Notes under the pieces: model-generated
The model's database searches: none
What the model was told of the DNA's origin: nothing
The model's input: only the letters and a program-made list of their open reading frames with translations
Shown: positions 1 through 64,000 of the stretch, one piece after another
How the letters are laid out: each line of letters starts with the position of its first letter
Numbering within the stretch: position 1 is the stretch's first letter
NCBI GenBank assembly: GCA_030427255.1
Contig: JAUHWY010000001.1
Span: forward strand, 112,141 to 176,140
DNA: 64,000 bases
Direction of reading: 5' to 3'
From: Bacteroidia bacterium
Lineage (GTDB): Bacteria > Bacteroidota > Bacteroidia > CAIKAF01
Made by a program: the position numbers and the translations under genes

Positions 1-171
1 CATTACCTCTACACGATAATATTGGGGCATGGCATATCCTAAACCTTCGGTATGTATATGCAGCGATTGACTCGGCAACACTTGCCCGCGGAGGCCAAGG
101 CCGGTTCCTGTAAGCATCCATGCCAAAGACAGATGGACCAAGCCAAATTTTTGAAAACTAACTTGTTTCAC
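1..171 (-). CDS. N-terminal part of a secreted protein, cut by the window edge
   Basis: An open frame of 57 codons runs from a GTG at 169-171 to the window edge on the minus strand. It encodes a basic start (KQVSFQKF) followed by a hydrophobic stretch (LVHLSLAWMLTGTGLGL), which looks like a signal peptide. The GTG lies inside the last codons of nth, giving a 14 nt overlap that suggests translational coupling. No family can be recognised from this fragment, and the mature part seen is too short to judge. An internal ATG further in is an alternative start. The call rests on the open frame, the overlap and the signal-like sequence only. Confidence 0.5.
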   Translation of the reverse strand, partial: MKQVSFQKFGLVHLSLAWMLTGTGLGLRGQVLPSQSLHIHTEGLGYAMPQYYRVEVM

Positions 172-820
172 GATTCAATTTTTTTTGTTGTTTTTGATAG
201 TAAGCACAATACGGTGTTAAGCCACAGTCATCGCAAAGGGGCGTTCTCGCTTTGCAAACGTAACGTCCGTGCAATATAAGCCAATGGTGGGCTATGTGTA
301 CCTCCTCTTCGGGTATGTGTTTTAGGAGCTGTTTTTCAACTTCCAGCGGAGTTTTGGCCCGGTATACCAACCCTAGCCGTTGGCTAACTCGAAACACATG
401 GGTATCCACAGCCATAGCGGCCTTTTGAAAAACTACACTGGCAATAACATTGGCCGTTTTGCGCCCTACCCCCGGCAATTTCATCAGCTCCGATTGGCTC
501 TCCGGTACTTTACCCTCAAATTCCTCCACCAACATGCTACCCAATCCGGCCAAATGCTTGGCTTTGTTGTTAGGGTAGCTAATAGATTTAATGTAAGGAA
601 ATATTTCCTCGGCATCTACTTCGGCCAAGGCCTGTGGCGTTGGAAATCGCTCAAACAATGCAGGCGTCGTCAAATTTACGCGCTTATCGGTGCATTGCGC
701 CGAAAGTACCACGGCAACAAGCAATTGGAACGGATTTTCATAGGCCAGTTCGGTCTCTGCCACAGGCATATGTCGCCTAAACCAGGCCAAAACTTCCTTA
801 TAACGTTGTTCTTTTCGCAT
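158..820 (-). CDS. nth: Endonuclease III (DNA glycosylase/AP lyase)
   Basis: This base-excision repair enzyme removes oxidised pyrimidines and nicks the abasic site. The 220-residue protein has the helix-hairpin-helix LPGVGRKTANVI, whose Lys is the expected Schiff-base nucleophile, and the catalytic Asp in AVDTHV. It ends in the [4Fe-4S] pattern C-x6-C-x2-C-x5-C (Cys about 189, 196, 199, 205). Length matches the family. I take ATG 820; a TTG at 829 in the same frame would add three residues. An imperfect -7 element (TAATTTCG) lies just upstream. The stop overlaps the GTG of the next, partial gene on the same strand. Confidence 0.95.
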   Translation of the reverse strand: MRKEQRYKEVLAWFRRHMPVAETELAYENPFQLLVAVVLSAQCTDKRVNLTTPALFERFPTPQALAEVDAEEIFPYIKSISYPNNKAKHLAGLGSMLVEEFEGKVPESQSELMKLPGVGRKTANVIASVVFQKAAMAVDTHVFRVSQRLGLVYRAKTPLEVEKQLLKHIPEEEVHIAHHWLILHGRYVCKARTPLCDDCGLTPYCAYYQKQQKKLNRETS

Positions 821-861
821 GGACAGCAACGAAATTACACAAAGCCAAGCAAAGGTTTTTA

Positions 862-1014
862 TTTGGCCGCCTTTTCCCGCCCTTACCTTTAGCGTCCTTG
901 CTCCGGCGGGGCAGGGCTAGGCGCTGCGGGGTCCCCCAAAAAAAATGGGGGCCTCCTATCGCCAAGCCCTGCCAACCGCCCGAGCAAGGCCGGCTACCGG
1001 TGCGGTCGGGGGCG
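862..1014. repeat. Structured GC-rich intergenic element (family A)
   Basis: This 150 bp gene-free stretch between two minus-strand genes is far more GC-rich than its surroundings. It starts with TTTGGCCGCCTTTTCCCG and ends with CGGTCGGGGGCGG, close to the ends of the elements at 9265, 22949 and 39221. It folds into a long hairpin: CCTTGCTC (896-903) pairs with GAGCAAGG (982-989), GGCAGGGCT (910-918) with AGCCCTGCC (965-973), GGCG (920-923) with CGCC (960-963), and an apical CCCCCA with TGGGGG. No open frame of interest lies inside. Confidence 0.7.
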
Positions 1015-1030
1015 GAAATCTCGCTCCGTT

Positions 1031-1444
1031 TTAAGGCACGACGTTAAACTCAATGATGGAAATAAAGTATTCAAAAGTGGCTGTTCCACAGCAGTTACGA
1101 GCTGCATGCAAGCGCACCTGATCGCCGGCCTTTAGCCACATAGGCATTCGACTAAAGCTGTCAATCCGAATCCCTACAAATCCTCCTCCGGCATCTATTT
1201 CAATTTTTTGGGTTACCGAACCACTCAAGTCCGCAGAGGCTACTTCTATCTTCCAAACTTTGCCTGCCGGCACAGTCCAGCTGGGACTATTGTAGGACCA
1301 ATTACCTGTGGCACTTCCCGAATGACTTACCACTTGATTGAACTGCAAACTGCCCTGAGCATGTGCCTTGTTTTGAAATGAAACCAAGCTCAAAAAGCTT
1401 AACCAAAATAGTACTTGAGCAATAGATACGGTAAATCGAGGCAT
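1031..1444 (-). CDS. Small secreted protein of unknown function
   Basis: The 137-residue product has a signal peptide: a basic start, then hydrophobic VLFWLSFLSLVSF, with cleavage likely after AHA. The mature part of about 108 residues is rich in Ser, Gly and aromatic residues and looks all-beta. A CC pair (RNCCGTATF) sits near the C-terminus. I do not recognise a family. It is transcribed away from the larger secreted glycine-rich protein at 1564, and the two start codons are 119 bp apart, so they may share a control region; a functional link is only inferred. Confidence 0.7.
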   Translation of the reverse strand: MPRFTVSIAQVLFWLSFLSLVSFQNKAHAQGSLQFNQVVSHSGSATGNWSYNSPSWTVPAGKVWKIEVASADLSGSVTQKIEIDAGGGFVGIRIDSFSRMPMWLKAGDQVRLHAARNCCGTATFEYFISIIEFNVVP

Positions 1445-1548
1445 AGCGTATGGGGGTTTCTTTTAAATGTTTTCAAAAATAGGATTTCCTTTGCCCAAAC
1501 CTCACATCCGGTGCGCAGAAACCATAGAAAACCTTACTTTGGTGCTAG

Positions 1549-1556
1549 TAATTTTG
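1549..1556 (+). promoter_or_regulatory. -7 promoter element TAATTTTG
   Basis: TAATTTTG matches the Bacteroidota -7 consensus TAnnTTTG and ends 7 nt before the ATG at 1564, so the transcript would have almost no leader. No TTG is seen at the expected -33 distance. Confidence 0.5.
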
Positions 1557-1563
1557 CAGCGAT

Positions 1564-2856
1564 ATGCGTTTTCTTTCTTTCCTTTCTCTAACATTTTTAT
1601 CCCTTTCCCTTTCGGGCCAAGGGGTGCTTATCTCAAATCAACCGGGTCAGCCTTCTTCCGATGCTCTCTTAGAGGTCCGGTCTACTACCCAAGGCTTACT
1701 TTTTCCCAGACTTACCACCACCCAACGCAATAGCATCGCCAACCCCAACTCGGGGCTTACCATTTTTAACTTAACCAGCCAGTGTCTGGAAACCTATATG
1801 CCCAGTGGCAATTGGCGTCAGGTGGGATGTGATTGTGCCTCTTTCCCAAATCCTGCTTTCACCTTTTCACCTGCTTCAGGTAGTGTGAATAGTCCCGTTA
1901 GCTGTCAACCGGCCCTTTCCGGTCAAAGCTATGCCTGGTCTTTTACAGGCAATCCTTCCTTTGCCAACAATACCAATGCCAATAGCCAGCAACCTCAGGT
2001 CATTTGGAGTCAAGCCGGAAGCTATCAGGCCACCCTGCTCATTACCGATGCCAATGGCTGCAGCGACAGCCTTACGCAAAGTATCAGCATTTCTAATTGC
2101 GTAACCGGAGGAAGCCAAACCTTCAGTTTTACGGGAACGGTACAGCAATGGAGCATTCCCGCCGGGGTGTGTAGCCTCACCATTACTGCCCGCGGTGCCG
2201 CCGGTGGCGATAACCCGTTTTCCGGCTGCACCTATCAGGCAACCGGAGGTCTTGGAGCCGAAATTACCGGAACCTTTGCGGTAACTCCGGGCACTGCCTT
2301 AAGCATTATTGTAGGAGAAAGGGGAACCAATAGCAACGGCAATTGTGCAAATGGAGCTGCAGGTGGCGGCGGTGGTAGTTTTGTCTACCAAACCAATACC
2401 AACCAATTGTGGATTGCCGCCGGAGGCGGTGGCGGTGCGGCTCTCGAAAATCAAAATGCACCTCCCTACGTCAATGGAGTACCCGGACAAACCACCCAAA
2501 ACGGAAGCGATGGCCGCGAAGGACCGGGGGCTACTCCCGGTGGTACCGCCGGAAATGCAGGTGGCGGTGCAGGGCAAAGCGGTGGCCATGGTTGGAATCA
2601 GGTGCTTTCTAATCCCGCAGGTCGACAACCTTCAGGCGGCTATAACGCTCCCGGAGGCTATGGCGGCGGTGGCGCCAACCATACCAACGGCGGTGGCGGT
2701 GGTGGTGGTTATTCCGGCGGCGGTGGAACCACCGGATGCTGCAACGCCACCTTTTATTCCGCAGGCGGAGGAGGCGGTTCTTTCAACGCCGGACTTAATC
2801 AAAACAATCAATCAGGCACCCAAAGCGGAAACGGACAGGTGGTTATTACGTGGTAA
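1564..2856 (+). CDS. Secreted protein with PKD-like and glycine-rich domains
   Basis: The 430-residue protein begins with a signal peptide (MRFLSFLSLTFLSLSLSGQG). Residues about 30-75 carry the tail-fibre-like motif common in Bacteroidota surface proteins (LLFPRLTTTQRNSIANPNSG, then IFNLTS and GNWRQVGC). Residues about 80-180 form a PKD-like Ig domain (FTFSPASGSV to LLITDANGCSDSL). From about residue 185 to the end lies a glycine-rich domain with many GGGGG runs, closing on GQVVITW, as in the ALK-type Gly-rich family. It is probably exported and surface-located, in adhesion or matrix. No type IX sorting domain is seen. It ends 4 nt from the convergent trmN6. Confidence 0.8.
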   Translation: MRFLSFLSLTFLSLSLSGQGVLISNQPGQPSSDALLEVRSTTQGLLFPRLTTTQRNSIANPNSGLTIFNLTSQCLETYMPSGNWRQVGCDCASFPNPAFTFSPASGSVNSPVSCQPALSGQSYAWSFTGNPSFANNTNANSQQPQVIWSQAGSYQATLLITDANGCSDSLTQSISISNCVTGGSQTFSFTGTVQQWSIPAGVCSLTITARGAAGGDNPFSGCTYQATGGLGAEITGTFAVTPGTALSIIVGERGTNSNGNCANGAAGGGGGSFVYQTNTNQLWIAAGGGGGAALENQNAPPYVNGVPGQTTQNGSDGREGPGATPGGTAGNAGGGAGQSGGHGWNQVLSNPAGRQPSGGYNAPGGYGGGGANHTNGGGGGGGYSGGGGTTGCCNATFYSAGGGGGSFNAGLNQNNQSGTQSGNGQVVITW

Positions 2857-2860
2857 GAAT

Positions 2861-3562
2861 CTACAGGTAAAAGGCTCGGCACAGCTCCTCAAATTCGGGA
2901 CTCCTTTTGTCTCCGTTTTCAAATAATGTAAGCTGTTGAACTTCAAGCGGCACTTGTTCTCTTCCCCAAGAGCACAAATGTCTGGAAACAGCCTTGGTTG
3001 AGGTACTGCGCACTAAGGTATGGGCTTGTAAATGCATGCCGTCCTTCATGGCTTGTTGCCAAAACGCAAAGCTTACTTCCGGCAAAACCATGTGAATACG
3101 CCCTTCTTCGGTGAGTTGCTCCTGCATCCACTCTGCCCATTCCCATGGCAGATTTATATCTCCGTGCCTTGCGCTTTCCTTATCGGTGTTTTGGTTTTTG
3201 GTATGATTTAAAAAATAGGGCGGATTACACAGCAAATCATCTACCGGCACCGATGGTTTCCATTGTGGAATGGTTCCTTCAAACAGGTGTAATCTTTGGT
3301 GGAATGGACTTTGTGTAAAATTGGCCGCCGCTTGTTCCAAGGCTTTTGGATGCCGCTCTACTGCCCAGACTTGTCTTTCAGGATTCCGTTGTGCCGCCAT
3401 TAGGGCTAAAATCCCGGTCCCTGTGCCTGCATCCAAAATGGGTCCCGTACCGGCACTTGTATTGGCCCATGCCCCCAACAATACTGCATCCGTCCCTAGG
3501 CGAAAGGGCGCTAAATGCTGATGGAGCTCAAATTGCTTAAATCGAAAAACCGAGCTAGCCAT
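2861..3562 (-). CDS. trmN6: tRNA1(Val) A37 N6-methyltransferase
   Basis: This SAM-dependent enzyme methylates adenine 37 of tRNA1(Val). The sequence has the SAM-binding region ILDAGTGTGILALMAAQR and the N6-adenine signature NPPYF. The N-terminus SVFRFKQFELHQHLAPFRLG fits the TrmN6/YfiC family. I chose ATG 3562 (233 aa) because a perfect -7 element (TACATTTG) lies 4 nt before it; an upstream in-frame codon at 3583 falls in the promoter. It is convergent with the glycine-rich protein gene. Confidence 0.88.
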   Translation of the reverse strand: MASSVFRFKQFELHQHLAPFRLGTDAVLLGAWANTSAGTGPILDAGTGTGILALMAAQRNPERQVWAVERHPKALEQAAANFTQSPFHQRLHLFEGTIPQWKPSVPVDDLLCNPPYFLNHTKNQNTDKESARHGDINLPWEWAEWMQEQLTEEGRIHMVLPEVSFAFWQQAMKDGMHLQAHTLVRSTSTKAVSRHLCSWGREQVPLEVQQLTLFENGDKRSPEFEELCRAFYL

Positions 3563-3566
3563 GCGG

Positions 3567-3574
3567 CAAATGTA
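3567..3574 (-). promoter_or_regulatory. -7 promoter element TACATTTG of trmN6
   Basis: A perfect TAnnTTTG match on the minus strand, 4 nt before the ATG at 3562. It argues for a leaderless trmN6 mRNA and rules against the more distal start codon. Confidence 0.6.
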
Positions 3575-3640
3575 AAGCAGCAAAACAGGACAAGGGAATA
3601 TTTTAGGAAAATCCGTTATTTGTAGTGCAATTGAATCGAT

Positions 3641-4786
3641 ATGAGCGACCTATACATAAAACCAGTATCCACCAAAGCCGAACTCCGTCAATTCATGAAA
3701 CTCCCTTGGCGCATTTACGAAAACGACCCGGTTTGGGTGGCGCCGCTTTGGGGCTCTTACAAAAAGGTGTTTGACCCCAAACACAATCCTTTCTTTTTGC
3801 ATGGAACCATGGACTTGTTTATTGCCTTGCGCAACAACAAGGTAGTTGGTAGGGTAGCAGCCATCGTTAATCGTTTGCACAACGAAACCTGGAACGATAA
3901 GGTGGGCTTCTTCGGGTTTTTTGAATGCGAAGATGATCAAGAGGTGGCCAATGCGCTTCTGGACGCCGCAAAGGCCAATTTAGCCGAAAAAGGCTTTACC
4001 CACATGAGAGGCCCCGCCAGCCCATCTTCTAACGAAGACTATGGGGTAATGATCGACGGATTTGAAGAGCAACACGTAATTCTTAGTACCTACAACGCTC
4101 CTTGGTACTTTAAACTCTACCATACCTATGGTCTGGAACCCATCAAAACCCTCTACGCCTTTCGATTTGACGGTAAAAAAATTGTGAACCAAAATGCCGA
4201 ACGCATAGAACGCATCGAAAAAGCCCTTACTCAGCGCCTGGACTTCGAGTTGGTCGATCTGGACATGAAACGCTTCGAAGAAGGGGTAAAAACATTTAAG
4301 GGATTATTCAACAAGGCCTGGGGTACTACCTACAACCATGGCTGGGTGCCCCTCACCGACGAAGAATTTGACTTCATTACTGGCGACCTTAAACAAATTA
4401 CCGATCCACAACTGGTCATGTTTGCCAAGGTAAAAGGCGAAATTGTAGGCGGTTGCATTTGTTTGCCCGATTACAACGAAGTCTTTAAATCCTGGAAGGG
4501 AAAGCTCTTTCCATTCAATTGGATAGACATGTTTACCAAGGCCAAAAAAATCAAATGCATCCGTATCGTAATTTTGGGTGTAGTGCCCGAATACCAAAAG
4601 CGCGGGCTCGACGCACTCATGTACCTGCAAATTGCCAAACGGGGTTTGGCGCGCGGAGCCACCTGGGCCGAAGCCAGCTATATCGTAGAAGATAACGAAC
4701 CCATGAAAAAGCCCTTGCTCAATATCGGTGGCGAAATTTATAAAACCTACCAGGTTATGGAACAAACCATTGCTTCTAACGCTTAA
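3641..4786 (+). CDS. GNAT-family N-acetyltransferase
   Basis: The 381-residue protein belongs to a large GNAT-type family. The C-terminal acetyl-CoA region shows VILGVVPEYQKRGLDALMYL, where the Q-K-R-G-L motif is the pyrophosphate-binding loop. An N-terminal segment (MKLPWRIYENDPVWVAPL) is typical of this uncharacterised group. The substrate is unknown. There is no signal peptide, so it is cytosolic. The next gene starts 6 nt after the stop, so the two form an operon with a membrane protein. Confidence 0.8.
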   Translation: MSDLYIKPVSTKAELRQFMKLPWRIYENDPVWVAPLWGSYKKVFDPKHNPFFLHGTMDLFIALRNNKVVGRVAAIVNRLHNETWNDKVGFFGFFECEDDQEVANALLDAAKANLAEKGFTHMRGPASPSSNEDYGVMIDGFEEQHVILSTYNAPWYFKLYHTYGLEPIKTLYAFRFDGKKIVNQNAERIERIEKALTQRLDFELVDLDMKRFEEGVKTFKGLFNKAWGTTYNHGWVPLTDEEFDFITGDLKQITDPQLVMFAKVKGEIVGGCICLPDYNEVFKSWKGKLFPFNWIDMFTKAKKIKCIRIVILGVVPEYQKRGLDALMYLQIAKRGLARGATWAEASYIVEDNEPMKKPLLNIGGEIYKTYQVMEQTIASNA

Positions 4787-4792
4787 TCTTTA

Positions 4793-5344
4793 ATGCTTAA
4801 TCGTGTACGATACCTGTACCGTCGGGTGCTGCTTTTGCTGCTGCCCATGCGCGCATACCTCATCGAATCTCATTTGAGTTCCGAAGAAGTCTTGCTGCGC
4901 TTAAAAAGCATTATTTACGAAGACCGCCTGTACTTTATGAAGTCGCCGGATACCCAAAAACCATTTACCGGCCGCTTTTACCCCCAACGGTTCACCGCCA
5001 TTCGAAACCATCCCAAACCCTGGAAACGACGAATAAAAATTCGGGGCTATTGGCACAACAGCGAAGATGGAAAAGTAATGGTGCGCCTCATGATGTCCAA
5101 CCCTTTTTCGCCTTTCAATTTCTTCTTTTTGGGCCTTATGTACACCCTGTTCCTCTTGTTTTGGCCCGAACCCTTCCAGAACCCCTGGCTAAACGTAATC
5201 CTTTGGCTAATGCCGCTACTTGCCATGTTTTTGTTTACCAACATTTCTTTTCAAGGCATTTACAAAGAAGAAAAGCGACGCTTTTTTAAGCTGCTCAAGG
5301 GCATCCGTGTGCCTGAATCCAAGGCCCGTAAAATGGGCTATTAG
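4793..5344 (+). CDS. Uncharacterised membrane protein
   Basis: The 183-residue protein has two probable transmembrane helices at about residues 103-123 (FNFFFLGLMYTLFLLFW) and 130-152 (WLNVILWLMPLLAMFLF). A basic soluble N-terminal half and a basic C-terminal tail (KEEKRRFFKLLKG) flank them. The N-terminal RYLYRRVLLLLLPMRAYL is amphipathic. I do not recognise a family. It follows the GNAT gene by 6 nt and is probably co-transcribed with it. Confidence 0.7.
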   Translation: MLNRVRYLYRRVLLLLLPMRAYLIESHLSSEEVLLRLKSIIYEDRLYFMKSPDTQKPFTGRFYPQRFTAIRNHPKPWKRRIKIRGYWHNSEDGKVMVRLMMSNPFSPFNFFFLGLMYTLFLLFWPEPFQNPWLNVILWLMPLLAMFLFTNISFQGIYKEEKRRFFKLLKGIRVPESKARKMGY

Positions 5345-5398
5345 CAGCAATTGTTTCGCATTTTTCCCTCCCGCAAAGCATATTTTCTTCTTGTACGT

Positions 5399-5406
5399 AC
5401 CTTTGC
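5399..5406 (+). promoter_or_regulatory. -7 promoter element TACCTTTG
   Basis: A perfect TAnnTTTG match 42 nt upstream of the glycosyltransferase ATG. Unlike many genes here it would leave a leader of about 35 nt. No TTG is seen at -33. Confidence 0.45.
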
Positions 5407-5448
5407 CGCAAATAACCCTCGGCCCTTGGCCTTTTTTTTCCAATACAT

Positions 5449-6516
5449 ATGCACCTAGTCTTTGATGCCAAAAGGGCCTTTGTAAATGGAACCGGTCTCG
5501 GCCAGTATGCCAGAGCTCACCTTAGAATGGTAGCCCAACACCTCGGAGGCCAAGCCATAACCTTGTGCAGCCCTTTTAGCCGCATGCCTTCCTTTGAAGA
5601 GGAAATGAAAGAAGCCGGCGCTAACATCGTCTTTGTTGGTAAAGGGGCCTTTTGGCGCTCCAAACATCTGCCCAAAATCGCCGCTCAATCGGCCGCTACT
5701 ACTTTTCATGCTTTAAGCCCCGAATTGCCCTCCGGCATTCAAGCACCCACCATCGTGACGCTTCACGACCTCATTCCCTTCGAAAACCCTGCATACCATC
5801 GCTTCCCCGATGTGTTTTTGTATAAGCTCAAAAGCTCCAAAGCACTTACCCGTGCCGATAAAATTGTTTCGGTAAGCGCCCGCACCGCCCATGTGGCAAC
5901 ACGGTTTTTTCCCTCCCTAAGCTCAAAAATAGAAGTGATTCCCCCGGTATTTTTGCCCGCTCCGGAATGGGACGCACAAGCATCAACAGGCTATGCTAAG
6001 CCCTATATTTTGTATGTAGGAAGCCAAGACCTTCGAAAAAATATAGGAACACTGCTAAGGGCTTTTGCCGCTTCCGAAATTCGCCGGGACTTTTCCTTGG
6101 TGTTGGTAGGTCCCTTGGGAAGCATGACCCGCTCCTGGCGCGAGTTTGCACGCAATATGGAAATGGAAGACCAAGTACACTTTGCAGGTAGTGTTTCCGA
6201 AGCCCAAAAGGCCGCTTGGTACCGAGGTGCACAGGCCGTAGTTTACCCTTCCCTTGTCGAAGGTTTTGGCTTGCCCGTGCTCGAAGCGCTCTATTTTCAA
6301 AAGCCGGTCTTGACCGTGCAAGACAGCAGCATGGAAGAAGCCGGTGGACCCTTGGCACACTACTTTCCCGGCTTGGATGTTGGCGCCTGGACACACGGCT
6401 TAAATAGCATTCCCCATTTGGCTCCGCCCAAGCCCGAAGAGCTGCATAAGCACCTCCGGCAGTTTTCTACCGAGGCGCTTTGGCCCGCATGGAAAAAGGT
6501 CTATGGCCTTAGTTGA
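5449..6516 (+). CDS. Glycosyltransferase (GT4/group 1, GT-B fold)
   Basis: The 355-residue enzyme transfers a sugar from a nucleotide donor; the acceptor cannot be told from sequence. The C-terminal donor domain begins at YILYVGSQDLRKNIGTLLRAF (about residues 184-204). It contains the E-x7-E region SLVEGFGLPVLEALYFQKPV, the hallmark of GT4 enzymes. The N-terminal half holds the acceptor domain with VTLHDLIPFENP. There is no signal peptide or membrane segment. No other polysaccharide genes lie nearby, so its pathway is open. Confidence 0.88.
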   Translation: MHLVFDAKRAFVNGTGLGQYARAHLRMVAQHLGGQAITLCSPFSRMPSFEEEMKEAGANIVFVGKGAFWRSKHLPKIAAQSAATTFHALSPELPSGIQAPTIVTLHDLIPFENPAYHRFPDVFLYKLKSSKALTRADKIVSVSARTAHVATRFFPSLSSKIEVIPPVFLPAPEWDAQASTGYAKPYILYVGSQDLRKNIGTLLRAFAASEIRRDFSLVLVGPLGSMTRSWREFARNMEMEDQVHFAGSVSEAQKAAWYRGAQAVVYPSLVEGFGLPVLEALYFQKPVLTVQDSSMEEAGGPLAHYFPGLDVGAWTHGLNSIPHLAPPKPEELHKHLRQFSTEALWPAWKKVYGLS

Positions 6517-6560
6517 CTGCGTTTTCCGGACAACTTCTTGGGCCCAGCAAAGCTCAAATA

Positions 6561-6703
6561 GAGACTGTTGATGCGTGGTGTTTTCAAGGCAAATTAAGGC
6601 GCAGACAAATTGAAAGGCCGGAGTTTACTAATTGTAAATGAGGACCTTGAAATTTGGCTGTAACGCAAAGTTGCCGCAAGAATAGCCTCGCATCAACAGT
6701 CTC
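6561..6703 (+). mobile_element. MITE-like element, copy 1 (143 bp, 5 bp target duplication)
   Basis: The element has perfect 15 bp terminal inverted repeats (GAGACTGTTGATGCG and CGCATCAACAGTCTC). It is flanked by the direct repeat AAATA (6556-6560 and 6704-6708). Internally it carries GGAGTTTACT-AATT-GTAAATGAGGAC and no coding frame. A second intact copy of exactly the same length lies inverted at 39066-39208, and an enlarged copy at 10359-10601. This is a non-autonomous transposon; no matching transposase is in the window. Confidence 0.82.
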
Positions 6704-6820
6704 AAATACTAAGCAATCCTCTCGACCCAAGCTCAATCCTTAGCACCCTTTAGCAGCCCTTACCAACAAGCGCTACGTTTAATTGCTATTAAGGGCTAGG
6801 CCAAAACGCCCCAAATGCCC

Positions 6821-6828
6821 TATTTTTG
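6821..6828 (+). promoter_or_regulatory. -7 promoter element TATTTTTG of the CCA-adding enzyme gene
   Basis: A perfect TAnnTTTG match, 4 nt before the ATG at 6833. It decides for that start over the in-frame ATG at 6815, which lies upstream of the promoter element. Confidence 0.55.
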
Positions 6829-6832
6829 CCCC

Positions 6833-8248
6833 ATGGCCAAAATGGAACTCAACCATCGGGTATTTGGAATCGTTGGCGAAGAAGCCGACCATTTAGGCGT
6901 AGAAGCTTTTGTGATTGGTGGCTTTGTGCGTGACTTACTGCTTGGTAGGCCCTCCAAAGACATCGATTTTATGTGCGTGGGTAATGGCTTGCAACTGGCA
7001 AAAGCCGTTGCATTTCGAATGAATGCCGGCAAACGATTGCGGGTATTCAAGAACTTTGGAACCGCCCAGTTCATGACCGGAGAATGGGATATGGAATTTG
7101 TCGGAGCCCGCAAAGAAAGCTATCGAACCCACTCCCGTAACCCCATTGTAGAAGACGGAAGTCTTGAAGACGATTTGCTCCGCCGCGATTTCACCATCAA
7201 TGCCCTGGCCATTCGACTCAACGGCCAGCATTACGGAGAAATTGTAGATGCCTTCGGTGGTTTGGCCGACTTGAATCAGGGAATCCTCCGAACCCCCGTG
7301 GACCCCACCCAAACCTTCAGCGACGATCCCCTACGCATGCTACGGGCCATCCGATTTGCAGCGCAACTCAACTTCCGCATCGATCCCGCCGCTTTTGCTG
7401 CCATGGAGCCCCTCAAAGACCGGCTAGGCATTTTGGCCAAAGAACGCATTGCCGATGAGCTCAACAAAATGATTTTGAGCCCCAATCCGGGGCTGGCCTT
7501 TCGCCTCTTGGACGAGTCCGGACTGCTCCCCGAAATCTTTCCCGAAATGAGCGCCCTCAAAGGGGTCGACATCGTGCAGGGAAAAGCACATAAAGACAAT
7601 TTTTACCACACCCTTCAAGTGCTCGAAAACCTCGCAGCCCATTCCGATGATCTTTGGCTGCGCTGGGCTGCCGTACTTCACGACATTGCCAAACCCAAAA
7701 CCAAACGTTTTGAACCCGGCCATGGCTGGACCTTTCATGGCCATGAGGAATTAGGCGCACGCATGGTGCCCAAAATTTTTAAACGCTTGGGTTTGCCGGG
7801 AAACGAAAAAATGAAGTTTGTCCAGAAAATGGTGCGCCTTCACCTTAGGCCCATTGCCCTAGTAAAAGAAGAAATTACCGACTCTGCCATCCGAAGGCTC
7901 TTGTTTGATGCCGGTGAGGACCTGGAATCCCTCATGACCCTCTGCGAAGCCGACATAACCTCCAAAAACGAAGCACGCGTAAAACGCTACCTCCGAAATT
8001 ATGAAGTGGTGAAACTTAAATTGAAAGAGGTAGAAGAAAAAGACCATATTCGAAACTTTCAGCCGCCGGTCACCGGAGAGGAAATCATGGACTTTTATGG
8101 CTTAGCGCCCTGCAAAACCATTGGCGACATAAAAAACAGCATCAAAGAAGCCATTTTAGAAGGCGAAATCCCCAACCAGAAGGAGGCCGCATGGGCCTAC
8201 ATGCTTCAAAAGGGCGAGGCTTTGGGCCTTAAGCCACAAGCCTCATGA
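6833..8248 (+). CDS. tRNA nucleotidyltransferase (CCA-adding) with HD domain
   Basis: This enzyme adds or repairs the 3' CCA of tRNAs. The 471-residue protein has the class II nucleotidyltransferase head: GGFVRDLLLGRPSKDIDF with the metal-binding Asp pair. The RNA-binding segment RRDFTINALA and FSDDPLRMLRAIRFA follow. The C-terminal half holds an HD phosphohydrolase domain (AVLHDIAKPKTK). Family and length fit Bacteroidota CCA/poly(A) polymerase-like proteins. It overlaps miaA by 4 nt (ATGA), making a tRNA-maturation operon. Confidence 0.9.
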   Translation: MAKMELNHRVFGIVGEEADHLGVEAFVIGGFVRDLLLGRPSKDIDFMCVGNGLQLAKAVAFRMNAGKRLRVFKNFGTAQFMTGEWDMEFVGARKESYRTHSRNPIVEDGSLEDDLLRRDFTINALAIRLNGQHYGEIVDAFGGLADLNQGILRTPVDPTQTFSDDPLRMLRAIRFAAQLNFRIDPAAFAAMEPLKDRLGILAKERIADELNKMILSPNPGLAFRLLDESGLLPEIFPEMSALKGVDIVQGKAHKDNFYHTLQVLENLAAHSDDLWLRWAAVLHDIAKPKTKRFEPGHGWTFHGHEELGARMVPKIFKRLGLPGNEKMKFVQKMVRLHLRPIALVKEEITDSAIRRLLFDAGEDLESLMTLCEADITSKNEARVKRYLRNYEVVKLKLKEVEEKDHIRNFQPPVTGEEIMDFYGLAPCKTIGDIKNSIKEAILEGEIPNQKEAAWAYMLQKGEALGLKPQAS

Positions 8249-9123
8249 AACGCCTCATTTCCATTACCGGACCTACCGCCTCAGGAAAGACCGCACTTGC
8301 CCTCAACTTGGCTCATAAGCATGGCTTGGACATCCTTTCCTTTGATTCCAGGCAGTTTTACCGGGAAATTCCCATAGGAACCGCCCAGCCCACCAAAGAA
8401 GAGCAAATGGGCATCAGGCATTGGTTCATAAGCAGCCACAGCATATGGCAGCCCTTAGATGTGATGAGCTTTCGGCAACAAGCACTACCCATTCTAAAGC
8501 AATCCCTTGATGATAGAAGCGGCTTGGTCCTGGTTGGCGGCTCCGGACTCTACCTGCAAGCCCTCCTTTACGGACTCGATGCCATGCCCGACATAGCCCC
8601 CGAGCTCCGCCGAAACATCCGCAGCTGGCCCCTAGACCGGCTTCAAGCCTACTTAGCCGAAAAGGACCCTGAGTTTTTTAATCAAGTCGACCGCCAAAAC
8701 CCCGTGCGTTTGATGCGTGCGGTGGAAGTAATGGAGCAAAGCGGCCGACCCTTCAGCAGCTTCCGCACCCAAGAAAAACCCCAGTGGAATTGGGACGCCC
8801 GGCACGAAGTATATCATATTGAGCCGGAGCGCGGCGACCTACGCAGCCGCATGCAGCAACGCTTAGCCTCCATGCTCCAGGCGGGCTTAAAAGAGGAGGC
8901 CATGCAATGGAAAGAAGCCGCCCATTTGAGTCCCCTCAAAACCGTTGGTTACCGCGAATGGTACGAAATGCCCCAAGCCGACCCGGACCGCGTAGCCACG
9001 GCCATTTTGACCCACACGGCCCAATACGCCAAGCGTCAAAGCACCTGGTTTCGAAAATTTTGGGAAACGCATCCCTACGACCAGATGCAACGCCTTTCCT
9101 CCGATCCCGGGACAGGATTTTAA
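8245..9123 (+). CDS. miaA: tRNA dimethylallyltransferase
   Basis: MiaA adds the isopentenyl group from DMAPP to A37 of tRNAs reading UNN codons. The 292-residue protein starts with the P-loop GPTASGKTALALNLA. It contains the conserved FDSRQFYREIPIGTAQP and LVGGSGLYLQALLYGLD. The C-terminal TAQYAKRQSTWFRKF is the tRNA-binding RQ-TWFR motif. Its start overlaps the end of the CCA-adding enzyme gene by 4 nt. A 21 bp tandem array begins directly after its stop codon. Confidence 0.95.
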   Translation: MKRLISITGPTASGKTALALNLAHKHGLDILSFDSRQFYREIPIGTAQPTKEEQMGIRHWFISSHSIWQPLDVMSFRQQALPILKQSLDDRSGLVLVGGSGLYLQALLYGLDAMPDIAPELRRNIRSWPLDRLQAYLAEKDPEFFNQVDRQNPVRLMRAVEVMEQSGRPFSSFRTQEKPQWNWDARHEVYHIEPERGDLRSRMQQRLASMLQAGLKEEAMQWKEAAHLSPLKTVGYREWYEMPQADPDRVATAILTHTAQYAKRQSTWFRKFWETHPYDQMQRLSSDPGTGF

Positions 9124-9249
9124 CCCTGTTACTCATGGTTCCACCCCTGTTACTCACGGTTCCACCCCTGTTACTCACGGTTCCACCCCTGTTACTCATG
9201 GTTTCGTCCCTGTTGATTAGGGTTTTGCCCCGTTTACTCATGGTATAAC
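9124..9249. repeat. Tandem array, six 21 bp units
   Basis: Units CCCTGTTACTCAYGGTTCCAC begin at 9124, 9145, 9166, 9187, 9208 and 9229. The first three are almost identical and the last two have decayed. The array starts 1-3 bp after the miaA stop. Its length is a multiple of three, so open frames of repeated Leu/Pro/Val run through it, but nothing indicates translation. No internal hairpin is seen. Confidence 0.9.
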
Positions 9250-9264
9250 CTTTTGTTTTAAGGA

Positions 9265-9413
9265 TTTGGGCGCCTTATCCGTCTCCGGTTCCAAGTCCTC
9301 GCTTGCCGGCCACCTTCGGCTAAGCGCTACGTGGGCTTCGTACCTCAGCCTCCGTGCGCCAAGCCGAAAGGGGCCGCCAAGCTCCGGGCTTTACACCTCC
9401 GCCGGGGCGCGTG
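9265..9413. repeat. Structured GC-rich intergenic element (family A)
   Basis: It begins TTTGGGCGCCTTATCCG and ends CCGGGGCGCGTG, as does the copy at 39221-39376. Shared blocks are AAGTCCTC, CTACGTGGGCTTC, TCAGCCTCCGTG and TCCGGGCTTT. The main stem TTCGGCTAAGCGC (9315-9327) pairs with GCGCCAAGCCGAA (9356-9368), with an internal bulge. The corresponding stem in the 39 kb copy has a different sequence but pairs equally well. From 9414 to 9598 I see nothing else apart from AT-rich sequence before the toxin-antitoxin pair. Confidence 0.75.
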
Positions 9414-9610
9414 ATTTTCCGGTGTTTTGGGTTCCAAAAGATAAGTTTACTTATACCTCTGTATTTTTGTTAGTCCCCCATTCTTTATACCATTTAGTGC
9501 CTTTGGAATTGTTCTGAGATGCATAAAGACTATGAACATTTCTTACAAATAAGAAAGCATAAAGGGTTCGATGGACATTTTTCCCTAATTTTACTCAAAT
9601 GCCTTGCATT

Positions 9611-9844
9611 ATGGACGATTTTTTAGCTAGGATTACCATTGACCCAAACATTTGCCACGGAAAGCCAACCATTCGTGGCCTTAGGTATCCTGTGGAAAAC
9701 ATGCTGGAGCTTTTAGCCTCAGGAATGACCATAGAAGAATTGTTGGAGGATTACCCTGATTTAGAGAAAGAGGACTTTTTAGCATGTTTGAATTACGCCT
9801 CTAAATTATTGCACGTAAAAAGCATTCATAGAATCGCATCGTGA
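9611..9844 (+). CDS. DUF433 antitoxin
   Basis: DUF433 proteins are small winged-helix antitoxins usually paired with DUF5615 PIN-like toxins. The sequence shows the family signature ITIDPNICHGKPTIRGLRYP and a helical C-terminus (EDFLACLNYASKLLHVK). I take ATG 9611 (77 aa); ATG 9599 would add four residues. The stop overlaps the GTG of the toxin gene by 4 nt (GTGA), the usual coupling in such modules. The region is more AT-rich than the core genes before it. Confidence 0.85.
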   Translation: MDDFLARITIDPNICHGKPTIRGLRYPVENMLELLASGMTIEELLEDYPDLEKEDFLACLNYASKLLHVKSIHRIAS

Positions 9845-10194
9845 GGTTTTTGATTGATGCTCAGCTGCCAATGTCCTTATCTGTTTTCTTGAAGTATAGA
9901 GGGCATGAATCCTTGCATACCCTTGAACTGCCCAAAAGAAACCGCACCAAAGATGGCGCCATAATACAATGTGCATTGGAGCAGGATAGAATTGTAGTTA
10001 CCAAGGACAATGACTTTTTGGAATCTTTCTTGCTTCATGAAAAGCCAAAGAAACTTATTTTAGTGAGGACTGGGAATATACCGAACAGGGAGCTGCTAAA
10101 AATATTTGCCGACCATTTAGATTTTATAGAGCTAGCACTGTCTAGAAGCCATTTAATTGAAATTAGCAGAACCGAAATTGTAGAACATGGGTAA
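9841..10194 (+). CDS. DUF5615 PIN-like toxin
   Basis: The 117-residue protein matches the DUF5615 (Mut7-C-like PIN) family, putative ribonuclease toxins. It starts with FLIDAQLPMSLSVFLKYRGH, carrying the first acidic residue, and has a second acidic cluster at VVTKDNDFLESF, as expected of a PIN-type metal site. The start is GTG 9841, inside the stop of the DUF433 antitoxin gene. Antitoxin-toxin order and 4 nt overlap support a type II module. RNase activity is inferred from the family. Confidence 0.85.
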   Translation: MRFLIDAQLPMSLSVFLKYRGHESLHTLELPKRNRTKDGAIIQCALEQDRIVVTKDNDFLESFLLHEKPKKLILVRTGNIPNRELLKIFADHLDFIELALSRSHLIEISRTEIVEHG

Positions 10195-10358
10195 ATGATT
10201 TTAATACTTTTCGTAGAATTGTTAAGCCTTGTTTGCAAACTAAAGCTTCATTTCGGGTGTATTTAGGAAATTTAGAATTCTGTAAGATGGACTCCATTTT
10301 ACTCCTATTTTTCCTGAAAGGAAAAAGCCTCCCCAGATTAGGATATTTGGCACTAAGG

Positions 10359-10601
10359 GAGACCGTTGACGCGTTGTGTTTTCAAGACGTAGTCCCTGAC
10401 CGAAGCGTCTGGGGTTTAAGGCGCAGGCAAATAGAAAGGCACCTGACGCTGCGGTAAGGGCAGGCCGGAGTTTACTAGCGGTAAATGAGGACCCCTGACG
10501 CTACGGTCAGGATAAAATACTTGAGATTTGACTGCAACGCAAACCCTGACGCTGCGGTCAGGGCAGGTGTGCCGCCAGAATAGCATCGCATCAACAGTCT
10601 C
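10359..10601 (+). mobile_element. MITE-like element, copy 2, enlarged by four hairpin insertions
   Basis: The ends (GAGACCGTTGACGCG and CGCATCAACAGTCTC) and interior match the 143 bp copies at 6561 and 39066, but this copy is 243 bp. The extra 100 bp are four insertions of about 24-27 bp, each with a palindrome of the type CCCTGACGCTGCGGTCAGGG. They fall after TTTTCAAG, AGAAAGG, GAGGACC and AACGCAAA. No target duplication is visible. The 160 bp before it (10195-10358) hold no recognisable gene. Confidence 0.8.
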
Positions 10602-10667
10602 AGATAGGGGGTAAATAGGCAGGGGTGGGGGGGGAGGTCCACCCCCACCCCCAGGGGGAGTGAAATG

Positions 10668-11034
10668 GAATTCGAGGGTCTTTCAAGGCAGTTCACTAGC
10701 AAAAAAGGGGAGTTCGAGGGTCTTTCGAGGCAGTTCACTGGCAAAAAAGGGGAGTTCGCTGGTTTTTCGAGGCAGTTCACTGGCAAAAAAGGGGAGTTCG
10801 CTGGTCTTTCAAGGCAGTTCACTAGCAAAAAAGGGGAGTTTAAGGGTCTTTTAAGGCTGTTTACTGGCAAAAAAAGAGAGCTCGAGGGTTTTTCAAGGCA
10901 GTTCACTAGCAAAAAAAAGCAGTTCGAAGGTCTTTTAAGGTAGTTAACTAGCAAAAAAGGGGAGTTCGATGGTCTTTCTAGACAATTCACTACCAAGAAA
11001 ATGGAATCCGAGGGTCTTCTTAGGCAGTGAATTG
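10668..11034. repeat. Tandem array, about nine 42 bp units
   Basis: Units of the type GAGTTCGAGGGTCTTTCGAG-GCAGTTCACTGGCAAAAAAGGG start at 10668, 10710, 10752, 10794, 10836, 10878, 10920, 10962 and 11004. Every interval is exactly 42 bp although units differ by 10-20%. Because 42 is 14 codons, frames stay open on both strands. The longest (minus strand, 10475-11101) also runs into the MITE, so I do not believe it is a gene. The array lies just after a G/C tract (10624-10658). Confidence 0.9.
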
Positions 11035-11053
11035 TGTTTGAGAGGGGGTAATT

Positions 11054-11071
11054 GACGCAAAATTTTGCGTC
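11054..11071. promoter_or_regulatory. Perfect 18 bp palindrome GACGCAAAATTTTGCGTC
   Basis: A perfect inverted repeat just after the 42 bp array. No T-run follows, so a simple terminator is unlikely; it could be an operator or a recombination site. The rest of 11072-11327 holds no convincing gene. One -7-like TATTTTTG (11187-11194) precedes a 19-codon frame at 11212. Confidence 0.4.
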
Positions 11072-11327
11072 TATAGTAAAAAATAGCGTGAGCCTTGACA
11101 TGTTAGGGAATGGGAAGGCCCAAGGGTATGGAATACAATAGCGCTCAGGATGGTTTAGTAAACTTGGATATTTGACCCCATAAACCTATTTTTGAATGCA
11201 AACAATCCACCATGCCAGACCCGGAGTATCCACAGGCCCACATCCGTATTTTTCCGGAAGGATATATTTGAAATAGGTGCAATGGTTTCGGGTGTTGGGT
11301 TCTTGGGTGTAATTTAAAAAAGATAAT

Positions 11328-12728
11328 ATGAAATTAATAGACGATAAGATACAGGGCGTTTTAAATTCAAATGGTGAAATCCTTGAGCTTGTCGGTTATG
11401 ACTTAGAACATATTCCTGAAAAAGTATTTTCTCTCACCAACCTTAAAGTGCTTCGACTCCGGAAGAACAAAATAAAGAGCATACCACCGGACATATCTAA
11501 GCTCAAGGAATTAATCGAAATTAATTTGATTGACAATGAATTAGACAGTTTCCCTCAAGACATTGTAGCTCTTAAAAACCTGCAAATCCTTCACTTAAGA
11601 AAAAACAACATTGAAACTATTCCTAGCGAGATATCAGTGCTAAAAAAATTGACACATTTTAATATTGGGAGCAATAGATTAAAAGAACTACCAGAAGAAA
11701 TTGGTGAATTGTCTTCTTTAGTCCATTTATTTATTAAGAACAATGAAATTGAGCGGCTTCCCACATCAATTAGACAGCTCGACAACCTTTAAGAGCTGAT
11801 TTTTAGCGAAAACCCAATTGTTTATCCACCACAAGAAATACTTGCTGGAGGCCTAATGAGAATATTAGTGTTCTTCATTTTAGAGGAATCTAAATCCTAT
11901 AACTTCTCGAATTTGACATTTGAAGTGCCAAAAGAATTAAGAACTGCGATAAAGCAATACCTTAACTACTTTCCTGATTATGTCGAATTATCAAAAGGGA
12001 AAAGTATCCAATTTGAAACGCGTAGTCATAAAGATGGTGTTACAATAGAAATGTCTAATAATGAGAATATTGAAGAGTTGAATGAGTATTTCAATGAATA
12101 TCTCGGGTTTGTAAAAACAAATATCGACTCAATATCTCCACAAATTGAAACTGTTATTGACGAACCTCAAAAAGAACTATTCATTTTAGAATTGAAACAA
12201 CAAGTTAATCACTTAAAACAACAAGTGGAGTTTAAAAACTTTCAAGTCAAGTTTCTAGAAGAACAGGTTGCCGACTATCATAACCTATTAAAGCTTGAAA
12301 GAACTAATCCCAATCCTATTCTGATTAACGCTCTTTCAAATTCTCATTCAAATTCAAGTTTAGATTCCAATATAGAAGTCATGGCAAATTTGAGAGTTGA
12401 AATACCCCAACTTCAAAAAGCCATATTATCGACATTATCAAACCTTCCCGAGAATTCACCCAAGTTACTTCAGGAAGAGCTAAAGAATATTGACAACGAA
12501 TTAATGGAGCAGGGAAAAATTGAATCTCCCAGTGACGTAAATCAAACGCCATTAAAAAGGATAAAAAGACTATTTGATCATATTTCAGATGAAAACTCAG
12601 ACTTAAATATAATTGTAAAAGGGTCTAAGAAATTAAAAGATTCCCTTCAAGATTTAGGAAAAACATACAATAAGATTGCTCAATGGACAGGAATGCCAAA
12701 TATCCCAGACTTGTTTTTGAATATTTAA
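11328..12728 (+). pseudogene. Leucine-rich-repeat protein gene interrupted by one in-frame stop
   Basis: Two open stretches in the same frame (11328-11792 and on to 12728) are separated by a single TAA at 11790-11792. Part one (154 aa) holds about five 23-residue LRRs (pattern LxxLxxLxLRxNxIxxIPxxI). The sixth repeat continues after the stop with ELIFSENPIVYPPQEIL, so the stop replaces a variable LRR position; one change from AAA, CAA or GAA explains it. Part two has a globular region, a coiled coil (ELKQQVNHLKQQVEFKN) and a C-terminal helical part ending YNKIAQWTGMPNIPDLF. A GGAGG lies just before ATG 11856, so reinitiation is possible. The gene is far more AT-rich than the core genome, suggesting transfer. 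Function unknown. Confidence 0.75.
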
Positions 12729-12879
12729 AGAAATAACTACACCCAGCAAAACCTATACGCCATGCCCTTCAGGATACTGCGCACAGCCAAACAGTTGGGC
12801 ATAATTAGAAAGAACAGAACATCGTGTAAGCTTCCCCCAAAACCGGACAGTCCAAAACTAGCATTAACTTTGCCTGTCT

Positions 12880-13146
12880 ATGAATAAGAGCAAGTTTTCC
12901 CCAACTCAAATTGTAAAAATCCTCAACGAATGGGAATCCGGCACCCCCGTTGAAATGCTTTCTCGAACCCATGGCGTAAGTACTGCCACCTTGTATTCCT
13001 GGCGAAAGAGGTATAGCGGCATGGAGGCCAGTGACTTAGAACGCTTAAAGTCCTTGGAGGAAGAGAACGCAAAGCTTAAACGCATGTATGCAGAGCTGGC
13101 GCTAGACCATGAATTGGCAAAGGAGATTATCGCAAAGAAGCTGTAA
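12880..13146 (+). mobile_element. Orphan IS3-family orfA (transposase helix-turn-helix protein)
   Basis: The 88-residue product is a typical IS3 OrfA: an N-terminal HTH (IVKILNEWESGTPVEMLSRT then HGVSTATLYSWRKRYSG) and a C-terminal leucine-zipper-like coil (LKSLEEENAKLKRMYAELAL). OrfB, the DDE catalytic part, should follow directly but is absent. The 274 bp to 13420 contain only a short unrecognised frame. TGTAAG at 12826 and CTTACA at 13390 could be the decayed insertion-sequence ends, but the inverted match does not extend. It is a remnant that cannot transpose alone. Confidence 0.75.
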
Positions 13147-13420
13147 AGCCTTGTGAAAAAAGAAGATAGTAGAGTCCTAAGGATATTCCGGAGCATGCTG
13201 ACCCTCAAATCCGGCGGAAAAACTGAGCCTTTGCCAACGCTTTTACTGGGCTTAGGACTTGCCATTTCGGCAGATGTTGTGGAGTCGTTGACCTCTTTTG
13301 ACAACCCTAAAGGTAAATTTAGTAGTTTGTATTGGTAAAAAGTGGAGGGTTGGATGGGCCTAATAAGTTGGCCGAACACTACAACCCCTTACACCATTAA
13401 ACAGAGACAACCTGCTTGTT

Positions 13421-13732
13421 TTACTCGTCCAGATGAATTGAGATATCAAGGTGTCCACCTAGTCCATCGTTAATAATGCGCTGCAGGGTAGAGAATCTTA
13501 TGTCCTTTAAATTCCGTTCCACTCTTGAAATATAGGCCTTGTTGGTTCCCGCAAGTTTAGCGAGCTGTTCTTGTGTCAACCCTTTTTTCTCCCGGGCTTG
13601 TTGGATTAGAACCCCTAGTTTGAATGTGTCGTACTCACTCTCAAACAGCTCCCGGCTTTCAGTCCCGGTTTTACCGACTTTCTTGTCGATGAACTCCTCC
13701 AGACTTGTTAGATTCTTTTTACTTGCTTTCAT
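13421..13732 (-). CDS. HigA-like antitoxin (XRE-type HTH)
   Basis: The 103-residue protein has a Cro/C1-type HTH at about residues 50-100: LIQQAREKKGLTQEQLAKLA then GTNKAYISRVERNLKDI. The N-terminal 45 residues (LEEFIDKKVGKTG) are typical of HigA-type antitoxins in toxin-first operons. Its start overlaps the toxin gene by 14 nt. It should neutralise the toxin and repress the operon through the inverted repeat at 14076-14093. Both assignments rest on family and gene order. Confidence 0.85.
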   Translation of the reverse strand: MKASKKNLTSLEEFIDKKVGKTGTESRELFESEYDTFKLGVLIQQAREKKGLTQEQLAKLAGTNKAYISRVERNLKDIRFSTLQRIINDGLGGHLDISIHLDE

Positions 13733-14057
13733 AATATTCCCGTTTTATTTGTTCGGCTCTTTCAATCTGTTGTTTCGGGGTCCTTTGAGTCTTTTTTTGG
13801 AATCCGTGACCAACAACTATCAAATTATCGATGTCAAAAAAACAGAAGATTCGAAATATATTGTTCCCGACCTGGACCCTGATTTCATAAAGGCCCGAAG
13901 AATTCTTGATATGCTTCAAATAAAGCTCAGGAATTTGATCCAATTCAGTGACCACCCGAAAAGTCCACAATATTTTCTTTTTGACTTTGTCATCTAAACT
14001 GTCATAAAACTTTTCGAAGTAATCTTTGAAGAAGAATAACTCTCGTTTTTTCGCCAT
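13719..14057 (-). CDS. HigB/RelE-type toxin
   Basis: The 112-residue protein is of the RelE/ParE superfamily, phage-derived Gp49-like group. It reads FFKDYFEKFYDSLDDKVKKK, then LYEIRVQVGNNIFRIFCFFD and VVGHGFQKKTQRTPKQQIER. Such toxins cleave ribosome-bound mRNA. I chose ATG 14057 because a complete promoter ends 4 nt before it; the preceding codon (14060) is TTG. The toxin gene precedes the antitoxin gene, the typical higBA order. Confidence 0.88.
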   Translation of the reverse strand: MAKKRELFFFKDYFEKFYDSLDDKVKKKILWTFRVVTELDQIPELYLKHIKNSSGLYEIRVQVGNNIFRIFCFFDIDNLIVVGHGFQKKTQRTPKQQIERAEQIKREYYESK

Positions 14058-14061
14058 CAAT

Positions 14062-14093
14062 CAAAGATACAAATTGTTGTCTTATTGGACAAC
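14062..14093 (-). promoter_or_regulatory. higBA promoter with overlapping operator
   Basis: On the minus strand TTG (14092-14090), a 20 bp spacer and TATCTTTG (14069-14062) form a full Bacteroidota promoter, 4 nt from the toxin ATG. The inverted repeat GTTGTC-N6-GACAAC (14076-14093) covers the -33 part and half the spacer. This is where a HigA autorepressor would be expected to bind. Confidence 0.65.
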
Positions 14094-14138
14094 TCTTTTC
14101 GTATGAGCCCGCCGGTCGAGGATGAGGTGGTTGACTGA

Positions 14139-14404
14139 GGCATCCCGTCTTTACTTCATCACTTATCATTCACCATTATTCCATCATTAGCGCAGAAAAG
14201 GTGGCACGCAGTGACGCCAAGGCGCAAAGACTTTAGCGCAGTAGGACCAAAGCGTGAAATAGATGGCGCCGTCAGACGCCCTTTTGCGGCTTTGCGACTT
14301 TGCGTGAAACCGTTAACGCGGTATATGGGCAGGCAGAGACGCCAGGGCGCAAAGAACAGGGTTTAACCCTGTTAACTTCAGCGCGAAAAAGCGCAGGCAA
14401 AGGC
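14139..14404. repeat. Partial 43 bp unit followed by a 226 bp insert between 12 bp direct repeats
   Basis: CATCCCGTCTTTACTTCATC at 14139 onwards is a partial unit of the array that resumes at 14417. The 12-mer CATTCACCATTA occurs at 14167-14178 and again at 14405-14416. The 226 bp between look inserted into the array. The insert carries two near-identical 23 bp repeats (14208-14230 and 14333-14355, core GACGCCARGGCGCAAAGA) and the palindrome CAGGGTTTAACCCTG. No gene is present. Confidence 0.65.
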
Positions 14405-14416
14405 CATTCACCATTA

Positions 14417-14674
14417 AGAGACGGGAAATGTCCCGTCTTTACCTCATCACTTATCATTGAGAGACGGGAAGCATCCCGTCTTTACTTCATCCTTCATCAT
14501 TCAGAGACGGGAGATGTCCCGTCTTTGCTTCATCCTTCATCATTCAGAGACGGGAGATGTCCCGTCTTTACTTCATCCTTCATCATTCAGAGACGGGAGA
14601 TGTCCCGTCTTTACTTCATCCTTCATCATTCAGAGACGGGAGATGTCCCGTCTTTACCTCATCATTTACCCTTC
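14417..14674. repeat. Tandem array, six 43 bp units with internal hairpin
   Basis: Units start at 14417, 14460, 14503, 14546, 14589 and 14632, all exactly 43 bp. Each holds the hairpin AGACGGG-AGATGT-CCCGTCT followed by TTTACTTCATCCTTCATCATT. Units 3-5 are nearly identical. A decayed CATTCATCATTC tail continues to about 14730. Because the interval is 43 (not a multiple of three) the same units are read in all three frames, and the frames crossing it are not genes. Confidence 0.92.
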
Positions 14675-14744
14675 ATCATTCATCATTCACCATTTATCAT
14701 TCATCATTCCCCATTCATCACTCCCCATTCTTCCGAAGCGTGCT

Positions 14745-14885
14745 TTCCAAAAAGTCGCCCCCAAGGCCAAGGGAGGGCCGCCCGCAGCCGGCGCTTAGCC
14801 GCTCCAAGGCGAGGAGGTGGAACCCCAATTGGGTGAACCCCCGCAGGCTCGGAGCGACTTGGCGCCGGGGAGGGAGACCGGAATA
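14745..14885. repeat. GC-rich intergenic element, probably related to the structured family
   Basis: A GC-rich block with AGTCGC near its start and GCGACT near its end, plus several smaller inverted repeats. It contains no gene. The boundaries are less clear than in the other copies, so membership of the family is only likely. The stretch 14886-14940 before the next gene shows nothing. Confidence 0.4.
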
Positions 14886-14940
14886 GGGCCGACTAGATTA
14901 AATGCACTACCTAGAGTGTAAGGGCCCGCCCTCCAACCAT

Positions 14941-15504
14941 TTAACCGAAAAGTAAGGGGATGAACTCGTCGAAGGATAAGGCCGGGCTGTAGCTGCGGTC
15001 GTGGTATTGGTTGGCCATGATTTTGAGCCATAGGCCGCGGTCGCCCAGCTTGCGGTACTCCAAGTGGATGTTGCCGTAGCGCTGGTTCCATGGGGCATCG
15101 CCTTCTACCCTAGGTTTTAAATAGTAAACTTCGGTGAGGCGCAAGCCGCTGTCCAAAAATTCGTGGTGCTTTTCGGTGAAACTCAGCTTGTAGTCTAAGG
15201 CTTGAACGCGCGCGCATAGCCTGTCGAGCAGCCAATGCTGTGCCTTTAGATCCCACTCCTCCGGCGGTTGAAAAAATAGGCCGTTGGATACGGGGGATTC
15301 GTGCAGATGGATCATCAATCGGCTGTCTAAACCGCTGCGTTTGAGCCGCCAGGCAGAAAGGATTTGCTTGCTCCATTCCTCGGCTTCGCCGGAGGCCTCC
15401 CAAGCTTCGGCGGCTTGTTTTTCCCAATCTTGCCGCTCTAAGGCTTCCCGAAAGTCTTCGGGTTGGGGCTTGCTGCGCTTTACTATGTTCCTAAGCCAAT
15501 CCAT
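14941..15504 (-). CDS. Hypothetical cytosolic protein
   Basis: The 187-residue protein starts at ATG 15504, two bases after the stop of the DUF2279 gene, so the two are co-transcribed. The frame extends upstream of this ATG, but that part merely shadows the DUF2279 gene. The protein is rich in Trp, Glu and Leu (EAWEASGEAEEWSKQILSAW) and has no signal peptide or membrane segment. It ends with FDEFIPLLFG. I do not recognise a family. Confidence 0.65.
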   Translation of the reverse strand: MDWLRNIVKRSKPQPEDFREALERQDWEKQAAEAWEASGEAEEWSKQILSAWRLKRSGLDSRLMIHLHESPVSNGLFFQPPEEWDLKAQHWLLDRLCARVQALDYKLSFTEKHHEFLDSGLRLTEVYYLKPRVEGDAPWNQRYGNIHLEYRKLGDRGLWLKIMANQYHDRSYSPALSFDEFIPLLFG

Positions 15505-15506
15505 AG

Positions 15507-16403
15507 TTAAAAGAACAACCAATGGAACCTTAAGTTCTGGCCGCTCCCGCTTTGCCATTCCAAGGTGGGTGCTGGTACTTTGATGTAGTTGAGGGCGTGA
15601 AAAAGGGTGCGCAGCCAGGCTTTTTTGGTGCGGATGCGGGTCCAATCGATGTCGAGGCTGAGGAACAATTGCTGTCGCCGTTCCAAGTGGCTGGTAAGGT
15701 AGGGGTTGGCGCTGCCGCCGGTATAACCTCGGATGCTGTGGCCAAAAGCGAAGTTCAACCATTGCGGAAAGCGGCTTTGGCTGTCTTTTCTTGCAAAAGA
15801 GGAGGGATTGACGGAGAGCCAATAGCGTTGGCCATTGTAATCCTTGAGCCAGGATTCGGCAAAGCTGCTGCCCAAAAGGTTGGGGCGCAAGGGGGCATAT
15901 TCGCTTGGCCAATAGCTGTATTTGAGGCGTATGCGCTGTTCTTGCCAGAGCAATTCTTGGCTAAGCAGGAGGCCGGTGCCGAGGCTGTTGGCCGCTATAT
16001 CGCCCGGAGAAAAGCCCCAGGCCGAAGAAAAGCCGTCGAGCACTTCGATGACTGCTTGATAGGTCCAGCCGGTGAGGCTTCCGGTCCATAAGGCGGCCTT
16101 GGGTTTCATGCCGGCCCAGCGGTTGATGCGGTACAGGTTTTCGCCGATGAGGTAGGCGCTGAGGGCATGGCCGGTTTTGTCCATGCCGCCCCATTGGTTT
16201 AGGTCGTTAAAGAAATGGAAATTGCTTCGTGGGTAATCGGTGAACCAGAGTTGATCTAAAACAACAAGACTGCCTGCAAAACTTGCACCGGTTGCCGACC
16301 ATACGAAGGGTTTGCGCCACTTCGGGGTGTTTGGGAGGCTGTCTTGGGCCCAAGCGTTAAAGGCCAAGCCGCATACAAAGGCAAGTAGCAATAGAGGGCG
16401 CAT
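15507..16403 (-). CDS. DUF2279 family exported protein (YfiM-like)
   Basis: The product (about 298 aa) has a signal peptide (MRPLLLLAFVCGLAFNAWAQ). It then shows the DUF2279 hallmarks: FNDLNQWGGMDKTGHALSAY at about residues 65-85 and SAWGFSPGDIAANSLGTGL. The rest is rich in aromatic residues with alternating patterns and ends in Phe-Phe, suggesting an envelope, perhaps outer-membrane, location. ATG 16409, two codons earlier, is equally possible. Function is not known for this family. Confidence 0.8.
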   Translation of the reverse strand: MRPLLLLAFVCGLAFNAWAQDSLPNTPKWRKPFVWSATGASFAGSLVVLDQLWFTDYPRSNFHFFNDLNQWGGMDKTGHALSAYLIGENLYRINRWAGMKPKAALWTGSLTGWTYQAVIEVLDGFSSAWGFSPGDIAANSLGTGLLLSQELLWQEQRIRLKYSYWPSEYAPLRPNLLGSSFAESWLKDYNGQRYWLSVNPSSFARKDSQSRFPQWLNFAFGHSIRGYTGGSANPYLTSHLERRQQLFLSLDIDWTRIRTKKAWLRTLFHALNYIKVPAPTLEWQSGSGQNLRFHWLFF

Positions 16404-16424
16404 GCCCAAAGGTACGGCCTAATT

Positions 16425-16913
16425 CTAAACCAAGGATTTTGTCTTTTGTCGTTTTGGGGCCAACCGTAGCTTAGAGAGCAGTTGGTTGAGCTGTTGCACT
16501 TCGTTGTCGGAAAGACTGCCTGTGATTTCTTGCATGCCGTCTTGCTGCTGTTCTATGCGGTTTAGGAGTTCCAGACCGGCTTCGGTAATGGTTATGTCTA
16601 CCAGTCTCCGGTCGTGTGGGCATGGGGTTTTGTGGACCAGTCCTTTTTTTAGCAAGCGGTCCACGATTTTGGGGGTGTCGCTCATTTTTTCGAGCATTTC
16701 TTCCCTTAAGTGCAGGGTTGACAAGGGCTTGGGATTGTGTTGCTTAAGGATTTGTAAAGCATTGTATTGCGTAAGTGTAATATCAAAAGTTTTGAGCAGG
16801 TGATTCATATGGTTCCTGAGCCATGAGGCGCTGAGCAACAGGTTGGCACGAAGGCGGTCGGCTTCGTGAACAAAATGAAATCGGTTTAGCTCATCGGTTT
16901 TCCAATGTTTCAT
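16425..16913 (-). CDS. MarR-family transcriptional regulator
   Basis: The 162-residue protein has the MarR winged helix: LTQYNALQILKQHNPKPLST, then a recognition region (EKMSDTPKIVDRLLKKGLV) and the wing with CPHDRRLVDITITEAG, containing the diagnostic D-R-R. Start ATG 16913 gives a normal family length; a further in-frame start at 16949 adds a poorly conserved leader. It is divergent from the GNAT-nitrilase gene. The ligand is unknown. Confidence 0.85.
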   Translation of the reverse strand: MKHWKTDELNRFHFVHEADRLRANLLLSASWLRNHMNHLLKTFDITLTQYNALQILKQHNPKPLSTLHLREEMLEKMSDTPKIVDRLLKKGLVHKTPCPHDRRLVDITITEAGLELLNRIEQQQDGMQEITGSLSDNEVQQLNQLLSKLRLAPKRQKTKSLV

Positions 16914-17039
16914 TTTATCAAAGGTTGGGACGGAACTAAAAGTAAACAAAAAAATAAAATCAGAGATTTGATGGTCAAAAAAGAAAGCTATTTAGTGCAC
17001 AATTTTGCTGCTTTAGCCTGTATAGCTCTTTAGGCTTTG

Positions 17040-17047
17040 TACCTTTG
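17040..17047 (+). promoter_or_regulatory. -7 promoter element TACCTTTG
   Basis: A perfect TAnnTTTG match, 3 nt before the ATG at 17051. A TTG at 17045 in the same frame lies within the element and is not a credible start. Confidence 0.55.
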
Positions 17048-17050
17048 GGT

Positions 17051-18589
17051 ATGGAGGATTCGATGCATATTGAACTGCGGAACTTGCAGTTGTCTGATTA
17101 TCTGGGCATGCGTGAGGCCATGCAAAAGGCGTATCCGGGTTGGGAAGGTGGATATTGGTCCGAAGCCTCGCTTGGAAAACTGCTTCAGGTTTTTCCGGAA
17201 GGCCAGTTTTGCATTACGGTGAATGGGGTAGTGGCGGGAATTGCCCTGTCCATTATTGTACAGTACGACCGCTTTGGCGATAGGCACAGTTACCAATCCA
17301 TAACTGGCGATTACAGCTTTTCGACCCATACGGCTGAAGGAGATACCCTTTATGGCATAGAAGTATTTGTGCATCCCGATTTTAGAGGAAAGCGTTTGGC
17401 GCGCCGCTTATACGATGCCCGAAAAGAGCTGTGCGAATATTTGAATTTAAAGGCCATTGTGGCCGGTGGAAGAATTCCGGGCTATGCAGCCCATGCCGAC
17501 AAGTTAACGCCCCAAGCCTATATTTTAAAGGTCAAGCAAAAAGAGCTGTTCGATCCTACGCTAACCTTTCAATTGTCCAACGACTTTCATGTGAAGCGGG
17601 TATTGAAAGGTTATTTGCCCGGGGACAAAGACAGCCGAGAATATGCTACCCTGTTGGAGTGGATCAACATCCATTACCAAGTGGAAGAATATCCCTTGCA
17701 TGCCTCCAAGCCCGTAGTTCGGTTGGGTTTGGTGCAATGGCAAATGCGACCACTTTCCGGTATTTCGGCCTTGGCAGATCAGCTGGAGTTTTTTATTGAC
17801 GCCTTGTCGGGATACAAAACCGATTTCATTTTGTTTCCGGAGCTGTTTAATGCACCCTTGATGGCGCAGTTTAACCACCTTTCGGAGGCGCAAGCCATGC
17901 GGGAACTGGCAGGTTATACAGAGGAGTTGAGGCGCATTTTTACTGATTTTGCCGTGAGTTATAATGCCAACATCATCACAGGCAGTATGCCTTTAGTGGA
18001 AGATGGTTTGCTGTACAATGTAGGCTATTTGTGCCGGCGCGATGGGACTTGGGAATCCTACAAGAAAATCCATATTACGCCTTCGGAACAACAGGCCTGG
18101 GGCATGGTGGGCGGAAACGTGATTCAAGCCTTTGACACCGACTGCGGCAGGGTTGGAATACTGATTTGCTACGATGTAGAATTTCCTGAATTGGGCAGGT
18201 TGCTGGCCGACCAGGGAGTGAAAATTTTGTTTGTTCCTTTTCTTACGGATACGCAGAACGGCTATACACGCGTGCGGCATTGTGCCATGGCACGAGCCAT
18301 AGAAAACGAATGCTACGTGGCCTTGGCAGGTTCGGTAGGCAATTTGCCTAGGGTAGAAAATATGGACATTCAGTTTGCCCAATCGGCTGTGTTTACGCCC
18401 AGCGATTTTGCCTTTCCTACCAACGCCATTAAGGCAGAGGCTACGCCAAATACAGAAATGACCTTAATTGTTGACGTAGATGTGACTTTATTGGACGAAT
18501 TGCATAGCTTGGGTTCGGTTCGGAATTTAAAGGACCGCAGACCCGATGTGTATGCGCTAAAGCCGGTGAGCAAAAATACAGACCACTAA
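17051..18589 (+). CDS. Fusion of GNAT acetyltransferase and carbon-nitrogen hydrolase (nitrilase superfamily)
   Basis: Two enzymes share this 512-residue chain. Residues about 5-165 form a GNAT domain with YGIEVFVHPDFRGKRLARRL, where R-G-K-R-L is the acetyl-CoA loop. Residues about 215-510 are a nitrilase-like amidase with a full catalytic triad: Glu in FILFPELFNAP, Lys in SYKKIHITPSE and Cys in GILICYDVEFPE. The fusion is known as a family in several phyla; its substrate is not known. Acetylation and amide hydrolysis of related compounds is an inference. No membrane segments are present. Confidence 0.88.
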   Translation: MEDSMHIELRNLQLSDYLGMREAMQKAYPGWEGGYWSEASLGKLLQVFPEGQFCITVNGVVAGIALSIIVQYDRFGDRHSYQSITGDYSFSTHTAEGDTLYGIEVFVHPDFRGKRLARRLYDARKELCEYLNLKAIVAGGRIPGYAAHADKLTPQAYILKVKQKELFDPTLTFQLSNDFHVKRVLKGYLPGDKDSREYATLLEWINIHYQVEEYPLHASKPVVRLGLVQWQMRPLSGISALADQLEFFIDALSGYKTDFILFPELFNAPLMAQFNHLSEAQAMRELAGYTEELRRIFTDFAVSYNANIITGSMPLVEDGLLYNVGYLCRRDGTWESYKKIHITPSEQQAWGMVGGNVIQAFDTDCGRVGILICYDVEFPELGRLLADQGVKILFVPFLTDTQNGYTRVRHCAMARAIENECYVALAGSVGNLPRVENMDIQFAQSAVFTPSDFAFPTNAIKAEATPNTEMTLIVDVDVTLLDELHSLGSVRNLKDRRPDVYALKPVSKNTDH

Positions 18590-18625
18590 GCCTTCCAAAA
18601 GGCTTTGAGCCAAAATAATCCGTAC

Positions 18626-19522
18626 TTACAAAGCACCGCTTAACCAGTCGCTAAAAGGAGCCAGTTCTGTGCAGGTCATTTCGGCGCCGTACAAACCCTG
18701 AAAAGGAATTCCGTCGCGTCGAATTCGATTGGCGTGTATAATTCCGATGAGTTTCCAGCCATTGCTGTCGGGAAAGAATACACCTCCGCCGCTATCGCCA
18801 CTTGAGCTCAAATATTCTAAAGGCAGGGCCTCTCCACTGCCGGTGCGACTCATGGATTTAAACTCGGGGTGATCCATGTCGGCAAGCAATAATGCGCTGG
18901 GTTTTCCCCAGTTTAGCCAGCCCAAATAGGCCATGCTGCTGTCGATTCGGTTTTCACCGGCGCGGCGTTTTATCTCAGGACCAAAGGTTCTTTTAAAATT
19001 GGCATCCATCAATGGACTGTAGCCACACCACACGGTTTTTGCCCCTTTTGGAAGGGTGGGGGAGTTGCCCCATTGGGCCGGTCTTGTATTTTTTACGGGT
19101 TTGTTGAGCTTCAATAACATTAAATCGGGGCCGGTGCCTAAGCGGTAGTCGGGATGGCAGGTCCAATCCACGATTTCGTAATTCTTTTGGTTGAACCAAA
19201 CCCTTAAAAAGCCTAAAGGTAAAATGCGTTCTTCCACTACTTTTTCGACCTCTTCGCCATTGGCTAAACGGTGCTTTTGGAATTTGTATTCAAATAAGTT
19301 GTGGGCTGCCGTAAGCACATGCAGCGAATCCACAAGCACGCAGGAACCCAATAAGGTTTCTCCCTGTTTGTCGCCAATCCAACCAACCGATTGCAACTCC
19401 GGTTGGGCTCCCAAGGCCTCGTAGGCATCCGCTGTAGCGTCGTGACGTATGTATCCGCCTGAACCTGAGTAGGGAATCAGTAGGCTCAACAGAAATAGGG
19501 CAAGGCCGACACGGTTTTCCAA
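18626..19522 (-). CDS. Secreted trypsin-like serine protease
   Basis: The product of about 298 residues has a signal-like N-terminus (GLALFLLSLLIPYSG). It carries the S1 catalytic triad: His in VLTAAHNLFEY, Asp in GTGPDLMLLKL and Ser in SSGDSGGGVFF. It should act in the periplasm or outside the cell. The start is uncertain: the frame opens with TTG at 19522, which overlaps a -7-like sequence, so a start a few codons further in is possible. It is tail-to-head with the TonB receptor gene. Confidence 0.82.
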   Translation of the reverse strand: MENRVGLALFLLSLLIPYSGSGGYIRHDATADAYEALGAQPELQSVGWIGDKQGETLLGSCVLVDSLHVLTAAHNLFEYKFQKHRLANGEEVEKVVEERILPLGFLRVWFNQKNYEIVDWTCHPDYRLGTGPDLMLLKLNKPVKNTRPAQWGNSPTLPKGAKTVWCGYSPLMDANFKRTFGPEIKRRAGENRIDSSMAYLGWLNWGKPSALLLADMDHPEFKSMSRTGSGEALPLEYLSSSGDSGGGVFFPDSNGWKLIGIIHANRIRRDGIPFQGLYGAEMTCTELAPFSDWLSGAL

Positions 19523-19561
19523 AGGATAGCAGCTAATTGTCCTATTAAGATAGGCAATTCT

Positions 19562-22000
19562 TTAAAAGTCTACAATAATTCCCAAGGTGGGCAATACGGT
19601 TCCTGAGGTATTGTCCAAGGTTTTGGTCAAATATCGGGAAGGATCCTCCGGATCGGTAATGGGATTGCCGTTGGCGTCTTCTTGCACGGTAAGGAATGGC
19701 CTAGATTGCGCTTGGAAATTGTAGAGGTTTTGAATGTCCAAATATAGGTTTAGCGACCACTTGTTGAAATACCATACTTTATCTACCCGAATGTCCAATT
19801 GATGAAAGGCCGGAATGCGTTGGCTGTTGAGCTGGTCCACATCCTCAATGCCTCGGTTGGTAACGTCCCATACCTGCTTAAGCGAAGAGGTTGCCACATC
19901 GTAAGGGGTAAAGGGTTGCCCATCTACGTACCGAAACCGAACTCCAAATTCCCAGTTTCGCTTGATTTTGTAGCCGGCAGTAAGGCTTAAGATATGGCGA
20001 GAATCCCAAGCCGAGGGTACATAATTCCCATCTTTATCTTCAAATTCGCTGCGCACCAAGGTATAGGCAAGAATTCCGTAAAATCCTTTGTAAAGTTTTT
20101 GCTGAACCAGCACTTCCAAGCCATAAGCTCTGCCTTCGGCGCTGCTTTCTGCCGGTACATTGCCCACCACCCCAAAATCGGCCCCGGCATTGGCCAGCGA
20201 AACGCTATCGCGCAGCGAAAAAGGGTAATCGGCATATATCTTGTAAAATCCTTCGGTAGTAATTCGGGTGTTTTCGGTAGGTGCGAACTCCAAACCGGCC
20301 ACAAAATGGTCGCTGCGGATGTACCGTAGGTTGTTGGTTTGGTTTACCAAATTGCCTGACTCGTCACCCACGCCAAGTATGGTGTAGGCAGGACGTTGGT
20401 AATAGCGTCCTACGCTCATATTTACGGCCCATTTGGGTAGGAAATAGTAGGAGGCACTAAAGCGTGGACTCAACTGGTTGAGTGGATTAGCCATGTGGGC
20501 GTTGTAGTTGTTGTTGTCCATGCGCACTCCAAAGGAAAGGGTTAAATCTTCTCCAAAAAAGCTGCGGCTTACGGTACCAAAAGCCGATCCGTTGTACAGG
20601 TTTAATCCACTGTTGAAATCAATGGTGTCTACCCCTTCAAAGGTGTTTATTCGGTTGTAGGTGCGGTTGGTAAAGCGGGCATACATGGCTCCGGCCCCTA
20701 CGTTGAATTTCCATCCGCCTTTGCGGAAATCAAATTCGTAACGGAGGCGGTTTTCGGCCTCTTGCGAGCGGTAAAACAAAATGAGGTTGCTGTCTACCTC
20801 CACATTGTTTTGGTATTTTTCGGCCTCGTTGTTTAGCATATTTCGGCTAAGCACTAAGGTGTGGCGGTTTCCTTTCTCGGTAAACTGTCGGTATACCGCT
20901 CCTAAGGTGTAGTTCCACTGTTCGTTTTTGGGCAATACCCTGAGTTGATAACGTTGCTCTTCGGTTTCGTTGGCGGCACGGTTTAGGCTAAACAAGTCAA
21001 TGGCTCCTAAGCCCAACACCGTGAGTTCGCTCCGTGGATTGAATTTGACCTTATACTTGAATTGGAAATCGTAATAGGTAGGCAAAAAGGGCAATTTAAG
21101 CGCAGCAAACAGGAACTGCAAATAAGAAGTCCGTGCCGAAACAATAAGGGAGCTTTTTTTGCCTATGGGGCCGTCTGCGGCTATGGCGGCATCGGAGCTG
21201 CCAATGGTTCCACGGAATTTCCAGCGGTCGGTATTGCCATCTATTTGTTTAAACTCAAGCACGCTGCTCAGTGCATTGCCCCTATTGGCCGGAAAGGCAC
21301 TAGACAAAAAGTCTACCTCGCGTATTAGATTTACGTTTATAATGCCCACCGGGCCACCACTCGCTCCTTGGGTCTGAAAGTGGTTGATGACCGGAACTTC
21401 AACTCCGTCCAAAAAGAACCGATTTTCGTTGGGAGCTCCTCCACGAATGATAATGTCGTTTCTAAAGGCCGGGGTGCTACCCACGCCGGGAAAAGAACGC
21501 AGCACATTGCTAATGTCTCGGTTGCCGCCCGGGTTGCGTTCGATTTCGGCAATACCTATAGTGCGCAGACTTACGGGACTTTCCGGGGTTTTGTTGTAGG
21601 GGGAGGGCCGCACCTCAACCTCTTCTAAGGTGCGTGTACTGGCCGAAAGCCGGATTTCTACCGTGGAAGGTTGGTTTAGGCGCACGTCCACATCCCTGTA
21701 AATTTGCGACTCATAGCCCACACAGCTAACCCTTAAATTCTGAAAACCGGGATCCACGCCTTCAATGGTAAATTTGCCTTCAAAATCGGTGCTGGCACCT
21801 AAGGTTGTGCCTTCTACCACCACCGTTGCCACCGGAACCGGCTCGTTGCTCAAGGCATCTAAAACGATACCTTCAATGCTTCCGGTTTTGTTTTGGGCCA
21901 CTAAGTTGCCACTTAATGCAAATAAAATTACCGCAACTAAGGAACAGCACCTATTTTTGACCTTGCTAACCCTTTTGAATTTTGCCCCGATGTACGTCAT
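19562..22000 (-). CDS. TonB-dependent outer-membrane receptor with carboxypeptidase-like domain
   Basis: The 812-residue protein has a signal peptide (CCSLVAVILFALSGNLVAQ). A carboxypeptidase-regulatory-like domain follows (SIEGIVLDALSNEPVPVATV), then a plug (GGNRDISNVLRSFPGVGSTP, DIIIRGGAPNENRFFLDGVE) and a C-terminal beta barrel ending LPTLGIIVDF, with the terminal Phe needed for insertion. The ligand is unknown and no SusD partner is adjacent. ATG 22000 is the only start codon close before the signal peptide. It shares the tetranucleotide CATG with the divergent gene at 21999, so both promoters must lie inside the opposite coding sequence. Confidence 0.88.
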   Translation of the reverse strand: MTYIGAKFKRVSKVKNRCCSLVAVILFALSGNLVAQNKTGSIEGIVLDALSNEPVPVATVVVEGTTLGASTDFEGKFTIEGVDPGFQNLRVSCVGYESQIYRDVDVRLNQPSTVEIRLSASTRTLEEVEVRPSPYNKTPESPVSLRTIGIAEIERNPGGNRDISNVLRSFPGVGSTPAFRNDIIIRGGAPNENRFFLDGVEVPVINHFQTQGASGGPVGIINVNLIREVDFLSSAFPANRGNALSSVLEFKQIDGNTDRWKFRGTIGSSDAAIAADGPIGKKSSLIVSARTSYLQFLFAALKLPFLPTYYDFQFKYKVKFNPRSELTVLGLGAIDLFSLNRAANETEEQRYQLRVLPKNEQWNYTLGAVYRQFTEKGNRHTLVLSRNMLNNEAEKYQNNVEVDSNLILFYRSQEAENRLRYEFDFRKGGWKFNVGAGAMYARFTNRTYNRINTFEGVDTIDFNSGLNLYNGSAFGTVSRSFFGEDLTLSFGVRMDNNNYNAHMANPLNQLSPRFSASYYFLPKWAVNMSVGRYYQRPAYTILGVGDESGNLVNQTNNLRYIRSDHFVAGLEFAPTENTRITTEGFYKIYADYPFSLRDSVSLANAGADFGVVGNVPAESSAEGRAYGLEVLVQQKLYKGFYGILAYTLVRSEFEDKDGNYVPSAWDSRHILSLTAGYKIKRNWEFGVRFRYVDGQPFTPYDVATSSLKQVWDVTNRGIEDVDQLNSQRIPAFHQLDIRVDKVWYFNKWSLNLYLDIQNLYNFQAQSRPFLTVQEDANGNPITDPEDPSRYLTKTLDNTSGTVLPTLGIIVDF
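21977..21984 (+). promoter_or_regulatory. -7-like element GAATTTTG inside the TonB receptor gene
   Basis: GAATTTTG lies 14 nt before ATG 21999, with a TTTG (21956-21959) 17 bp upstream. It lies in the signal-peptide codons of the divergent receptor gene. It is a weak match, proposed because the plus-strand gene has no other upstream space. Confidence 0.35.
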
Positions 22001-22940
22001 GAAATATATAGTTTGTCTGTTTTCAATCCTGAGCTTTGTGCTTGCCAATTCGGTTTCTGCACAAAATCGGCTCAGCCTTCCAAAGCCCAAAGCGAGCGAC
22101 CATCCCTTCGATTTTGCCCGTTTTTTGGACAACGAAGTTACGCCACTCAAAGATCGTTTGGATGAGTTTTTTACCATTTATGCTTCCGGCAATGCCGATC
22201 GTTTGTCGTTTATTTCCGAGCTTATCAACACAGAAGCCCGCCGCTTGTTCAATGAACTTCAAAGTCTTGAGCGCCGCGAGGGCGACGAAAAGATACGGGA
22301 AGCCTACCTTTCCTTTGCTCAGTTTGCCATGAATTCCTCCAAAGTTTTTCAGCAAGTGGCCGCAGAAGCCCCTTCCTTTCCGGAGGGTGAACGCAATCCT
22401 GAGCTCCTGAAACCTAAAGCAAAAGAAGCCTATTTGGCCGCACTCCGTTTGCGTAAAGGATACATCTCCAGGGTGCAGCATTTGCTCCAGACCCACCAAA
22501 CTTTTGGCCAAGAAAACGCCGAAGCTTTCGCCAATTACCCGGCATCAAAGCTCATGCAGCTTTTGCAGGACATGAAACGCGGCATTTTTGCACGTCCGGC
22601 CGTTTATCTTGATTTTCTTGCCGAACCCGAATCCTACGAACGTGGAACCCGCTATGTCTTTCAAATCGACCAAGGAATGGTAACCGATAAAATGGCGTAT
22701 CAAGACCAGTTCGATGCCCTCAGCGAAAACATCAGCAACGCCTTGCAAAGCATGGCCTTAGATTGGAAAATGGAACCATGGGACAAAGCTGCTGACCGCC
22801 TGGTGGTCATTATGCCCGCCCGCTACGCCTACCCCCGCGCACCCTTGGCAGTAATTCGCCTAAAAAGCAATCCCGGCGAGGTAGAATCAGCCCTAACCTT
22901 GGAATTGTATAGCCAAGTGCCCGGGTTTTTAAAAAAATAG
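21999..22940 (+). CDS. Secreted protein, possibly LIC11966-like
   Basis: The 313-residue protein starts with a clear signal peptide (MKYIVCLFSILSFVLANSVS then AQ), fixing the start at 21999. The mature part is mostly helical (RRLFNELQSLERREGDEKIR, AQFAMNSSKVFQQVAAEA) with a short beta-rich end. It shares layout and the opening H-P-F-D-(F/Y) motif with the gene at 23315, so they look like old duplicates. A resemblance to the LIC11966 surface-protein family is only a suggestion. Its start codon overlaps that of the divergent TonB receptor gene. Confidence 0.7.
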   Translation: MKYIVCLFSILSFVLANSVSAQNRLSLPKPKASDHPFDFARFLDNEVTPLKDRLDEFFTIYASGNADRLSFISELINTEARRLFNELQSLERREGDEKIREAYLSFAQFAMNSSKVFQQVAAEAPSFPEGERNPELLKPKAKEAYLAALRLRKGYISRVQHLLQTHQTFGQENAEAFANYPASKLMQLLQDMKRGIFARPAVYLDFLAEPESYERGTRYVFQIDQGMVTDKMAYQDQFDALSENISNALQSMALDWKMEPWDKAADRLVVIMPARYAYPRAPLAVIRLKSNPGEVESALTLELYSQVPGFLKK

Positions 22941-22948
22941 GAATGTAT

Positions 22949-23213
22949 TTGGGCGCCTTTTCCCGTCCTCACTGCTACTCCGGCCCTGAAAAAACCGGTG
23001 CAGCAGGGCAGGTCGGGGTTTGCTGCGCGCCACCGCGCCCTGCTCCTTCGCACCAAATTCCGAACAAAACGGCGTTCGGCCCGCTTCCAATTTACCAATT
23101 GGCCCACTCATACAGCCCCTTGCTTTTGCAAAACATGCAGTGAAGAGCTGCTATAGAATGGCCGTTTTTATGCTTTTTCCCGGGCCGGGGTAATCCGTTC
23201 GGCCGGGGGCGCA
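22949..23213. repeat. Structured GC-rich intergenic element (family A, long form)
   Basis: It begins TTTGGGCGCCTTTTCCCGTC and ends TTCGGCCGGGGGCGCATG, matching the ends of the 862 and 39221 copies, but is about 265 bp. Inside are CCGGCCCTG/CAGGGC-type and GCGCGCCACCGCGC inverted segments. It may contain a second insertion near 23080-23170, where sequence becomes less GC-rich. It fills most of the gap between the two related secreted-protein genes. Confidence 0.6.
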
Positions 23214-23302
23214 TGGTCTATTTTCCGGAGTATGTTTTCCCGATAAAGGACAAGGTTTTTGCAGCTTTGCCCGAAGGATAGCTCCCTCTCCAAACACTTC
23301 CT

Positions 23303-23310
23303 TATCTTTG
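23303..23310 (+). promoter_or_regulatory. -7 promoter element TATCTTTG
   Basis: A perfect TAnnTTTG match ending 4 nt before ATG 23315. No TTG at -33. Confidence 0.55.
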
Positions 23311-23314
23311 AACC

Positions 23315-24226
23315 ATGCGCTTTTTTCGACTATACTTCTTTGGTGTTTTTTATGGCATACTAAGCTTGGCTGCTTTCACTCAAACGGCTGAATGGCATCC
23401 CTTTGACTATTCACGTCTGCATGCACGAAGCATTGAGACGGTGGTTCGAATGGCCAGCAACGCCATTCAAGGCTTTGGAAAGCAAGATTCCGCAGCACAA
23501 GTCAAGGCCTTTGAGGAAACCATTCAAATGGTTCAGCTTCAAAAGCAAGCCTGTGACACCTTTCCCACCGACTTTAAGGGCAATGCAAGCCTTCATAAAG
23601 CGGCTTTAGTTTTTTTTAGCAAAGCCCAAGATTCCTTGGTCCCCGGTTTTGTTTGGCTTGCCCGGCATGCCACGGTTTATCCACCCGACATCAAAACCCA
23701 AGACGATTTAAGCCCCGAAGATTTGGAAGCTTACATGAACCTAAACGGCATCAACCAGCTGCTTACCCGATACTTTAACGAGTACCAAGCCGCCAGTAAG
23801 GCTTTCGATCAAGAGCATCAATCTTCCTATACCGAATATGCTTGTTTTGCCCTGCAACGGGCCATGGACTTGACACGTGAAGCACAAAAACAGGGCGCAC
23901 CCACAGAGGACGGCCCCTTTATTTTTGATATCAAAGGGTTTTGGGACAAAAATGGACCGGCAGGGCCAAAATTGAATTTCACCTTTGGAAAAGGCCCCGT
24001 GCAAGGCGTGGGGCAAATAAAACCACAATTCGATAGACTTATCGAAAGCTTTAAGCAATGCCTTCCTACCGATTGGAATATACATAAGGTAGAGTTGGTA
24101 GGCGGTATTTCATGGCATATCCAAAGCTCCAAGCAAGGCTGGGGACACGCGCCTTACGCGGTAGTTTCTCTAGAGCAACGAGGCCGAAGCGGTGAAATGA
24201 TATTTTGGATTCAAGTATTTCCTTAA
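23315..24226 (+). CDS. Secreted protein related to the gene at 21999
   Basis: The 303-residue protein has a signal peptide (LYFFGVFYGILSLAAFTQ). A mainly helical body follows, starting EWHPFDYSRLHARSIETVV, comparable to HPFDFARFLDN in the protein from 21999. A final beta-rich part (HAPYAVVSLEQRGRSGEMIF) parallels the last part of that protein (RAPLAVIRL...ESALTLEL). Function unknown. The adenine deaminase start lies 3 nt after its stop, which suggests co-transcription, though no functional link is evident. Confidence 0.7.
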   Translation: MRFFRLYFFGVFYGILSLAAFTQTAEWHPFDYSRLHARSIETVVRMASNAIQGFGKQDSAAQVKAFEETIQMVQLQKQACDTFPTDFKGNASLHKAALVFFSKAQDSLVPGFVWLARHATVYPPDIKTQDDLSPEDLEAYMNLNGINQLLTRYFNEYQAASKAFDQEHQSSYTEYACFALQRAMDLTREAQKQGAPTEDGPFIFDIKGFWDKNGPAGPKLNFTFGKGPVQGVGQIKPQFDRLIESFKQCLPTDWNIHKVELVGGISWHIQSSKQGWGHAPYAVVSLEQRGRSGEMIFWIQVFP

Positions 24227-24229
24227 CAC

Positions 24230-25879
24230 ATGATGCACAACAACTCATTTGAAATAGAAGGTCAATTGGTTGACCTTCACCAAGAACGTATTTATCCGGC
24301 GCGTATTCGTGTGCACGAAGGACGCATACAAAGCATACAGCCTTTAACCGAAACCCATAGCCGGGAATTTATTTTGCCCGGTTTTGTAGACGCGCATGTG
24401 CATGTAGAAAGCTCCATGCTGATTCCCTCTGAGTTTGCACGCATGGCCCTTAGGCACGGAACCTTGGCCACCGTTTCTGATCCACACGAAATTGCTAACG
24501 TTTTGGGCATGAAAGGTGTTGAGTTCATGATGGACAACGGAGCCAAAGTGCCTTTCCGGTTCTGTTTTGGTGCGCCTTCCTGTGTGCCTGCCACCCATTT
24601 CGAAACGGCAGGGGCAGCATTAAATGTCGATGAAGTAGCTCGTCTTCTAGACCGGCCCGAAGTACTCTATCTTTCCGAAATGATGAATTTTCCGGGAGTT
24701 CTGAACAAGGACCCCGAGGTGATGGCCAAAATCAAAGCGGCCCATGACCGCAACAAGCCGGTAGATGGGCATGCCCCCGGATTGCGCGGTCAGGAAGCCA
24801 AAGCCTATGCCGCAGCAGGCATTCATACCGATCACGAATGCTTTACCCTCGAAGAAGCCTCCGATAAATTGGAAGCAGGAATGTGGATACAAATTCGCGA
24901 AGGTTCTGCTGCACGGAACTTTGAAGCACTTTGGCCTTTACTCAAAACCCATCCGGAGAAATGCATGCTTTGTTCCGACGACAAGCATCCCGACAGTTTG
25001 GTGCTAGGTCATATCAACGCCTTGGTAAAAAGAGCCCTAACTAAAGGCGTTCCCTTGTTTCATGTGCTCAAGGCCGCTTGCCTGAACCCGGTGAAGCATT
25101 ACAACATTCCATTAGGTTTGCTTCGAGAAGGCGATTCGGCCGATTTTATTCAGGTAGAATCTTTGGAAGATTTTAAAGTGACCGGTGCCTGGCTGGAGGG
25201 CCGCAAAATTATGGGCGATGATGCTTTGCCCTGGCCCGAAGTACAAGAAACTCCAATCAACAATTTCTTTGCTTTCGACCTTAAGCCCGAAGATTTTAAG
25301 GTGCCGGTAAAAAATCCCAAAGCTGCCCTTAGGGTTATTCTTCCCGAAGATGGCCAACTCATTACCCGCGAAGCCCATATGGTTTCCACTCCCCAAGAGG
25401 GGCATTGGGAAGCAAATCCTGAACAAGGTCTTTGGAAATTGGCTGTGGTAAACAGGTATAGACAAGCCGAACCAGCTGTGGCCTTTATTGGAGGTTTGGG
25501 TATCCGTTGTGGTGCTTTAGCTGCTTCTGTAGCCCATGATAGTCATAATATTGTGGTGGCCGGCACCAACGATGCCGACATGCATGCTGCGGTGGAATTG
25601 CTTAAGCAACACCAAGGTGGATTGGCTTTGGCCTGTGGGGATCAGTCCATGGTTATTCCCCTGCCTTTTGGCGGACTTATGACCGACAAAAATGGAGATC
25701 TTATTGCCCAAGAATACGAGGCTATGAATGAGGTGCTTAAGCAGTGGGGCTGTACCTTGGAGGCTCCATTCATGACCCTTTCTTTTATGGCTTTATTGGT
25801 GATTCCGGACTTGAAACTCAGCGATAAAGGCCTATTCGATGGTAAGGAGTTTCGGTTTACTTCCTTGGAGCTTGGTTAA
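24230..25879 (+). CDS. ade: Adenine deaminase
   Basis: This amidohydrolase converts adenine to hypoxanthine in purine salvage. The 549-residue protein matches the ADE family length. It has the metal-binding FVDAHVHVESSMLIPSEF near residue 50, the DPHEIANVLG segment, DGHAPGL and the Asp-rich LCSDDKHPDSL. The C-terminal domain contains GGLGIRCGALAASVAHDSHN, typical of bacterial Ade. Start ATG 24230 (or the adjacent 24233) follows the previous stop by 3 nt. It is convergent with the phosphohexomutase gene. Confidence 0.93.
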   Translation: MMHNNSFEIEGQLVDLHQERIYPARIRVHEGRIQSIQPLTETHSREFILPGFVDAHVHVESSMLIPSEFARMALRHGTLATVSDPHEIANVLGMKGVEFMMDNGAKVPFRFCFGAPSCVPATHFETAGAALNVDEVARLLDRPEVLYLSEMMNFPGVLNKDPEVMAKIKAAHDRNKPVDGHAPGLRGQEAKAYAAAGIHTDHECFTLEEASDKLEAGMWIQIREGSAARNFEALWPLLKTHPEKCMLCSDDKHPDSLVLGHINALVKRALTKGVPLFHVLKAACLNPVKHYNIPLGLLREGDSADFIQVESLEDFKVTGAWLEGRKIMGDDALPWPEVQETPINNFFAFDLKPEDFKVPVKNPKAALRVILPEDGQLITREAHMVSTPQEGHWEANPEQGLWKLAVVNRYRQAEPAVAFIGGLGIRCGALAASVAHDSHNIVVAGTNDADMHAAVELLKQHQGGLALACGDQSMVIPLPFGGLMTDKNGDLIAQEYEAMNEVLKQWGCTLEAPFMTLSFMALLVIPDLKLSDKGLFDGKEFRFTSLELG

Positions 25880-25887
25880 GCGAATGC

Positions 25888-27285
25888 TTATTCCGGGATG
25901 AGCGCAGCTTGAGCGTCCTTTAGCAAAGCCTCGGTAGCTTCGGGGCTTTCGGCTTCGCCGTACAAACGCACCACTGGTTCTGTGCCCGAAGCCCGAACCA
26001 GTAACCAGCCATCGTTTTCCAGCAAAAACTTATAACCGTCTAAGGTTTCTATGCCTTGAACAGGACGGCCACCAATAGCATTTAGTCCTTGTGCACAGCG
26101 CTCCATGGCCCCCTGCTTTTGAGACTCACTTAAATGAAGGTCCCAACGGTTGTAACTAAAGGGTCCGGTTATGGCATACACCTCTTCTATGAGCTCCTCT
26201 AGGGTTTTTCCGCTTTTGGCCATAAATTCCCAAACAATCAAACCCATCCAAATCCCATCCCGTTCGGGGATGTGTCCTTTGACTGCAATACCGCCACTTT
26301 CTTCTCCACCCAGCAGAATATCTTCTTCCAAAAAGAATCCGGTAATGTGCTTAAAACCAATTTTGGTGGTATGCAATTCCAATCCGTAATGTGCACAAAG
26401 CTTTTGCAATTTGCGAGATACCGAAAAGGCAGAAATTACCTTGCCCTTATATCCCTTATATTTCACCAAATAGTGCACAAGAAGTAAAATGATGTGGTGC
26501 GAATCCACAAAATGCCCACTGCGGTTAAACAGGCCAATTCGGTCTGCGTCTCCGTCGGTAGCCAAACCGCAATGCAAGTCTGCATTTTCTGCCATGAGCT
26601 TGGCGAAAGGCTTTAAGTTTTTGAGAATAGGTTCAGGAGCCGTTCCATAAAAACCGGGATTGATATCGCAATGCAGATAGGTCATATCAGCTCCAAATAG
26701 GCGCTTCATTACGAACTGTCCGGCACCAAACATGGCATCGTAGGCCAAGTGTGTTGCCTTGGAACGGATCAGGGCCATATCAAACGATGATTCTACGGCC
26801 TTTACATACATAGATTCCATATCCAGTAGCTCATAGCTCTCATGCGCATCCAAAGCGCCTTCATAAATTGGGCCTGAATGTGCCTCAATAGCATCTTCTA
26901 CTTCCTGAATATGGTGCGGAAGCAAAGGTCCTCCAAAACTTCCTTTGAGCTTGTAACCGTTGTAGCTGGGAGGATTGTGGGAGGCCGTGATAACTACGCC
27001 AATCTGCGCTTCCTTTTGAAGCGTTGCCATGGATACCATTGGGGTGGTAACAGGACCGGGAGCGGCATACACTTTAATGCCGTGGTGAAGAAACACACGT
27101 ATAGCTTCTTCGGAAAACAAATCGCCGGCAAATCGGCAGTCATGGCCAATAGTAACCGAAGGTTGGCTGTACTTTCCCTTTAGCCACTGGGCCACTGCTT
27201 GACTAACCCTGTTCACATTTTCGGTAGTAAACTCTTTAGCTATAATTGCTCTCCAACCGTCTGTTCCAAACTTAATGGTATCCAT
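25888..27285 (-). CDS. Phosphoglucomutase/phosphomannomutase family protein
   Basis: The 465-residue alpha-D-phosphohexomutase opens with IKFGTDGWRAIIAKEFT. It carries the phosphoserine loop VVITASHNPPSYNGYKLK, the metal site ATDGDADRIG, the sugar loop GGEESGGIAV and the phosphate-binding RASGTEPVVRLY at the C-terminus. Whether it prefers glucose-1-P or mannose-1-P cannot be settled from sequence. I chose ATG 27285; a -7 element TATTTTTG (27311-27304) lies 18 nt upstream, and an in-frame codon at 27306 lies inside it. Confidence 0.92.
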   Translation of the reverse strand: MDTIKFGTDGWRAIIAKEFTTENVNRVSQAVAQWLKGKYSQPSVTIGHDCRFAGDLFSEEAIRVFLHHGIKVYAAPGPVTTPMVSMATLQKEAQIGVVITASHNPPSYNGYKLKGSFGGPLLPHHIQEVEDAIEAHSGPIYEGALDAHESYELLDMESMYVKAVESSFDMALIRSKATHLAYDAMFGAGQFVMKRLFGADMTYLHCDINPGFYGTAPEPILKNLKPFAKLMAENADLHCGLATDGDADRIGLFNRSGHFVDSHHIILLLVHYLVKYKGYKGKVISAFSVSRKLQKLCAHYGLELHTTKIGFKHITGFFLEEDILLGGEESGGIAVKGHIPERDGIWMGLIVWEFMAKSGKTLEELIEEVYAITGPFSYNRWDLHLSESQKQGAMERCAQGLNAIGGRPVQGIETLDGYKFLLENDGWLLVRASGTEPVVRLYGEAESPEATEALLKDAQAALIPE

Positions 27286-27303
27286 ATCACATGCTTTGAG
27301 TGG

Positions 27304-27311
27304 CAAAAATA
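27304..27311 (-). promoter_or_regulatory. -7 promoter element TATTTTTG of the phosphohexomutase gene
   Basis: A perfect TAnnTTTG on the minus strand, 18 nt before ATG 27285. Confidence 0.5.
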
Positions 27312-27372
27312 GAAGAATAAAGCAAAGCCCGCAGACCTTTACAAAGCGAAATACCCTAATCCATGAAAGGGC

Positions 27373-28380
27373 TTAATAAATGCCTCTGCGGTTTAATTCC
27401 CGCTGAAATGCCCTTGCATTCCGGTTGTGTTCTGCTAAATTCTTGGCAAAAGCGTGCTTTCCCGACATATCGGCTTTGGCGCACATGTATAGATAGTCGT
27501 GGGCTTCAAAATTCAACACCGCATCAATCGCATTAGGCAGAGGAATGCAAATGGGACCGGGTGGAAGTCCAACGTTTTGGTAGGTGTTGTAGGGGTGATC
27601 AATGGATAAATGCCGTGTAAGGACGCGTCGTAAATTGGGCTGCCCTAAGGCGTATTTTACGGTAGGATCCGCTTGTAGTCGCATACCTATGTTTAACCGG
27701 TTTAGGTATAAGCCTGCAATGGTGGGCCATTCGTCTTCCCATTTGGCCTGCTCTTTTTGCACAATAGAAGCAAGCGTGCTTACCTCCACCGGACTTAATC
27801 CCAGGGCCTTTGCTTTGGATTTGCGGTCTTCGTTCCAAAAGCGTTGATACTCCTTTTGCATACGTTCCAGAAAATCTTCCGGAGAACTGTTCCAAAAGAA
27901 CTCGTAGGTGTTGGGAATGAAGTAGGCCGGTAAAATATGTGGATCGGTCGGGAAATCATGTTTTTCCAACAAAGCCACATCCTTAAACGCATGTGCAAAG
28001 GCGGTTGAATCGGGTTCCAATTTGCGGCAAACTATACCCGCCAAATCATTCATGTCTTCAATCCTATGGAAGGTTAAATTCCATGGGCTTTGTTTTCCTA
28101 AATAAAAGGTGCGGGCTATTTCTTGGTTGCTTAAGCCTTTTTCCAAAAGGTACCGCCCCGGTTTAATGGGTTCTCCCTGTGCTAAGTAGTCCCTTAATGC
28201 TGCTGTATCTTTTAAACATCCACTATTAATTATGGAGTCTATTGCTGCTGACCTGGGGCTTTGGCTGGGAATAAAAATGGCCTTTTGGCAAGCTAGGGTA
28301 TTGCTTTCATATTTGTTTTTATACCAGGAGCAAGATGAGGTAAAACTCAGCACTATGCCTAAAAAAAGTAGTGTTCTCAT
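27373..28380 (-). CDS. mltG: Endolytic peptidoglycan transglycosylase MltG
   Basis: MltG cuts nascent glycan strands at the membrane and sets their length. The 335-residue protein has an N-terminal hydrophobic segment ending in a lipobox-like SSC (TLLFLGIVLSFTSSC). The YceG domain carries the catalytic Glu in STLASIVQKEQAKWEDEWPT. The conserved RLNIGMRLQADPTVKYALG and TYQNVGLPPGPICIPLPNAI follow. Its ATG overlaps the dapF stop by 4 nt, a pairing common in Bacteroidota. Confidence 0.93.
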   Translation of the reverse strand: MRTLLFLGIVLSFTSSCSWYKNKYESNTLACQKAIFIPSQSPRSAAIDSIINSGCLKDTAALRDYLAQGEPIKPGRYLLEKGLSNQEIARTFYLGKQSPWNLTFHRIEDMNDLAGIVCRKLEPDSTAFAHAFKDVALLEKHDFPTDPHILPAYFIPNTYEFFWNSSPEDFLERMQKEYQRFWNEDRKSKAKALGLSPVEVSTLASIVQKEQAKWEDEWPTIAGLYLNRLNIGMRLQADPTVKYALGQPNLRRVLTRHLSIDHPYNTYQNVGLPPGPICIPLPNAIDAVLNFEAHDYLYMCAKADMSGKHAFAKNLAEHNRNARAFQRELNRRGIY

Positions 28381-29180
28381 ACTTCCAATTCCCCCTTAAA
28401 TACGCAAACAGCCGGACCTTGTAATCTAATTTGATGGAAATCGCCTTGTGGACTGGTCTCAAACTTAACGGAAAGTAGTCCGCCCTTGGTATAGACCTTT
28501 CGTTCGTGTCTTCCCATTGATTGGGCTCCTTCACTGCACAAGGCTGCGGCCACCGTTCCCGTTCCACAGCTCCATGTTTCTGCTTCTACGCCACGTTCAT
28601 AGGTCCGCATGTGCAACTCGTTTTGGTTTTGGTAAACCAAGTTTACATTTACCCCTTTCTCTCGGAAATCTTTATTGTATCGGATGGATTTGGCCCAAGT
28701 TTCAAAATCAGTGGTGTTTTCCAAGGGGGCCGAATGAAAGGCCACTACATGTGGACTGCCTGTATCGATTAACAGGCCTTCCTTACGGTGTTTGGGTGCC
28801 TTACAATCCTTCATTTCGGTTTCCACTTCAAAATTTCCACCTATTTTTTGGTTAACCCAAGACCTATGCGGCCCATCTGAGGCTAAGTAAGGTAAGGGCT
28901 CATTAAGCGCTACCAAGCCAAGCATATGGCAAAAGGCAGCAAAGCAACGACTTCCATTTCCACAGAAGCTTGAGGGTTTGCCGTCGGAGTTTAGGTAGCC
29001 CATCTGAATTGACCCATTATTTTCTTGAAGCAAAAGCACTCCATCCGCTCCAATTCCAAAACGCCTGTGGCAAAGCGTAGCCCAATAATCTGCTGAGAAA
29101 CTGCTAAATAAACCGGCTCTATTGTCGGTTACAATAAAGTCGTTGCCGGTACCATGAAATTTCCAAAAAGTTGCCTTCAA
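28377..29180 (-). CDS. dapF: Diaminopimelate epimerase
   Basis: DapF makes meso-diaminopimelate for peptidoglycan and lysine. Both catalytic cysteines are present: FCGNGSRCFAAF and ETWSCGTGTVAAALC. The usual N-terminus FWKFHGTGNDFIVTDNRAG is intact. I place the start at TTG 29180 (267 aa, the normal length); the frame is open to ATG 29291, but those 37 extra residues match nothing in the family. It overlaps mltG by 4 nt. The region upstream is divergent from htrA. Confidence 0.9.
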   Translation of the reverse strand: MKATFWKFHGTGNDFIVTDNRAGLFSSFSADYWATLCHRRFGIGADGVLLLQENNGSIQMGYLNSDGKPSSFCGNGSRCFAAFCHMLGLVALNEPLPYLASDGPHRSWVNQKIGGNFEVETEMKDCKAPKHRKEGLLIDTGSPHVVAFHSAPLENTTDFETWAKSIRYNKDFREKGVNVNLVYQNQNELHMRTYERGVEAETWSCGTGTVAAALCSEGAQSMGRHERKVYTKGGLLSVKFETSPQGDFHQIRLQGPAVCVFKGELEV

Positions 29181-29363
29181 GTCTAAGTTAACATTGTTTA
29201 ACCCGCAAATAGACACCAAAGGTAGCCCTTTTCGGTTATAAGAAAGACCGATGCAATTCCTTAAATGGGCAGTTTTAATAGGCCTAGCCATGGTAATAGA
29301 TCATCCGGTCCTAGTAAAGCAAAGCATCATAAAGACTATAACAACGTTAAAGAACAATAGAGA

Positions 29364-30809
29364 ATGAAACGATTGGGAGTTTTTTTCATTACCGTTGCAA
29401 CAAGCGTAGGTATTTCCTTTGCCGCATTTGCTTGGATGGGTGTCGGCAGTGAAGCACATGCGGATTTGGATTACCGGCCCGAAAAAGCACCGATTCATTT
29501 GGCCAATTATGGACAGGGCCAACTTATGGAGCAAGAAGTGAATTTTGTAGAGGCCGCGGAGAAAACCTTGGATGCCGTTGTACACATTAAAACGCTTTCT
29601 AAATCTCAGGTGCGCCGAGGAAACCCATTCCATGATTTCTTTTTTGGTCACCCCGGATATTCTCAGCAACCCCGTTACCGTGCCGGCTCAGGAAGTGGAG
29701 TCATTATTTCCCAAGAAGGCTATATCTTAACCAACAACCACGTAGTAGATGGTGCCGAGGAAATAGAGGTCACCTTAAACGACAAAAGAAGTGCCAAAGC
29801 CAAATTAGTAGGGGCAGATCCCCAAACCGATTTGGCGGTAATACAGGTAGAGGTGGCCAATCTTAGTCCTGTTTATTTCGGTAATTCCGATCAGGTGAAA
29901 GTAGGGCAATGGGTACTCGCTATTGGCAATCCCTTTAATTTGGCCAGTACGGTAACGGCCGGTATTGTTAGTGCCAAAGGCCGAAACATTGACATCATAC
30001 AAGAGAATTATAAAATTGAATCTTTCATCCAAACCGATGCCGCAGTCAACCCGGGCAATAGTGGTGGGGCCTTGGTAAACACGCAAGGAGAGTTGGTGGG
30101 GATAAATACGGCCATAGCCTCAACCACGGGAGCTTATGCCGGATATGCTTTTGCCATTCCCTCCAATCTTGCCAAGAAGATTGCGGCCGATTTAATCGAG
30201 TTTGGTACCGTTCAACGCGCTATGCTTGGCGTTAATATTCGAGATATTGATCAGGAGTTTGCTACAAAGAAGTCCTTAAAATCACTCAAAGGTGTCTGGA
30301 TTGATGGTTTAATGGAAGGAAGTGCCGCTCAAGATGCCGGTTTAAAACCCGGGGACATCATAAAGCAAATCGATGGGCATGAAGTGGAGTCGGTAGCGGC
30401 CTTGCAGGAGAGAGTGGGGCTTTACAGACCCGGCGACGAAATTGAGGTGCATTTGCTGCGCGATGGAAAGCAATTGAAAGAGCGGGTCACTTTGCGTAAT
30501 AGATTGGGGGATACCCGCTTGTTGAACAACTATGAGGCCCTAAAGAGCATGCTTGGTGCAAGTTTGGTAGAGCCGGATCCCAACCTTACAGAGCGTTTGA
30601 ACCTAAGCGGTGGACTGGAAGTAGAGTCACTGCAAGATGGCTTGCTGAGTCGTATGGGCATACGAAAGGGCTATATCATTACAGAAATCAATGGAATGGC
30701 TATTGCCTCACACGCCGATGTAGACCAAGCCCTACGCAAAGCCCCCGGAAGGCTTTATGTAGGAGGCTTTTACCCTTCCGGCGAAAAAGTATTTTACTCC
30801 ATTAATTAG
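29364..30809 (+). CDS. htrA: Do/HtrA-family serine endopeptidase
   Basis: A periplasmic quality-control protease. The 481-residue protein has an N-terminal signal or anchor (LGVFFITVATSVGISFAAFA). The trypsin-like domain has its triad: His in ILTNNHVVDGA, Asp in PQTDLAVIQV and Ser in NPGNSGGALVN. Two PDZ domains follow (about residues 285-375 with AGLKPGDIIKQIDGHEV, and 395-480 with MGIRKGYIITEINGMAI). Length and order match DegP. No promoter consensus is evident before it. Confidence 0.94.
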   Translation: MKRLGVFFITVATSVGISFAAFAWMGVGSEAHADLDYRPEKAPIHLANYGQGQLMEQEVNFVEAAEKTLDAVVHIKTLSKSQVRRGNPFHDFFFGHPGYSQQPRYRAGSGSGVIISQEGYILTNNHVVDGAEEIEVTLNDKRSAKAKLVGADPQTDLAVIQVEVANLSPVYFGNSDQVKVGQWVLAIGNPFNLASTVTAGIVSAKGRNIDIIQENYKIESFIQTDAAVNPGNSGGALVNTQGELVGINTAIASTTGAYAGYAFAIPSNLAKKIAADLIEFGTVQRAMLGVNIRDIDQEFATKKSLKSLKGVWIDGLMEGSAAQDAGLKPGDIIKQIDGHEVESVAALQERVGLYRPGDEIEVHLLRDGKQLKERVTLRNRLGDTRLLNNYEALKSMLGASLVEPDPNLTERLNLSGGLEVESLQDGLLSRMGIRKGYIITEINGMAIASHADVDQALRKAPGRLYVGGFYPSGEKVFYSIN

Positions 30810-30847
30810 GAAAAAACACAACATTCCGCCAAGTTTTCTGTTAAAAC

Positions 30848-30878
30848 TTGCGAAAAGGAGTACAAGGCCTTACCTTTG
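30848..30878 (+). promoter_or_regulatory. rpoD promoter: TTG-N20-TACCTTTG
   Basis: TTG (30848-30850), a 20 bp spacer and TACCTTTG (30871-30878) form a full Bacteroidota promoter. It leaves a leader of about 60 nt before ATG 30945, unlike the near-leaderless genes around it. Confidence 0.7.
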
Positions 30879-30944
30879 CCCTCCATATTTTCGGGCAGAT
30901 TATGTCCAGATGTATTAACGATTAAAACCTGCAGTCTTTTGGGT

Positions 30945-31808
30945 ATGCGTCAGCTAAAAATTACGAAGTCGATTACCAATAGGGAGAGCCGTTCGCTCGA
31001 TAAATACCTACAGGAAATCGGCAAAGAAGACCTTATTACAGCGGAAGAGGAAGTAGAACTTGCTCGTCGCATTAAACAAGGCGACCAAATAGCCCTTGAA
31101 AAACTTACACGCGCCAATTTGCGTTTTGTGGTTTCTGTGGCCAAACAATACCAAAACCAAGGCTTAAGCCTTCCCGACTTGATTAACGAAGGGAACTTGG
31201 GTCTTATTAAAGCCGCACAACGTTTCGACGAAACCCGTGGTTTTAAGTTCATCTCTTATGCAGTTTGGTGGATTCGTCAATCTATTCTGCAGGCAATTGC
31301 CGAGCACTCACGCATTGTGCGCTTGCCCTTGAACCAAGTTGGTTCTTTGAATAAGCTAAACAAGGCTTTTTCTAAATTGGAGCAAGAATACGAGCGCGAA
31401 CCAACCGAAGAGGAGTTGGCTCAGCAACTGGATTTGGCAGAGGATAAGGTGAAAGACAGCATTCAGATTTCCGGAAGGCACATCAGTATGGATGCGCCCC
31501 TAGTGGCCGGAGAAGAAAGCACCTTGTACGATGTTATGGTGAATAAGGATTCTCCCAAAGCCGACCGGGACCTTTTAAAGGAATCGCTCCAAATGGAAAT
31601 TGAGCGGACTTTAGACACTTTGTCCGAACGCGAAAAGGAAATTATTAAGCTTTACTTTGGTATTGGTATGAACCATGGCCTTACCATTGATGAAATTGGT
31701 GAGAAGTTCGATTTGACCCGTGAGCGGGTTCGTCAAATTAAGGAGAAAGCCTTAAAGCGTTTGCGCCAAAGTACCCGTAGCAAGTTGTTGCGGACCTATT
31801 TGGGCTAA
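30945..31808 (+). CDS. rpoD: Primary RNA polymerase sigma factor, short Bacteroidota type
   Basis: The 287-residue protein is the housekeeping sigma factor of this phylum, lacking region 1.1. It begins [20 protein letters not shown], the invariant N-terminus, which fixes ATG 30945 although the frame opens 69 nt earlier. Region 2 is [20 protein letters not shown] then [20 protein letters not shown]. Region 4 has the [23 protein letters not shown]. It should recognise the TTG/TAnnTTTG promoters seen in this window. A hairpin terminator follows. Confidence 0.96.
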
Positions 31809-31830
31809 TATTACATGTTAAACCCTAAGA

Positions 31831-31858
31831 AAGCCGAGGTATTGCCTTGGCTTTTTTT
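31831..31858 (+). terminator. Rho-independent terminator of rpoD
   Basis: AAGCCGAGG (31831-31839), loop TATTG, CCTTGGCTT (31845-31853), then a T-run to 31858. The stem is nine pairs with one G-T wobble. Confidence 0.85.
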
Positions 31859-31910
31859 ATGGCTAAGAGCCTTGGGTTTGTTAGGTCCGGCCACTTGCCT
31901 ATAAAGAAAT

Positions 31911-31949
31911 GACCAAAAAAAAGCGCATTAGAAAACCTAATGCGCTTTT
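31911..31949 (-). terminator. Terminator of the Cys-rich lipoprotein gene (bidirectional form)
   Basis: AAAAGCGCATTAG (31919-31931) and CTAATGCGCTTTT (31937-31949) form a 13 bp stem with loop AAAAC. Read on the minus strand, a T-run follows (complement of the A-run at 31915-31922). It stops the gene at 31969 and could also back up the rpoD terminator. Confidence 0.85.
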
Positions 31950-31968
31950 AAAAAGGGGTATGCCGCAA

Positions 31969-32322
31969 TTATTCTACGGTGCAGGTGTTGCCTCCTGTGG
32001 TTGTAATGTCGCAGTTTCCAAACCCTGCTTCCATAACAGCTACATAGGTGTCCCAATCTTCCGGGGTGTTAAAATCGGAATCGTTGGAACAACGAGCTGT
32101 TCCTGATGGAGCTCCGGAGCATTCAATACACTCAATAACTTCAGCAGCCTGAGCACTAGACGCGGTCACATAGGTGTCCCATGCTGCGTCATTTGCAAAT
32201 TGGGCATCGTCTGAACAGGCATTAAGCACAGAACTATCGCCCGTGCAAGTGATGCATTCTGCACCTCCGCAGGCACTAAACAGTAAACCTGCAGTAACAA
32301 AAACTAAATATGCTCTTTTCAT
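31969..32322 (-). CDS. Cysteine-rich lipoprotein with an internal repeat
   Basis: The 117-residue protein has a lipoprotein signal (MKRAYLVFVTAGLLFSACGG, lipid Cys at about 18). The mature part contains two copies of the pattern E-C-x2-C-x(n)-C-S-x-D-x2-F-x5-W-D-T-Y-V (from AECITCTG and from IECIECSG), plus a last Cys pair (GNCDI, NTCTV). It resembles small disulphide-bonded or metal-binding modules, but I recognise no family. ATG 32322 fits the signal peptide and a TATATTTG element 23 nt upstream. A strong terminator follows, so it is monocistronic. Confidence 0.72.
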   Translation of the reverse strand: MKRAYLVFVTAGLLFSACGGAECITCTGDSSVLNACSDDAQFANDAAWDTYVTASSAQAAEVIECIECSGAPSGTARCSNDSDFNTPEDWDTYVAVMEAGFGNCDITTTGGNTCTVE

Positions 32323-32345
32323 AATACAATGATTAGGTATTTGTA

Positions 32346-32353
32346 CAAATATA
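32346..32353 (-). promoter_or_regulatory. -7 promoter element TATATTTG
   Basis: A perfect TAnnTTTG on the minus strand, 23 nt before ATG 32322 of the Cys-rich lipoprotein gene. Confidence 0.55.
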
Positions 32354-32714
32354 AAAACCATTTTTAATTTAGGAATTTTTAAGTAGAAAAAGACGAGGGT
32401 AAATTGCGTGAAGGTATTTTAAAGGGCCTTATTAAGGCGTTAAATTTTTTAGGTTGATTTTTAAAGCTTGAGCTCAATTTCTGGGCGTTTTTTTTTGATT
32501 TAAATTTCTTTTGCGGAGACGTTTTTAGTATATTTCTGGTTTATAAATTTAGGTATTCGGTCTTTTTAAAATAGAGTTCGGTTTGCCTGTCGAATTTACT
32601 ATCGAAAGCTTTAAGGGCTATTTCACTGGAAAGTTGCTTGCCTTTTTTCCCTCAAATAATGCCTTAGCCTTTTGGTTATTTTTTATTGACTGCTTGGAAG
32701 AGGGTATAAGAAGA

Positions 32715-32860
32715 ATGGCCCCCCGGCCAAGCAAAGGGCCGTACGCCACCAAAGCTTAGCCCTTGTGTGCCGAGGAGGCCTCCCTTTAAGGGGAGGACCC
32801 CGCAGACCACTAAGGGCTTGGTTTTGGTAAGTACGACCGGAGCCAAGGGCGGATAGAATA
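32715..32860. repeat. GC-rich hairpin element in a long intergenic gap
   Basis: The 540 bp gap from 32354 to 32902 has an AT-rich part without any gene signal (to about 32700) and then this GC-rich block. CCAAAGC...GCCCTT pairs with AAGGGC...TTTTGG, and GGCCTCCC with GGGGAGG inside. It looks like another structured intergenic element, though its ends do not clearly match family A. Confidence 0.5.
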
Positions 32861-32902
32861 CAAGAATTTATAGATGGAAGGGCCCAAAACCCCCAAAAAG
32901 CA

Positions 32903-33382
32903 TCAGTAAAAATTCCAGCTGCGTCCTTTCTTTTTGGTGAAAAAGTAGATTTTGTCTTTTTTTCCTCCGGAATGCAAATCGCCTAGGCTTACCTTCATTT
33001 GTCGGCTCTTAAGGCGTTCGTAAACTATGACTTGCGGCCATTCGTTGGCGGTGTTGGTGCAAACAAAGCGGTTGCCATGTTTTTCTATGGCAAAAATGAC
33101 TTCGCGGCCGGCACCTTTGGGGAGCGCAATGTAGACCGGGCGACCGTTTCGCAGTCGGATTTGCAGTTTTTCAATGACGTATTCTTTGCCTTGTTTCAGG
33201 TGAAAACCACGGCCTTCCAGTCCATCAGTGGTTTTGATCCACTCTTCGTGCCATTCAGGTTTGCTGTCGCATATCCAGGTGCCTTCGAGCCAAAACAGCT
33301 CTTTTAGGGCAGGGCCAAATTGCTGGCTAAAAGCGCTTGTATGTGACCAAAAGAGAAGTAAAATGCCAAGAATAATTTTCAT
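32903..33382 (-). CDS. Exported protein resembling DUF6265
   Basis: The 159-residue protein has a signal peptide (MKIILGILLLFWSHTSAFSQ). A small beta-rich domain follows with the motif LKELFWLEGTWICDSKPEWH, then EEWIKTTDGLEGRGF. This L-x-WLeGtW opening is typical of the DUF6265 lipocalin-like group. The chosen ATG 33382 overlaps the ppx stop by 4 nt, so it is the last gene of the ABC-ppx operon. Function unknown. Confidence 0.72.
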   Translation of the reverse strand: MKIILGILLLFWSHTSAFSQQFGPALKELFWLEGTWICDSKPEWHEEWIKTTDGLEGRGFHLKQGKEYVIEKLQIRLRNGRPVYIALPKGAGREVIFAIEKHGNRFVCTNTANEWPQVIVYERLKSRQMKVSLGDLHSGGKKDKIYFFTKKKGRSWNFY

Positions 33383-34350
33383 ACCCATCCTTTTTCGCGG
33401 GCTAAGAGCAGTGCACCTTCTTTGAGAGAATAACGCACGCACAGCAGGCGCGGAATTTGGAAATGTTGCATCAAAAAGGCGGTTTGCCGCGCACTTACTA
33501 CGGCATAGGGTGCTCTAAATTCAGGCATTCCGGGCCAAGTTAAGCGCTCTTGCAAGCTGCTTTTTTGTATGCGGGTAGTCCAATCCATAAATTGTGCCAA
33601 ATCCATGGGATAGGGTTCTTGGCCTCTGTTTTGGTCGGCTGCTTGGCTTTGGAAATCCAACTCGGCTAGCGTGTCAAAGAATCCACTGCTACCTAACAAC
33701 AGCTCCGGTTTTTGCGGGAAGTGGTGGTTGAGCAAAGGTGCAAAGCGCGCTTGATGCAATTGGTCTAAGCTTTGAAGCTCAGATGCATGAGCGGGATCGC
33801 TGCCTTGCCAAGTTTCGAGCATGCGCACGGCTCCTGCTTTAAAGGACCAAAGCTTTTGGATTTTGCCATCGGCTATGGCAATGCACTCGGTGCTGCCACC
33901 TCCAATGTCCATTATCAAAGCCGACCGGAAGCTATCCCAAGGGACTTGGGCTTGAACGCCACGTGCGATAAGTTCTGCTTCTTGTTCGCCGCTGATGATG
34001 CGTATGGGGCAGCCTGTTTGTGTGGTCCAATGCCGGGCGAGTTCTGCGCCGTTTTCGGCTTCGCGCATGGCTGCTGTGGCTAGCGCAAAGCACTGGGAGC
34101 TATGGAGCGCTAAGGCTTTTTTTTGGAGTGTTTCCACGGCCTGTAAAGCTCTTTTAGCAGCCTCCAAGCCTATGTGCCGTGAGGAGTTCATGCCACGGCC
34201 CAACAAGACGGGAATTTTTTCGGTAAATACAGGTAGAATCGTTTGTTGCTCAACATCGGCTACCAACAAATTAAAGGTGTTGGAGCCCATGTCGATGATG
34301 GCCAGTCTATTGGCCCTTGAGTCGGTTAGAGGTTTTTCTGAAACAGCCAC
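33379..34350 (-). CDS. Exopolyphosphatase / Ppx-GppA family phosphatase
   Basis: The 323-residue protein has the ASKHA nucleotide-phosphatase fold: phosphate loop 1 LAIIDMGSNTFNLLVADVE, the ALATAAMREAENG segment and the second loop ALIMDIGGGSTECIAIADGK. The family hydrolyses polyphosphate or pppGpp; this short single-domain form does not separate the two. It overlaps the upstream ABC permease gene by 25 nt and the downstream DUF6265 gene by 4 nt. Confidence 0.9.
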   Translation of the reverse strand: MAVSEKPLTDSRANRLAIIDMGSNTFNLLVADVEQQTILPVFTEKIPVLLGRGMNSSRHIGLEAAKRALQAVETLQKKALALHSSQCFALATAAMREAENGAELARHWTTQTGCPIRIISGEQEAELIARGVQAQVPWDSFRSALIMDIGGGSTECIAIADGKIQKLWSFKAGAVRMLETWQGSDPAHASELQSLDQLHQARFAPLLNHHFPQKPELLLGSSGFFDTLAELDFQSQAADQNRGQEPYPMDLAQFMDWTTRIQKSSLQERLTWPGMPEFRAPYAVVSARQTAFLMQHFQIPRLLCVRYSLKEGALLLAREKGWV

Positions 34351-35654
34351 TTTCCTAAGTCTTTGTAATTTACCTTTTTACCATAGGAAAGAATGCCAAT
34401 TCGATAAATTCGTGCGGCCAACCAAGTAGTTCCCAAAAAGGTGAGAATGAGCAAAACCATGGAAAGTAACACTTGCCAAAGGTCGGGATTGAAAGGCACA
34501 CGGCTCATCATAACTACCGGAGAGGTGAAGGGCACAATGGAAAAGATGCTGGCAACTGCACCATCCGGGTTTTTAATAATGTTCATGGCCAAAACAATGG
34601 AAAAAATAAGGGGCAAGGTCACCGGCAGCATAAACTGTTGGGTATCGCTTTCGGCGTCCACAGCGGCGCCAATGGCGGCAAACAGCGAACTGTAGAGCAG
34701 GTATCCTCCCAAAAAGTAAAAAATAAAGGTGCCGATTAGGGTAAACCAATTGACCGAAGCCAGCAGAGACAGGGTTTCACCGGCATTAAATCCGGCCACT
34801 TCTGCTCTGGACTCCAAGTTCCCGCTTTGGGCTTGTTCCATTACATCCGGAGCAAAGAGCGCACCTAAGACCGTAAAGGCAATGCCGGACAAAACAACCC
34901 AAATCAAAAATTGGGTAAGTCCAACCAATGCTACACCCACAATTTTTCCAAGCATGAGTTGGTAGGGTCGAACCGAAGACACAATTACTTCTACAATGCG
35001 GCTGGTTTTTTCTTCCATAACACCGCGCATAACCATTACACCATACATGAAAATAAAGAAGTAAATCAGGAAACCGGAGGCTACGCCCAGACCGGTAAGC
35101 AGCATGGTATCGTCTTGTTCTCTTTCGCCGGCTTCATTGAGCTTGTTGGCAGGAATGTTGATGCGCTTACGAATTTCGTCGAAAGTGGCTCTGGGAATAT
35201 CGTAAAAGGCCAACTTTCGGTCTTCGAGGACTTTTTCTACTGCATTCGATACATTGGAGCGCGTTTCCAGTCCGGGGCGCGTTTTGTAGCCAAGGTAAAT
35301 GCCTGAGGGATTTTGAAAGGCCCTTGGGGGCAAGACCAAAATGGCGTCTATCTTTTCTTCGGCATACATTCGATCTCTGTTGGCTTCCAGTTGTGGGGCT
35401 GCGTTGAAGTGATAATGTACATCGCCCAGTTTCCCTTCTTTGGTTAGGGCTTGAAGCTCCAAACTCATTTGGTCGGGAGTTTCATCAAAAACCAGCACAT
35501 TGTATTCTTGAGCTTCTTCAGAAACAGCCACTAAAATTAGAGCTGCATAAAAGCCTACAAGGAGTAAGGGCCCCAAAAGGGTCATTACCAAAAAAGATTT
35601 TTTTCGAACCCGGGAAAGAAACTCCCGAGCAATGATGATGCGCACTTGTTTCAT
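34326..35654 (-). CDS. ABC transporter permease (ABC-2/NatB type)
   Basis: The 442-residue membrane protein has an N-terminal helix (SFLVMTLLGPLLLVGFYAAL). A large extracytoplasmic domain of about 150 residues follows, then five or so C-terminal helices (GFLIYFFIFMYGVMVMRGVM, VALVGLTQFLIWVVLSGIAF, and later). This is the NatB/YhaP-like exporter layout; the substrate (ions or small toxic molecules) is not known. The start ATG 35654 overlaps the ATPase gene by 4 nt; the frame extends upstream only inside that gene. Confidence 0.88.
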   Translation of the reverse strand: MKQVRIIIAREFLSRVRKKSFLVMTLLGPLLLVGFYAALILVAVSEEAQEYNVLVFDETPDQMSLELQALTKEGKLGDVHYHFNAAPQLEANRDRMYAEEKIDAILVLPPRAFQNPSGIYLGYKTRPGLETRSNVSNAVEKVLEDRKLAFYDIPRATFDEIRKRINIPANKLNEAGEREQDDTMLLTGLGVASGFLIYFFIFMYGVMVMRGVMEEKTSRIVEVIVSSVRPYQLMLGKIVGVALVGLTQFLIWVVLSGIAFTVLGALFAPDVMEQAQSGNLESRAEVAGFNAGETLSLLASVNWFTLIGTFIFYFLGGYLLYSSLFAAIGAAVDAESDTQQFMLPVTLPLIFSIVLAMNIIKNPDGAVASIFSIVPFTSPVVMMSRVPFNPDLWQVLLSMVLLILTFLGTTWLAARIYRIGILSYGKKVNYKDLGKWLFQKNL

Positions 35655-36583
35655 GAGGGGGAATTTCCGTTGACAGTTTGGATAAAAATATCGTTCATAG
35701 AGGGGACGACTTCCTGCACTTGTCGGAGTTGCCCTAATTCCATGAACATGGGCCAAACTTTATTAAGCTGTTCGGGATCGGGCAAATGGCAGGTCCAGGT
35801 TACGGAATGCTGATTTCGTTCTTCCTTAATAAGCTGGCCTATAGATTCCGGCAGAGGGCAGACCGCCTGTTGGTCTTTAAGTTCCACTTGGATGTTGTAG
35901 GTGTGGCTTCGGTAGGTTTCTTTGAGGCCTTGAACGCTTCCTTTTAGGAGCACTTTGGACTTATGAATCAGAGCTAAGTGGTCGCACATGGCTTCGACCG
36001 ATTCCATGCGGTGGGTACTGAGCATGATGGTAGTTCCTTGATTCCGTAAGGATAGGATTTCGTCGCGAATCAGTTGGGCATTTACAGGGTCAAAGCCTGA
36101 AAAAGGTTCGTCTAAAATCAAAAAATCAGGCTGGTGCAGCACAGTAACAATAAATTGCACCTTTTGCTGCATTCCCTTAGAAAGTTCTTCTACTTTTTTG
36201 TTCCACCAAGAGCTGAGGTCAAATTTTTCGAACCAATATTTTAGGTTTTTCTTGGCTTGTTCGGAGGAAAGCCCTTTAAGTCTAGCCAAATACAGGGCTT
36301 GCTCTCCCACCTTCATTTTGCGGTACAAACCCCGCTCTTCGGGCAGGTAACCAATGCGTGCTATATGGGCAGGCTTTAGTTTTTCGCCGTCCAGCAAAAT
36401 GAGGCCTTGGTCGGGCTGAATGATTTGGTTAATGCTTCGGATTAGGGTGGTTTTGCCAGCTCCATTGGGTCCAAGCAAGCCAAAAATACTTCCTTTGGGT
36501 ACCTGAATGGATACTCCGTCAAGGGCGGTATGTGCGGCATAGCGCTTCACCAAATCTTGTACGTCCAACATGATTTGTTCCAT
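35651..36583 (-). CDS. ABC transporter ATP-binding protein (NatA-like)
   Basis: The 310-residue ATPase has Walker A GLLGPNGAGKTTL, the signature VEELSKGMQQKVQF and Walker B DFLILDEPFSGFD, followed by the switch His in STHRMES. The C-terminal 80 residues (DUF4162-like) are usual for NatA-type exporters. It pairs with the overlapping permease gene. Start ATG 36583 or 36571 are both possible. The operon ATPase-permease-ppx-DUF6265 runs on the minus strand. Confidence 0.93.
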   Translation of the reverse strand: MEQIMLDVQDLVKRYAAHTALDGVSIQVPKGSIFGLLGPNGAGKTTLIRSINQIIQPDQGLILLDGEKLKPAHIARIGYLPEERGLYRKMKVGEQALYLARLKGLSSEQAKKNLKYWFEKFDLSSWWNKKVEELSKGMQQKVQFIVTVLHQPDFLILDEPFSGFDPVNAQLIRDEILSLRNQGTTIMLSTHRMESVEAMCDHLALIHKSKVLLKGSVQGLKETYRSHTYNIQVELKDQQAVCPLPESIGQLIKEERNQHSVTWTCHLPDPEQLNKVWPMFMELGQLRQVQEVVPSMNDIFIQTVNGNSPS

Positions 36584-36672
36584 ATAGCTAAAATAGAGAT
36601 TGTCCGTGGCTCGGAGGGTAGACTTAAGCCTACATTTTACAAAAAAACTGAAAATCCCCTAATGCAATAAAG

Positions 36673-36703
36673 TTGCATAAAAGAAATTCAATGCTTAAGT
36701 TTG
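36673..36703 (+). promoter_or_regulatory. Promoter TTG-N20-TAAGTTTG
   Basis: TTG (36673-36675), a 20 bp spacer and TAAGTTTG (36696-36703) upstream of the DUF4625 lipoprotein, leaving a leader of about 25 nt. Confidence 0.65.
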
Positions 36704-36733
36704 TTGCAACAAAAGTTCAAAAAGCGTTACAAA

Positions 36734-37114
36734 ATGAAACGAGCACTTGTTTTCTCATCTTTGGCTTTCGGCCTCTTTTTAGCTTCTTGCGGCAGCAGCG
36801 ATGGTCCTGAAATCACCTTAAATGATCCCTCCAATGGGGAGGTTTATCAGCGTGGTACGGACATGCATTTTGACATGGATATTTCGGACGAAAGCGGCTT
36901 GGCCAGCTACACCATTGACATCCATGCCGATGGACTGGCCAATGGTTGGGAGGTGAATCAGACCTGGCCTATCGAAGGCACCAGCATCAACGTGCACCAC
37001 CATGAGCTTATCATTCCTGATGAGGTTGATCCCGGCGAATACCATTTCGAGGTTATTGTGACCGATACCGATGGCAACAGCTCAGACGTGCACGTGGACA
37101 TCGAAATCCAGTAA
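36734..37114 (+). CDS. DUF4625 lipoprotein
   Basis: The 126-residue lipoprotein has a type II signal (MKRALVFSSLAFGLFLASCG, lipid Cys at residue 19). One Ig-like beta domain follows with PEITLNDPSNGEVYQRGTDM, two His-rich strands (NVHHHELIIP) and VIVTDTDGNSSDVHVDIEI. This matches DUF4625. An Asp-rich surface suggests metal binding, which is only inferred. ATG 36734 fits the signal peptide and the promoter before it; a strong terminator follows. Confidence 0.82.
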   Translation: MKRALVFSSLAFGLFLASCGSSDGPEITLNDPSNGEVYQRGTDMHFDMDISDESGLASYTIDIHADGLANGWEVNQTWPIEGTSINVHHHELIIPDEVDPGEYHFEVIVTDTDGNSSDVHVDIEIQ

Positions 37115-37154
37115 TGTGTGGAAAGACTTGCGTCTTGATTTGAATATAGTTTTA

Positions 37155-37180
37155 AAGCGGCCAATTGGCCGCTTTTTTTT
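37155..37180 (+). terminator. Terminator after the DUF4625 gene
   Basis: The 20 bp palindrome AAGCGGCCAATTGGCCGCTT (37155-37174) followed by Ts. It reaches the stop codon of the convergent dnaJ and can serve both. Confidence 0.85.
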
Positions 37181-38330
37181 AACTAAAAAATTCCTTCATG
37201 CGGTCAAAAAAGCCCTTTTCCTTTTTATTGGGGTTCGGTGCAAAATTGGAGCTGTTTCTCAACTGCTCCAGTAGGTCTTTTTCTTCTGAGCTCAGGGATT
37301 GTGGGGTATAGCTGATAACGGTTACAAATAAATCGCCACGCCCTCCATGATTTACCGAAGGCATGCCCTTGCCTCGCAGGCGAAGGGTTTTACCGGATTG
37401 TGTGCCGGCATCGATTTTGATTTTGGCCTTGCCTCCTAAGGTGGGTACCTCTACCGAAGTTCCCAAAGCCAAATCGGCAAAGTTCAAGAACAAGTCATAA
37501 AACAAATGCTGTCCATCCCTGCGGAAATTCGGGTGCTCGGCCTCTTCAATAACAATAAGCAAATCACCGGCCGGACCTTGACGCATGCCGGCATTTCCTT
37601 TGCCGGAAAGACTAAGTTGCATTCCTTCCTCTACACCGGCAGGAATATTCACTTCCATAACTTCTTCGCCGCGTTCTATGCCTTCGCCTCGGCAGCTTGA
37701 ACACTTGTCGGTAATGGTGGTGCCCTGACCCTGACAGCTAGGACAAATGCTGGCGGTGCGCATTTGGCCCAAAAAGGTATTGGTCACCTGAGTTACCTGT
37801 CCGCTTCCCTTGCAGGTAGGACAGGTGGTTGGACTAGTGCCGGCTTTTGCTCCACTGCCCGAGCACACCGAGCAGACCTTGTATTTATTGACCTTAATGC
37901 GCTTATTGGCGCCTTCGGACATTTCCTCTAAAGTGAGCTTGAGTTTGATGCGGATATTGGTACCGCGTTGTCCGCCCCCACGGCGACTGCGACCACCGCC
38001 GCCAAAACCGCCGCCTCCAAAGGCTCCGCCGAAGATATCGCCGAACTGCTCAAAAATATCGTTCATGTCCATGCCACCGCCACCGAAACCACCAAAGCCT
38101 CCGGCTTGAGGACCTGCATGTCCAAATTGATCGTATTGGCGCCGTTTATCGGCATTGGAAAGCACTTCATAGGCTTCGGCAGCCTCTTTGAACTTGTCTT
38201 CCGCTTCTTTATTGTCGGGGTTTTTGTCCGGGTGGTATTTCAAGGCCAGCTTGCGGTAGGCTTTTTTAATTTCCTCCGCGGTAGCTTGCTTTGAAACCCC
38301 CAATACTTCGTAATAATCGCGTTTCGCCAT
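37179..38330 (-). CDS. dnaJ: Chaperone DnaJ
   Basis: The DnaK co-chaperone (383 aa). The J domain has [16 protein letters not shown] with the HPD motif. A Gly/Phe-rich linker follows ([20 protein letters not shown]). The zinc region shows [29 protein letters not shown] and CSSCRGEG, four CxxCxGxG-type repeats with small changes. The C-terminal substrate domains are complete. It lies 10 nt after grpE in the same operon. Confidence 0.96.
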
Positions 38331-38340
38331 GAAAATAAGC

Positions 38341-38916
38341 TTAGCTTGCTACCACCACTTTGGGATAGCGAATAATTTTATCGTGTAGAGTATAGCCTTT
38401 TTCGGCCACGGCCAAAACAGTACCTTTTGCCTCCGGACTTGGGGCCGGCAAATGGGTTATGGCTTCGTGAATATCGGCATCGAAGGTTTTGCCTAAAACC
38501 TCCATTTCTTTTAGTCCTTTTTCAGCCAATTGATGGCGCAATTTATTGGCAATGAGCTCCACACCTTCAACCACAGCCTTAGTAGCATCGCTGTTTTGGA
38601 TGTTTTCTAGAGCCCTATCCAAATCGTCTAATACGGGCAAAATAGATTTGAGCACATCGCTTCCTGCAGAAAGAATCAATTCCTGCCGTTCACGGGCTGT
38701 GCGCTTTCGAAAGTTTTCGAATTCGGCATACAGACGCAGGTATTGGTCCTGACTGTCGTCGTATTTGGCCTTCCAATCTACCGATTCTTCAGTGTTTTGT
38801 TCGGCTTCGTTGGATTCTTCGGCAGCTTGGTCTTCGGCCGAATTTGGGATGGCTTCGTTTTCCTTAGTGGCCGCCTCCGCTTCATTTTGTTTTTTCTTTT
38901 TACCGGGGATATTCAT
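38341..38916 (-). CDS. grpE: Nucleotide exchange factor GrpE
   Basis: GrpE releases ADP from DnaK. The 191-residue protein has an acidic, disordered N-terminus (about 45 residues rich in Glu), a long helix ([20 protein letters not shown]), and the conserved end [20 protein letters not shown] with [23 protein letters not shown] 38916 lies 5 nt after a complete promoter. grpE-dnaJ form the operon; no CIRCE element is seen. Confidence 0.95.
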
Positions 38917-38921
38917 GCGTG

Positions 38922-38952
38922 CAAATTAATCCGATTAGGCGACTTAGGGCAA
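38922..38952 (-). promoter_or_regulatory. grpE promoter: TTG-N20-TTAATTTG
   Basis: TTG (38952-38950), a 20 bp spacer and TTAATTTG (38929-38922, one mismatch to TAnnTTTG). It ends 5 nt before the grpE ATG. Confidence 0.6.
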
Positions 38953-39065
38953 TTTTTTTGCCAAAGCCAAGAGTTAGGACAAACTGTCAGCTTTGTCCAT
39001 TCCTACTGACGCAATGCCTTAAAATAGGAGGATATGGTGTCAAAACGACAGGTCAAAAGGACTGT

Positions 39066-39208
39066 GAGATCGTTGATGCGCCGCTATTCTGGCTGCGACT
39101 TTGCGTTACGGCCAAATCTCAAGTTCCTCATTTACAGCCAGTAAACTGCGGACTTTCAATTTGGCCGTGCCTTAATTCGCCTTGAAAACACGACGCGTAA
39201 ACGGCCTC
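39066..39208 (-). mobile_element. MITE-like element, copy 3 (143 bp, 5 bp target duplication)
   Basis: Inverted relative to the copy at 6561 and exactly the same length. The ends are GAGATCGTTGATGCG and CGCGTAAACGGCCTC, and the interior GTAAACTGC/TTTACAGCCAGTAAA block matches. The flanks are perfect direct repeats ACTGT (39061-39065 and 39209-39213). The DNA between grpE and this element (38953-39060) holds no gene. Confidence 0.85.
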
Positions 39209-39220
39209 ACTGTTTTTTTA

Positions 39221-39376
39221 TTTGGGCGCCTTATCCGGTGCTTGCTGCAAGTCCTCACCGGTCAAGCACGCCTAGCTAAGGCCTACGTGGGCTTCTCAAG
39301 GAATTGAATCAGCCTCCGTGGCCTAAGCTAGGCGGCTTTCCCGGTTCCGGGCTTTTCGCGCGCCCCGGGGCGCATG
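39221..39376. repeat. Structured GC-rich intergenic element (family A)
   Basis: It starts 12 bp from the MITE. It begins TTTGGGCGCCTTATCCGG and ends CCGGGGCGCATG. Stem one: GTGCTTG (39238-39244) with CAAGCAC (39263-39269), loop containing AAGTCCTC. Stem two: GCCTAGCTAAGGCC (39270-39283) with GGCCTAAGCTAGGC (39320-39333), one mismatch. Stem two has a different sequence from that of the 9265 copy although the flanking blocks are the same. Confidence 0.78.
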
Positions 39377-39397
39377 TATCTTTTGGGGTTTTTGGGC

Positions 39398-39937
39398 TTA
39401 CTTCACCAATTTGGCAAGTTGCGCTTCTAGGGCAGGCCCTCTCAAGTTTTTGGCCAACAACACACCGTCTCCGTCAATCAAAAAATTGTAGGGGATGGAC
39501 CGCACGCCATACACTTGGGCGGCTTTATTGCCCCAGTGCTGCAAGTCAGAAACATGCCATTTCCAGCTAAGTTGGTCTTTGCGAATAGCTGCCAACCATT
39601 GCTCTTTGTTTCTGTCAAGGCTTACACTAAAGATAGCAAAGCCTTTACGTCCGTTCACGAACTTTTTGTCTTTGTAATTGGCATGCGCTTTAACCAAGGT
39701 AGGGTTTTCGGCACGGCAAGGCCTGCACCAAGAAGCCCAAAAATCAATCAATACCACATGGCCTTTGAGTTCTGAGAGGGCCAAGTTTTTGCCTTCCGGG
39801 TTGGCCATTTCAATTTCGGGTACTTTGTTGCCTAGTTCAATTCCGGTGTTGGGTTCGGCTACCTTATCGCGCACTAGAAAACCTGCTCCAACAGCAAGTA
39901 AGGCAACCGCCAACAGCAAAATATTTGAACGTTTCAT
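39398..39937 (-). CDS. TlpA/ResA-like thiol-disulphide redoxin
   Basis: The 179-residue protein has an N-terminal membrane anchor (ILLLAVALLAVGAGFLV). A thioredoxin fold follows with active site FWASWCRPCRAENPTL (W-C-R-P-C). The cis-Pro loop GVRSIPYNFLIDGDGV is present. It faces the periplasm and should reduce disulphides, for example in cytochrome c maturation; the partner is unknown. I take ATG 39937; ATG 39970 would add 11 residues before the anchor. It lies downstream of murA on the same strand. Confidence 0.85.
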   Translation of the reverse strand: MKRSNILLLAVALLAVGAGFLVRDKVAEPNTGIELGNKVPEIEMANPEGKNLALSELKGHVVLIDFWASWCRPCRAENPTLVKAHANYKDKKFVNGRKGFAIFSVSLDRNKEQWLAAIRKDQLSWKWHVSDLQHWGNKAAQVYGVRSIPYNFLIDGDGVLLAKNLRGPALEAQLAKLVK

Positions 39938-39998
39938 TCGGCTGATTAAAGGTTCTTGAGATGTGTCCATAGAGAAACTATTGCCAATTTCGTGCCAA

Positions 39999-41312
39999 TT
40001 ACTGCCTTTGAATGGAAGCTCCCAAGGCGTTAAGGCGTTCGTCGATTCTTTCGTAGCCTCTATCGATTTGCTCGATATTGTGGATATGGCTGGTTCCTTC
40101 GGCCGAGAGGGCAGCAATGAGCAGTGCCACTCCCGCACGAATGTCGGGCGAGCTCATAGAAATGGCACGCAAGGGATATTTTCTGTCCAAGCCAATGACA
40201 GTGGCTCTATGAGGGTCGCACAGAATAATTTGAGCGCCCATATCGATGAGTTTATCGGTAAAGAAAAGACGGCTTTCAAACATTTTTTGATGAATGAGCA
40301 CGCTTCCCTTGGCTTGGGTTGCAGTCACCAATATTACCGAAATCAAATCGGGGGTAAAGCCGGGCCAGGGAGCATCGTAAACCGTTAAAATTCCCCCATC
40401 CATAAAGGTGTCTATTTCGTAGCTTTTTTGCTGGGGAATAATGAGGTCGTCTCCATTTTTGACCAAAATAATGCCCAATTTTTCGAATACCGAAGGTATA
40501 ATACCCAGGTGTTCGTAGCCCACGTTTTTGATGGTAATTTCGGATTGCGTCATGGCCGCCATGCCGATAAACGATCCAACCTCAATCATATCGGGCAAAA
40601 TGCGGTGTTTGCAAGCACCCAAAGTGCTTACGCCTTCAATGGTGAGCAGGTTGGAGCCTATGCCGGAGATTTTTGCGCCCATTTGGTTGAGCATACGGCA
40701 CAGTTGTTGAACATAAGGTTCGCAAGCGGCATTGTAAATTTGGGTAGTTCCTTTAGCCATAACGGCTGCCAGTACTACATTGGCGGTGCCGGTTACGGAG
40801 ATTTCGTCCATATGGACAAAGGCTCCTTGAAGATTTTTAGCATGGCCATAGTACAGTTGATGGACGGAGTCCACTTCAATTTTTGCACCGAGCTTTTGTA
40901 GGCCAAGGAAGTGGGTGTCGAGTCTTCTTCGGCCAATTTTATCTCCGCCGGGTCTGGGCATGTACCCTTTGCCAAAGCGGGCTAAAAGGGCTCCCATGAG
41001 CATAATGGAACCTCTTAACCGTCCGGCGGACATTCGAAAATTTTCGGATTGCAGGTAGTCAAAGTTTATGTCTTTGGCTTCGAAGACAAAATGGCCACGC
41101 GATTTGTGTTGTACTTTAACTCCTAAATCTTTGAGGATGTCAATGAGTCGAAGCACATCGTGTATTTCCGGAATGTTGCTGATCTCGACTTTTTCGGCGG
41201 TCAGAACAACGGCACAAAGAATTTGAAGGGCTTCGTTTTTAGCTCCTTGCGGTTCAATGCTACCCTTCAGGGATTTTCCTCCCTCTACAATAAAAGTTCC
41301 CGAAGCTCCCAT
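39999..41312 (-). CDS. murA: UDP-N-acetylglucosamine 1-carboxyvinyltransferase (Asp active-site variant)
   Basis: MurA catalyses the first committed step of peptidoglycan synthesis, adding enolpyruvate from PEP. The 437-residue protein has the catalytic Lys25 (PQGAKNEALQ). The active-site loop reads MPRPGGDKIGRRRLDTH: position 124, where most bacteria have the fosfomycin-reactive Cys, is Asp. Such variants remain active and are intrinsically fosfomycin-resistant in other bacteria. Its ATG overlaps the DUF4290 stop by one base (TGATG), so the two are translationally coupled. Confidence 0.95.
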   Translation of the reverse strand: MGASGTFIVEGGKSLKGSIEPQGAKNEALQILCAVVLTAEKVEISNIPEIHDVLRLIDILKDLGVKVQHKSRGHFVFEAKDINFDYLQSENFRMSAGRLRGSIMLMGALLARFGKGYMPRPGGDKIGRRRLDTHFLGLQKLGAKIEVDSVHQLYYGHAKNLQGAFVHMDEISVTGTANVVLAAVMAKGTTQIYNAACEPYVQQLCRMLNQMGAKISGIGSNLLTIEGVSTLGACKHRILPDMIEVGSFIGMAAMTQSEITIKNVGYEHLGIIPSVFEKLGIILVKNGDDLIIPQQKSYEIDTFMDGGILTVYDAPWPGFTPDLISVILVTATQAKGSVLIHQKMFESRLFFTDKLIDMGAQIILCDPHRATVIGLDRKYPLRAISMSSPDIRAGVALLIAALSAEGTSHIHNIEQIDRGYERIDERLNALGASIQRQ

Positions 41313-41980
41313 CAGCGTTGTTGGTTTCGATGTCTATGTTGCCCTGTGGGCTTTTTCTTTTTTCGTTTTTTGCTTAGCCCGGATTTGGCGCCTCCTCTCA
41401 TTTGGTCTTGCATGCCTGCAATAAGCTCGTTTGAGGGCCTCAAACGCACTTGAGCAGGAAGTTCAAGCGCACCATCAGAAAGTTCTTTTAAGTGTTCACG
41501 TATGAGTTCTTCGTTTACCGTGTCTTTGTTGTAAAGCAAGTAGGCCTTTTTCATTAAGTTGGCAATGACCTCAATGAAATAATCTTTGGCAGGACCGGGG
41601 TCCATTTGTTTGGCTTTTTCAATAAAGCCCGGGATAACAGCACCGTAATGCTTTTGCTTTACTTTGTTAGGCTTGGGATAAGGAATTTTTTTTGGTCTTT
41701 CCTTAATGGCCTCCGGATCGGGTGGGGGAAATGGCCCGTCTACTTCCAGTTTATGGTCAGAAATGATGTACAAATGGTCCCAAAGCTTCTGTTGAATTTC
41801 TTCGGTTTGGTTTTGGTCTTTGGTTGCGGGGTTTACCAAGCCCATCATTTTAATGATTCCAAAAGCAGCGGCTGTTCGCTCTTCACGGTCTTCTATGGTG
41901 CAAATTTGCTCTACCATTTCCTGAACAGCTCGGCCGTATTCCGGAAGTTTTATGGCACTTCGTTGAGAATTGTATTCCAT
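41312..41980 (-). CDS. DUF4290 family protein
   Basis: The 222-residue protein is a Bacteroidota-specific family of unknown function found before murA. It opens EYNSQRSAIKLPEYGRAVQE and has IKMMGLVNP and a very basic C-terminus (LSKKRKKKKPTGQHRHRNQQ) that may bind RNA or membranes. I set the start at ATG 41980; the frame extends further but only inside the transketolase gene. The one-base overlap with murA suggests a role linked to cell-wall synthesis, which is an inference. Confidence 0.85.
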   Translation of the reverse strand: MEYNSQRSAIKLPEYGRAVQEMVEQICTIEDREERTAAAFGIIKMMGLVNPATKDQNQTEEIQQKLWDHLYIISDHKLEVDGPFPPPDPEAIKERPKKIPYPKPNKVKQKHYGAVIPGFIEKAKQMDPGPAKDYFIEVIANLMKKAYLLYNKDTVNEELIREHLKELSDGALELPAQVRLRPSNELIAGMQDQMRGGAKSGLSKKRKKKKPTGQHRHRNQQR

Positions 41981-42006
41981 GCAAGTATTTGAAATATCGG
42001 GGTAAG

Positions 42007-42972
42007 TTACGCTTTTCTGCGCACTGCTGTTTCGGCTGCCGCTACAATTTGTGGCACATCCAATCCGTATTTTTTGAGCAAGTCGGCGGGTTTGCCACTT
42101 TCGCCAAAGGTATCTTGGACAGCTACAAACTCTTGAGGGCAAGGCTTTCTAATGGCCAAAGTTTGAGCAATGGCTTCTCCTAATCCGCCGTACCTGTTGT
42201 GTTCCTCTACGCTTACCACAGCGCCGGTTTTTTCTAGGGAGCGAAGTAGTCCTTCTTCGTCAAAAGGTTTAATGGTGTGCACATTAAGTACTTCTGCGGC
42301 AATGCCTCGCTCACGTAAAACCTCAGCGGCCTCCAAGCTTTTCCAGACCATGTGTCCGCAGGCGGCAAGGGTAATGTCGGAACCTTCAACCAAGCGCTGG
42401 ATTTTTCCAAGCTCAAAGGGCACAGATTCAGGAATAAATACAGGCCATTTTGGACGTCCAAAACGCAAATAAACCGGACCTTGATGCTGGGCTATGGCCA
42501 AGGTTGCTTGTTTGGTTTGTTCAAAATCAGCGGGAACAACAACGGTCATGCCGGGCAGCATGCGCATCATGCCAATATCTTCTAGGATTTGGTGGGTGGC
42601 ACCATCTTCTCCCAAAGTGAGGCCGGCATGCGAGGCACATATTTTTACGTTTTTACCGCTATAGGCAATGGACTGACGAATTTGGTCGTAGACCCTACCG
42701 GTAGAGAAGTTGGCAAAGGTACCGGTGAACGGAATATAACCGCCGATGGTAAGTCCTGCCGCCATGCCCATCATATTTGCTTCGGCGATACCTACTTGAA
42801 AAAAGCGATCGGGAAAAGCTTTGGCAAATGCTCCCATTTGCAAAGACCCGGTAAGGTCAGCGGTAAGGCCGACCACTTTGGGATTGCTTTTTCCTAATTC
42901 CAGGAGGGCTTCGCCAAATCCGGACCGGGTATCTTTTTGATCTCTAATTGGAAATTTATCTAGTATGCTCAT
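42007..42972 (-). CDS. Transketolase, C-terminal subunit
   Basis: The 321-residue protein carries the pyrimidine-binding (PYR) and C-terminal domains of transketolase: VVGLTADLTGSLQMGAFAKA, the FQVGIAEANMMGMAAGLTIG segment with the catalytic Glu, and VSVEEHNRYGGLGEAIAQTL. It works with the N-terminal subunit encoded 2 nt upstream to form one split enzyme in the pentose phosphate pathway. Split forms are common in Bacteroidota. Confidence 0.93.
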   Translation of the reverse strand: MSILDKFPIRDQKDTRSGFGEALLELGKSNPKVVGLTADLTGSLQMGAFAKAFPDRFFQVGIAEANMMGMAAGLTIGGYIPFTGTFANFSTGRVYDQIRQSIAYSGKNVKICASHAGLTLGEDGATHQILEDIGMMRMLPGMTVVVPADFEQTKQATLAIAQHQGPVYLRFGRPKWPVFIPESVPFELGKIQRLVEGSDITLAACGHMVWKSLEAAEVLRERGIAAEVLNVHTIKPFDEEGLLRSLEKTGAVVSVEEHNRYGGLGEAIAQTLAIRKPCPQEFVAVQDTFGESGKPADLLKKYGLDVPQIVAAAETAVRRKA

Positions 42973-42974
42973 GT

Positions 42975-43829
42975 TTAGTAATCTCCCAAGGTTTCAGGGT
43001 TTTGTTCCAAAGCGGAGGCCAATTGTTCGTCGTTAGGAGCTTTGCCATGCCAAGCATGACTTCCCATCATAAAATCTACGCCATGGCCCATTTCGGTTTT
43101 CATTAAAATTACTACCGGTTTTTCTTTCCCGGTTAAACTTTTGGCTGTAGATAAGGTTTTATCTACATCGGGCACTGAATTCCCGTTTTCTAAGACCAAA
43201 ACTTCCCAACCGAAAGCCTTCCATTTGGCTTCCAAATCGCCCGGATCGCAAACTTCCTCTGTAGAACCGTCGATTTGTTGTCCGTTCCAGTCCACCACGG
43301 CCACTAAGTTGTTTATTTTCTTTGCGGCAGCATACATGGCGGCTTCCCAAACTTGTCCTTCTTGCAATTCGCCATCGCCCATAAGGCAAAACACCAGCTG
43401 AGGGTCTTGGTTGAGCTTTTTGGCTTGTGCCGCACCAATGGCTGCCGACAGCCCTTGTCCTAAAGAGCCGGAGGCAATGCGGATACCCGGCAAATGCTCT
43501 GCAGTAGCAGGGTGTCCTTGAAGTCTTGAATTGATTTGACGAAAAGTGGCCAATTCACTTTCTTCGAAATAACCTTTACGCGCCAAAACCGAATACCAAA
43601 CGGGCGATATATGGCCGTTGGACAGAAAAAAGAGATCTTCACCAATGCCGTCCATATCAAAGACCGGAGCTTTGGTTTTCATGTGTTTAAAGTAAAGTGT
43701 AGCCAAAAGCTCGGTGCAACCTAAAGAGCCTCCCGGGTGTCCGGAGCTGCAGGCATGCACCATGCGCACAATATCGCGGCGTATTTGAGTGACCAACCGT
43801 TCGAGGTCGGTTTGAGTGTAGCTTTCCAT
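42975..43829 (-). CDS. Transketolase, N-terminal subunit
   Basis: The 284-residue protein is the thiamine-diphosphate (PP) domain: CSSGHPGGSLGCTELLATLY, IRIASGSLGQGLSAAIGAA and the ThDP motif MGDGELQEGQVWEAAMYAA with VVDWNGQQIDG. It needs the C-terminal subunit encoded 2 nt downstream. ATG 43829 is preceded at 5 nt by a perfect -7 element TACCTTTG. Confidence 0.93.
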   Translation of the reverse strand: MESYTQTDLERLVTQIRRDIVRMVHACSSGHPGGSLGCTELLATLYFKHMKTKAPVFDMDGIGEDLFFLSNGHISPVWYSVLARKGYFEESELATFRQINSRLQGHPATAEHLPGIRIASGSLGQGLSAAIGAAQAKKLNQDPQLVFCLMGDGELQEGQVWEAAMYAAAKKINNLVAVVDWNGQQIDGSTEEVCDPGDLEAKWKAFGWEVLVLENGNSVPDVDKTLSTAKSLTGKEKPVVILMKTEMGHGVDFMMGSHAWHGKAPNDEQLASALEQNPETLGDY

Positions 43830-43834
43830 GGCAG

Positions 43835-43842
43835 CAAAGGTA
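43835..43842 (-). promoter_or_regulatory. -7 promoter element TACCTTTG of the transketolase operon
   Basis: A perfect TAnnTTTG on the minus strand, 5 nt before ATG 43829. No TTG at -33. Confidence 0.55.
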
Positions 43843-44016
43843 AGGATTGGGGTGAGATTTGGTTTTTCCTTTTGGCCATATCCTTAAGCATTCTTTCGTC
43901 TTTTTAGGTGGTTAAAGGCTATTTGTGCATGGCATTTGCATGTAAAAATGTCAACTACAGGAGGTCAAAAAGACTAAATCTATGGTTGGCGCTAAAAAAT
44001 AAAGTAAATTGAGGGA

Positions 44017-44514
44017 GTGAAAACGTTGATTTTAGTTAGACATGCTAAATCCTCATGGAGCCAGGCGGGAGTTTCGGATCATGAAAGGGCATTAAATGCA
44101 CGAGGGAAGCGAAATGCGCCTGCGATGGGGCGTTGGTTGTTGGGCAGTGGTTGGTTGCCGGATTATTGGTTGTGCTCTGATGCACGAAGGGCCAAAGATA
44201 CTGCCTTTGCCATGATGCATGCTGCAAATCAAGCGCATTTAGAACTGACCTTAGTACCTGCCTTGTATCATGCTTCGCAGGAAATGTTGCTGCAACACAT
44301 ACAAGACCTGCCTGCGAGTGCGGAACGTGTGCTTATGGTAGGGCACAATCCCGGTTTGACTTATATTAATCGAAGTTTGGGCTTTAAGAGTTTGGATAAT
44401 TTGCCCACTTGTGGATTAGTGATATGGCAAGCAACGGATTGGGGGGCTTTGGCTTACGGCAAGGCAAGGTATGTAATGCATCAATTTCCAAGGATGTTGC
44501 ACCTCAAAGAATAA
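44017..44514 (+). CDS. SixA-like histidine phosphatase
   Basis: The 165-residue protein is a short histidine-phosphatase-superfamily member. The catalytic RHG-type motif is LILVRHAKSSWSQ and the second His lies in VLMVGHNPGLTYIN. SixA proteins dephosphorylate phosphohistidine on signalling or PTS proteins; the target here is unknown. The start is GTG 44017, directly preceded by GAGGGA, one of the few Shine-Dalgarno-like sequences seen here. Confidence 0.88.
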   Translation: MKTLILVRHAKSSWSQAGVSDHERALNARGKRNAPAMGRWLLGSGWLPDYWLCSDARRAKDTAFAMMHAANQAHLELTLVPALYHASQEMLLQHIQDLPASAERVLMVGHNPGLTYINRSLGFKSLDNLPTCGLVIWQATDWGALAYGKARYVMHQFPRMLHLKE

Positions 44515-44672
44515 ATGGGGCAGGGATGGAGGCGGTACCCCGGCGAAGTCCAAGCCACGGGCGGCCGCGGCTTTGGGGCGGAGCGTCTGCAAGCCCCCAA
44601 AGCCGGGTTGCCGCCAGTGGCTTGGACAAGCCGGGTAAAGCCGACAGCCCGGTTCAGCCCCCAAACCCCAAA
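44515..44672. repeat. Structured GC-rich intergenic element (family B)
   Basis: It begins right after the sixA stop and ends CCCGGTTCAGCCCCCAAA. Nested stems: TCCAAGCCAC (44549-44558) with GTGGCTTGGA (44617-44626), GGCGGC (44560-44565) with GCCGCC (44610-44615), and GGCTTTGGGG (44569-44578) with CCCCAAAGCC (44595-44604). The apical loop is CGGAGCGTCTGCAAGC. All three stems are perfect. No gene is inside. Confidence 0.78.
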
Positions 44673-44708
44673 AAACCAATAAAGAAGTCAATTATCTATT
44701 TTTAGGCC

Positions 44709-45482
44709 ATGCAATACAGGCACAAAAAGCAGTTTGGTCAACATTTCCTGCGCGATGAATCCGCCTTGGAAGGTATCGTTCAGGCCTTAAAGGCGTATTG
44801 GCCGGCAGGGCCTGTTTGGGAAATTGGCCCGGGGCAAGGAGTATTGACTCGAAAATTGCTTCAGCACACGGCTTGGGAATTGTATTTGACCGAAATAGAC
44901 CGGGATTTGCAAGCTTGGTTGCGCCAAAATATTTCTTTGCCCGAGGATCGATGGCTGGATGGCGACTTTTTGCGTGTGGCAAAGCCGGTAGAGGGGTCCA
45001 TGGCACTTACCGGAAATTTTCCTTATCAGATTTCTACGGAAATACTTTTTCGCTTGTTGGATGAATATCCCAAAATACCGGTTATGGTAGGGATGTTTCA
45101 GCGTGAAGTAGCGCAACGGGTAGCGGCCAAGGAGGGCTCAAAGACCTATGGGGTGACCAGCGTATTGTTGCAAGCTTTTTTTGAGATTGAGTATTTGTTT
45201 GAATTGCCTCCGGAGGCTTTTGATCCACCTCCGCAAGTGCATTCTGCGGTGATACGGCTGCGTGCAAAACCGGAGGAGGCGGTGGCAGATTTGCCCTTGA
45301 AGCAGTTTAGGACCTTGGTAAAAACTGCTTTTGGTCAGCGAAGAAAAACTTTGAAAAACGCCTTGTCGGGTCTACATTTGTCGGAAGGGGTGCTGCCGGA
45401 TGCGTGGAAAGGAAAGCGTGCGGAGCAATTGCCCGTTGAGGCCTTTGAGACCATGGCCCGAAGCTGGAAGGAAAACCTTTAA
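44709..45482 (+). CDS. rsmA: 16S rRNA (A1518/A1519-N6) dimethyltransferase
   Basis: RsmA (KsgA) dimethylates two adjacent adenines near the 3' end of 16S rRNA late in 30S assembly. The 257-residue protein starts YRHKKQFGQHFLRDESALEG. It has the SAM motif VWEIGPGQGVLTRKLL and the catalytic ALTGNFPYQISTEILFRLL (N-x-P-Y). The C-terminal FGQRRKTLKNAL is the rRNA-binding part. mgtE follows by 11 nt. Confidence 0.95.
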   Translation: MQYRHKKQFGQHFLRDESALEGIVQALKAYWPAGPVWEIGPGQGVLTRKLLQHTAWELYLTEIDRDLQAWLRQNISLPEDRWLDGDFLRVAKPVEGSMALTGNFPYQISTEILFRLLDEYPKIPVMVGMFQREVAQRVAAKEGSKTYGVTSVLLQAFFEIEYLFELPPEAFDPPPQVHSAVIRLRAKPEEAVADLPLKQFRTLVKTAFGQRRKTLKNALSGLHLSEGVLPDAWKGKRAEQLPVEAFETMARSWKENL

Positions 45483-45493
45483 AATCCTCAGGG

Positions 45494-46849
45494 ATGGAAC
45501 TAAGCCATGAGCTGTTTGTACAATTTCGTCAAGCCTTGCGTGAGGAAGCGCAAGACGAGGTGTTGCGGCTGCTCGAAGATTGGCACCCCACCGATTTGGC
45601 GCAGGTTTTTCATGACTTAAGTACTGAAGAGGCCGACTATTTGTATACGGTTTTGGATCCTGACTTGGCCGCCGAAATTCTTACGGAGCTGGACGAGCAG
45701 GATAGGGAGCGGTTTTTGTCGAGGCGAACAGCGCGAGATATTGCCGAGAAGTTTGTAGAGAACCTGGATTCGGACGATGCGGCAGACATACTTTCGGAGT
45801 TGCCGGAGGAGCGGCAGCGGGAGATTTTGGCCGAAATCAACGACCCTGAAGTGGCCAGCGATATTGTGGATTTGCTGCAATACGACGAATATTCGGCGGG
45901 AGGGCTCATGGCCAAAGAGATGGTGCGGATTCGAGAAGATTGGAGCCGCGACCGCATCATACAAGAAATCCGAGAACAGGCCAGTGAAATTGAAAATGTG
46001 TATTCGGTTTATGTAGTTGACGAGCAGGACCGTTTAAAAGGGCTGATGCCTCTCAAACGGCTTTTGATAGAGCCGGATCATGTGCCTTTGCATCATATTT
46101 ACATTGACAAGGTCGTGTATGTGGATGTGCATACACCGAGAGAAAAGGTTGCTCAAACCATGCAGAAATACGACTTGGTGGCCATGCCTGTAGTGGACCA
46201 GTTGGGGCGACTTGTGGGGCGCATCACCATTGATGATGTGGTGGACGTTATGCAAGAAGAAGCCGGCAAAGACTACCAGCTGCTTTCGGGGCTTAGCGAG
46301 GATGTAGAGTCCGATGACCATATATGGCCTTTGACCCGCGCCAGAATTCCTTGGCTATTGGTAGGACTTATGGGTGGAATTTTGGGAGCCAATGTTATAA
46401 GTCAATACGAGGATCAAATACAAATTCACCCGGAAATGGCCTATTTTATTCCTTTGATTGCGGCTATGGGCGGCAATGCAGGGGTGCAAAGTTCTGCGAT
46501 TATTGTGCAGGGTTTGGCCAACAATAGCTTAAGAAAGGGGGCCGCCTTAAATAAGTTTTTGAAGGAGCTGGCAGTTGGCTTGTTGAACGGTCTGGTCTGT
46601 GCCTTGGTGGTTTTGGCCTACAATTTATTGTTTAGCAATGAGCTTCCCTTAGCCTTAACGGTGGGCTCTTCTTTGCTAACGGTGATTGTGACCGCAAGCG
46701 TAATGGGCACTTTTATACCACTTACACTGAATAAATTTGGAGTTGACCCTGCCCTTGCAACGGGACCGTTCATTACGACCATGAACGATATTTTAGGCAT
46801 TTTCATTTACTTCCTAACGGGCAGAATAATGTACGCCTATTTGGTGTGA
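45494..46849 (+). CDS. mgtE: Magnesium transporter MgtE
   Basis: The 451-residue protein has the MgtE layout: an acidic N domain (EILTELDEQDRERFLSR, NLDSDDAADILSELPEERQ), two CBS domains (about 140-260, with LMPLKRLLI and GRITIDDVVDVMQEEAGKD) and five membrane helices. The pore segment is GGNAGVQSSAIIVQGLA. It imports Mg2+ as a dimer gated by Mg2+ bound at the CBS/N domains. Co-transcribed with rsmA. Confidence 0.94.
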   Translation: MELSHELFVQFRQALREEAQDEVLRLLEDWHPTDLAQVFHDLSTEEADYLYTVLDPDLAAEILTELDEQDRERFLSRRTARDIAEKFVENLDSDDAADILSELPEERQREILAEINDPEVASDIVDLLQYDEYSAGGLMAKEMVRIREDWSRDRIIQEIREQASEIENVYSVYVVDEQDRLKGLMPLKRLLIEPDHVPLHHIYIDKVVYVDVHTPREKVAQTMQKYDLVAMPVVDQLGRLVGRITIDDVVDVMQEEAGKDYQLLSGLSEDVESDDHIWPLTRARIPWLLVGLMGGILGANVISQYEDQIQIHPEMAYFIPLIAAMGGNAGVQSSAIIVQGLANNSLRKGAALNKFLKELAVGLLNGLVCALVVLAYNLLFSNELPLALTVGSSLLTVIVTASVMGTFIPLTLNKFGVDPALATGPFITTMNDILGIFIYFLTGRIMYAYLV

Positions 46850-46861
46850 GGCCTACCTGCT

Positions 46862-47869
46862 TTATTTCTTTAAGGCGTAGATGCGTTCGATGATATCTAC
46901 CACTTTTAGGCCTTCTAAAGCATTGGTTGTAGCAATGTTGCGACCTTCGAGGGTGTCAATTACGTTTTCGATAACGTAGTGGTGATTGGCCGCACTTCCT
47001 TTATATCCGCCGTAGTCGTTGGGAGGGTTTGAGGGCGGAAGTTCGGGCATGCTGTAATTATCGATATGGCAATACTCTACCCGATCCATGTATTGTCCAC
47101 CCACTTTTACTGTTCCTTTAGATCCGATGATGGTTATGGAGCTTTCCATATTGGTGTCCCATATGGAAGTAGAATAGTTGATGGAGCCAAGTCCACCTTT
47201 GAGGAACTTAAAATTAACAAGGCCGCTGTCTTCAAAATCGGTGGCGTTTTGGTGGTTAAAATCTGCAAACCGTGCTGAGATGTCGGTAATGTCTCCAAAA
47301 AGCCAAAACATGATGTCTATAAAGTGGCTGAATTGAGTGAAAAGCGTGCCGCCATCGAGTTCAAGCTTGCCCTTCCAACCGTCTTTTTTATAGTATCGTT
47401 CGTCGCGGTTCCAGTAGCAATTGATGTGCACCATGTAGATTTCTCCGAGGCGTCCTTCTTCCAAAAGGCTTTTGAGCCACTGGGAGGGAGGACTGTATCG
47501 GTTTTGCATTACGCAGAACACCAAACGGGAGGACTGCAAGGATTGGTAAAGGACTTCTTCACAGGAGGCTTTGTTAAGTCCCATGGGTTTTTCGCAGACC
47601 ACATGAAATCCTTTTTTGAGGGCCATGAGGGACTGCCGGGCATGAAATCCATTTGGTGTGCAAACGTTTATGACATCTGCTTTTAAGCCTGAGGCATAAA
47701 AGGCCTCCTCACTTTCAAAAAAAGGAACTCCAAACTCAGATTCGAGGCTTTGTTTTTGCGAAGCATCGGTATCGATAAGAGCCACCAGCTCAGAGGCCGG
47801 ATTATTTTTAATCATGTGTGCATGGCGTTTGCCTATATGGCCGGCGCCGAGGACAACAAAACGAGTCAT
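46862..47869 (-). CDS. Gfo/Idh/MocA-family NAD(P)-dependent oxidoreductase
   Basis: The 335-residue protein opens with the Rossmann motif FVVLGAGHIGKRHAHMI. It has the family EKP motif in FHVVCEKPMGLNKASCEE, with Lys as likely catalytic residue, and a C-terminal alpha/beta domain. Members oxidise sugars or sugar-nucleotides such as UDP-GlcNAc derivatives; similar proteins act in O-antigen sugar synthesis, but no such genes surround it. It is convergent with mgtE (12 nt apart). Confidence 0.88.
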   Translation of the reverse strand: MTRFVVLGAGHIGKRHAHMIKNNPASELVALIDTDASQKQSLESEFGVPFFESEEAFYASGLKADVINVCTPNGFHARQSLMALKKGFHVVCEKPMGLNKASCEEVLYQSLQSSRLVFCVMQNRYSPPSQWLKSLLEEGRLGEIYMVHINCYWNRDERYYKKDGWKGKLELDGGTLFTQFSHFIDIMFWLFGDITDISARFADFNHQNATDFEDSGLVNFKFLKGGLGSINYSTSIWDTNMESSITIIGSKGTVKVGGQYMDRVEYCHIDNYSMPELPPSNPPNDYGGYKGSAANHHYVIENVIDTLEGRNIATTNALEGLKVVDIIERIYALKK

Positions 47870-47925
47870 AAAACCAAATTATGGCCTCAAAACTAAGGAT
47901 AATTGTGGGCTCTTGGTTGCCTGCT

Positions 47926-48672
47926 TTAGGCTTTAGCCAAAAAGCTTTCCATGTCTACCGGTAAATAGCGACGAATAACCAAGCGAAGTTTGGCCGTGTA
48001 GCGTTCTCTGCGTTCGGACCAGCGCAAAAGCCCTTGGGTAAGTTGGCAAGGATCGAGGGATTTGCCCTGCCGACGGTATTCGGACCGCATGATTCTGAAA
48101 TCCTTGTAGGCCCAGTGGGTATTTATGGTAATGGCATAGTCTTTTATGCCTTCGTGCATGTTTTTGTAAGACTTAAGGTAATAAAAGGTGGAACCGCTTG
48201 AAGTTACCAAAGGATTACCTGTTTGGCTTCTACTGGTAAGTCCAAAAAAGTTAAAGGTGTTTCGGGCGGCCTTACTTTTACCCCAGCCAGATTCCAGAAT
48301 GGCTTGTGCCAGCACAATTTCCTCGGGGATTTCGTCCACTTTGTGTGCTAAGCTTTGAATGCGCCACCAAACCTGAGCTTTTAAGCTGCCGGTTTGGGGA
48401 GTATCTGTGGGCTCATCATATTTTTCGGCGATGCGCAACAATTGTTGGTAGGCCTGGATAGGCAACCAGCCTTTGATGGCCAAATGTGCTCTCCAATACC
48501 GAATGATTTGGCGCTCTTTTCGAATTTCATTGTTCACTTTTCGCACTTCCGGTAAAAATTCCCGAATAAATGCATCGCCCGTTTTGGTCAAACGTGCTGC
48601 ATTCACTTCTGTTGTAGGGAAAAATTGGAGGGTGGAAAATGTGAAAAAAACTAAAAACCAGTTTTTTATCAT
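47926..48672 (-). CDS. Exported glucosaminidase (Bax/FlgJ-like peptidoglycan hydrolase)
   Basis: The 248-residue protein has a signal peptide (MIKNWFLVFFTFSTLQFF). A glucosaminidase domain (about residues 100-240) follows with the catalytic Glu in IVLAQAILESGWGKSKAAR, then NTFNFFGLTSRS and YKNMHEGIKDYAITINTHWA. It should cut between GlcNAc and MurNAc or at an equivalent bond in the periplasm. No binding domain such as LysM or SPOR is present. Confidence 0.88.
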   Translation of the reverse strand: MIKNWFLVFFTFSTLQFFPTTEVNAARLTKTGDAFIREFLPEVRKVNNEIRKERQIIRYWRAHLAIKGWLPIQAYQQLLRIAEKYDEPTDTPQTGSLKAQVWWRIQSLAHKVDEIPEEIVLAQAILESGWGKSKAARNTFNFFGLTSRSQTGNPLVTSSGSTFYYLKSYKNMHEGIKDYAITINTHWAYKDFRIMRSEYRRQGKSLDPCQLTQGLLRWSERRERYTAKLRLVIRRYLPVDMESFLAKA

Positions 48673-48795
48673 GCAATATATGCCTTGGTTAAAGCGGGGG
48701 CAAAGGTGAGGACTTTTTTTAAACTGTGCAAGAGTTTTGTTATTTTTATTATTTGGGATAAAAAATAGCCCGACGGAGGTGTGGGATGTGCTGTG

Positions 48796-48803
48796 TATCT
48801 TTG
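48796..48803 (+). promoter_or_regulatory. -7 promoter element TATCTTTG
   Basis: A perfect TAnnTTTG, 14 nt before ATG 48818 of the carboxylase gene. No TTG at -33. Confidence 0.5.
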
Positions 48804-48817
48804 CTGAAAACTAGCGC

Positions 48818-50446
48818 ATGGATTTGGAATTCAACAAAAATGAAGACCACCTAAAGCTAAAGGTGGTAGAAATGGAGAAGAAGCTTCGCCAAATCTATTT
48901 GGGCGGCGGCAAAAAGCGTATCGAAAAGCAGCACGCTCAAGGAAAGCTTACCGCAAGAGAGCGGATTGACTTTCTAAAGGACAATAACGAACCCTTTTAT
49001 GAATTAGGTGCATTTGCCGGAGACGATATGTATGCCGAGGAAGGCGGTTGCCCGGCAGGAGGGGTGGTTATGGGGATTACCCGGGTGAGCGGAAGGCTTT
49101 GCCTGGTGGTTGCCAACGATGCCACCGTTAAGGCAGGCGCTTGGTTCCCCATTGCTGCCAAAAAGAACCTCCGAGCGCAAGAAATCTCCATGGAGAACCG
49201 CCTACCAATCATTTACTTGGTAGACAGTGCCGGGGTCTATTTGCCTATGCAGGACGAAGTATTTCCTGATAAGGAGCATTTTGGACGGATTTTTAGAAAC
49301 AACTCTATAATGTCTTCTATGGGAATTACCCAAATTGCTGCGGTGATGGGTTCCTGTGTGGCCGGAGGGGCCTATCTTCCTATTTTGAGCGATGAAGCGC
49401 TTATTGTGGACAAAACGGCTTCTATTTTTTTGGCCGGTTCCTATTTGGTAAAGGCAGCCATAGGGGAAGAAATCGACAACGAAACCTTAGGAGGTGCCGA
49501 AACCCACAGCGAAATTTCAGGAGTAACCGATTACCGATGCGCCGACGACAAGGACTGTCTTAACCGCATCCGGTTTATCATGGACAAACTGGGAAGTAGT
49601 CAAGAGGCCGGATTTAGTCGGGTGGAGGCTGTAGAACCAAAGCGTCCAATCTCGGATGTATATGGCATTATGCCAACATCTCGCGACAAGCCTTACGATG
49701 TACGTGAACTTCTGAAGTGCCTTTGCGACAATTCGGAGTTTCAAGAATACAAGGAGGCCTATGGCAAAACCATTGTTTGCGCCTATGCCCGCATCGACGG
49801 ATGGGCCGTGGGTATTGTAGCCAACCAGCGAAAAATTGTAAAAAGCAAGAAAGGAGAAATGCAATTTGGTGGGGTAATTTATTCCGACAGTGCAGATAAG
49901 GCCGCACGATTCATCATGAATTGCAACCAAAAGAAAATTCCTTTGGTGTTTTTACAAGACGTTACCGGATTTATGGTAGGTAGCCGTTCGGAGCATGGAG
50001 GCATTATTAAAGATGGGGCCAAAATGGTGAATGCGGTATCCAATTCCGTGGTTCCCAAAATCACCATAATTACCGGAAATTCTTTTGGCGCCGGAAACTA
50101 TGCCATGTGCGGAAAAGCCTACGACCCACGATTCATCTATGCTTGGCCAACCGCCCAGATTGCCGTAATGGGAGGTGCCCAAGCGGCCAAAACCCTTTTG
50201 CAAATAGAAAAAGCAACGGCAAAGGGAAAAGGGCAAGAATACAGCCAAGAAGAAGAAGACGCCCTGCTTAAAAAGATTGAAGACCGCTATGCCAAACAAA
50301 TGACGCCCTATTATGCCGCTTCACGGATTTGGGTAGATGAGGTGATTGACCCTGCGAAAACCAGGGCTTATATTTCTGTTAGTTTGGAAGTTGCAAATAT
50401 GGCACCTATAGAAAAGGCCTTTAATCCCGGGATTTTGCAAACCTAA
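48818..50446 (+). CDS. Acyl-CoA carboxylase beta subunit (carboxyltransferase)
   Basis: The 542-residue protein is a biotin-dependent acyl-CoA carboxyltransferase. The N half has KLTARERIDFLKDNNEPFYE and GITRVSGRLCLVVANDATVK; the first oxyanion region is MGSCVAGGAYLPILSDEALI. The C half has FLQDVTGFMVGSRSEHGGII and NSFGAGNYAMCGKAYDPRFI. Length and motifs fit propionyl- or methylcrotonyl-CoA carboxylase beta chains; I cannot separate the two. The biotinylated alpha subunit is not in the window. Confidence 0.92.
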   Translation: MDLEFNKNEDHLKLKVVEMEKKLRQIYLGGGKKRIEKQHAQGKLTARERIDFLKDNNEPFYELGAFAGDDMYAEEGGCPAGGVVMGITRVSGRLCLVVANDATVKAGAWFPIAAKKNLRAQEISMENRLPIIYLVDSAGVYLPMQDEVFPDKEHFGRIFRNNSIMSSMGITQIAAVMGSCVAGGAYLPILSDEALIVDKTASIFLAGSYLVKAAIGEEIDNETLGGAETHSEISGVTDYRCADDKDCLNRIRFIMDKLGSSQEAGFSRVEAVEPKRPISDVYGIMPTSRDKPYDVRELLKCLCDNSEFQEYKEAYGKTIVCAYARIDGWAVGIVANQRKIVKSKKGEMQFGGVIYSDSADKAARFIMNCNQKKIPLVFLQDVTGFMVGSRSEHGGIIKDGAKMVNAVSNSVVPKITIITGNSFGAGNYAMCGKAYDPRFIYAWPTAQIAVMGGAQAAKTLLQIEKATAKGKGQEYSQEEEDALLKKIEDRYAKQMTPYYAASRIWVDEVIDPAKTRAYISVSLEVANMAPIEKAFNPGILQT

Positions 50447-50464
50447 AGGGCAAATTGGTTCAGG

Positions 50465-51118
50465 TTAATAGCTATGGCATTCGGTAATTTCCTTCTCGGA
50501 ACCCGGGGGCAATAACCAATGGCTGCGGTAAACCAACCATGCCCCGCTCAAGAGAAGCCAACAACCAATAAGCAATTGGCGCTTTTTAAGCCAGGGTTGC
50601 AGCATATCTCTTATGGCGGAAATGCCCATCATGGCCGGCCAAGTGCTAAGCGCAAATAGTCCCATAAAGCTAAGTCCTCCCAACCAGGTTCCCTGCATGG
50701 AGGCTCCCGCTAATGCGGCCCAAAGAAGTCCGCAAGGCAACAGCCCGTTTACCAGTCCCAGACCCACCAAAGACAAAGGATGTTTTTTGCGCATCCAAAA
50801 CCCGGCAGCTTTTTTCCATAAAGGGGGATAAGACAGCCGAGCTTTATTAGGAATAAAGTAGGCAAGCCCCCAGACCATCATTAAGATGCCCGCCAATACT
50901 CCAATTTGATGCTGCCAATTGGAACTAAATATTCCGGTTCCTGCCCATCCGGCTAGGGCACCCAAAGCCGCGTAGCTTACGGAACGACCGGAATGGTAGA
51001 GCAATCCGGCTTGCCAGGCCTTGAGTTTCCTAGCCTGGGCCGCCAAAACCAAAGGCCCACACATGCCCATGCAGTGCAAACTGCCGGCAAGTCCAAGTAT
51101 GGGTGCCGTTAGCAGCAT
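50465..51118 (-). CDS. TauE/SafE-family membrane protein of the cbb3 locus
   Basis: The 217-residue protein has six or so membrane helices. Its first part (MLLTAPILGLAGSLHCMGMC then GPLVLA) is the sulfite-exporter/DsbD-like signature with Cys and Met residues suited to binding copper. Proteins of this type are commonly found after fixH in cbb3 operons and probably help handle metals during oxidase assembly; this role is inferred. The start is ATG 51118, one base after the fixH stop codon. Confidence 0.82.
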   Translation of the reverse strand: MLLTAPILGLAGSLHCMGMCGPLVLAAQARKLKAWQAGLLYHSGRSVSYAALGALAGWAGTGIFSSNWQHQIGVLAGILMMVWGLAYFIPNKARLSYPPLWKKAAGFWMRKKHPLSLVGLGLVNGLLPCGLLWAALAGASMQGTWLGGLSFMGLFALSTWPAMMGISAIRDMLQPWLKKRQLLIGCWLLLSGAWLVYRSHWLLPPGSEKEITECHSY

Positions 51119-51119
51119 G

Positions 51120-51548
51120 TTATAAGGAGATTTGGCTTTGGAAGGCAGCGGCTTTTCCGTCAACTACCCAGTCCAATTTAATGGTCCATTGTCCGGCCGG
51201 AGCGTCGTTCATGGATACCATCAGCTGGTTACCTTCGGTTCTAAAGAACAAGTCTTCTTTGGAATTGCTGGCTCTGTACAAGTGACAACTGAACCCTTGG
51301 TCGGGAAGGGTTTTGCTAAACCAAACTTCGAGCCTTCGGGATTCTGGATTGAAGGATATGGAGGGCTTATGGTGCTCTTTTAATCCCTGCTTTAGGGCTT
51401 CCATTTGCTGGCCATAGCGAACCTCTTCTTCGTAATAATTTTCAACTACAAGATCCACTTGAGCATGCTTTACCACAATGGTTACCAAGGTGGCCATAAA
51501 GGCCACAAAGAGCACAAGTACAAGTACAATTCCTTTTCCCCAGTTCAT
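51120..51548 (-). CDS. ccoH: FixH/CcoH-family cbb3 oxidase assembly protein
   Basis: The 142-residue protein has one N-terminal membrane helix (GIVLVLVLFVAFMATLVTIV). A periplasmic beta domain follows, starting with VVENYYEEEVRYGQQMEALK, which is typical of FixH (Y-Y-x-x-e). FixH/CcoH stabilises CcoP-containing intermediates during cbb3 oxidase assembly. It lies 6 nt after ccoG. Confidence 0.88.
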   Translation of the reverse strand: MNWGKGIVLVLVLFVAFMATLVTIVVKHAQVDLVVENYYEEEVRYGQQMEALKQGLKEHHKPSISFNPESRRLEVWFSKTLPDQGFSCHLYRASNSKEDLFFRTEGNQLMVSMNDAPAGQWTIKLDWVVDGKAAAFQSQISL

Positions 51549-51554
51549 AACTAT

Positions 51555-52940
51555 TTATTTAAATACCATTGGACCGGCAAAGTCAATTTCCAGATGTTGG
51601 CGTTCACTGCCCGCTTGTAAAGTAAAGGAAAGGGGCGTGGTATGTCCTTTAAGGTGTTCAGGAGCTACCGATACCATAAAAATCAAATCCTTTTTTTCAC
51701 TTCCGGCCAACCATTGGGTGGCTCCTCCGGCCAATTCTACACCTACAAAAGATTCGCTCGGCTTTATGGCAAGGGGTAGGGAATCTCTGGTTTTATTGAC
51801 TACCTGAAGTTTGTAAAGGTTTTGAATATGTCCTTCGTGGGAGGTCGTGTACAACTTCCCGGGCACTTTGGTAATGGTAGCTTCTACGGCAGATCGGGTG
51901 GCCAATAATACCACGAAGATGCCCACCAAAACAGACAAAACACCGGTATAGCCCCACTTTCTTGCATCCATTTTGGGTTTGGTGCCGTGTTTTATGCTTT
52001 GTTGAGAGCCGTAACGCACCAATCCTTCGGGTTTGCCCACTTTGCGCATGATGTCGTCGCAGGCATCTATGCAGGCAGTGCAGTTTACGCAATCCAATTG
52101 AATCCCGTTTCGAATGTCAATTCCGGTAGGACAACTGGCTACACATTTGAAGCAGTTGATGCAATCGCCGGAACCTTCTTTTTTTCCTCGGGGTTCGCCT
52201 CGGCTTTCGTCATAAATGACATGAAAGGTATCCGGGGTAATAAGTGCTCCCTGCAATCGGCCATAAGGGCAAATAATGGTGCAGGCGATTTCGCGCAATT
52301 GAGAAAACACCAAATAAAAAACAGTGGAAAACCCCATAAGAGCTATAAATCCGCTCAAATGAGCCGCAGGGCCCTCCCAAACTAGGTGTTTCATTTCTCC
52401 CATGCCCACAATATAGGCCATGGCTGTGTGGCCTATGGCTAAGGAAATGGCGATGAAAATGAAATGCTTAAGGCCTTTCCGCCACAGTTTATCCCAATCC
52501 CAGGACCTTTTGTTTAACAGCTTTTGTTGACTTGCATTTCCCTCAATGGCATATTCTATTTTGCGAAACACCATTTCCATAAACAGCGTTTGCGGGCAAG
52601 CCCAACCGCACCAAATACGGCCAAAAGCTACGGTAAATAAAATGATGAACACAAAGAATATAAGGGCTGCCAAGAGCAAATAAATGGTATCCTGCGGCCA
52701 AAAAATCACCCCGAAAAGAATAAACTTACGCTCCAAAAAATTCAAAAGGAAAAAGGGCTCCCCATTTACCTGAATCAATGGCATGGCAAAGAAAAAGGTG
52801 AGCAAGATGGCGGTAACCAACACCCTTCTTTTGTGCCATTTACCCGAAGGTTTAAGGGGATACAGCCATTTTCTCTTCCCGTCTTCGGTTACATTGGGAA
52901 GAAGTGAGCGATAATCTTCGGCGTGTTCCAAAAAGTCCAT
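51555..52940 (-). CDS. ccoG: CcoG/FixG, cbb3 oxidase accessory iron-sulphur protein
   Basis: The 461-residue membrane protein carries two ferredoxin-type [4Fe-4S] motifs: CINCFKCVASCPTGID and CVNCTACIDACD. Several membrane helices precede them, with FGRIWCGWACPQTLFMEMVF (a conserved CGWACPQT). A C-terminal Ig-like domain follows. CcoG reduces Cu(II) to Cu(I) for insertion into the oxidase in proteobacteria. It lies 8 nt after ccoP. Confidence 0.94.
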   Translation of the reverse strand: MDFLEHAEDYRSLLPNVTEDGKRKWLYPLKPSGKWHKRRVLVTAILLTFFFAMPLIQVNGEPFFLLNFLERKFILFGVIFWPQDTIYLLLAALIFFVFIILFTVAFGRIWCGWACPQTLFMEMVFRKIEYAIEGNASQQKLLNKRSWDWDKLWRKGLKHFIFIAISLAIGHTAMAYIVGMGEMKHLVWEGPAAHLSGFIALMGFSTVFYLVFSQLREIACTIICPYGRLQGALITPDTFHVIYDESRGEPRGKKEGSGDCINCFKCVASCPTGIDIRNGIQLDCVNCTACIDACDDIMRKVGKPEGLVRYGSQQSIKHGTKPKMDARKWGYTGVLSVLVGIFVVLLATRSAVEATITKVPGKLYTTSHEGHIQNLYKLQVVNKTRDSLPLAIKPSESFVGVELAGGATQWLAGSEKKDLIFMVSVAPEHLKGHTTPLSFTLQAGSERQHLEIDFAGPMVFK

Positions 52941-52948
52941 GGAAATCT

Positions 52949-53905
52949 TTATTGGGCTTGAGCTACTACTGGCTCCTCGGTAATTGCCAAGCTGTCTACG
53001 CTTTGCGCGCTACTGTCTTGACTTTGCGTTTCCTCTCCGGTCCATAGGTCTCCTTGAGGCTCTAAGGCATCGGGTGGGTTGCTACCCTCCAAACTCAAAA
53101 CAAAAGAGGCTATGTTTCTAATTTCACCGGGAGACATTTGGTCGTTCCAAGGAATCATTCCCTTTTCAGGAACCCCATAGCTAATGGTTCTAAATACGTT
53201 TTTAATGCCTCCCCCGTGCAGCCAGTAGAGGTCGGTGAGGTTGGGACCTGCCCCTCCTTCTCCCAAATTTCCGTGGCAGGCTGCGCAATTGTCCAAAAAC
53301 AATTGTTTGCCTTCTGCTAAGTCTTTGGGGTCATCGGAAAGGGTCACGTTTTCTTCGCTCATGGCATCTGCCATCTTTTTACGCCATGCATCTTTTATGG
53401 CATTCCCTTTTTCCATTTCCGCAGCGTACTCTTCGTATTGGGTAGGACCATAACCTAACACTTGATACCAAGCCATATAAATCACGGCAAAGGCAATGGT
53501 GCCTACAAACATCCATTTGAGCCAAGGCGGCATGCCATTGTCCATTTCTCGTATGCCATCGTAGGAGTGGTCTTCCATAATCAAATCCTCCTCCATTTCG
53601 ATGGGCTTTAGGCCAACTACCTTTCTTCGGTACCAGTCCATTAAGGTCATAGGTTCCGGCAGCGGTTCAAGTCCCTGGCTTTTGCGCTCCAAATTCTGCA
53701 AGGCGCGCACCTCGGTTCGAATTAGTTTTACCTGAGCTACGGCTAAAATAACAAGCACTATGCCCAAGATTACCAACATGAGCAACACCAAATCATCCAT
53801 ACCGATGCCGGCAGAGGCTCCTGAAGCAGGCACAGAGTCGACTTCTTGCCCAATCAATAAAGAGGGTAGGGAAGAAAGCAAAAGGAAATAAACAAACTTT
53901 TTCAT
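52949..53905 (-). CDS. ccoP: cbb3 oxidase subunit CcoP (single-heme form)
   Basis: The 318-residue protein has a signal or first helix (FVYFLLLSSLPSLLIG), a second helix (DLVLLMLVILGIVLVILAVA) and a third (WMFVGTIAFAVIYMAWYQVL). A single cytochrome c domain follows: FLDNCAACHGNLGEGGAGPN and the axial Met region PEKGMIPWNDQMSPGEI. Proteobacterial CcoP has two CxxCH hemes; only one is present here. A Gln/Ser/Glu-rich tail ends the protein. It lies 10 nt after ccoQ. Confidence 0.93.
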   Translation of the reverse strand: MKKFVYFLLLSSLPSLLIGQEVDSVPASGASAGIGMDDLVLLMLVILGIVLVILAVAQVKLIRTEVRALQNLERKSQGLEPLPEPMTLMDWYRRKVVGLKPIEMEEDLIMEDHSYDGIREMDNGMPPWLKWMFVGTIAFAVIYMAWYQVLGYGPTQYEEYAAEMEKGNAIKDAWRKKMADAMSEENVTLSDDPKDLAEGKQLFLDNCAACHGNLGEGGAGPNLTDLYWLHGGGIKNVFRTISYGVPEKGMIPWNDQMSPGEIRNIASFVLSLEGSNPPDALEPQGDLWTGEETQSQDSSAQSVDSLAITEEPVVAQAQ

Positions 53906-53915
53906 GTCGCAGGTT

Positions 53916-54089
53916 TCAAAATTCGTTGGTTTCGTCCTCTAGGGGAATGTTTTTCTTTCGGTTCATTTCCTCCTTTTTGGCCCGTATTACATACCATCCA
54001 AGACCTAAAAAGAAAAGAAAGAAGATACTTAAGGATATGATGGGATATACCTCAATATTGGGTATGTTCCTGGCTACTTCTTTAATCAT
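53916..54089 (-). CDS. ccoQ: Small cbb3 oxidase subunit (CcoQ/FixQ-like)
   Basis: A 57-residue protein found by translating the gap between ccoNO and ccoP. It reads MIKEVARNIPNIEVYPIISL and then SIFFLFFLGLGWYVIRAKKE, a single membrane helix followed by a basic, then acidic tail ending TNEF. Its ATG (54089-54087) overlaps the ccoNO stop by 4 nt (ATGA), and ccoP starts 10 nt after it. Position, size and topology are those of CcoQ, which stabilises the oxidase complex. Confidence 0.88.
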   Translation of the reverse strand: MIKEVARNIPNIEVYPIISLSIFFLFFLGLGWYVIRAKKEEMNRKKNIPLEDETNEF

Positions 54090-56209
54090 GGCTTAGCGTT
54101 TGAAGCAGTTTCTGTAACTTTAATATCGGTGCCTAAGCGTTGCAAATAGGCGATGAGGGCTATAATTTCTCGATTGGCCGGCACCTCAATCTTTTGCTTC
54201 ATCAAATTGGTGGCAATGGAATCGGCCTGGCGGCTCAAGTCGGCATTGGCTTGTTCAGCATATCCTTCCGGATATGGAACACCCAACTTTTGAAGGGTTT
54301 TAATCCGTGTGGCGGTTACTGAGGTGTCCAACTCGTTTTCTACCAACCAAGGGTATCTTGGCATTATGGAACCCGTACTTGTACTGGTAGGATCCAGCAT
54401 GTGGTTAAAGTGCCACCCGTCGGGATACTTTCCGCCCACCCGGTGCAAGTCAGGACCGGTGCGCTTTGAGCCCCACAAGAAGGGACGGTCATACACAAAC
54501 TCTCCCGCTTTGGAGTACTCTCCATAGCGCTCGGTTTCGCTTCGGAAGGGCCGAATCATTTGACTGTGGCATCCCACACAGCCCTCGCGTATGTATATGT
54601 CTCGGCCATGAAGCTCCAAGGCAGTATATGGCTTAACACTTTCAATGGTGGGTACATTGGATTTAATAAGAAAGGCCGGAACAAATTCTATAACTCCACC
54701 AATCAATATGGCCAAAAAGGTCATTACGGTAAAGAAAACAGGCTTGCGCTCCCAAACCCGGTGCCAAAACTCTTTGCCACCGCTGCGCATAGGCGCCAAG
54801 GCAGGAGCAGATGCCTCTTCTTCGGCCACAAACTTGCCGGAATAGGCCGTTTTAACTAAGTTATACACCATAAGGAATACACCTATCAGGTAAAGGCTTC
54901 CTCCAATGCTGCGCACCATGTGCAAATCCAAAATTTGATTGGTCGTTTCCAAAAAGCTGTAGGCCAATTGTCCGCTTTGCTCAAAATTCTTCCACATCAA
55001 ACCCTGCGTAACCGCAGCGGTGTACATGGGCAGGGCGTAAAATATGATGCCCATGGTGCCAATCCAAAAGTGCCAGTTGGCCAAACTTTTGGAGTACAAT
55101 TTGGTATTCCACATTTTAGGAACCAGCCAGTACAGCATACCAAAGGTCAGGAAGCCGTTCCAGCCAAGCGCACCTACGTGCACGTGGGCCACAATCCAGT
55201 CGGTGAAGTGGGCTAGGGCATTTACCTCTTTGAGCGAAAGTAGAGGACCTTCCAAAGTGGCCATACCGTAAGCAGTAACGGCCACTACCATGAATTTCAA
55301 AACCGGATTTTCACGGACACGATCCCAAGCGCCACGCAGGGTTAGGAGTCCATTTACCATACCTCCCCAGGAGGGAGCAATGAGCATAATGGAAAACGCG
55401 GTGCCCAAAGCTTGAGCCCACCCGGGCAAAGCAGTATACAGCAAGTGGTGCGGACCCGCCCAGATATAAATAAAAATCAAGGCCCAAAAGTGAACAATGG
55501 AGAGCTTGTAAGAGTAAACCGGCCGCTCTGCCGCTTTAGGCAAGAAGTAATACATAAGCCCCAAAAAGGGAGTGGTTAAGAAAAAGGCTACCGCATTGTG
55601 CCCATACCACCACTGCACCAAGGCATCTTGCACCCCGGCATACAGCGAATAACTTTTCATGCCGTCGGCCGGCAAGGCCAAGTTGTTTACCACATGAAGC
55701 ACAGCCACGGTCACAAATGAGGCCAAGTAAAACCAAATGGCCACATACATATGACGCACCCGGCGCTTGATCATGGTCATAATCATGTTAATCCCAAAGG
55801 CCAACCAAACCAAAGTAATGGCAATGTCTATCGGCCACTCCAATTCGGCATACTCTTTTGAACTGGTATAGCCTAGAGGGAGCGTTATTGCTGCCGATAA
55901 AATAATGAGCTGCCAGCCCCAAAAGTTAAACCAACTCAAAAACTTACTCCACATCGCTGCCTTAAGCAGCCTGGGCATGGAATAATAAATACCGGTAAAA
56001 ATGGCGTTGCCCACAAAGGCAAAAATTACCGCATTGGTGTGCAGTGGACGTATCCGGCCAAAGGTGGTAAAGGAGGTGTCCATGTTGGCCGGTACCCACC
56101 ACAGCTGAAAAGCCGCAAGCAAGCCCACCAGCATGCCCACAACGCCCCACACAACAGTGGCAATTAAAAAGGCCTTGACAATTTTATTGTCGTACTTAAA
56201 GTGCTCCAT
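54086..56209 (-). CDS. ccoN: cbb3 cytochrome oxidase, fused CcoN-CcoO subunit
   Basis: The 707-residue protein fuses two subunits. Residues 1 to about 470 are CcoN, the heme-copper core with about 12 helices, including WWYGHNAVAFFLTTPFLGLM (heme/Cu His) and HFTDWIVAHVHVGALGWNGF. Residues about 490-707 are CcoO: one helix (VMTFLAILIGGVIEFVPAFL) and a cytochrome c domain with REGCVGCHSQMIRPFRSET and PRYPWLVEN. It reduces O2 with high affinity while pumping protons. The fused form is characteristic of Bacteroidota. It overlaps ccoS by 14 nt. Confidence 0.95.
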   Translation of the reverse strand: MEHFKYDNKIVKAFLIATVVWGVVGMLVGLLAAFQLWWVPANMDTSFTTFGRIRPLHTNAVIFAFVGNAIFTGIYYSMPRLLKAAMWSKFLSWFNFWGWQLIILSAAITLPLGYTSSKEYAELEWPIDIAITLVWLAFGINMIMTMIKRRVRHMYVAIWFYLASFVTVAVLHVVNNLALPADGMKSYSLYAGVQDALVQWWYGHNAVAFFLTTPFLGLMYYFLPKAAERPVYSYKLSIVHFWALIFIYIWAGPHHLLYTALPGWAQALGTAFSIMLIAPSWGGMVNGLLTLRGAWDRVRENPVLKFMVVAVTAYGMATLEGPLLSLKEVNALAHFTDWIVAHVHVGALGWNGFLTFGMLYWLVPKMWNTKLYSKSLANWHFWIGTMGIIFYALPMYTAAVTQGLMWKNFEQSGQLAYSFLETTNQILDLHMVRSIGGSLYLIGVFLMVYNLVKTAYSGKFVAEEEASAPALAPMRSGGKEFWHRVWERKPVFFTVMTFLAILIGGVIEFVPAFLIKSNVPTIESVKPYTALELHGRDIYIREGCVGCHSQMIRPFRSETERYGEYSKAGEFVYDRPFLWGSKRTGPDLHRVGGKYPDGWHFNHMLDPTSTSTGSIMPRYPWLVENELDTSVTATRIKTLQKLGVPYPEGYAEQANADLSRQADSIATNLMKQKIEVPANREIIALIAYLQRLGTDIKVTETASNAKP

Positions 56210-56381
56210 GGTTTTTTGATTCCGATTGTTTGCTTTGGGTCACCCCATCTTCTTGCAGCATGCGCAATGCCGGAGTTTGCGTGTCCTCAAATTGCCCCTT
56301 CTTAACGGCCGAAAAAAACAGCCACAAAAAGAGACCTGCAACACACAAACTAATTCCAATCAATACGAGCAATACTTGCAT
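56196..56381 (-). CDS. ccoS: cbb3 oxidase maturation protein CcoS
   Basis: The 61-residue protein has one membrane helix (MQVLLVLIGISLCVAGLFLW) followed by SAVKKGQFEDTQTPALRML, the CcoS signature (K-x-G-Q-F-x-D). CcoS is needed for heme and copper insertion into CcoN. I prefer ATG 56381; the frame opens at 56411, but those ten codons contain the -7-like GACCTTTG. It is the first gene of the ccoS-NO-Q-P-G-H-TauE operon. Confidence 0.9.
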   Translation of the reverse strand: MQVLLVLIGISLCVAGLFLWLFFSAVKKGQFEDTQTPALRMLQEDGVTQSKQSESKNHGAL

Positions 56382-56401
56382 GCGATGGGCTTTAAACACA
56401 C

Positions 56402-56409
56402 CAAAGGTC
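56402..56409 (-). promoter_or_regulatory. -7-like element GACCTTTG of the cco operon
   Basis: GACCTTTG differs from TAnnTTTG only in its first base, like the GACATTTG before ccoI. It lies 20 nt before ATG 56381 and about 51 bp from the centre of the FNR-type box at 56454-56467. Confidence 0.4.
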
Positions 56410-56453
56410 ACCTTCTTTCGAGGCTTCGGGTATGAGCCACGTCAGGGCAAAAA

Positions 56454-56467
56454 ATGATATTTCTCAT
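56454..56467 (-). promoter_or_regulatory. FNR-type box upstream of ccoS (ATGA-N6-TCAT)
   Basis: ATGA-TATTTC-TCAT has the TGA-N6-TCA core of Crp/Fnr-family sites. Its centre (56460.5) is 51.5 bp from the start of the GACCTTTG element, about two helical turns further than at ccoI, so it would act as a distal (class I) site. This is a candidate. Confidence 0.5.
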
Positions 56468-56537
56468 GTTTTGCGCAAGGGCTTTATTAACAGTTTTTTA
56501 GAAAGTTGATTTGACTGACTTTTGACTATTTTTTTTT

Positions 56538-56693
56538 GGGGCGCCGGGCGGGCCCTTGCCTTTACTCCAAAGCCCAAAGGCCATGTGCCCCTATGCCGCC
56601 CGAGAGCTTCCTGTGGTCGCTTCGGCCGGCCAAGGGGCACAGGGCCTTTGGGCTTCGGGGTACCGGCGCGGTCCCTGCGCCTGTATCCTCCGT
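56538..56693. repeat. Structured GC-rich intergenic element (family B)
   Basis: It lies between ccoI and ccoS and touches the ccoI stop. On the minus strand it ends in GCCCGCCCGGCGCCCCAAA, as other family B copies do. Stems: AAGCCCAAAGGCC (56570-56582) with GGCCTTTGGGCTT (56643-56655), and TGTGCCCCT (56584-56592) with AGGGGCACA (56633-56641), both perfect, separated by one mismatch. An inner GCCG...CGGC stem closes the loop. It may also work as a transcription barrier between the two cco units. Confidence 0.78.
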
Positions 56694-59078
56694 TTATAGA
56701 TTGCAGCTGTTTTTTTGACTTGTTCTAGCTATCCACCACGTACGACTTATAGCCCAGGCTACCACCGTTAAACTGCTTATAGGCATTAGAATCGCCGCAA
56801 TTACAGGGTGCAACCATCCGGCCAAGGCAACCCCTACACCTATGGTATTGTACAGAATACTTAAGGTGAAACACTCTTTTATTATACGTGTAGTTTCTCT
56901 ACTTAAGCGCAATATATCGGGAAAGTCGGCTAAATTTCCCGCCTCCAGAATGGCATCGCAAGCCGGAAAAAATCCGTTTACCGTACCCGTTACCGCCACC
57001 CCAATATCGGCTTTTTTTAAGGCCGGGGCGTCGTTCAAACCGTCGCCCAAAAAGCAGACCTTGCGCTCTTCTTTTTGCAGTTGTTCAATGGCTTTTACTT
57101 TGTCCTCGGGTTGCTGCCTAAACAACAAACGTGCCTTTGAACCGGCCCAGCTTGCTAAAGTTTTGGCTTCGCCCTCGTGGTCTCCGCTAAGAATGCATAA
57201 GGCATGGCTTTTCCCCAGCTTTTGCAACATGCCCTGAACCCCCTGCCGGTATTGATTCTGAAAGTGAAATCCCCCCAACACGCCATCGGGGCTTGCAAAA
57301 AGGGTTCGGCCTGTGCGCCAAGGGTCATCCGGATGTTGACTTACCCAAGCATAATGTCCCAGTTTCCAACCTTCTGCAGTCTGCAGTCCTTTTCCGGGGA
57401 GTTCCTCTACAGCTATGCCATTATTTGTCTTTATGTTTTGGCTTTCCAGCCAATGTTTAATGGCCAAACTCACCGGGTGCCGCGATTGCGAAACCATAGA
57501 AGCAAGGGTTTGCAGGGCCTCATCCGAGAGCGGCGCTCCATTCCATACCACTTTTCCGGTTTTGCCTTCGGTCAGGGTGCCGGTTTTGTCAAACACCAAG
57601 GTTTGCGCGTGCGCCAGCTCCTCCAAAACCTTGGGTTCGCGCACAAAAAAACGTCGACGGGCCAACAAACGGGCCATATTGCCCGTGGCAAAGGGGGCAC
57701 TTAAGGCCAAGGCACAAGGGCAAGCAATAATTAGGATAGAGCTTACAATTTCGAGCCAGCGGTCGGGCGATTGGAAATACCAAAACAGGCCGCCACCTAA
57801 AGCCACCAAGAGTACGGCCAAAATAAACCAACCCGCCAAGGTATCGGTTAAGCCTTTGCCTTGCGTTTTGAGGGCATCTTGTGCGCCTTTGTTCCAAAGT
57901 CCTTTCAGGTAGCTTTGGTCGGCTCCCTGTTCCAATTGCATGTCAAAAACCTGCCCGGCATTTCGCGCTCCGGCAAAAACTGCCGTTTGGGCTTTAATGG
58001 AGAGGGCTTCGCTTTCTCCGGTTACAAAACTGTAATCCAACGAGGCTTTGGGGCTAAGTAAGGTGCCGTCGGCAGGCACTAAATCTCCGGGAAAGAGGCG
58101 TACTTTATCCCCTTTTTTTAGCTGACTCACCGGCCGTTCTATTTCGGTATCGGCTTCCAAGGCCACGGCAGAAAGTGGGAGGTAGCCGGCCGGGTCTCGG
58201 TCAAACCGGAGCGAATGAAAAATGCGCGCCTGATACCATTTGGCCAGCAATAGAAAGAAAATAAGTCCGGCCAAGCTGTCGGCATAGCCCGGCCCGGTTT
58301 CACTTAAAATATCCCATGCCGTACGAATAAAGAGCACCAGCATGCCTAAAGCAAGGGGTATATCAATATGTACTTGTCGGTTTTTTATGGCCAACCAAGC
58401 GGTTTTGAGGTAATCGGCCCCGGAAAAAAAAAGCAAAGGCAGGCAAAAGGCCAGGTTTAAGTATTGAAAACTTCGGTAAAGCAAAGGATCTTCGGCCTCT
58501 GTAAACCCTAAGTATTCGGGAAAACTCAAGAGCATAACATTACCTAAGGAAAACCCGGCTACGCCGAGTTGCTGGATTAAGGTATGGTTGCCTATTCCTT
58601 TTTTGTTGTTTTGGGCTTGGTCGGGCTGGGGTGAGTAGCCAATACTGCTAAGCAATAAAGCGAGTTCAGAAGCTTTTATGGTGTTGGGGTTTACCCAAAG
58701 GTCTATGGTTCTGTTGCTCAAATTGGCCTCAGCCGAAAGGATTCCTGGGTGTAATTCAGGAAGGCGATCGAGCAACCAAATGCAGGAAGCACAATGCATA
58801 CCGGGAAGGTACCAACGCGCACGAGCCTTATCTTCTTGCCAAAATTTCCAAACGGTGTTTAGGTGTTCCGGGGCATCCATCCAGGCAAAGCGGGCCTTTT
58901 CGGGTCGGTTCGAAGAGCGTTCCGGAAGCGCATAATAGGCTTCTAAGCCGCTGTGATGCAGCATATGGTATACCTCGGCGCAGGCCGTGCAGCAAAAAAG
59001 TTCTTTCTCTTTTTGGATCGGGCTAGCACCAATAGGGTCGCCACAATGAAGACAGGGTTGTTCGGGCGCATGCTCCAT
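56694..59078 (-). CDS. ccoI: Copper-translocating P-type ATPase of the cbb3 locus (FixI)
   Basis: CcoI/FixI supplies copper for the oxidase. The 794-residue protein has an N-terminal Cys-rich metal site (CLHCGDPIG, FCCTACAEVYHML) and an HMA domain with MHCASCIWLLDRLP. About eight membrane helices include the transport motif IIACPCALALSAPFATG. Then come the phosphorylation site LVFDKTGTLTEGKTG and the hinge FLGDGLNDAPALKKADIG. I chose ATG 59078; the frame opens 30 nt upstream in the promoter. It has its own FNR-type box, and ccoS follows after about 310 bp. Confidence 0.95.
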   Translation of the reverse strand: MEHAPEQPCLHCGDPIGASPIQKEKELFCCTACAEVYHMLHHSGLEAYYALPERSSNRPEKARFAWMDAPEHLNTVWKFWQEDKARARWYLPGMHCASCIWLLDRLPELHPGILSAEANLSNRTIDLWVNPNTIKASELALLLSSIGYSPQPDQAQNNKKGIGNHTLIQQLGVAGFSLGNVMLLSFPEYLGFTEAEDPLLYRSFQYLNLAFCLPLLFFSGADYLKTAWLAIKNRQVHIDIPLALGMLVLFIRTAWDILSETGPGYADSLAGLIFFLLLAKWYQARIFHSLRFDRDPAGYLPLSAVALEADTEIERPVSQLKKGDKVRLFPGDLVPADGTLLSPKASLDYSFVTGESEALSIKAQTAVFAGARNAGQVFDMQLEQGADQSYLKGLWNKGAQDALKTQGKGLTDTLAGWFILAVLLVALGGGLFWYFQSPDRWLEIVSSILIIACPCALALSAPFATGNMARLLARRRFFVREPKVLEELAHAQTLVFDKTGTLTEGKTGKVVWNGAPLSDEALQTLASMVSQSRHPVSLAIKHWLESQNIKTNNGIAVEELPGKGLQTAEGWKLGHYAWVSQHPDDPWRTGRTLFASPDGVLGGFHFQNQYRQGVQGMLQKLGKSHALCILSGDHEGEAKTLASWAGSKARLLFRQQPEDKVKAIEQLQKEERKVCFLGDGLNDAPALKKADIGVAVTGTVNGFFPACDAILEAGNLADFPDILRLSRETTRIIKECFTLSILYNTIGVGVALAGWLHPVIAAILMPISSLTVVAWAISRTWWIARTSQKNSCNL

Positions 59079-59083
59079 GGGGT

Positions 59084-59128
59084 CAAATGTCAGGAATTGA
59101 AGGTTCAAAAAGCATGATTTTGGTCATG
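59084..59128 (-). promoter_or_regulatory. ccoI promoter with FNR-type box
   Basis: The inverted repeat CATGA-CCAAAA-TCATG (minus-strand reading; 59113-59128) has perfect 5 bp arms and the TGA-N6-TCA core. Its centre (59120.5) lies 29.5 bp before GACATTTG (59091-59084), a -7-like element that ends 5 nt before ATG 59078. This is exactly the spacing at the promoter of the Crp-like gene at 60177. There is no -33 TTG, as expected for an activator-dependent promoter. Confidence 0.68.
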
Positions 59129-59164
59129 CTGGTCAAAAGAAAGCTAAGCTCTCGAAGCTTGCTA

Positions 59165-59325
59165 TGGAAGACGGGCCAGGGACAGCAGCGGCAGCCCGGA
59201 GGAGCCGGCCTTTGCTAGGGCGCAGCGGCCGGGCGGAGCGCAGCAAGCCCCGGGGGCTGCTTGCCCTAGCATAGGCCGGAGCCGAGGACTATAGCGGATG
59301 GCCCGTTCGGCCCCCAAAACGTTCA
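59165..59325. repeat. Structured GC-rich intergenic element (family B)
   Basis: It lies between the divergent ccoI and fnr-like genes. The main stem GGCCTTTGCTAGGGC (59207-59221) pairs with GCCCTAGCATAGGCC (59263-59277) at 14 of 15 positions. The loop holds GGGCGGAGCGCAGCAAGCCC, close to the loop of the 44515 copy (GGGGCGGAGCG, GCAAGCCCC). It ends GCCCGTTCGGCCCCCAAAA. Confidence 0.75.
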
Positions 59326-59339
59326 AATGTCATTAAAAC

Positions 59340-59370
59340 TTGCAAGCTTCCTTATGAAATCCTACATTTA
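59340..59370 (+). promoter_or_regulatory. Promoter of the Fnr-like gene: TTG-N20-TACATTTA
   Basis: TTG (59340-59342), a 20 bp spacer and TACATTTA (59363-59370, last base off consensus), 23 nt before ATG 59394. It has no FNR-type box of its own. Confidence 0.5.
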
Positions 59371-59393
59371 CCCCAAGCGCAACAACAACCTAT

Positions 59394-60101
59394 ATGAAAA
59401 AACTTGCCGATACGTTTCACTGTGCGGATTGCAAGGCGCGGCACAGGTCGGTATTTAATCAAATTCCTTTAGATGCAGTAGAGGAAGTGGATGTAGGAAA
59501 AACCTGCTTCCAATTTAAACGAGGCGAAAGTATTTTTTACGAAGGTCATACTCCGCAAGGGGTGTATTGCATTGAGACCGGTAAAGTGAAGATTTACCGA
59601 ACCGGACCCGATGGAAAAGACCAAATTGTGCGTTTGGCACGTGAGGGAGATATGGTGGGCTACCGCTCCCTGCTTAGCGGCGAAAAGTACAGCAGTACGG
59701 CCAGTTGTTTGGACGAAACCACGGTGTGTTTCGTTCCAAAGGCGCAACTCATGACCTTATTTGCCAGGCAAAGCTGTCTTTCGATGCGTTTTATGCAACA
59801 AGCCTGTCATGAGCTGGGCGAAGCAGGAAAGCTAATTACCAACTTAGCTCAGAAAAGCGTGCGAGAACGTATGGCGGAGGTGCTGCTTATGCTCAAAGAA
59901 ACCTTTGGTCTTACCGAAGACCATGCCTTGGACGTGCGTCTGTCGCGCGAGGAATTGTCCAACCTGGCAGGCACCGCCACCGAATCTTGCATTCGGGTGT
60001 TGTCTGATTTTCAGCAAGAAGGGATGATTCGCTTGGACGGCAAACGGATAGTGCTGGAAAGCATTCCCCAATTGGTGCGAACAGGGCGGGTAGAAGAGTA
60101 G
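59394..60101 (+). CDS. Crp/Fnr-family regulator, FNR-like
   Basis: The 235-residue protein starts with a cysteine motif (FHCADCKARHRSVF, Cys10 and Cys13). A cyclic-nucleotide-binding-like beta roll follows (FKRGESIFYEGHTPQGVYCI). The C-terminal winged helix has the recognition helix LAGTATESCIRVLSDFQQEG. Glu and Arg at i and i+4 are the pair that reads TGA half-sites in CRP and FNR. Other Cys residues (about 38 and 104) could complete an oxygen-sensing cluster, which is not proven. It sits next to the cbb3 locus with matching boxes, so it probably activates it when oxygen is low. Confidence 0.88.
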   Translation: MKKLADTFHCADCKARHRSVFNQIPLDAVEEVDVGKTCFQFKRGESIFYEGHTPQGVYCIETGKVKIYRTGPDGKDQIVRLAREGDMVGYRSLLSGEKYSSTASCLDETTVCFVPKAQLMTLFARQSCLSMRFMQQACHELGEAGKLITNLAQKSVRERMAEVLLMLKETFGLTEDHALDVRLSREELSNLAGTATESCIRVLSDFQQEGMIRLDGKRIVLESIPQLVRTGRVEE

Positions 60102-60124
60102 GCTGCATTTATTCATTTCTTTTC

Positions 60125-60168
60125 CTGATTTATATCATGGTGTGTAAGCTATGCCCTGATTAGCTTTG
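60125..60168 (+). promoter_or_regulatory. FNR-type box and -7 element before the second Crp-like gene
   Basis: CTGAT-TTAT-ATCAT (60125-60138) is close to the FNR consensus TTGAT-N4-ATCAA. Its centre (60131.5) is 29.5 bp before the perfect -7 element TAGCTTTG (60161-60168), which places it near -41.5, the class II position. ATG 60177 follows 8 nt later. There is no -33 TTG. Confidence 0.68.
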
Positions 60169-60176
60169 TGCTAAGC

Positions 60177-60806
60177 ATGGCAGAAACTACACAAATACGC
60201 AAGTTGCCATTTCATCTTTCGGGCTTTGCTTCGCTGGCCGGGGAAACGGTGCACCGAAATATTCGGGTGCAGCGCCTAAGCTGGCCGGGTGTAAAGGTGT
60301 TGGAACTTGAAGCCGGAGTTGGTTACCGTCTGATTCGCGGCCGTATAGAGCTTTGCCACAAAGATGGGGCTTGCCTTTGGCTTGGGCCTGGCGACTTGTT
60401 TGGATTTGGACATTGGCCATTTTTAGCCCCGGATTGGAAACACGTGGTGGCGCGCACAAGTTGCATTGATTGCTTGGCCGAAGAAGATTTAAAGAACCTA
60501 AGTGCAGAGGCTCCTTATTTTGTTTTTAGTGCCATGCAAGAGATGTTAAGGCAAATTGCCGAAGTGGAAAAACAGGCGGGAATGCTTCAAGGGGTGGTGC
60601 AAGACGACCAACTATTTGCCTTGCTTCAAACCTTGGCCCGAAAGTTTGGGCGGGATTCCGAAGGCTTTTTAAATATGCAAGCCAGCAATCAAGAGTTGGC
60701 TCAGTATTTGGGCGTGAGCCTAAGTACCTTGCGGCGTGGCTTGCTTAGATTAGAGCAAGCCGGGAAAGTGCTTAGGCGCCGAGGGCGGCTCAAAACCATA
60801 AGTTAA
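60177..60806 (+). CDS. Second Crp/Fnr-like regulator without the Cys pair
   Basis: The 209-residue protein has a beta-roll N domain (VLELEAGVGYRLIRGRIELC, LWLGPGDLFGFGHWPFLAPD) and a C-terminal winged helix (NQELAQYLGVSLSTLRRGLL then RLEQAGKVLRRRG). It lacks the N-terminal CxxC of its neighbour, and its recognition helix does not show the Glu-x3-Arg pair, so it should bind other DNA. Start ATG 60177; the GTG at 60168 is part of the -7 element. The FNR-type box before it suggests it is controlled by the neighbouring regulator. Confidence 0.78.
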   Translation: MAETTQIRKLPFHLSGFASLAGETVHRNIRVQRLSWPGVKVLELEAGVGYRLIRGRIELCHKDGACLWLGPGDLFGFGHWPFLAPDWKHVVARTSCIDCLAEEDLKNLSAEAPYFVFSAMQEMLRQIAEVEKQAGMLQGVVQDDQLFALLQTLARKFGRDSEGFLNMQASNQELAQYLGVSLSTLRRGLLRLEQAGKVLRRRGRLKTIS

Positions 60807-60809
60807 GCA

Positions 60810-61856
60810 TCAGCTTTGAGTAAAGCCATCCCAGCCTCCGGCTGTAATAGGATGCGCTTTTCCACTACTGTCTACCATATGGTAGTTGTTTTCTTGGTCT
60901 GTGGTGAAACCAATAATGTGTACGTCGGGAATGGATTCCAAAGCTTGGGCATGGCTCACAGGAACGGTAAACAACAGTTCATAGTCTTCACCGCCATTTA
61001 AGGCCAATACAAAGGGATCTAATTTCATGGTCTCGGCCAGCTTATACACCTCTTGGTCAATAGGTATGCGTTCGGCATCCAAGCGGATTCCAAGTTTGGA
61101 AGCTTTTGCCAATCTAAGCAAATCTGTAGCTAAACCATCGGAGACATCGGTCATGGCACTCACCGGTATGTTGGCTTCTTTTAAATGTCCGAGGACATCG
61201 AAGCGTGCTTCGGGTTTGAGTTGTTTTTCGAGCAGATAGGGGAATTCTTCTAGGTCGGGTTGCACTTCCGGGTTAGCTTTAAAGACCTCTTTTTCTCTGT
61301 CCAGCAGCAAAAAACCGGCAAATGCAGCCCCTAGGCTACCGCTTACACAAATAAGCTCGTTGGCTTGCGCCGTGTTTTGACGGATGGCTTTACCGGGTTC
61401 TACCTCGCCAATAGCCGTTAAGTTCAGGTGCAAATGTTGAAGGGAAGGGGAGGTGTCGCCACCTACTAAGTCCACCTTATATATGCTGCAAGCCAACAAA
61501 ACTCCGGCAATGAGTTCCTCGTAGGCTTCGAGGGTAAATTTTGGAGGAAGCGCAAGGCTCAGTAAAACTTGGGTTGGCTTAGCGCCCATGGCGGCAATAT
61601 CGCTCAAATTAACCACCACAGCTTTGTATCCCAAATGCTTGAGGGGGCTGTAGGACAGGTCGAAATGCACGCCTTCGGTAAGTAAATCGGTGGTTATGAC
61701 TTGCTCCATGTTTTTTGTTTGGAGCAAAGCCGCATCGTCTCCTATGCCAAATATGGAGGAGGGGTGCTGCAGATGCACTTTTTCGCGAATGAGCTCAATA
61801 AGTTTGGCTTCTCCAATTTGACCTAAGGGTGTTTTTTCAGAATTTTCTAGCAACAT
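60810..61856 (-). CDS. thiL: Thiamine-monophosphate kinase
   Basis: ThiL phosphorylates thiamine monophosphate to the active diphosphate. The 348-residue protein shows the PurM-like ATP fold: FGIGDDAALLQ, TDLLTEGVHFDLSYSPLKHL, VNLSDIAAMGAKPTQVLLSL, VDLVGGDTSPS and MTDVSDGLATDLLRLAKAS. A -7-like GATATTTG (61869-61862) lies 5 nt before ATG 61856. It is divergent from the suf operon and convergent with the Crp-like gene (3 nt apart). Confidence 0.94.
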   Translation of the reverse strand: MLLENSEKTPLGQIGEAKLIELIREKVHLQHPSSIFGIGDDAALLQTKNMEQVITTDLLTEGVHFDLSYSPLKHLGYKAVVVNLSDIAAMGAKPTQVLLSLALPPKFTLEAYEELIAGVLLACSIYKVDLVGGDTSPSLQHLHLNLTAIGEVEPGKAIRQNTAQANELICVSGSLGAAFAGFLLLDREKEVFKANPEVQPDLEEFPYLLEKQLKPEARFDVLGHLKEANIPVSAMTDVSDGLATDLLRLAKASKLGIRLDAERIPIDQEVYKLAETMKLDPFVLALNGGEDYELLFTVPVSHAQALESIPDVHIIGFTTDQENNYHMVDSSGKAHPITAGGWDGFTQS

Positions 61857-61914
61857 ATGGGCAAATATCGCTTGCTTATACCGATTGTGGGTTCTAATTT
61901 TGTGGCAAATAAAG

Positions 61915-61937
61915 TTATTTAGAATTTTTCTAAATAA
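61915..61937. promoter_or_regulatory. 23 bp inverted repeat between thiL and sufA, candidate operator
   Basis: TTATTTAGAA-TTT-TTCTAAATAA has perfect 10 bp arms. Aligned on its centre it reads TTAGAAT-T-TTTCTAA, close to the 7-1-7 layout of Fur/PerR boxes. It ends 45 nt before sufA. Control of suf by iron or peroxide is plausible but unproven; no T-run makes it a terminator. Confidence 0.45.
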
Positions 61938-61982
61938 GCTTAAACTTCTTTTGGACTTATACGTTCAACCTAATGTAACGCT

Positions 61983-62312
61983 ATGATTACCGTAACCGAA
62001 AAAGCAAAGAAGCGATTGAGCGAGCTCATGCTTGCCGATTCCTTTGATCCCGCCAGCCATTTTGTGCGCGTGGGGGTAAAGGGTGGAGGCTGTTCTGGTC
62101 TTTCTTACCAGTTGGCTTTCGATAAAGAATCCTCTGACCAAGATCAAGTCATTGAAGACAATGGCATGCGCATCGTAGTAGACAAAAAAAGCTTGTTGTA
62201 TCTGGCCGGTACCTCTTTGGAGTTCTCGGATGGGTTAAACGGCAAAGGTTTTGTCTTTCATAACCCCAATGCATCGCGGACTTGCGGTTGCGGGGAAAGT
62301 TTCTCCCTCTAA
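61983..62312 (+). CDS. sufA: A-type iron-sulphur carrier (SufA/IscA family)
   Basis: The 109-residue protein carries Fe-S clusters to target proteins. It has the three conserved cysteines: KGGGCSGLSYQLAFD and the C-terminal RTCGCGESFSL. The body (ITVTEKAKKRLSEL) is typical HesB-like. It is the first gene of the suf operon, 9 nt before sufB. Confidence 0.93.
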   Translation: MITVTEKAKKRLSELMLADSFDPASHFVRVGVKGGGCSGLSYQLAFDKESSDQDQVIEDNGMRIVVDKKSLLYLAGTSLEFSDGLNGKGFVFHNPNASRTCGCGESFSL

Positions 62313-62321
62313 ACAGCTACC

Positions 62322-63767
62322 ATGACCGAACAAGATAAATTACTTAACGAAGTCACCACAAGAGAATACCAATACGGTTGGTCGACCGATTTAGACATGG
62401 AAAGCTTGCCTCCAGGTCTAAACGAAGACACCGTACGCTTTATTTCGGCCAAAAAGGAGGAGCCTGAATGGTTGTTGGAGTGGCGCTTAAAGGCGTTTAG
62501 GTATTGGCAAACCATGAAGGAGCCCAAATGGGCGCATGTGTCCTATCCGCCGGTGAACTTTCAAGACATTATTTATTATGCTGCGCCTAAAACCAAACCC
62601 CAATACGAGTCTTTGGATGAGGTAGATCCCGAATTGCTCGAAACCTTCAATAAATTGGGAATCTCTTTAGAGGAGCAAAAAATGTTGGCAGGGGTAGCCG
62701 TAGATGCAGTCATTGATTCGGTTTCCGTTAAAACTACCTTTAGAGAAAAGCTGGCTGAAGTGGGTATTATTTTTTGTTCCATTTCGGAGGCTGTAAAAGA
62801 ACACCCGGACTTGGTGAAGAAATACCTCGGCTCGGTTGTTCCTTACAAAGACAACTTCTATGCAGCGCTCAATTCCGCGGTTTTTTCGGATGGTTCATTT
62901 GTATACATTCCCAAAGGCGTGCGCTGCCCCATGGAATTAAGTACTTACTTCCGAATCAATGCCATGAACACCGGTCAGTTTGAACGGACCCTTATTGTGG
63001 CCGAAGAAGCCTCTTATGTAAGTTACCTTGAAGGCTGCACTGCTCCCATGCGCGACGAAAATCAGCTCCATGCGGCTGTGGTAGAATTGGTGGCTATGGA
63101 GGATGCGGAAATCAAATACTCGACCGTACAAAACTGGTATCCCGGCGATAAGGACGGCAAAGGGGGCATTTATAATTTTGTAACCAAGCGCGGCATTTGC
63201 GCCGGAGATCGCTCCCGTATTTCTTGGACTCAAGTAGAAACCGGCTCTGCCATTACCTGGAAATATCCTTCCGTAATTTTAAAGGGCGATCACTCCGTGG
63301 GCGAGTTTTTCTCCGTAGCCGTTACCGGAAACAAGCAACAAGCCGATACCGGTACCAAAATGGTGCACTTGGGCAGAAATACCAAAAGCACCATCATAAG
63401 CAAAGGCATTAGCGCCGGGGAGTCCAATAACAGCTACCGCGGCCAAGTAAAAATGGCTCCAAAGGCCAAAGGTGCTCGTAACTTTTCGCAATGCGACTCC
63501 CTACTGCTGGGAAGCCGTTGCGGGGCTCATACCTTTCCTTACATTGAAGTGGACAACTCCACAGGAAAGGTAGAGCACGAGGCCACTACTTCCAAAATTG
63601 CAGAAGACCAGATTTTTTACCTCAACCAACGCGGTATTCCTACCGAAAAGGCAGTGGCACTTATTGTAAACGGCTATTGCCGCGAAGTACTCGATAAATT
63701 GCCCATGGAGTTTGCGGTTGAAGCAAGGAAATTGCTGGAAATTTCTTTGGAAGGATCGGTAGGATAA
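62322..63767 (+). CDS. sufB: Fe-S cluster scaffold subunit SufB
   Basis: SufB is the core of the SufBC2D scaffold. The 481-residue protein has the expected start ([20 protein letters not shown]), the beta-helix core ([40 protein letters not shown]) and the conserved [20 protein letters not shown] containing a cluster-assembly Cys and His. sufC follows after 28 nt. Confidence 0.97.
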
Positions 63768-63795
63768 GTATTGTTAACGCTAAGAATCGAAATAC

Positions 63796-64000
63796 ATGTT
63801 GAACATTAAAAACCTCCATGCCGAAATCGAAGGCAAGGAGATTTTAAAGGGCTTGAATCTGGAAGTCAAGCCCGGAGAAGTACATGCCATAATGGGGCCA
63901 AATGGTTCGGGAAAGTCTACCTTGGCTTCTGTTTTGGCAGGCAAGGAAGAATACGAAGTAACTCAAGGCGAAGTGCACTTTAATGGAAAAGACTTGCTGG
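63796..64000 (+). CDS. sufC: Fe-S assembly ATPase SufC (5' part, cut by window edge)
   Basis: The first 68 codons of the ABC-type ATPase SufC. The start is ATG 63796 (MLNIKNLHAEIEGKEILKGL). The Walker A motif AIMGPNGSGKSTLASVLAGK is present, and the fragment ends at VHFNGKDLL. Order sufA-sufB-sufC is standard; sufD and sufS are expected beyond the window. Confidence 0.95.
   Translation, partial: MLNIKNLHAEIEGKEILKGLNLEVKPGEVHAIMGPNGSGKSTLASVLAGKEEYEVTQGEVHFNGKDLL

What the first reader, a model, noticed from the sequence alone, without database searches (positions are those of the whole stretch)
862..59325. Family of structured intergenic elements whose stems covary between copies
At 862, 9265, 22949, 39221 (family A) and 44515, 56538, 59165 (family B) lie GC-rich elements of mostly about 150 bp (265 bp at 22949) with similar end blocks (TTTGGGCGCCTT...; ...GCCCCCAAA). 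Their stems pair well but differ in sequence: GCCTAGCTAAGGCC/GGCCTAAGCTAGGC at 39 kb, TTCGGCTAAGCGC/GCGCCAAGCCGAA at 9 kb, AAGCCCAAAGGCC/GGCCTTTGGGCTT at 56 kb, TCCAAGCCAC/GTGGCTTGGA at 44 kb. Keeping the pairing while the sequence changes is the mark of selection on structure. The loops keep fixed words (AAGTCCTC, CTACGTGGGCTTC, GGGCGGAGCG, GCAAGCCCC). I know of similar blocks in other Bacteroidota but of no described function.
Basis: partly seen in the sequence, partly recalled or inferred. Interest (0 to 1): 0.76.

Follow-up and report, generated by a model that had tools for sequence, protein, structure and literature searches.

The report
Flavo-1-like folded intergenic repeats
The window carries copies of a roughly 155-base fold-back element, related to the unexplained Flavo-1 motif of Bacteroidota, that is scattered through the genome and kept nearly unchanged at each compared site, which suggests that the copies do something for the cell although nobody knows what.

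Summary
Families A and B are one family read on either strand. A model built only from other genera (34 matches, none from this genome) finds all seven reported elements, E 1e-31 to 2e-6. Contig C50 carries about one copy per 10 kb (28 in 285 kb).
Covariation is strong and occurs in place: copies at matching loci in relatives carry isolated compensatory changes.
Compared copies are individually conserved: against relative G004, elements differ by 5.8%, fourfold sites by 34%, nearby noncoding flanks by 18%. In a shared 145-kb block, 19 of 20 elements were tabulated and all 19 sit at matching sites.
Closest known family: Rfam Flavo-1 (RF01705). Two Flavobacterium copies match Flavo-1 and our model; window copies do not reach Rfam's cut-off.
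G.T is not clearly favoured over A.C in the copy alignments, orientation in co-directional gaps is random, and Y1 transposases were not found in three element-rich genomes. This argues against a simple cis-RNA or REP/RAYT system, without excluding RNA.
Most likely: a folded DNA site read by an unknown protein at gene boundaries (0.4).

The parts
861..1020 (+). full element, A orientation
   Evidence: R1 86.9 bits, R2 56.3, fold z -6.0
9264..9415 (+). full element, A orientation
   Evidence: R1 131.3 bits (in R1's training set), R2 91.4, z -3.6
14752..14911 (-). weak candidate copy; extent inferred from the G004 counterpart
   Evidence: R1 19.5 bits at 14781-14874; G004 hit of 28 bits at the matching place; z -1.6; not found by R2
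22947..23217 (+). element with recognisable ends and an enlarged interior
   Evidence: R2 30.2 bits; R1 15.9 bits partial; sequence read
   Evidence: R1 26.3 bits, z -4.4, present and 164/185 identical in G004; not found by R2
39220..39378 (+). full element, A orientation; best copy
   Evidence: R1 157.1 bits (in R1's training set), R2 114.4, z -5.9
44512..44666 (-). full element, A orientation on the minus strand
   Evidence: R1 28.5 bits, R2 36.0, z -5.8
56534..56686 (+). full element, A orientation
   Evidence: R1 74.1 bits, R2 72.5, z -6.3
59168..59319 (-). full element, A orientation on the minus strand
   Evidence: R1 43.5 bits, R2 60.9, z -2.5

Best explanation
A Flavo-1-like intergenic element in a long-armed, GC-rich form. 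One strand folds into a single rod of about 155 nt: an outer stem, an internal loop, a conserved AAGTCC/GGGCTT helix, and a long arm whose sequence is free but stays complementary. Shown here: covariation between copies, compensatory change at matching loci, and strong conservation of compared copies at their own sites. Inferred: it works as DNA rather than as part of one gene's message. It would extrude (cruciform, or single strand during replication) and a protein conserved in these bacteria would read the base of the hairpin, with the B strand (the strand Rfam models for Flavo-1) as the one whose fold matters. Its frequent place between convergent genes and just behind stop codons suggests a boundary role, for example docking a DNA-topology or nucleoid protein between transcription units, as proposed for BIMEs of enterobacteria (recalled). 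The protein and the outcome are not identified.
For: Conservation in place: elements 5.8% changed, fourfold sites 34.3%, flanks 17.6% plus 9% unaligned, sharp at both ends; 25 matched elements 90-99% identical. Compensation in place with few wobble steps: 14 double against 8 WC<->GT changes at 18 G000/G004 loci, 22 against 6 in six G001/G002/G003 comparisons; by my count 20 of these 36 are transversions, which no wobble step can bridge. G.T about as common as A.C in reliably paired columns: 52:44, 7:1, 5:12. Mismatches strand-biased: pyrimidine pairs on A, so purine pairs on B, 128:43, 26:10, 23:3. Co-directional gaps 26 same, 31 opposite. No U run behind the stem on either strand: mixed T/C on A, A-rich on B. 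Flavo-1 hits sense or antisense and often outside transcribed regions (PMC9723704 passage). Convergent gaps 39/84 occupied against 78/448 others.
Against: No protein partner, no DNA-level measurement. In matched pairs single changes on B give G.U 28 to A.C 12 (both directions counted), which suits RNA. The strand bias of mismatches shows only that one folded strand matters, not that it is DNA. Single pair-breaking changes (64) outnumber compensatory ones (15) when structures come from one member alone. The convergent excess is not seen on contig C50 alone (3/17 against 14/100). All other noncoding sequence differs by only 13.5% plus 7.7% unaligned, so the contrast with noncoding sequence is smaller than with fourfold sites.
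Confidence: 0.4

Rival explanations
1. A structured RNA, as Rfam files Flavo-1: the B strand is transcribed, mostly within untranslated parts of transcripts, folds, and affects stability, processing or termination.
For: Rfam models the B strand. Purine-purine mismatches and, in matched pairs, G.U (28:12) are better tolerated on B. Copies often abut stop codons (5' end 31 of 73 within 10 bp, 3' end 11 of 78) and occupy many convergent gaps.
Against: G.T about equal to A.C in the copy alignments; random orientation in co-directional gaps (26:31); 23 of 138 divergent gaps occupied; no U run; published transcriptome gives no consistent strand (PMC9723704 passage).
Confidence: 0.3
2. A non-autonomous mobile element (MITE or REP-like), moved by a transposase that acts on the hairpin; structure is kept because only folded copies move.
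For: Many dispersed copies; patchy distribution (G014 97 hits, G015 none, same genus); a 95%-identical copy at another locus in G004 and a replaced interior; near-identical tandem short forms in Pedobacter; two of three own Y1 genes have a copy close by.
Against: Sites shared with G004 at 19 of 19 tabulated loci, with far less change than fourfold sites; matching sites also in G001-G003; no Y1 gene found in G001, G005, G014. A different 145-bp repeat beside the 39-kb element does show an empty site in G004.
Confidence: 0.15
3. Not selection but mutation: arms are kept complementary by hairpin-templated correction and gene conversion between copies, without any function.
For: Double changes with few G.T intermediates, 20 of 36 being transversions; apical hairpins changing as units; one interior replaced between otherwise matching flanks.
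Against: Does not explain why elements change about six times less than fourfold sites nor why a T.G pair is kept in 104 of 133 copies; several compensations are isolated single pairs among unchanged neighbours.
Confidence: 0.1

Closest known systems
Flavo-1 RNA (Rfam RF01705; Weinberg et al. 2010, PMC2864571, table row seen)
   Same: Same base of the rod: conserved words, symmetric internal loop and inner helix; Bacteroidota; two Flavobacterium copies are hit by both models over the same span. The own genome also holds short forms below Rfam's cut-off.
   Different: Window copies have a long arm and give no RF01705 hit at E 5. Mismatch and orientation patterns are not those of a typical cis-RNA.
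REP/BIME repeats with RAYT (Y1) transposases
   Same: Many dispersed palindromic intergenic copies; opposite-facing pairs (8 of 8 shared gaps).
   Different: About 155 nt instead of 20-40 bp (size from PMC3733652 abstract); no Y1 gene found in three element-rich genomes; the own Y1 genes have separate short palindromes beside them.
MITE-like repeats such as ERIC or bcr1 (recalled)
   Same: Size and intergenic scatter.
   Different: Shared, strongly conserved sites in G004.
Integron attC sites (recalled)
   Same: One folded strand, free arm sequence with kept complementarity, fixed mismatches.
   Different: Scattered singly between ordinary genes, not in cassette arrays. No integron integrase was sought.

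Membership tests
Flavo-1 (RF01705) | score at or above Rfam's gathering score of 42 bits | tested here: not met
   No window match at gathering nor at E 5; own genome best 33.9 bits, a short form. Two Flavobacterium copies of the family do meet it, 42.9 and 42.1 bits.
Flavo-1 (RF01705) | core sequence and structure at the base of the rod | tested here: met
   Flavo-1 consensus aligns to the reverse complement of the element's base in F. limicola, arm left as an insert; the short form in L137 likewise. Shown on relatives, not on window copies.
Flavo-1 (RF01705) | transcribed as an RNA | not testable with these tools
   No expression data at hand; only the passage in PMC9723704.
REP/RAYT | Y1 transposase in the same genome | tested here: not met
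   No PF01797 match at E 0.001 in element-rich G001, G005, G014; present in G000, G002, G003 (weak), G004.
REP/RAYT | repeats beside the transposase gene | tested here: inconclusive
   Of 31 fetched Y1 loci (not all Y1 rows), five have a match below E 0.001 within about 1.5 kb: L032, its G004 counterpart L088, L033, L077, L069; G000 has a copy about every 10 kb anyway.
MITE / mobile element | empty sites in close relatives | tested here: not met
   0 empty among 19 tabulated sites against one relative, G004. Locus C1:778526 of G004 has a divergent element (22.6 bits) at the G000 counterpart.
MITE / mobile element | target-site duplication | tested here: inconclusive
   Flank composition shows a T-rich 5' side and a T/C-rich 3' side; no duplication search was run.
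intrinsic terminator | U run directly behind the stem | tested here: not met
   A strand: T 0.30-0.43 mixed with C 0.24-0.39 behind the stem; B strand: the T-rich 5' flank of A reads as A.
functional RNA stems in general | G.U preferred to A.C among changed pairs | tested here: inconclusive
   Copy alignments about even (52:44, 7:1, 5:12 for G.T:A.C on A); matched pairs 28:12 in favour of G.U on B and 15:29 on A.
integron attC | integron integrase and cassette array | not tested
   No integrase search was made.

The most novel reading that the evidence does not exclude
Flavo-1 and its long-armed kin are not RNA genes but DNA landmarks: hundreds of dispersed fold-back sites per genome, individually kept by selection on the fold of one DNA strand and read by an unknown, widely conserved Bacteroidota protein at boundaries between transcription units.
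Probability: 0.33. Interest if true: 0.8.

Novelty: new variant of a known kind. Interest (0 to 1): 0.58.

Why it matters
Flavo-1 was described in 2010 and the papers I could search give it no function. If some hundreds of copies per genome are each under selection in place, this is a large unexplained set of functional noncoding sequence in these bacteria, and the orientation and mismatch data say that DNA-level roles should be tested beside RNA roles. The constraint at single loci makes deletion, inversion and pull-down experiments worthwhile.

Tried and rejected
REP/RAYT: two of three Y1 genes of the own genome have an element just behind them. Dropped because no Y1 gene was found in three element-rich genomes and G000 has an element about every 10 kb. 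One Y1 gene in another family (G029) has a short form nearby; not followed further.

Young mobile element: not the main reading because sites are shared and conserved against G004; a neighbouring 145-bp repeat that is missing at the G004 site served as a contrast.

Intrinsic terminator and 3'-UTR RNA: no U run, no orientation preference in co-directional gaps. Dependence on the replication strand: the 38 hits on G004 contig C1 listed (a capped list) are 19 plus and 19 minus in 24 runs.

Literature: the literal-sequence search gave 11 papers, none of whose titles concern this; 'flavo-1 rna' gave none; 'flavo-1' or 'rf01705' gave five, of which passages of PMC2864571, PMC9723704 and PMC9029176 were seen and two only as listings. 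Broader searches were seen as listings and abstract starts; none names this element. One passage of PMC12306157 is a table of genome counts. The library lacks most subscription papers.

Weak points: structures were predicted from one member of a pair, from both together, which hides mismatches by construction and makes its permutation mean (0.25 and 1.7) too low as a null. Alignments A3-A6 were fitted to a model. R1 rests on 20 hand-picked copies and a hand-drawn structure. Candidates scored: 150 of 1178 in the own genome, up to 97 per relative, 26 per genome in the phylum search; counts are lower bounds. Dropped rows: of 135 matches, one wrong-strand and one overlap duplicate were left out but kept; two window copies (44512, 32712) were added by hand. 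One of 20 block elements (window about 14752) was not tabulated because its left flank lies at the block's edge. The stretches were chosen because they hold elements, so occupancy figures are not a random sample. and others examined about a third of the own genome.
Full report
WHAT IS THERE. A BLAST with the 39-kb element gave 42 matches in the own genome. Alignment of copies shows one plan, which I call the A orientation: T-rich start, TTTGGGCGCC, a bulge, CCGG, an internal loop, AAGTCC, a long arm, an apical hairpin, the returning arm, GGGCTT, a loop, CCGG and GGCGC. The fold is a single rod. The AAGTCC/GGGCTT helix changes coherently to TACTCC/GGGGTA, TAGTCC/GGGCTA and AAATCC/GGGTTT between copies while keeping a T.G (T.G in 104 of 133 copies). 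'Family A' and 'family B' are one family on opposite strands. B strand below means the reverse complement of A.

CHANCE. On 20 copies with a hand-drawn structure 89.5% of cells form standard pairs, 33 of 50 pairs have changes on both sides, and the covariation score is 0.483 against 0.134 for shuffles and at most 0.147 for slid structures. Model R1 from these copies finds the elements in the window, but two of them were in its training set and wrong-strand hits of real elements reach 30.6 bits. A second model, R2, built from 34 matches in other genera, is independent of this genome: it finds all seven reported elements at E 1.3e-31 to 1.9e-6, with two wrong-strand hits of 27.6 and 17.8 bits. 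Two further candidates, 32712-32866 and about 14752-14911, rest on R1 and on counterparts in G004 and are not found by R2 at E 0.01.

NUMBER. In the own genome R1 gave 147 matches, 140 of them at E 6.4e-10 or better, from 150 scored of 1178 candidates. On contig C50, taken whole, I count 28 distinct matches at E 0.01 in 285 kb, about one per 10 kb. Extrapolated, roughly 300 per genome.

DISTRIBUTION. With R1 at E 1e-6, the five other same-genus genomes hold 68-94 hits; G014, in a neighbouring genus, 97; the nine others of the family 0-11; 15 genomes from other families of the class none (up to 97 candidates scored each). R2 hit 14 of 118 genomes of the phylum, own genome included, with 26 candidates scored each and strict filters. 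G004 has the contig lengths of JAGYKD01, Flavobacteriales bacterium M30B58.

RELATION TO FLAVO-1. Rfam finds nothing relevant in the window. In 14 other loci it finds Flavo-1 three times. Two of these, in F. lacus (6083-6225, minus) and F. limicola (3947-4089, minus), are the stretches that R1 matches on the plus strand (6075-6228, 60.6 bits; 3939-4091, 56.9 bits). The alignment shows the Flavo-1 consensus as the reverse complement of the base of the element, the arm left as an insert. The own genome also has short, about 80-nt forms below Rfam's cut-off (best 33.9 bits). So the window copies are long-armed relatives of Flavo-1; by Rfam's criterion they are not members.

CONSTRAINT IN PLACE. 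G004 shares a 145-kb block with C50. Of 20 elements there, 19 were tabulated and all 19 have an alignable counterpart at the same place. Genes in the block (115) were called from codon-position substitution patterns. Fourfold sites differ at 34.3% (6058/17678), elements at 5.8% (177/3044, gaps 0.2%), coding sequence at 11.8%, noncoding flanks 6-60 bp away at 17.6% plus 8.9% unaligned, and all other noncoding sequence at 13.5% plus 7.7% unaligned. The change is sharp at both element ends, and the apical part varies most (14%). Over 25 matched elements, some outside the block, identity is 90-99%; paired positions differ by 3.8%, unpaired by 10%. Wholly decayed copies would escape the model, so this describes copies that survive.

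COMPENSATION IN PLACE. Elements also persist at matching sites among G001, G002 and G003 where most flanks hardly align (G002 and G003 are closer). Counting only pairs that both members can form, 18 G000/G004 loci show 14 compensatory double changes and 8 WC<->GT changes, and six G001/G002/G003 comparisons show 22 and 6; by my count 20 of the 36 are transversions. Several are isolated single pairs. With structures predicted from one member alone the balance at 19 G000/G004 loci is 15 compensatory, 25 single changes keeping a pair, 64 single breaking, 9 double breaking, and over five G001/G002 comparisons 19, 8, 32 and 7. Single breaking changes are thus the commonest class, which speaks against strict selection on every pair.

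RNA OR DNA. In columns with at least 85% Watson-Crick pairs, G.T and A.C on A are 52:44, 7:1 and 5:12 in three alignments; pyrimidine-pyrimidine against purine-purine mismatches on A are 128:43, 26:10 and 23:3. On B these are purine pairs. In matched pairs single changes on B give 28 WC>GT to 12 WC>AC, and 36 purine to 8 pyrimidine mismatches, each pair counted in both directions. So the fold of one strand, B, seems to be the one that matters; whether as RNA or DNA is not settled. Co-directional gaps hold 26 same and 31 opposite copies (p 0.6), 23 of 138 divergent gaps are occupied, there is no U run, and in F. psychrophilum Flavo-1 hits lie indistinctly in sense or antisense of transcribed regions, many outside them (PMC9723704, passage). 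Purine mismatches and G.T being the better tolerated ones also fits the order of mismatch stability in DNA (recalled). I lean to DNA.

PLACE. Of 135 copies 45 lie between convergent genes, 61 between co-directional, 24 between divergent, 1 in a called gene, 4 at edges (gene caller agreed with 113 of 115 comparative 3' ends). By gap, 39 of 84 convergent gaps are occupied against 78 of 448 others (p 4e-8), in stretches largely chosen for holding elements; in the 11 C50 sources alone it is 3/17 against 14/100, no clear excess. The 5' end lies within 10 bp of a stop codon in 31 of 73 cases, the 3' end in 11 of 78 (p 1e-4). Where two copies share a gap they face each other in 8 of 8 cases.

EXCHANGE. 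The element at G004 C1:778526 is 95% identical to the window's 39220 element, and the matching own-genome locus has similar flanks up to the element ends but a different interior that R1 matches only weakly (22.6 bits). This suggests replacement or conversion between copies. Apical hairpins also differ as units. A different 145-bp repeat at window 39065-39209 is absent at the G004 site, while 29 G004 places match it in a capped list. A link to Y1 transposases was examined and not upheld.

VERDICT. The element is a long-armed variant of a known but unexplained motif. The mechanism I think most likely, a protein-read folded DNA site at gene boundaries, is an inference held at 0.4; the RNA reading stands at 0.3.

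Noticed in passing
window 39065-39209: A different repeat of about 145 bp lies directly before the 39-kb element; it is missing at the matching G004 site, and 29 G004 places match it (capped list), so it looks recently mobile.
   Followed up: partly
L031, L032 (own genome C44, C7) and L077 (G029 C3): Y1 transposase genes have short palindromic repeats of their own beside them (GCTCCGTAGGAGC, GACCCCGAAGGGGTC, CAACCCCTGCGGGGTTG), as expected of REP/RAYT loci.
   Followed up: no
L046 (G004 C1:778526) and L296 (own genome C35:48307-50281): Matching flanks but a different element interior in the two genomes; looks like replacement of one element by another in place.
   Followed up: partly
L203 3027-3684 (Pedobacter sp. 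Leaf216): Four short forms with equal scores in two close pairs, as if recently duplicated.
   Followed up: no
L205, L222, L241, L260 (Flavobacterium): Similar elements end shortly before what looks like the same start codon (ATGAAAAA...), a possibly conserved 5' position.
   Followed up: no
L017 and L018 (own genome C49): Two copies carry a similar long insertion between the apical part and the returning inner helix.
   Followed up: no
L005, L006, L007 (own genome C42): Three nearly identical copies on one contig with similar 5' flanks, probably part of a larger duplication.
   Followed up: no
L233 (JACSSC010000011.1): The record is titled Competibacteraceae, but its contig length equals that of contig C61 of G009, a genome of the window's own family, so the title seems wrong.
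   Followed up: no
L137 14820-15000: A long array of ATCATTCATC-like units lies between a short Flavo-1-like form and a long element.
   Followed up: no

Follow-up and report, generated by a model that had tools for sequence, protein, structure and literature searches.

The locus in which ccoI adjoins an fnr-like gene raises the question of how a protein of the Crp/Fnr superfamily could activate transcription in the Bacteroidota, the RNA polymerase of which reads a different promoter. In the window, i.e., the whole stretch of 64,000 nucleotides that was analyzed, the preliminary description had placed the TGA-N6-TCA boxes upstream of ccoI and of the Crp-like gene at 60177 at one and the same distance from a -7 element on opposite strands, had noted that both promoters lack a -33 TTG, and had read this as class II activation. 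In the open-licence literature searched, we found neither a description of the position of FNR boxes or of tandem FNR boxes in the Bacteroidota nor a rule for where any activator of the Crp/Fnr family is placed on a Bacteroidota promoter.

Promoters of the window

Reading of the sequence bore out the geometry claimed for the two promoters, as both boxes lie 29.5 bp (center to first base) from an nAnnTTTG -7 element. On the minus strand, the ccoI promoter consists of CATGACCAAAATCATG, 21 bp, and GACATTTG; on the plus strand, the 60177 promoter consists of CTGATTTATATCAT, 22 bp, and TAGCTTTG. A third promoter with the identical layout, which is the richest example and was absent from the preliminary description, was found upstream of ccoS (56402 to 56466), where two boxes exactly 22 bp apart form a full tandem with centers at -63.5 and -41.5 (Table 1). 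No second box was found 22 bp above the ccoI box, and a box of this layout before the fnr-like gene at 59394, which autoregulation by the layout would call for, was not found in the window; among the named loci described below, layout sites were present upstream of the fnr-like gene in Chitinophaga costaii (L098) and in L086. Homologs of ccoI with a matching class II box were found in L051, L052, and Chitinophaga and Flavobacterium loci, and the arrangement with a box before the second Crp-like gene was also found in L057.

Table 1. Genes and promoter elements of the locus, with positions in the window
Feature	Position	Strand	Remarks
ccoI, Cu-transporting P-type ATPase for cbb3 assembly	56694..59078	-	Heads the ccoI-S-NO-P-G cluster
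ccoS	56196..56381	-	Start taken at ATG 56381; followed by ccoNO (54086-56209)
fnr-like gene (P0001, 235 aa), proposed activator	59394..60101	+	ORF; divergent from adjoining ccoI
Second Crp-like gene (P0002, 209 aa)	60177..60806	+	HTH with S-x3-R, without Glu-x3-Arg
FNR box TGACCAAAATCA of the ccoI promoter	59115..59126	-	Predicted center -41.5; from sequence and genome-wide spacing peak; kept in G004
-7 element GACATTTG of ccoI	59084..59091	-	From sequence; -12 to -5 register from PMC9723704
FNR box TGATTTATATCA before the second Crp-like gene	60126..60137	+	Predicted center -41.5; kept in G004, spacer diverged
Degenerate second box TGCATTTATTCA	60104..60115	+	Exactly 22 bp above the 60126 box; 5/6 core letters
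-7 element TAGCTTTG of the 60177 promoter	60161..60168	+	From sequence; PMC9723704 register; predicted start ~60173
Upstream box TGAGAAATATCA of the tandem ccoS/ccoNO promoter	56455..56466	-	Predicted center -63.5
Downstream box TGACGTGGCTCA of the tandem ccoS/ccoNO promoter	56433..56444	-	Predicted center -41.5; kept in G004
-7 element GACCTTTG of the ccoS/ccoNO promoter	56402..56409	-	From sequence

All TGA/TCA and -7 letters of the three promoters were kept in a sister species (G004), the CcoI of which is ~93% identical, and in its 60177 promoter 7 of the 23 spacer positions were changed with the length unchanged. The full ccoS tandem and the 5/6 second box of the 60177 promoter, which reads TGCATTTTTTCA in the sister species, were both kept there as well. 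The start taken for ccoS, MQVLLVLIGISL, aligns with ccoS of the sister species and of G010.

In a start-site map of Flavobacterium psychrophilum, the sigmaA motif TAnnTTTG occupies -12 to -5 (PMC9723704), and a box centered 29.5 bp before it is therefore centered at -41.5. E. coli class II FNR promoters have their site at -41.5 and a -10 hexamer that starts at -12 (PMC7349173); with the F. psychrophilum register, the palindromic sites found here are centered at that class II position. The lack of a -33 TTG held for the layout as a whole: in a frequency matrix of 70 promoters with this layout, nothing like TTG was present at -33 to -31, and the upstream core element (-35/-33) was thus poor or absent, which is what an activator-dependent promoter would show.

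With the -12 to -5 register (PMC9723704), ccoI transcription is predicted to start at ~59079, one base ahead of the ATG, i.e., the ATG is one base past +1 (59078 to 59091), and a cytochrome ATG in L003 falls at +1. By these predicted starts both messages are leaderless or nearly so; leaderless messages are reported to be only 5.5% in F. psychrophilum. A GC-rich, palindrome-rich intergenic element (59160 to 59325) lies between ccoI and the fnr-like gene and has 15 matches in the genome, counting itself, most of which are partial. A comparable GC-rich block lies between ccoI and ccoS (~56520 to 56690).

The second Crp-like protein, P0002, gave no Pfam match to a cNMP-binding domain. Degenerate Crp-like genes 3' of an fnr-like gene were observed in this genome and in Cryomorphaceae/Owenweeksia metagenome-assembled genomes (L057 and L076), preceded each time by an FNR box, with the distance to the -7 element one base shorter in L076. 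The degenerate protein may be a partner or an antagonist of the FNR protein.

Spacing and tandem boxes across genomes

Genome-wide enrichment of the spacing had been set beforehand as the result on which the claim was to stand or fall. When the complete genome (3.22 Mb) was searched for TGA-N6-TCA followed by nAnnTTTG at any of 31 spacings, 98 sites were found, 14 of which were at 29.5 bp and 84 of which were distributed over the other 30 spacings (mean of 2.8; Poisson P = 1.6e-6). With the strict box TGAY-N4-RTCA, 11 sites were found at 29.5 bp versus 0.33 per spacing elsewhere (P ~1e-13). The claim thus withstood the test, and an ORF begins close downstream at all 14 sites. Targets of the layout include ccoI, ccoS, hemN, and usp, and the ORFs that follow the 14 sites encode, among others, a c-type cytochrome/Tll0287 protein, an RND adaptor, a universal stress protein, MBL-rhodanese, rhodanese, peroxiredoxin, oxygenase-like, and DUF2147 proteins. 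At the background rate, chance should account for two or three of these 14 sites, and some targets, i.e., a homogentisate dioxygenase-like protein, a 2OG oxygenase, and the peroxiredoxin, are not obvious low-oxygen genes.

The spread of the layout was assessed in 198 genomes of the phylum, 49 of the class of the window and 149 of other classes; as these genomes are related to each other, counts across them are not fully independent. In the 49 genomes of the class, 445 sites were at 29.5 bp versus 74 per other spacing (6-fold). The enrichment in the 149 genomes of other classes was 1.3-fold overall, and it was 5.1-fold (31 versus 6) in the 10 genomes in which P0001 had a strong match (E<1e-40) and 1.1-fold (121 versus 110) in the remaining 139. 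Histograms of small genome sets also peaked at 29.5 bp, with the adjoining spacings 28.5 and 30.5 somewhat raised in one six-genome set. In 80 named loci around P0001 homologs (Flavobacteriales, Chitinophaga, Cytophagales, Bacteroidales, and others), 56 sites were at 29.5 bp versus 3.65 at other spacings, and 82% of the sites at 29.5 bp were intergenic versus 41% at other spacings. The enrichment in the genome, the class, and the genomes with a close homolog, together with the predicted register of -41.5, supports the class II activation put forward in the preliminary description.

Two further peaks in the named loci were rejected as separate arrangements. The peak at 17.5 (20 hits) is mostly an artifact: boxes such as TGACTTTTGTCA contain nAnnTTTG themselves, and a tandem box is therefore counted as the -7 element of its partner. 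The peak at 51.5 (41 hits), considered as a separate class I site, arises from the upper of the two boxes in 22-bp tandems.

A second box was located exactly 22 bp upstream in 34 of the 70 class II promoters, and the named loci contained 56 box pairs at exactly 22 bp versus 0.31 per other distance. The 49 genomes of the class contained 53 full tandems with a -7 element, in eight families (in the family numbering of the search tool), and the 149 genomes of other classes of Bacteroidota that served as controls contained one; the reversed tandem with a -7 element gave no matches in the same genomes. In some divergent gene pairs, which share one tandem (G093 and G101), each box is at -41.5 for one gene and at -63.5 for the other. 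Since 22 bp is approximately two helical turns, neighboring dimers would occupy almost the same face of the DNA, and from the sequence the two dimers probably bind cooperatively. Triple FNR boxes with a 22-bp period were observed at G179:C5:324906-324992 and G037:C2:2518553-2518639.

The candidate activator and competing readings

P0001 has a PF00027 (cNMP-binding-like) and a PF13545 (Crp HTH) domain, both above the Pfam cutoff. Its AlphaFold2 model (mean pLDDT of 90) superposes on FNR and CRP structures, and Foldseek matches included Aliivibrio fischeri holo-FNR (5e44; TM ~0.83) and Porphyromonas gingivalis 2gau. The Glu-x3-Arg pair that had been noted in the recognition helix corresponds to E197 and R201 and was invariant in 25 aligned homologs. 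P0001 scored 84.9 bits against the NCBIfam FNR model (cutoff of 228) and was similarly below the cutoffs of the FixK and FnrL models. In alignment with E. coli FNR, the sequence of which was checked against NC_000913, C10, C13, and C112 of P0001 correspond to C20, C23, and C122, and the position of C29 is Ser in P0001 and Ser, Asn, or Thr in all 25 rows. P0001 does not have four ligands at the positions of E. coli C20, C23, C29, and C122, and we do not claim strict membership of the E. coli-type FNR family, although it may function as FNR does. A new conserved cysteine, C59, aligns with A70 of E. coli FNR, and C10, C13, C59, and C112 were all present in 103 homologs of the loci. C59 was present in 103 of the 105 homologs with C10 and C13, and two Chitinophaga sequences were short of C59 only; it was lost in all four homologs that had lost both C10 and C13 (Fisher P = 3e-6, ignoring relatedness; the joint loss of C10, C13, and C59 probably represents two independent losses only). 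The cysteine pattern suggests a cluster with a relocated fourth ligand. Four FNR homologs (L045, L049, L101, and L112) are short of three or four of the cysteines and have kept E-x3-R, and these are candidates for FixK-like, cluster-free regulators.

The promoters of this layout are, with high probability, class II promoters of a Bacteroidota FNR regulon. In the mechanism that we propose, a dimer of P0001 would bind TGA-N6-TCA centered at -41.5, would stand in for the missing -33 TTG, and would contact the housekeeping polymerase at the TAnnTTTG -7 element, and low oxygen would thereby switch on ccoI, ccoS-ccoNOPG, the small Crp-like gene at 60177, and some dozen further genes. At the oxidase promoter, and in many relatives, a second dimer would be bound exactly 22 bp upstream (-63.5), beside the first. 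Oxygen would be sensed via an Fe-S cluster held by C10, C13, C59, and C112.

P0001 is not the only type of protein found with the layout. In 15 genomes of the same class, the best match to P0001 was mostly a protein of ~350 aa without the N-terminal cysteine region, and the layout was 4.2-fold enriched in these genomes. In the loci examined, it consists of a receiver domain joined to a CRP-type regulator that shares the E-x3-R helix, and it adjoins a PAS histidine kinase in all seven loci in which neighbors were read (L133 to L136, L140, L141, and L143); the one neighboring kinase tested matches the heme-PAS domain of FixL (E = 9e-33). In L140 and L143, a tandem class II promoter separates the fusion gene from a nearby hemN. 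The fusion occurs in many genomes of the class, and no description of it was found in the literature searched. As the layout is kept with the fusion where the Cys-type FNR is missing, the sensor cannot be told from the layout alone, which seems to be characteristic of the TGA-binding Crp/Fnr group of the Bacteroidota, with sensors that can be exchanged. No receiver-CRP fusion was found in the genome of the window at E<1e-5, which favors P0001 as the regulator there.

Binding of the class II sites by another Crp-like protein of the genome, with a signal that is not an Fe-S cluster, is unlikely. The cysteine-free protein of L014 (TSREVISRLL) and the protein of L002 (ISPETLTRLKSK) both have E-x3-R, one of the 14 sites lies a few bases past the end of the L002 gene, and the E-x3-R reading also suits the receiver-CRP fusions at the matching layout elsewhere. 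However, layout sites were 15-fold denser in the 16-kb loci around a Cys-type FNR gene, and outside the class, enrichment was seen only with a close P0001 homolog, although many of the remaining genomes have other Crp-like proteins. The L002 gene (2064 to 2687) is the third E-x3-R Crp-like gene, and the class II site that follows it, TGACAATTGTCA, would drive a YCII-domain gene.

Just as improbable is that P0001 activates as proposed in response to nitric oxide or redox/sulfur state instead of oxygen, a reading prompted by the peroxiredoxin, rhodanese, and MBL-rhodanese proteins among its own targets and by HcpR-type regulators of the Bacteroidota, which sense NO. Against it, the targets seen most often near the regulator throughout the phylum are cbb3 oxidase, hemN, and usp; three of the four conserved cysteines are at ligand positions of E. 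coli FNR; and the alternative regulator adjoins a FixL-type heme-PAS kinase, which is an oxygen sensor. Less probable still is repression, in which the protein at -41.5 would cover the -33 region and block polymerase. The box does overlap the place of a -33 element, but promoters without a -33 TTG should be weak unaided, and -41.5, held to one-base precision, is the activating position of FNR and CRP. In F. psychrophilum, moreover, lack of oxygen strongly induces the genes of cbb3 oxidase and heme synthesis (PMC9723704). There is next to no chance that the matching spacings are due to coincidence or base composition: AT-rich DNA is indeed rich in TGA-N6-TCA and TTTG, but the peak at 29.5 bp recurred in every data set tested, the sites are conserved across species, and the genome-wide test already refutes this reading.

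A broader reading, to which we give slightly less than an even chance, is that of a system of the Bacteroidota's own, with an FNR clade in which the fourth ligand has moved from the N-terminal loop of C29 to the beta strand of C59, with adjacent cooperative dimers at -63.5 and -41.5 acting on the TAnnTTTG polymerase, and with evolutionary interchange between this FNR and a FixL kinase with a receiver-CRP fusion on a shared operator.

Comparison with known systems

High-affinity oxidase and related genes in many Bacteroidota carry one fixed layout with the E. coli spacing. Under this rule the box center precedes nAnnTTTG by 29.5 bp, and in many cases another box lies exactly 22 bp farther upstream, so that low-oxygen regulons of soil, marine, and host-associated Bacteroidota can be predicted from the DNA sequence.

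The proteins studied here share the phylum with Bacteroides MalR. CRP/FNR homologs of Flavobacteriales and Saprospiraceae have tentatively been read as Bacteroides MalR, i.e., as carbon sensors (PMC8510549). In contrast to MalR, the proteins described here would, by sequence, govern respiration genes via FNR boxes and carry Fe-S-type cysteines, which contradicts the carbon-sensor reading for the FNR-type regulators. P. gingivalis HcpR and PgRsp, which are reported to bind heme, belong to the same superfamily and phylum. The P. gingivalis Crp/Fnr structure 2gau is the nearest solved structure to P0001, but in the alignment it has no Cys at the positions of C59 and C112.

The FixLJ-FixK system of rhizobia (fixNOQP, cbb3) is alike in its targets (cbb3 oxidase and its assembly) and type of box and, in some Bacteroidota relatives, in a heme-PAS FixL-type kinase. 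It differs in that the receiver-CRP protein (~350 aa) of those Bacteroidota, as judged from its domains, merges the FixJ receiver and the FixK-like regulator of a FixL-type system into one protein.

The closest likeness is with class II promoters of E. coli FNR, which have the TGA-N6-TCA box, the distance of 29.5 bp from its center to -12, the E-x3-R helix, and a weak or absent upstream (-35/-33) element in common with the promoters described here. Whereas sigma70 in E. coli reads a -10 TATAAT from -12, a Bacteroidota-type polymerase here reads TAnnTTTG at -12 to -5; a second box exactly 22 bp upstream is very frequent here; and the fourth cysteine is elsewhere, with C59 in place of C29. Class II geometry is thus kept despite a different core promoter. 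The geometry itself matches that of E. coli; the new elements are that it is general on the Bacteroidota promoter, that the tandem has a period of exactly 22 bp, and that the set of cysteines has changed.
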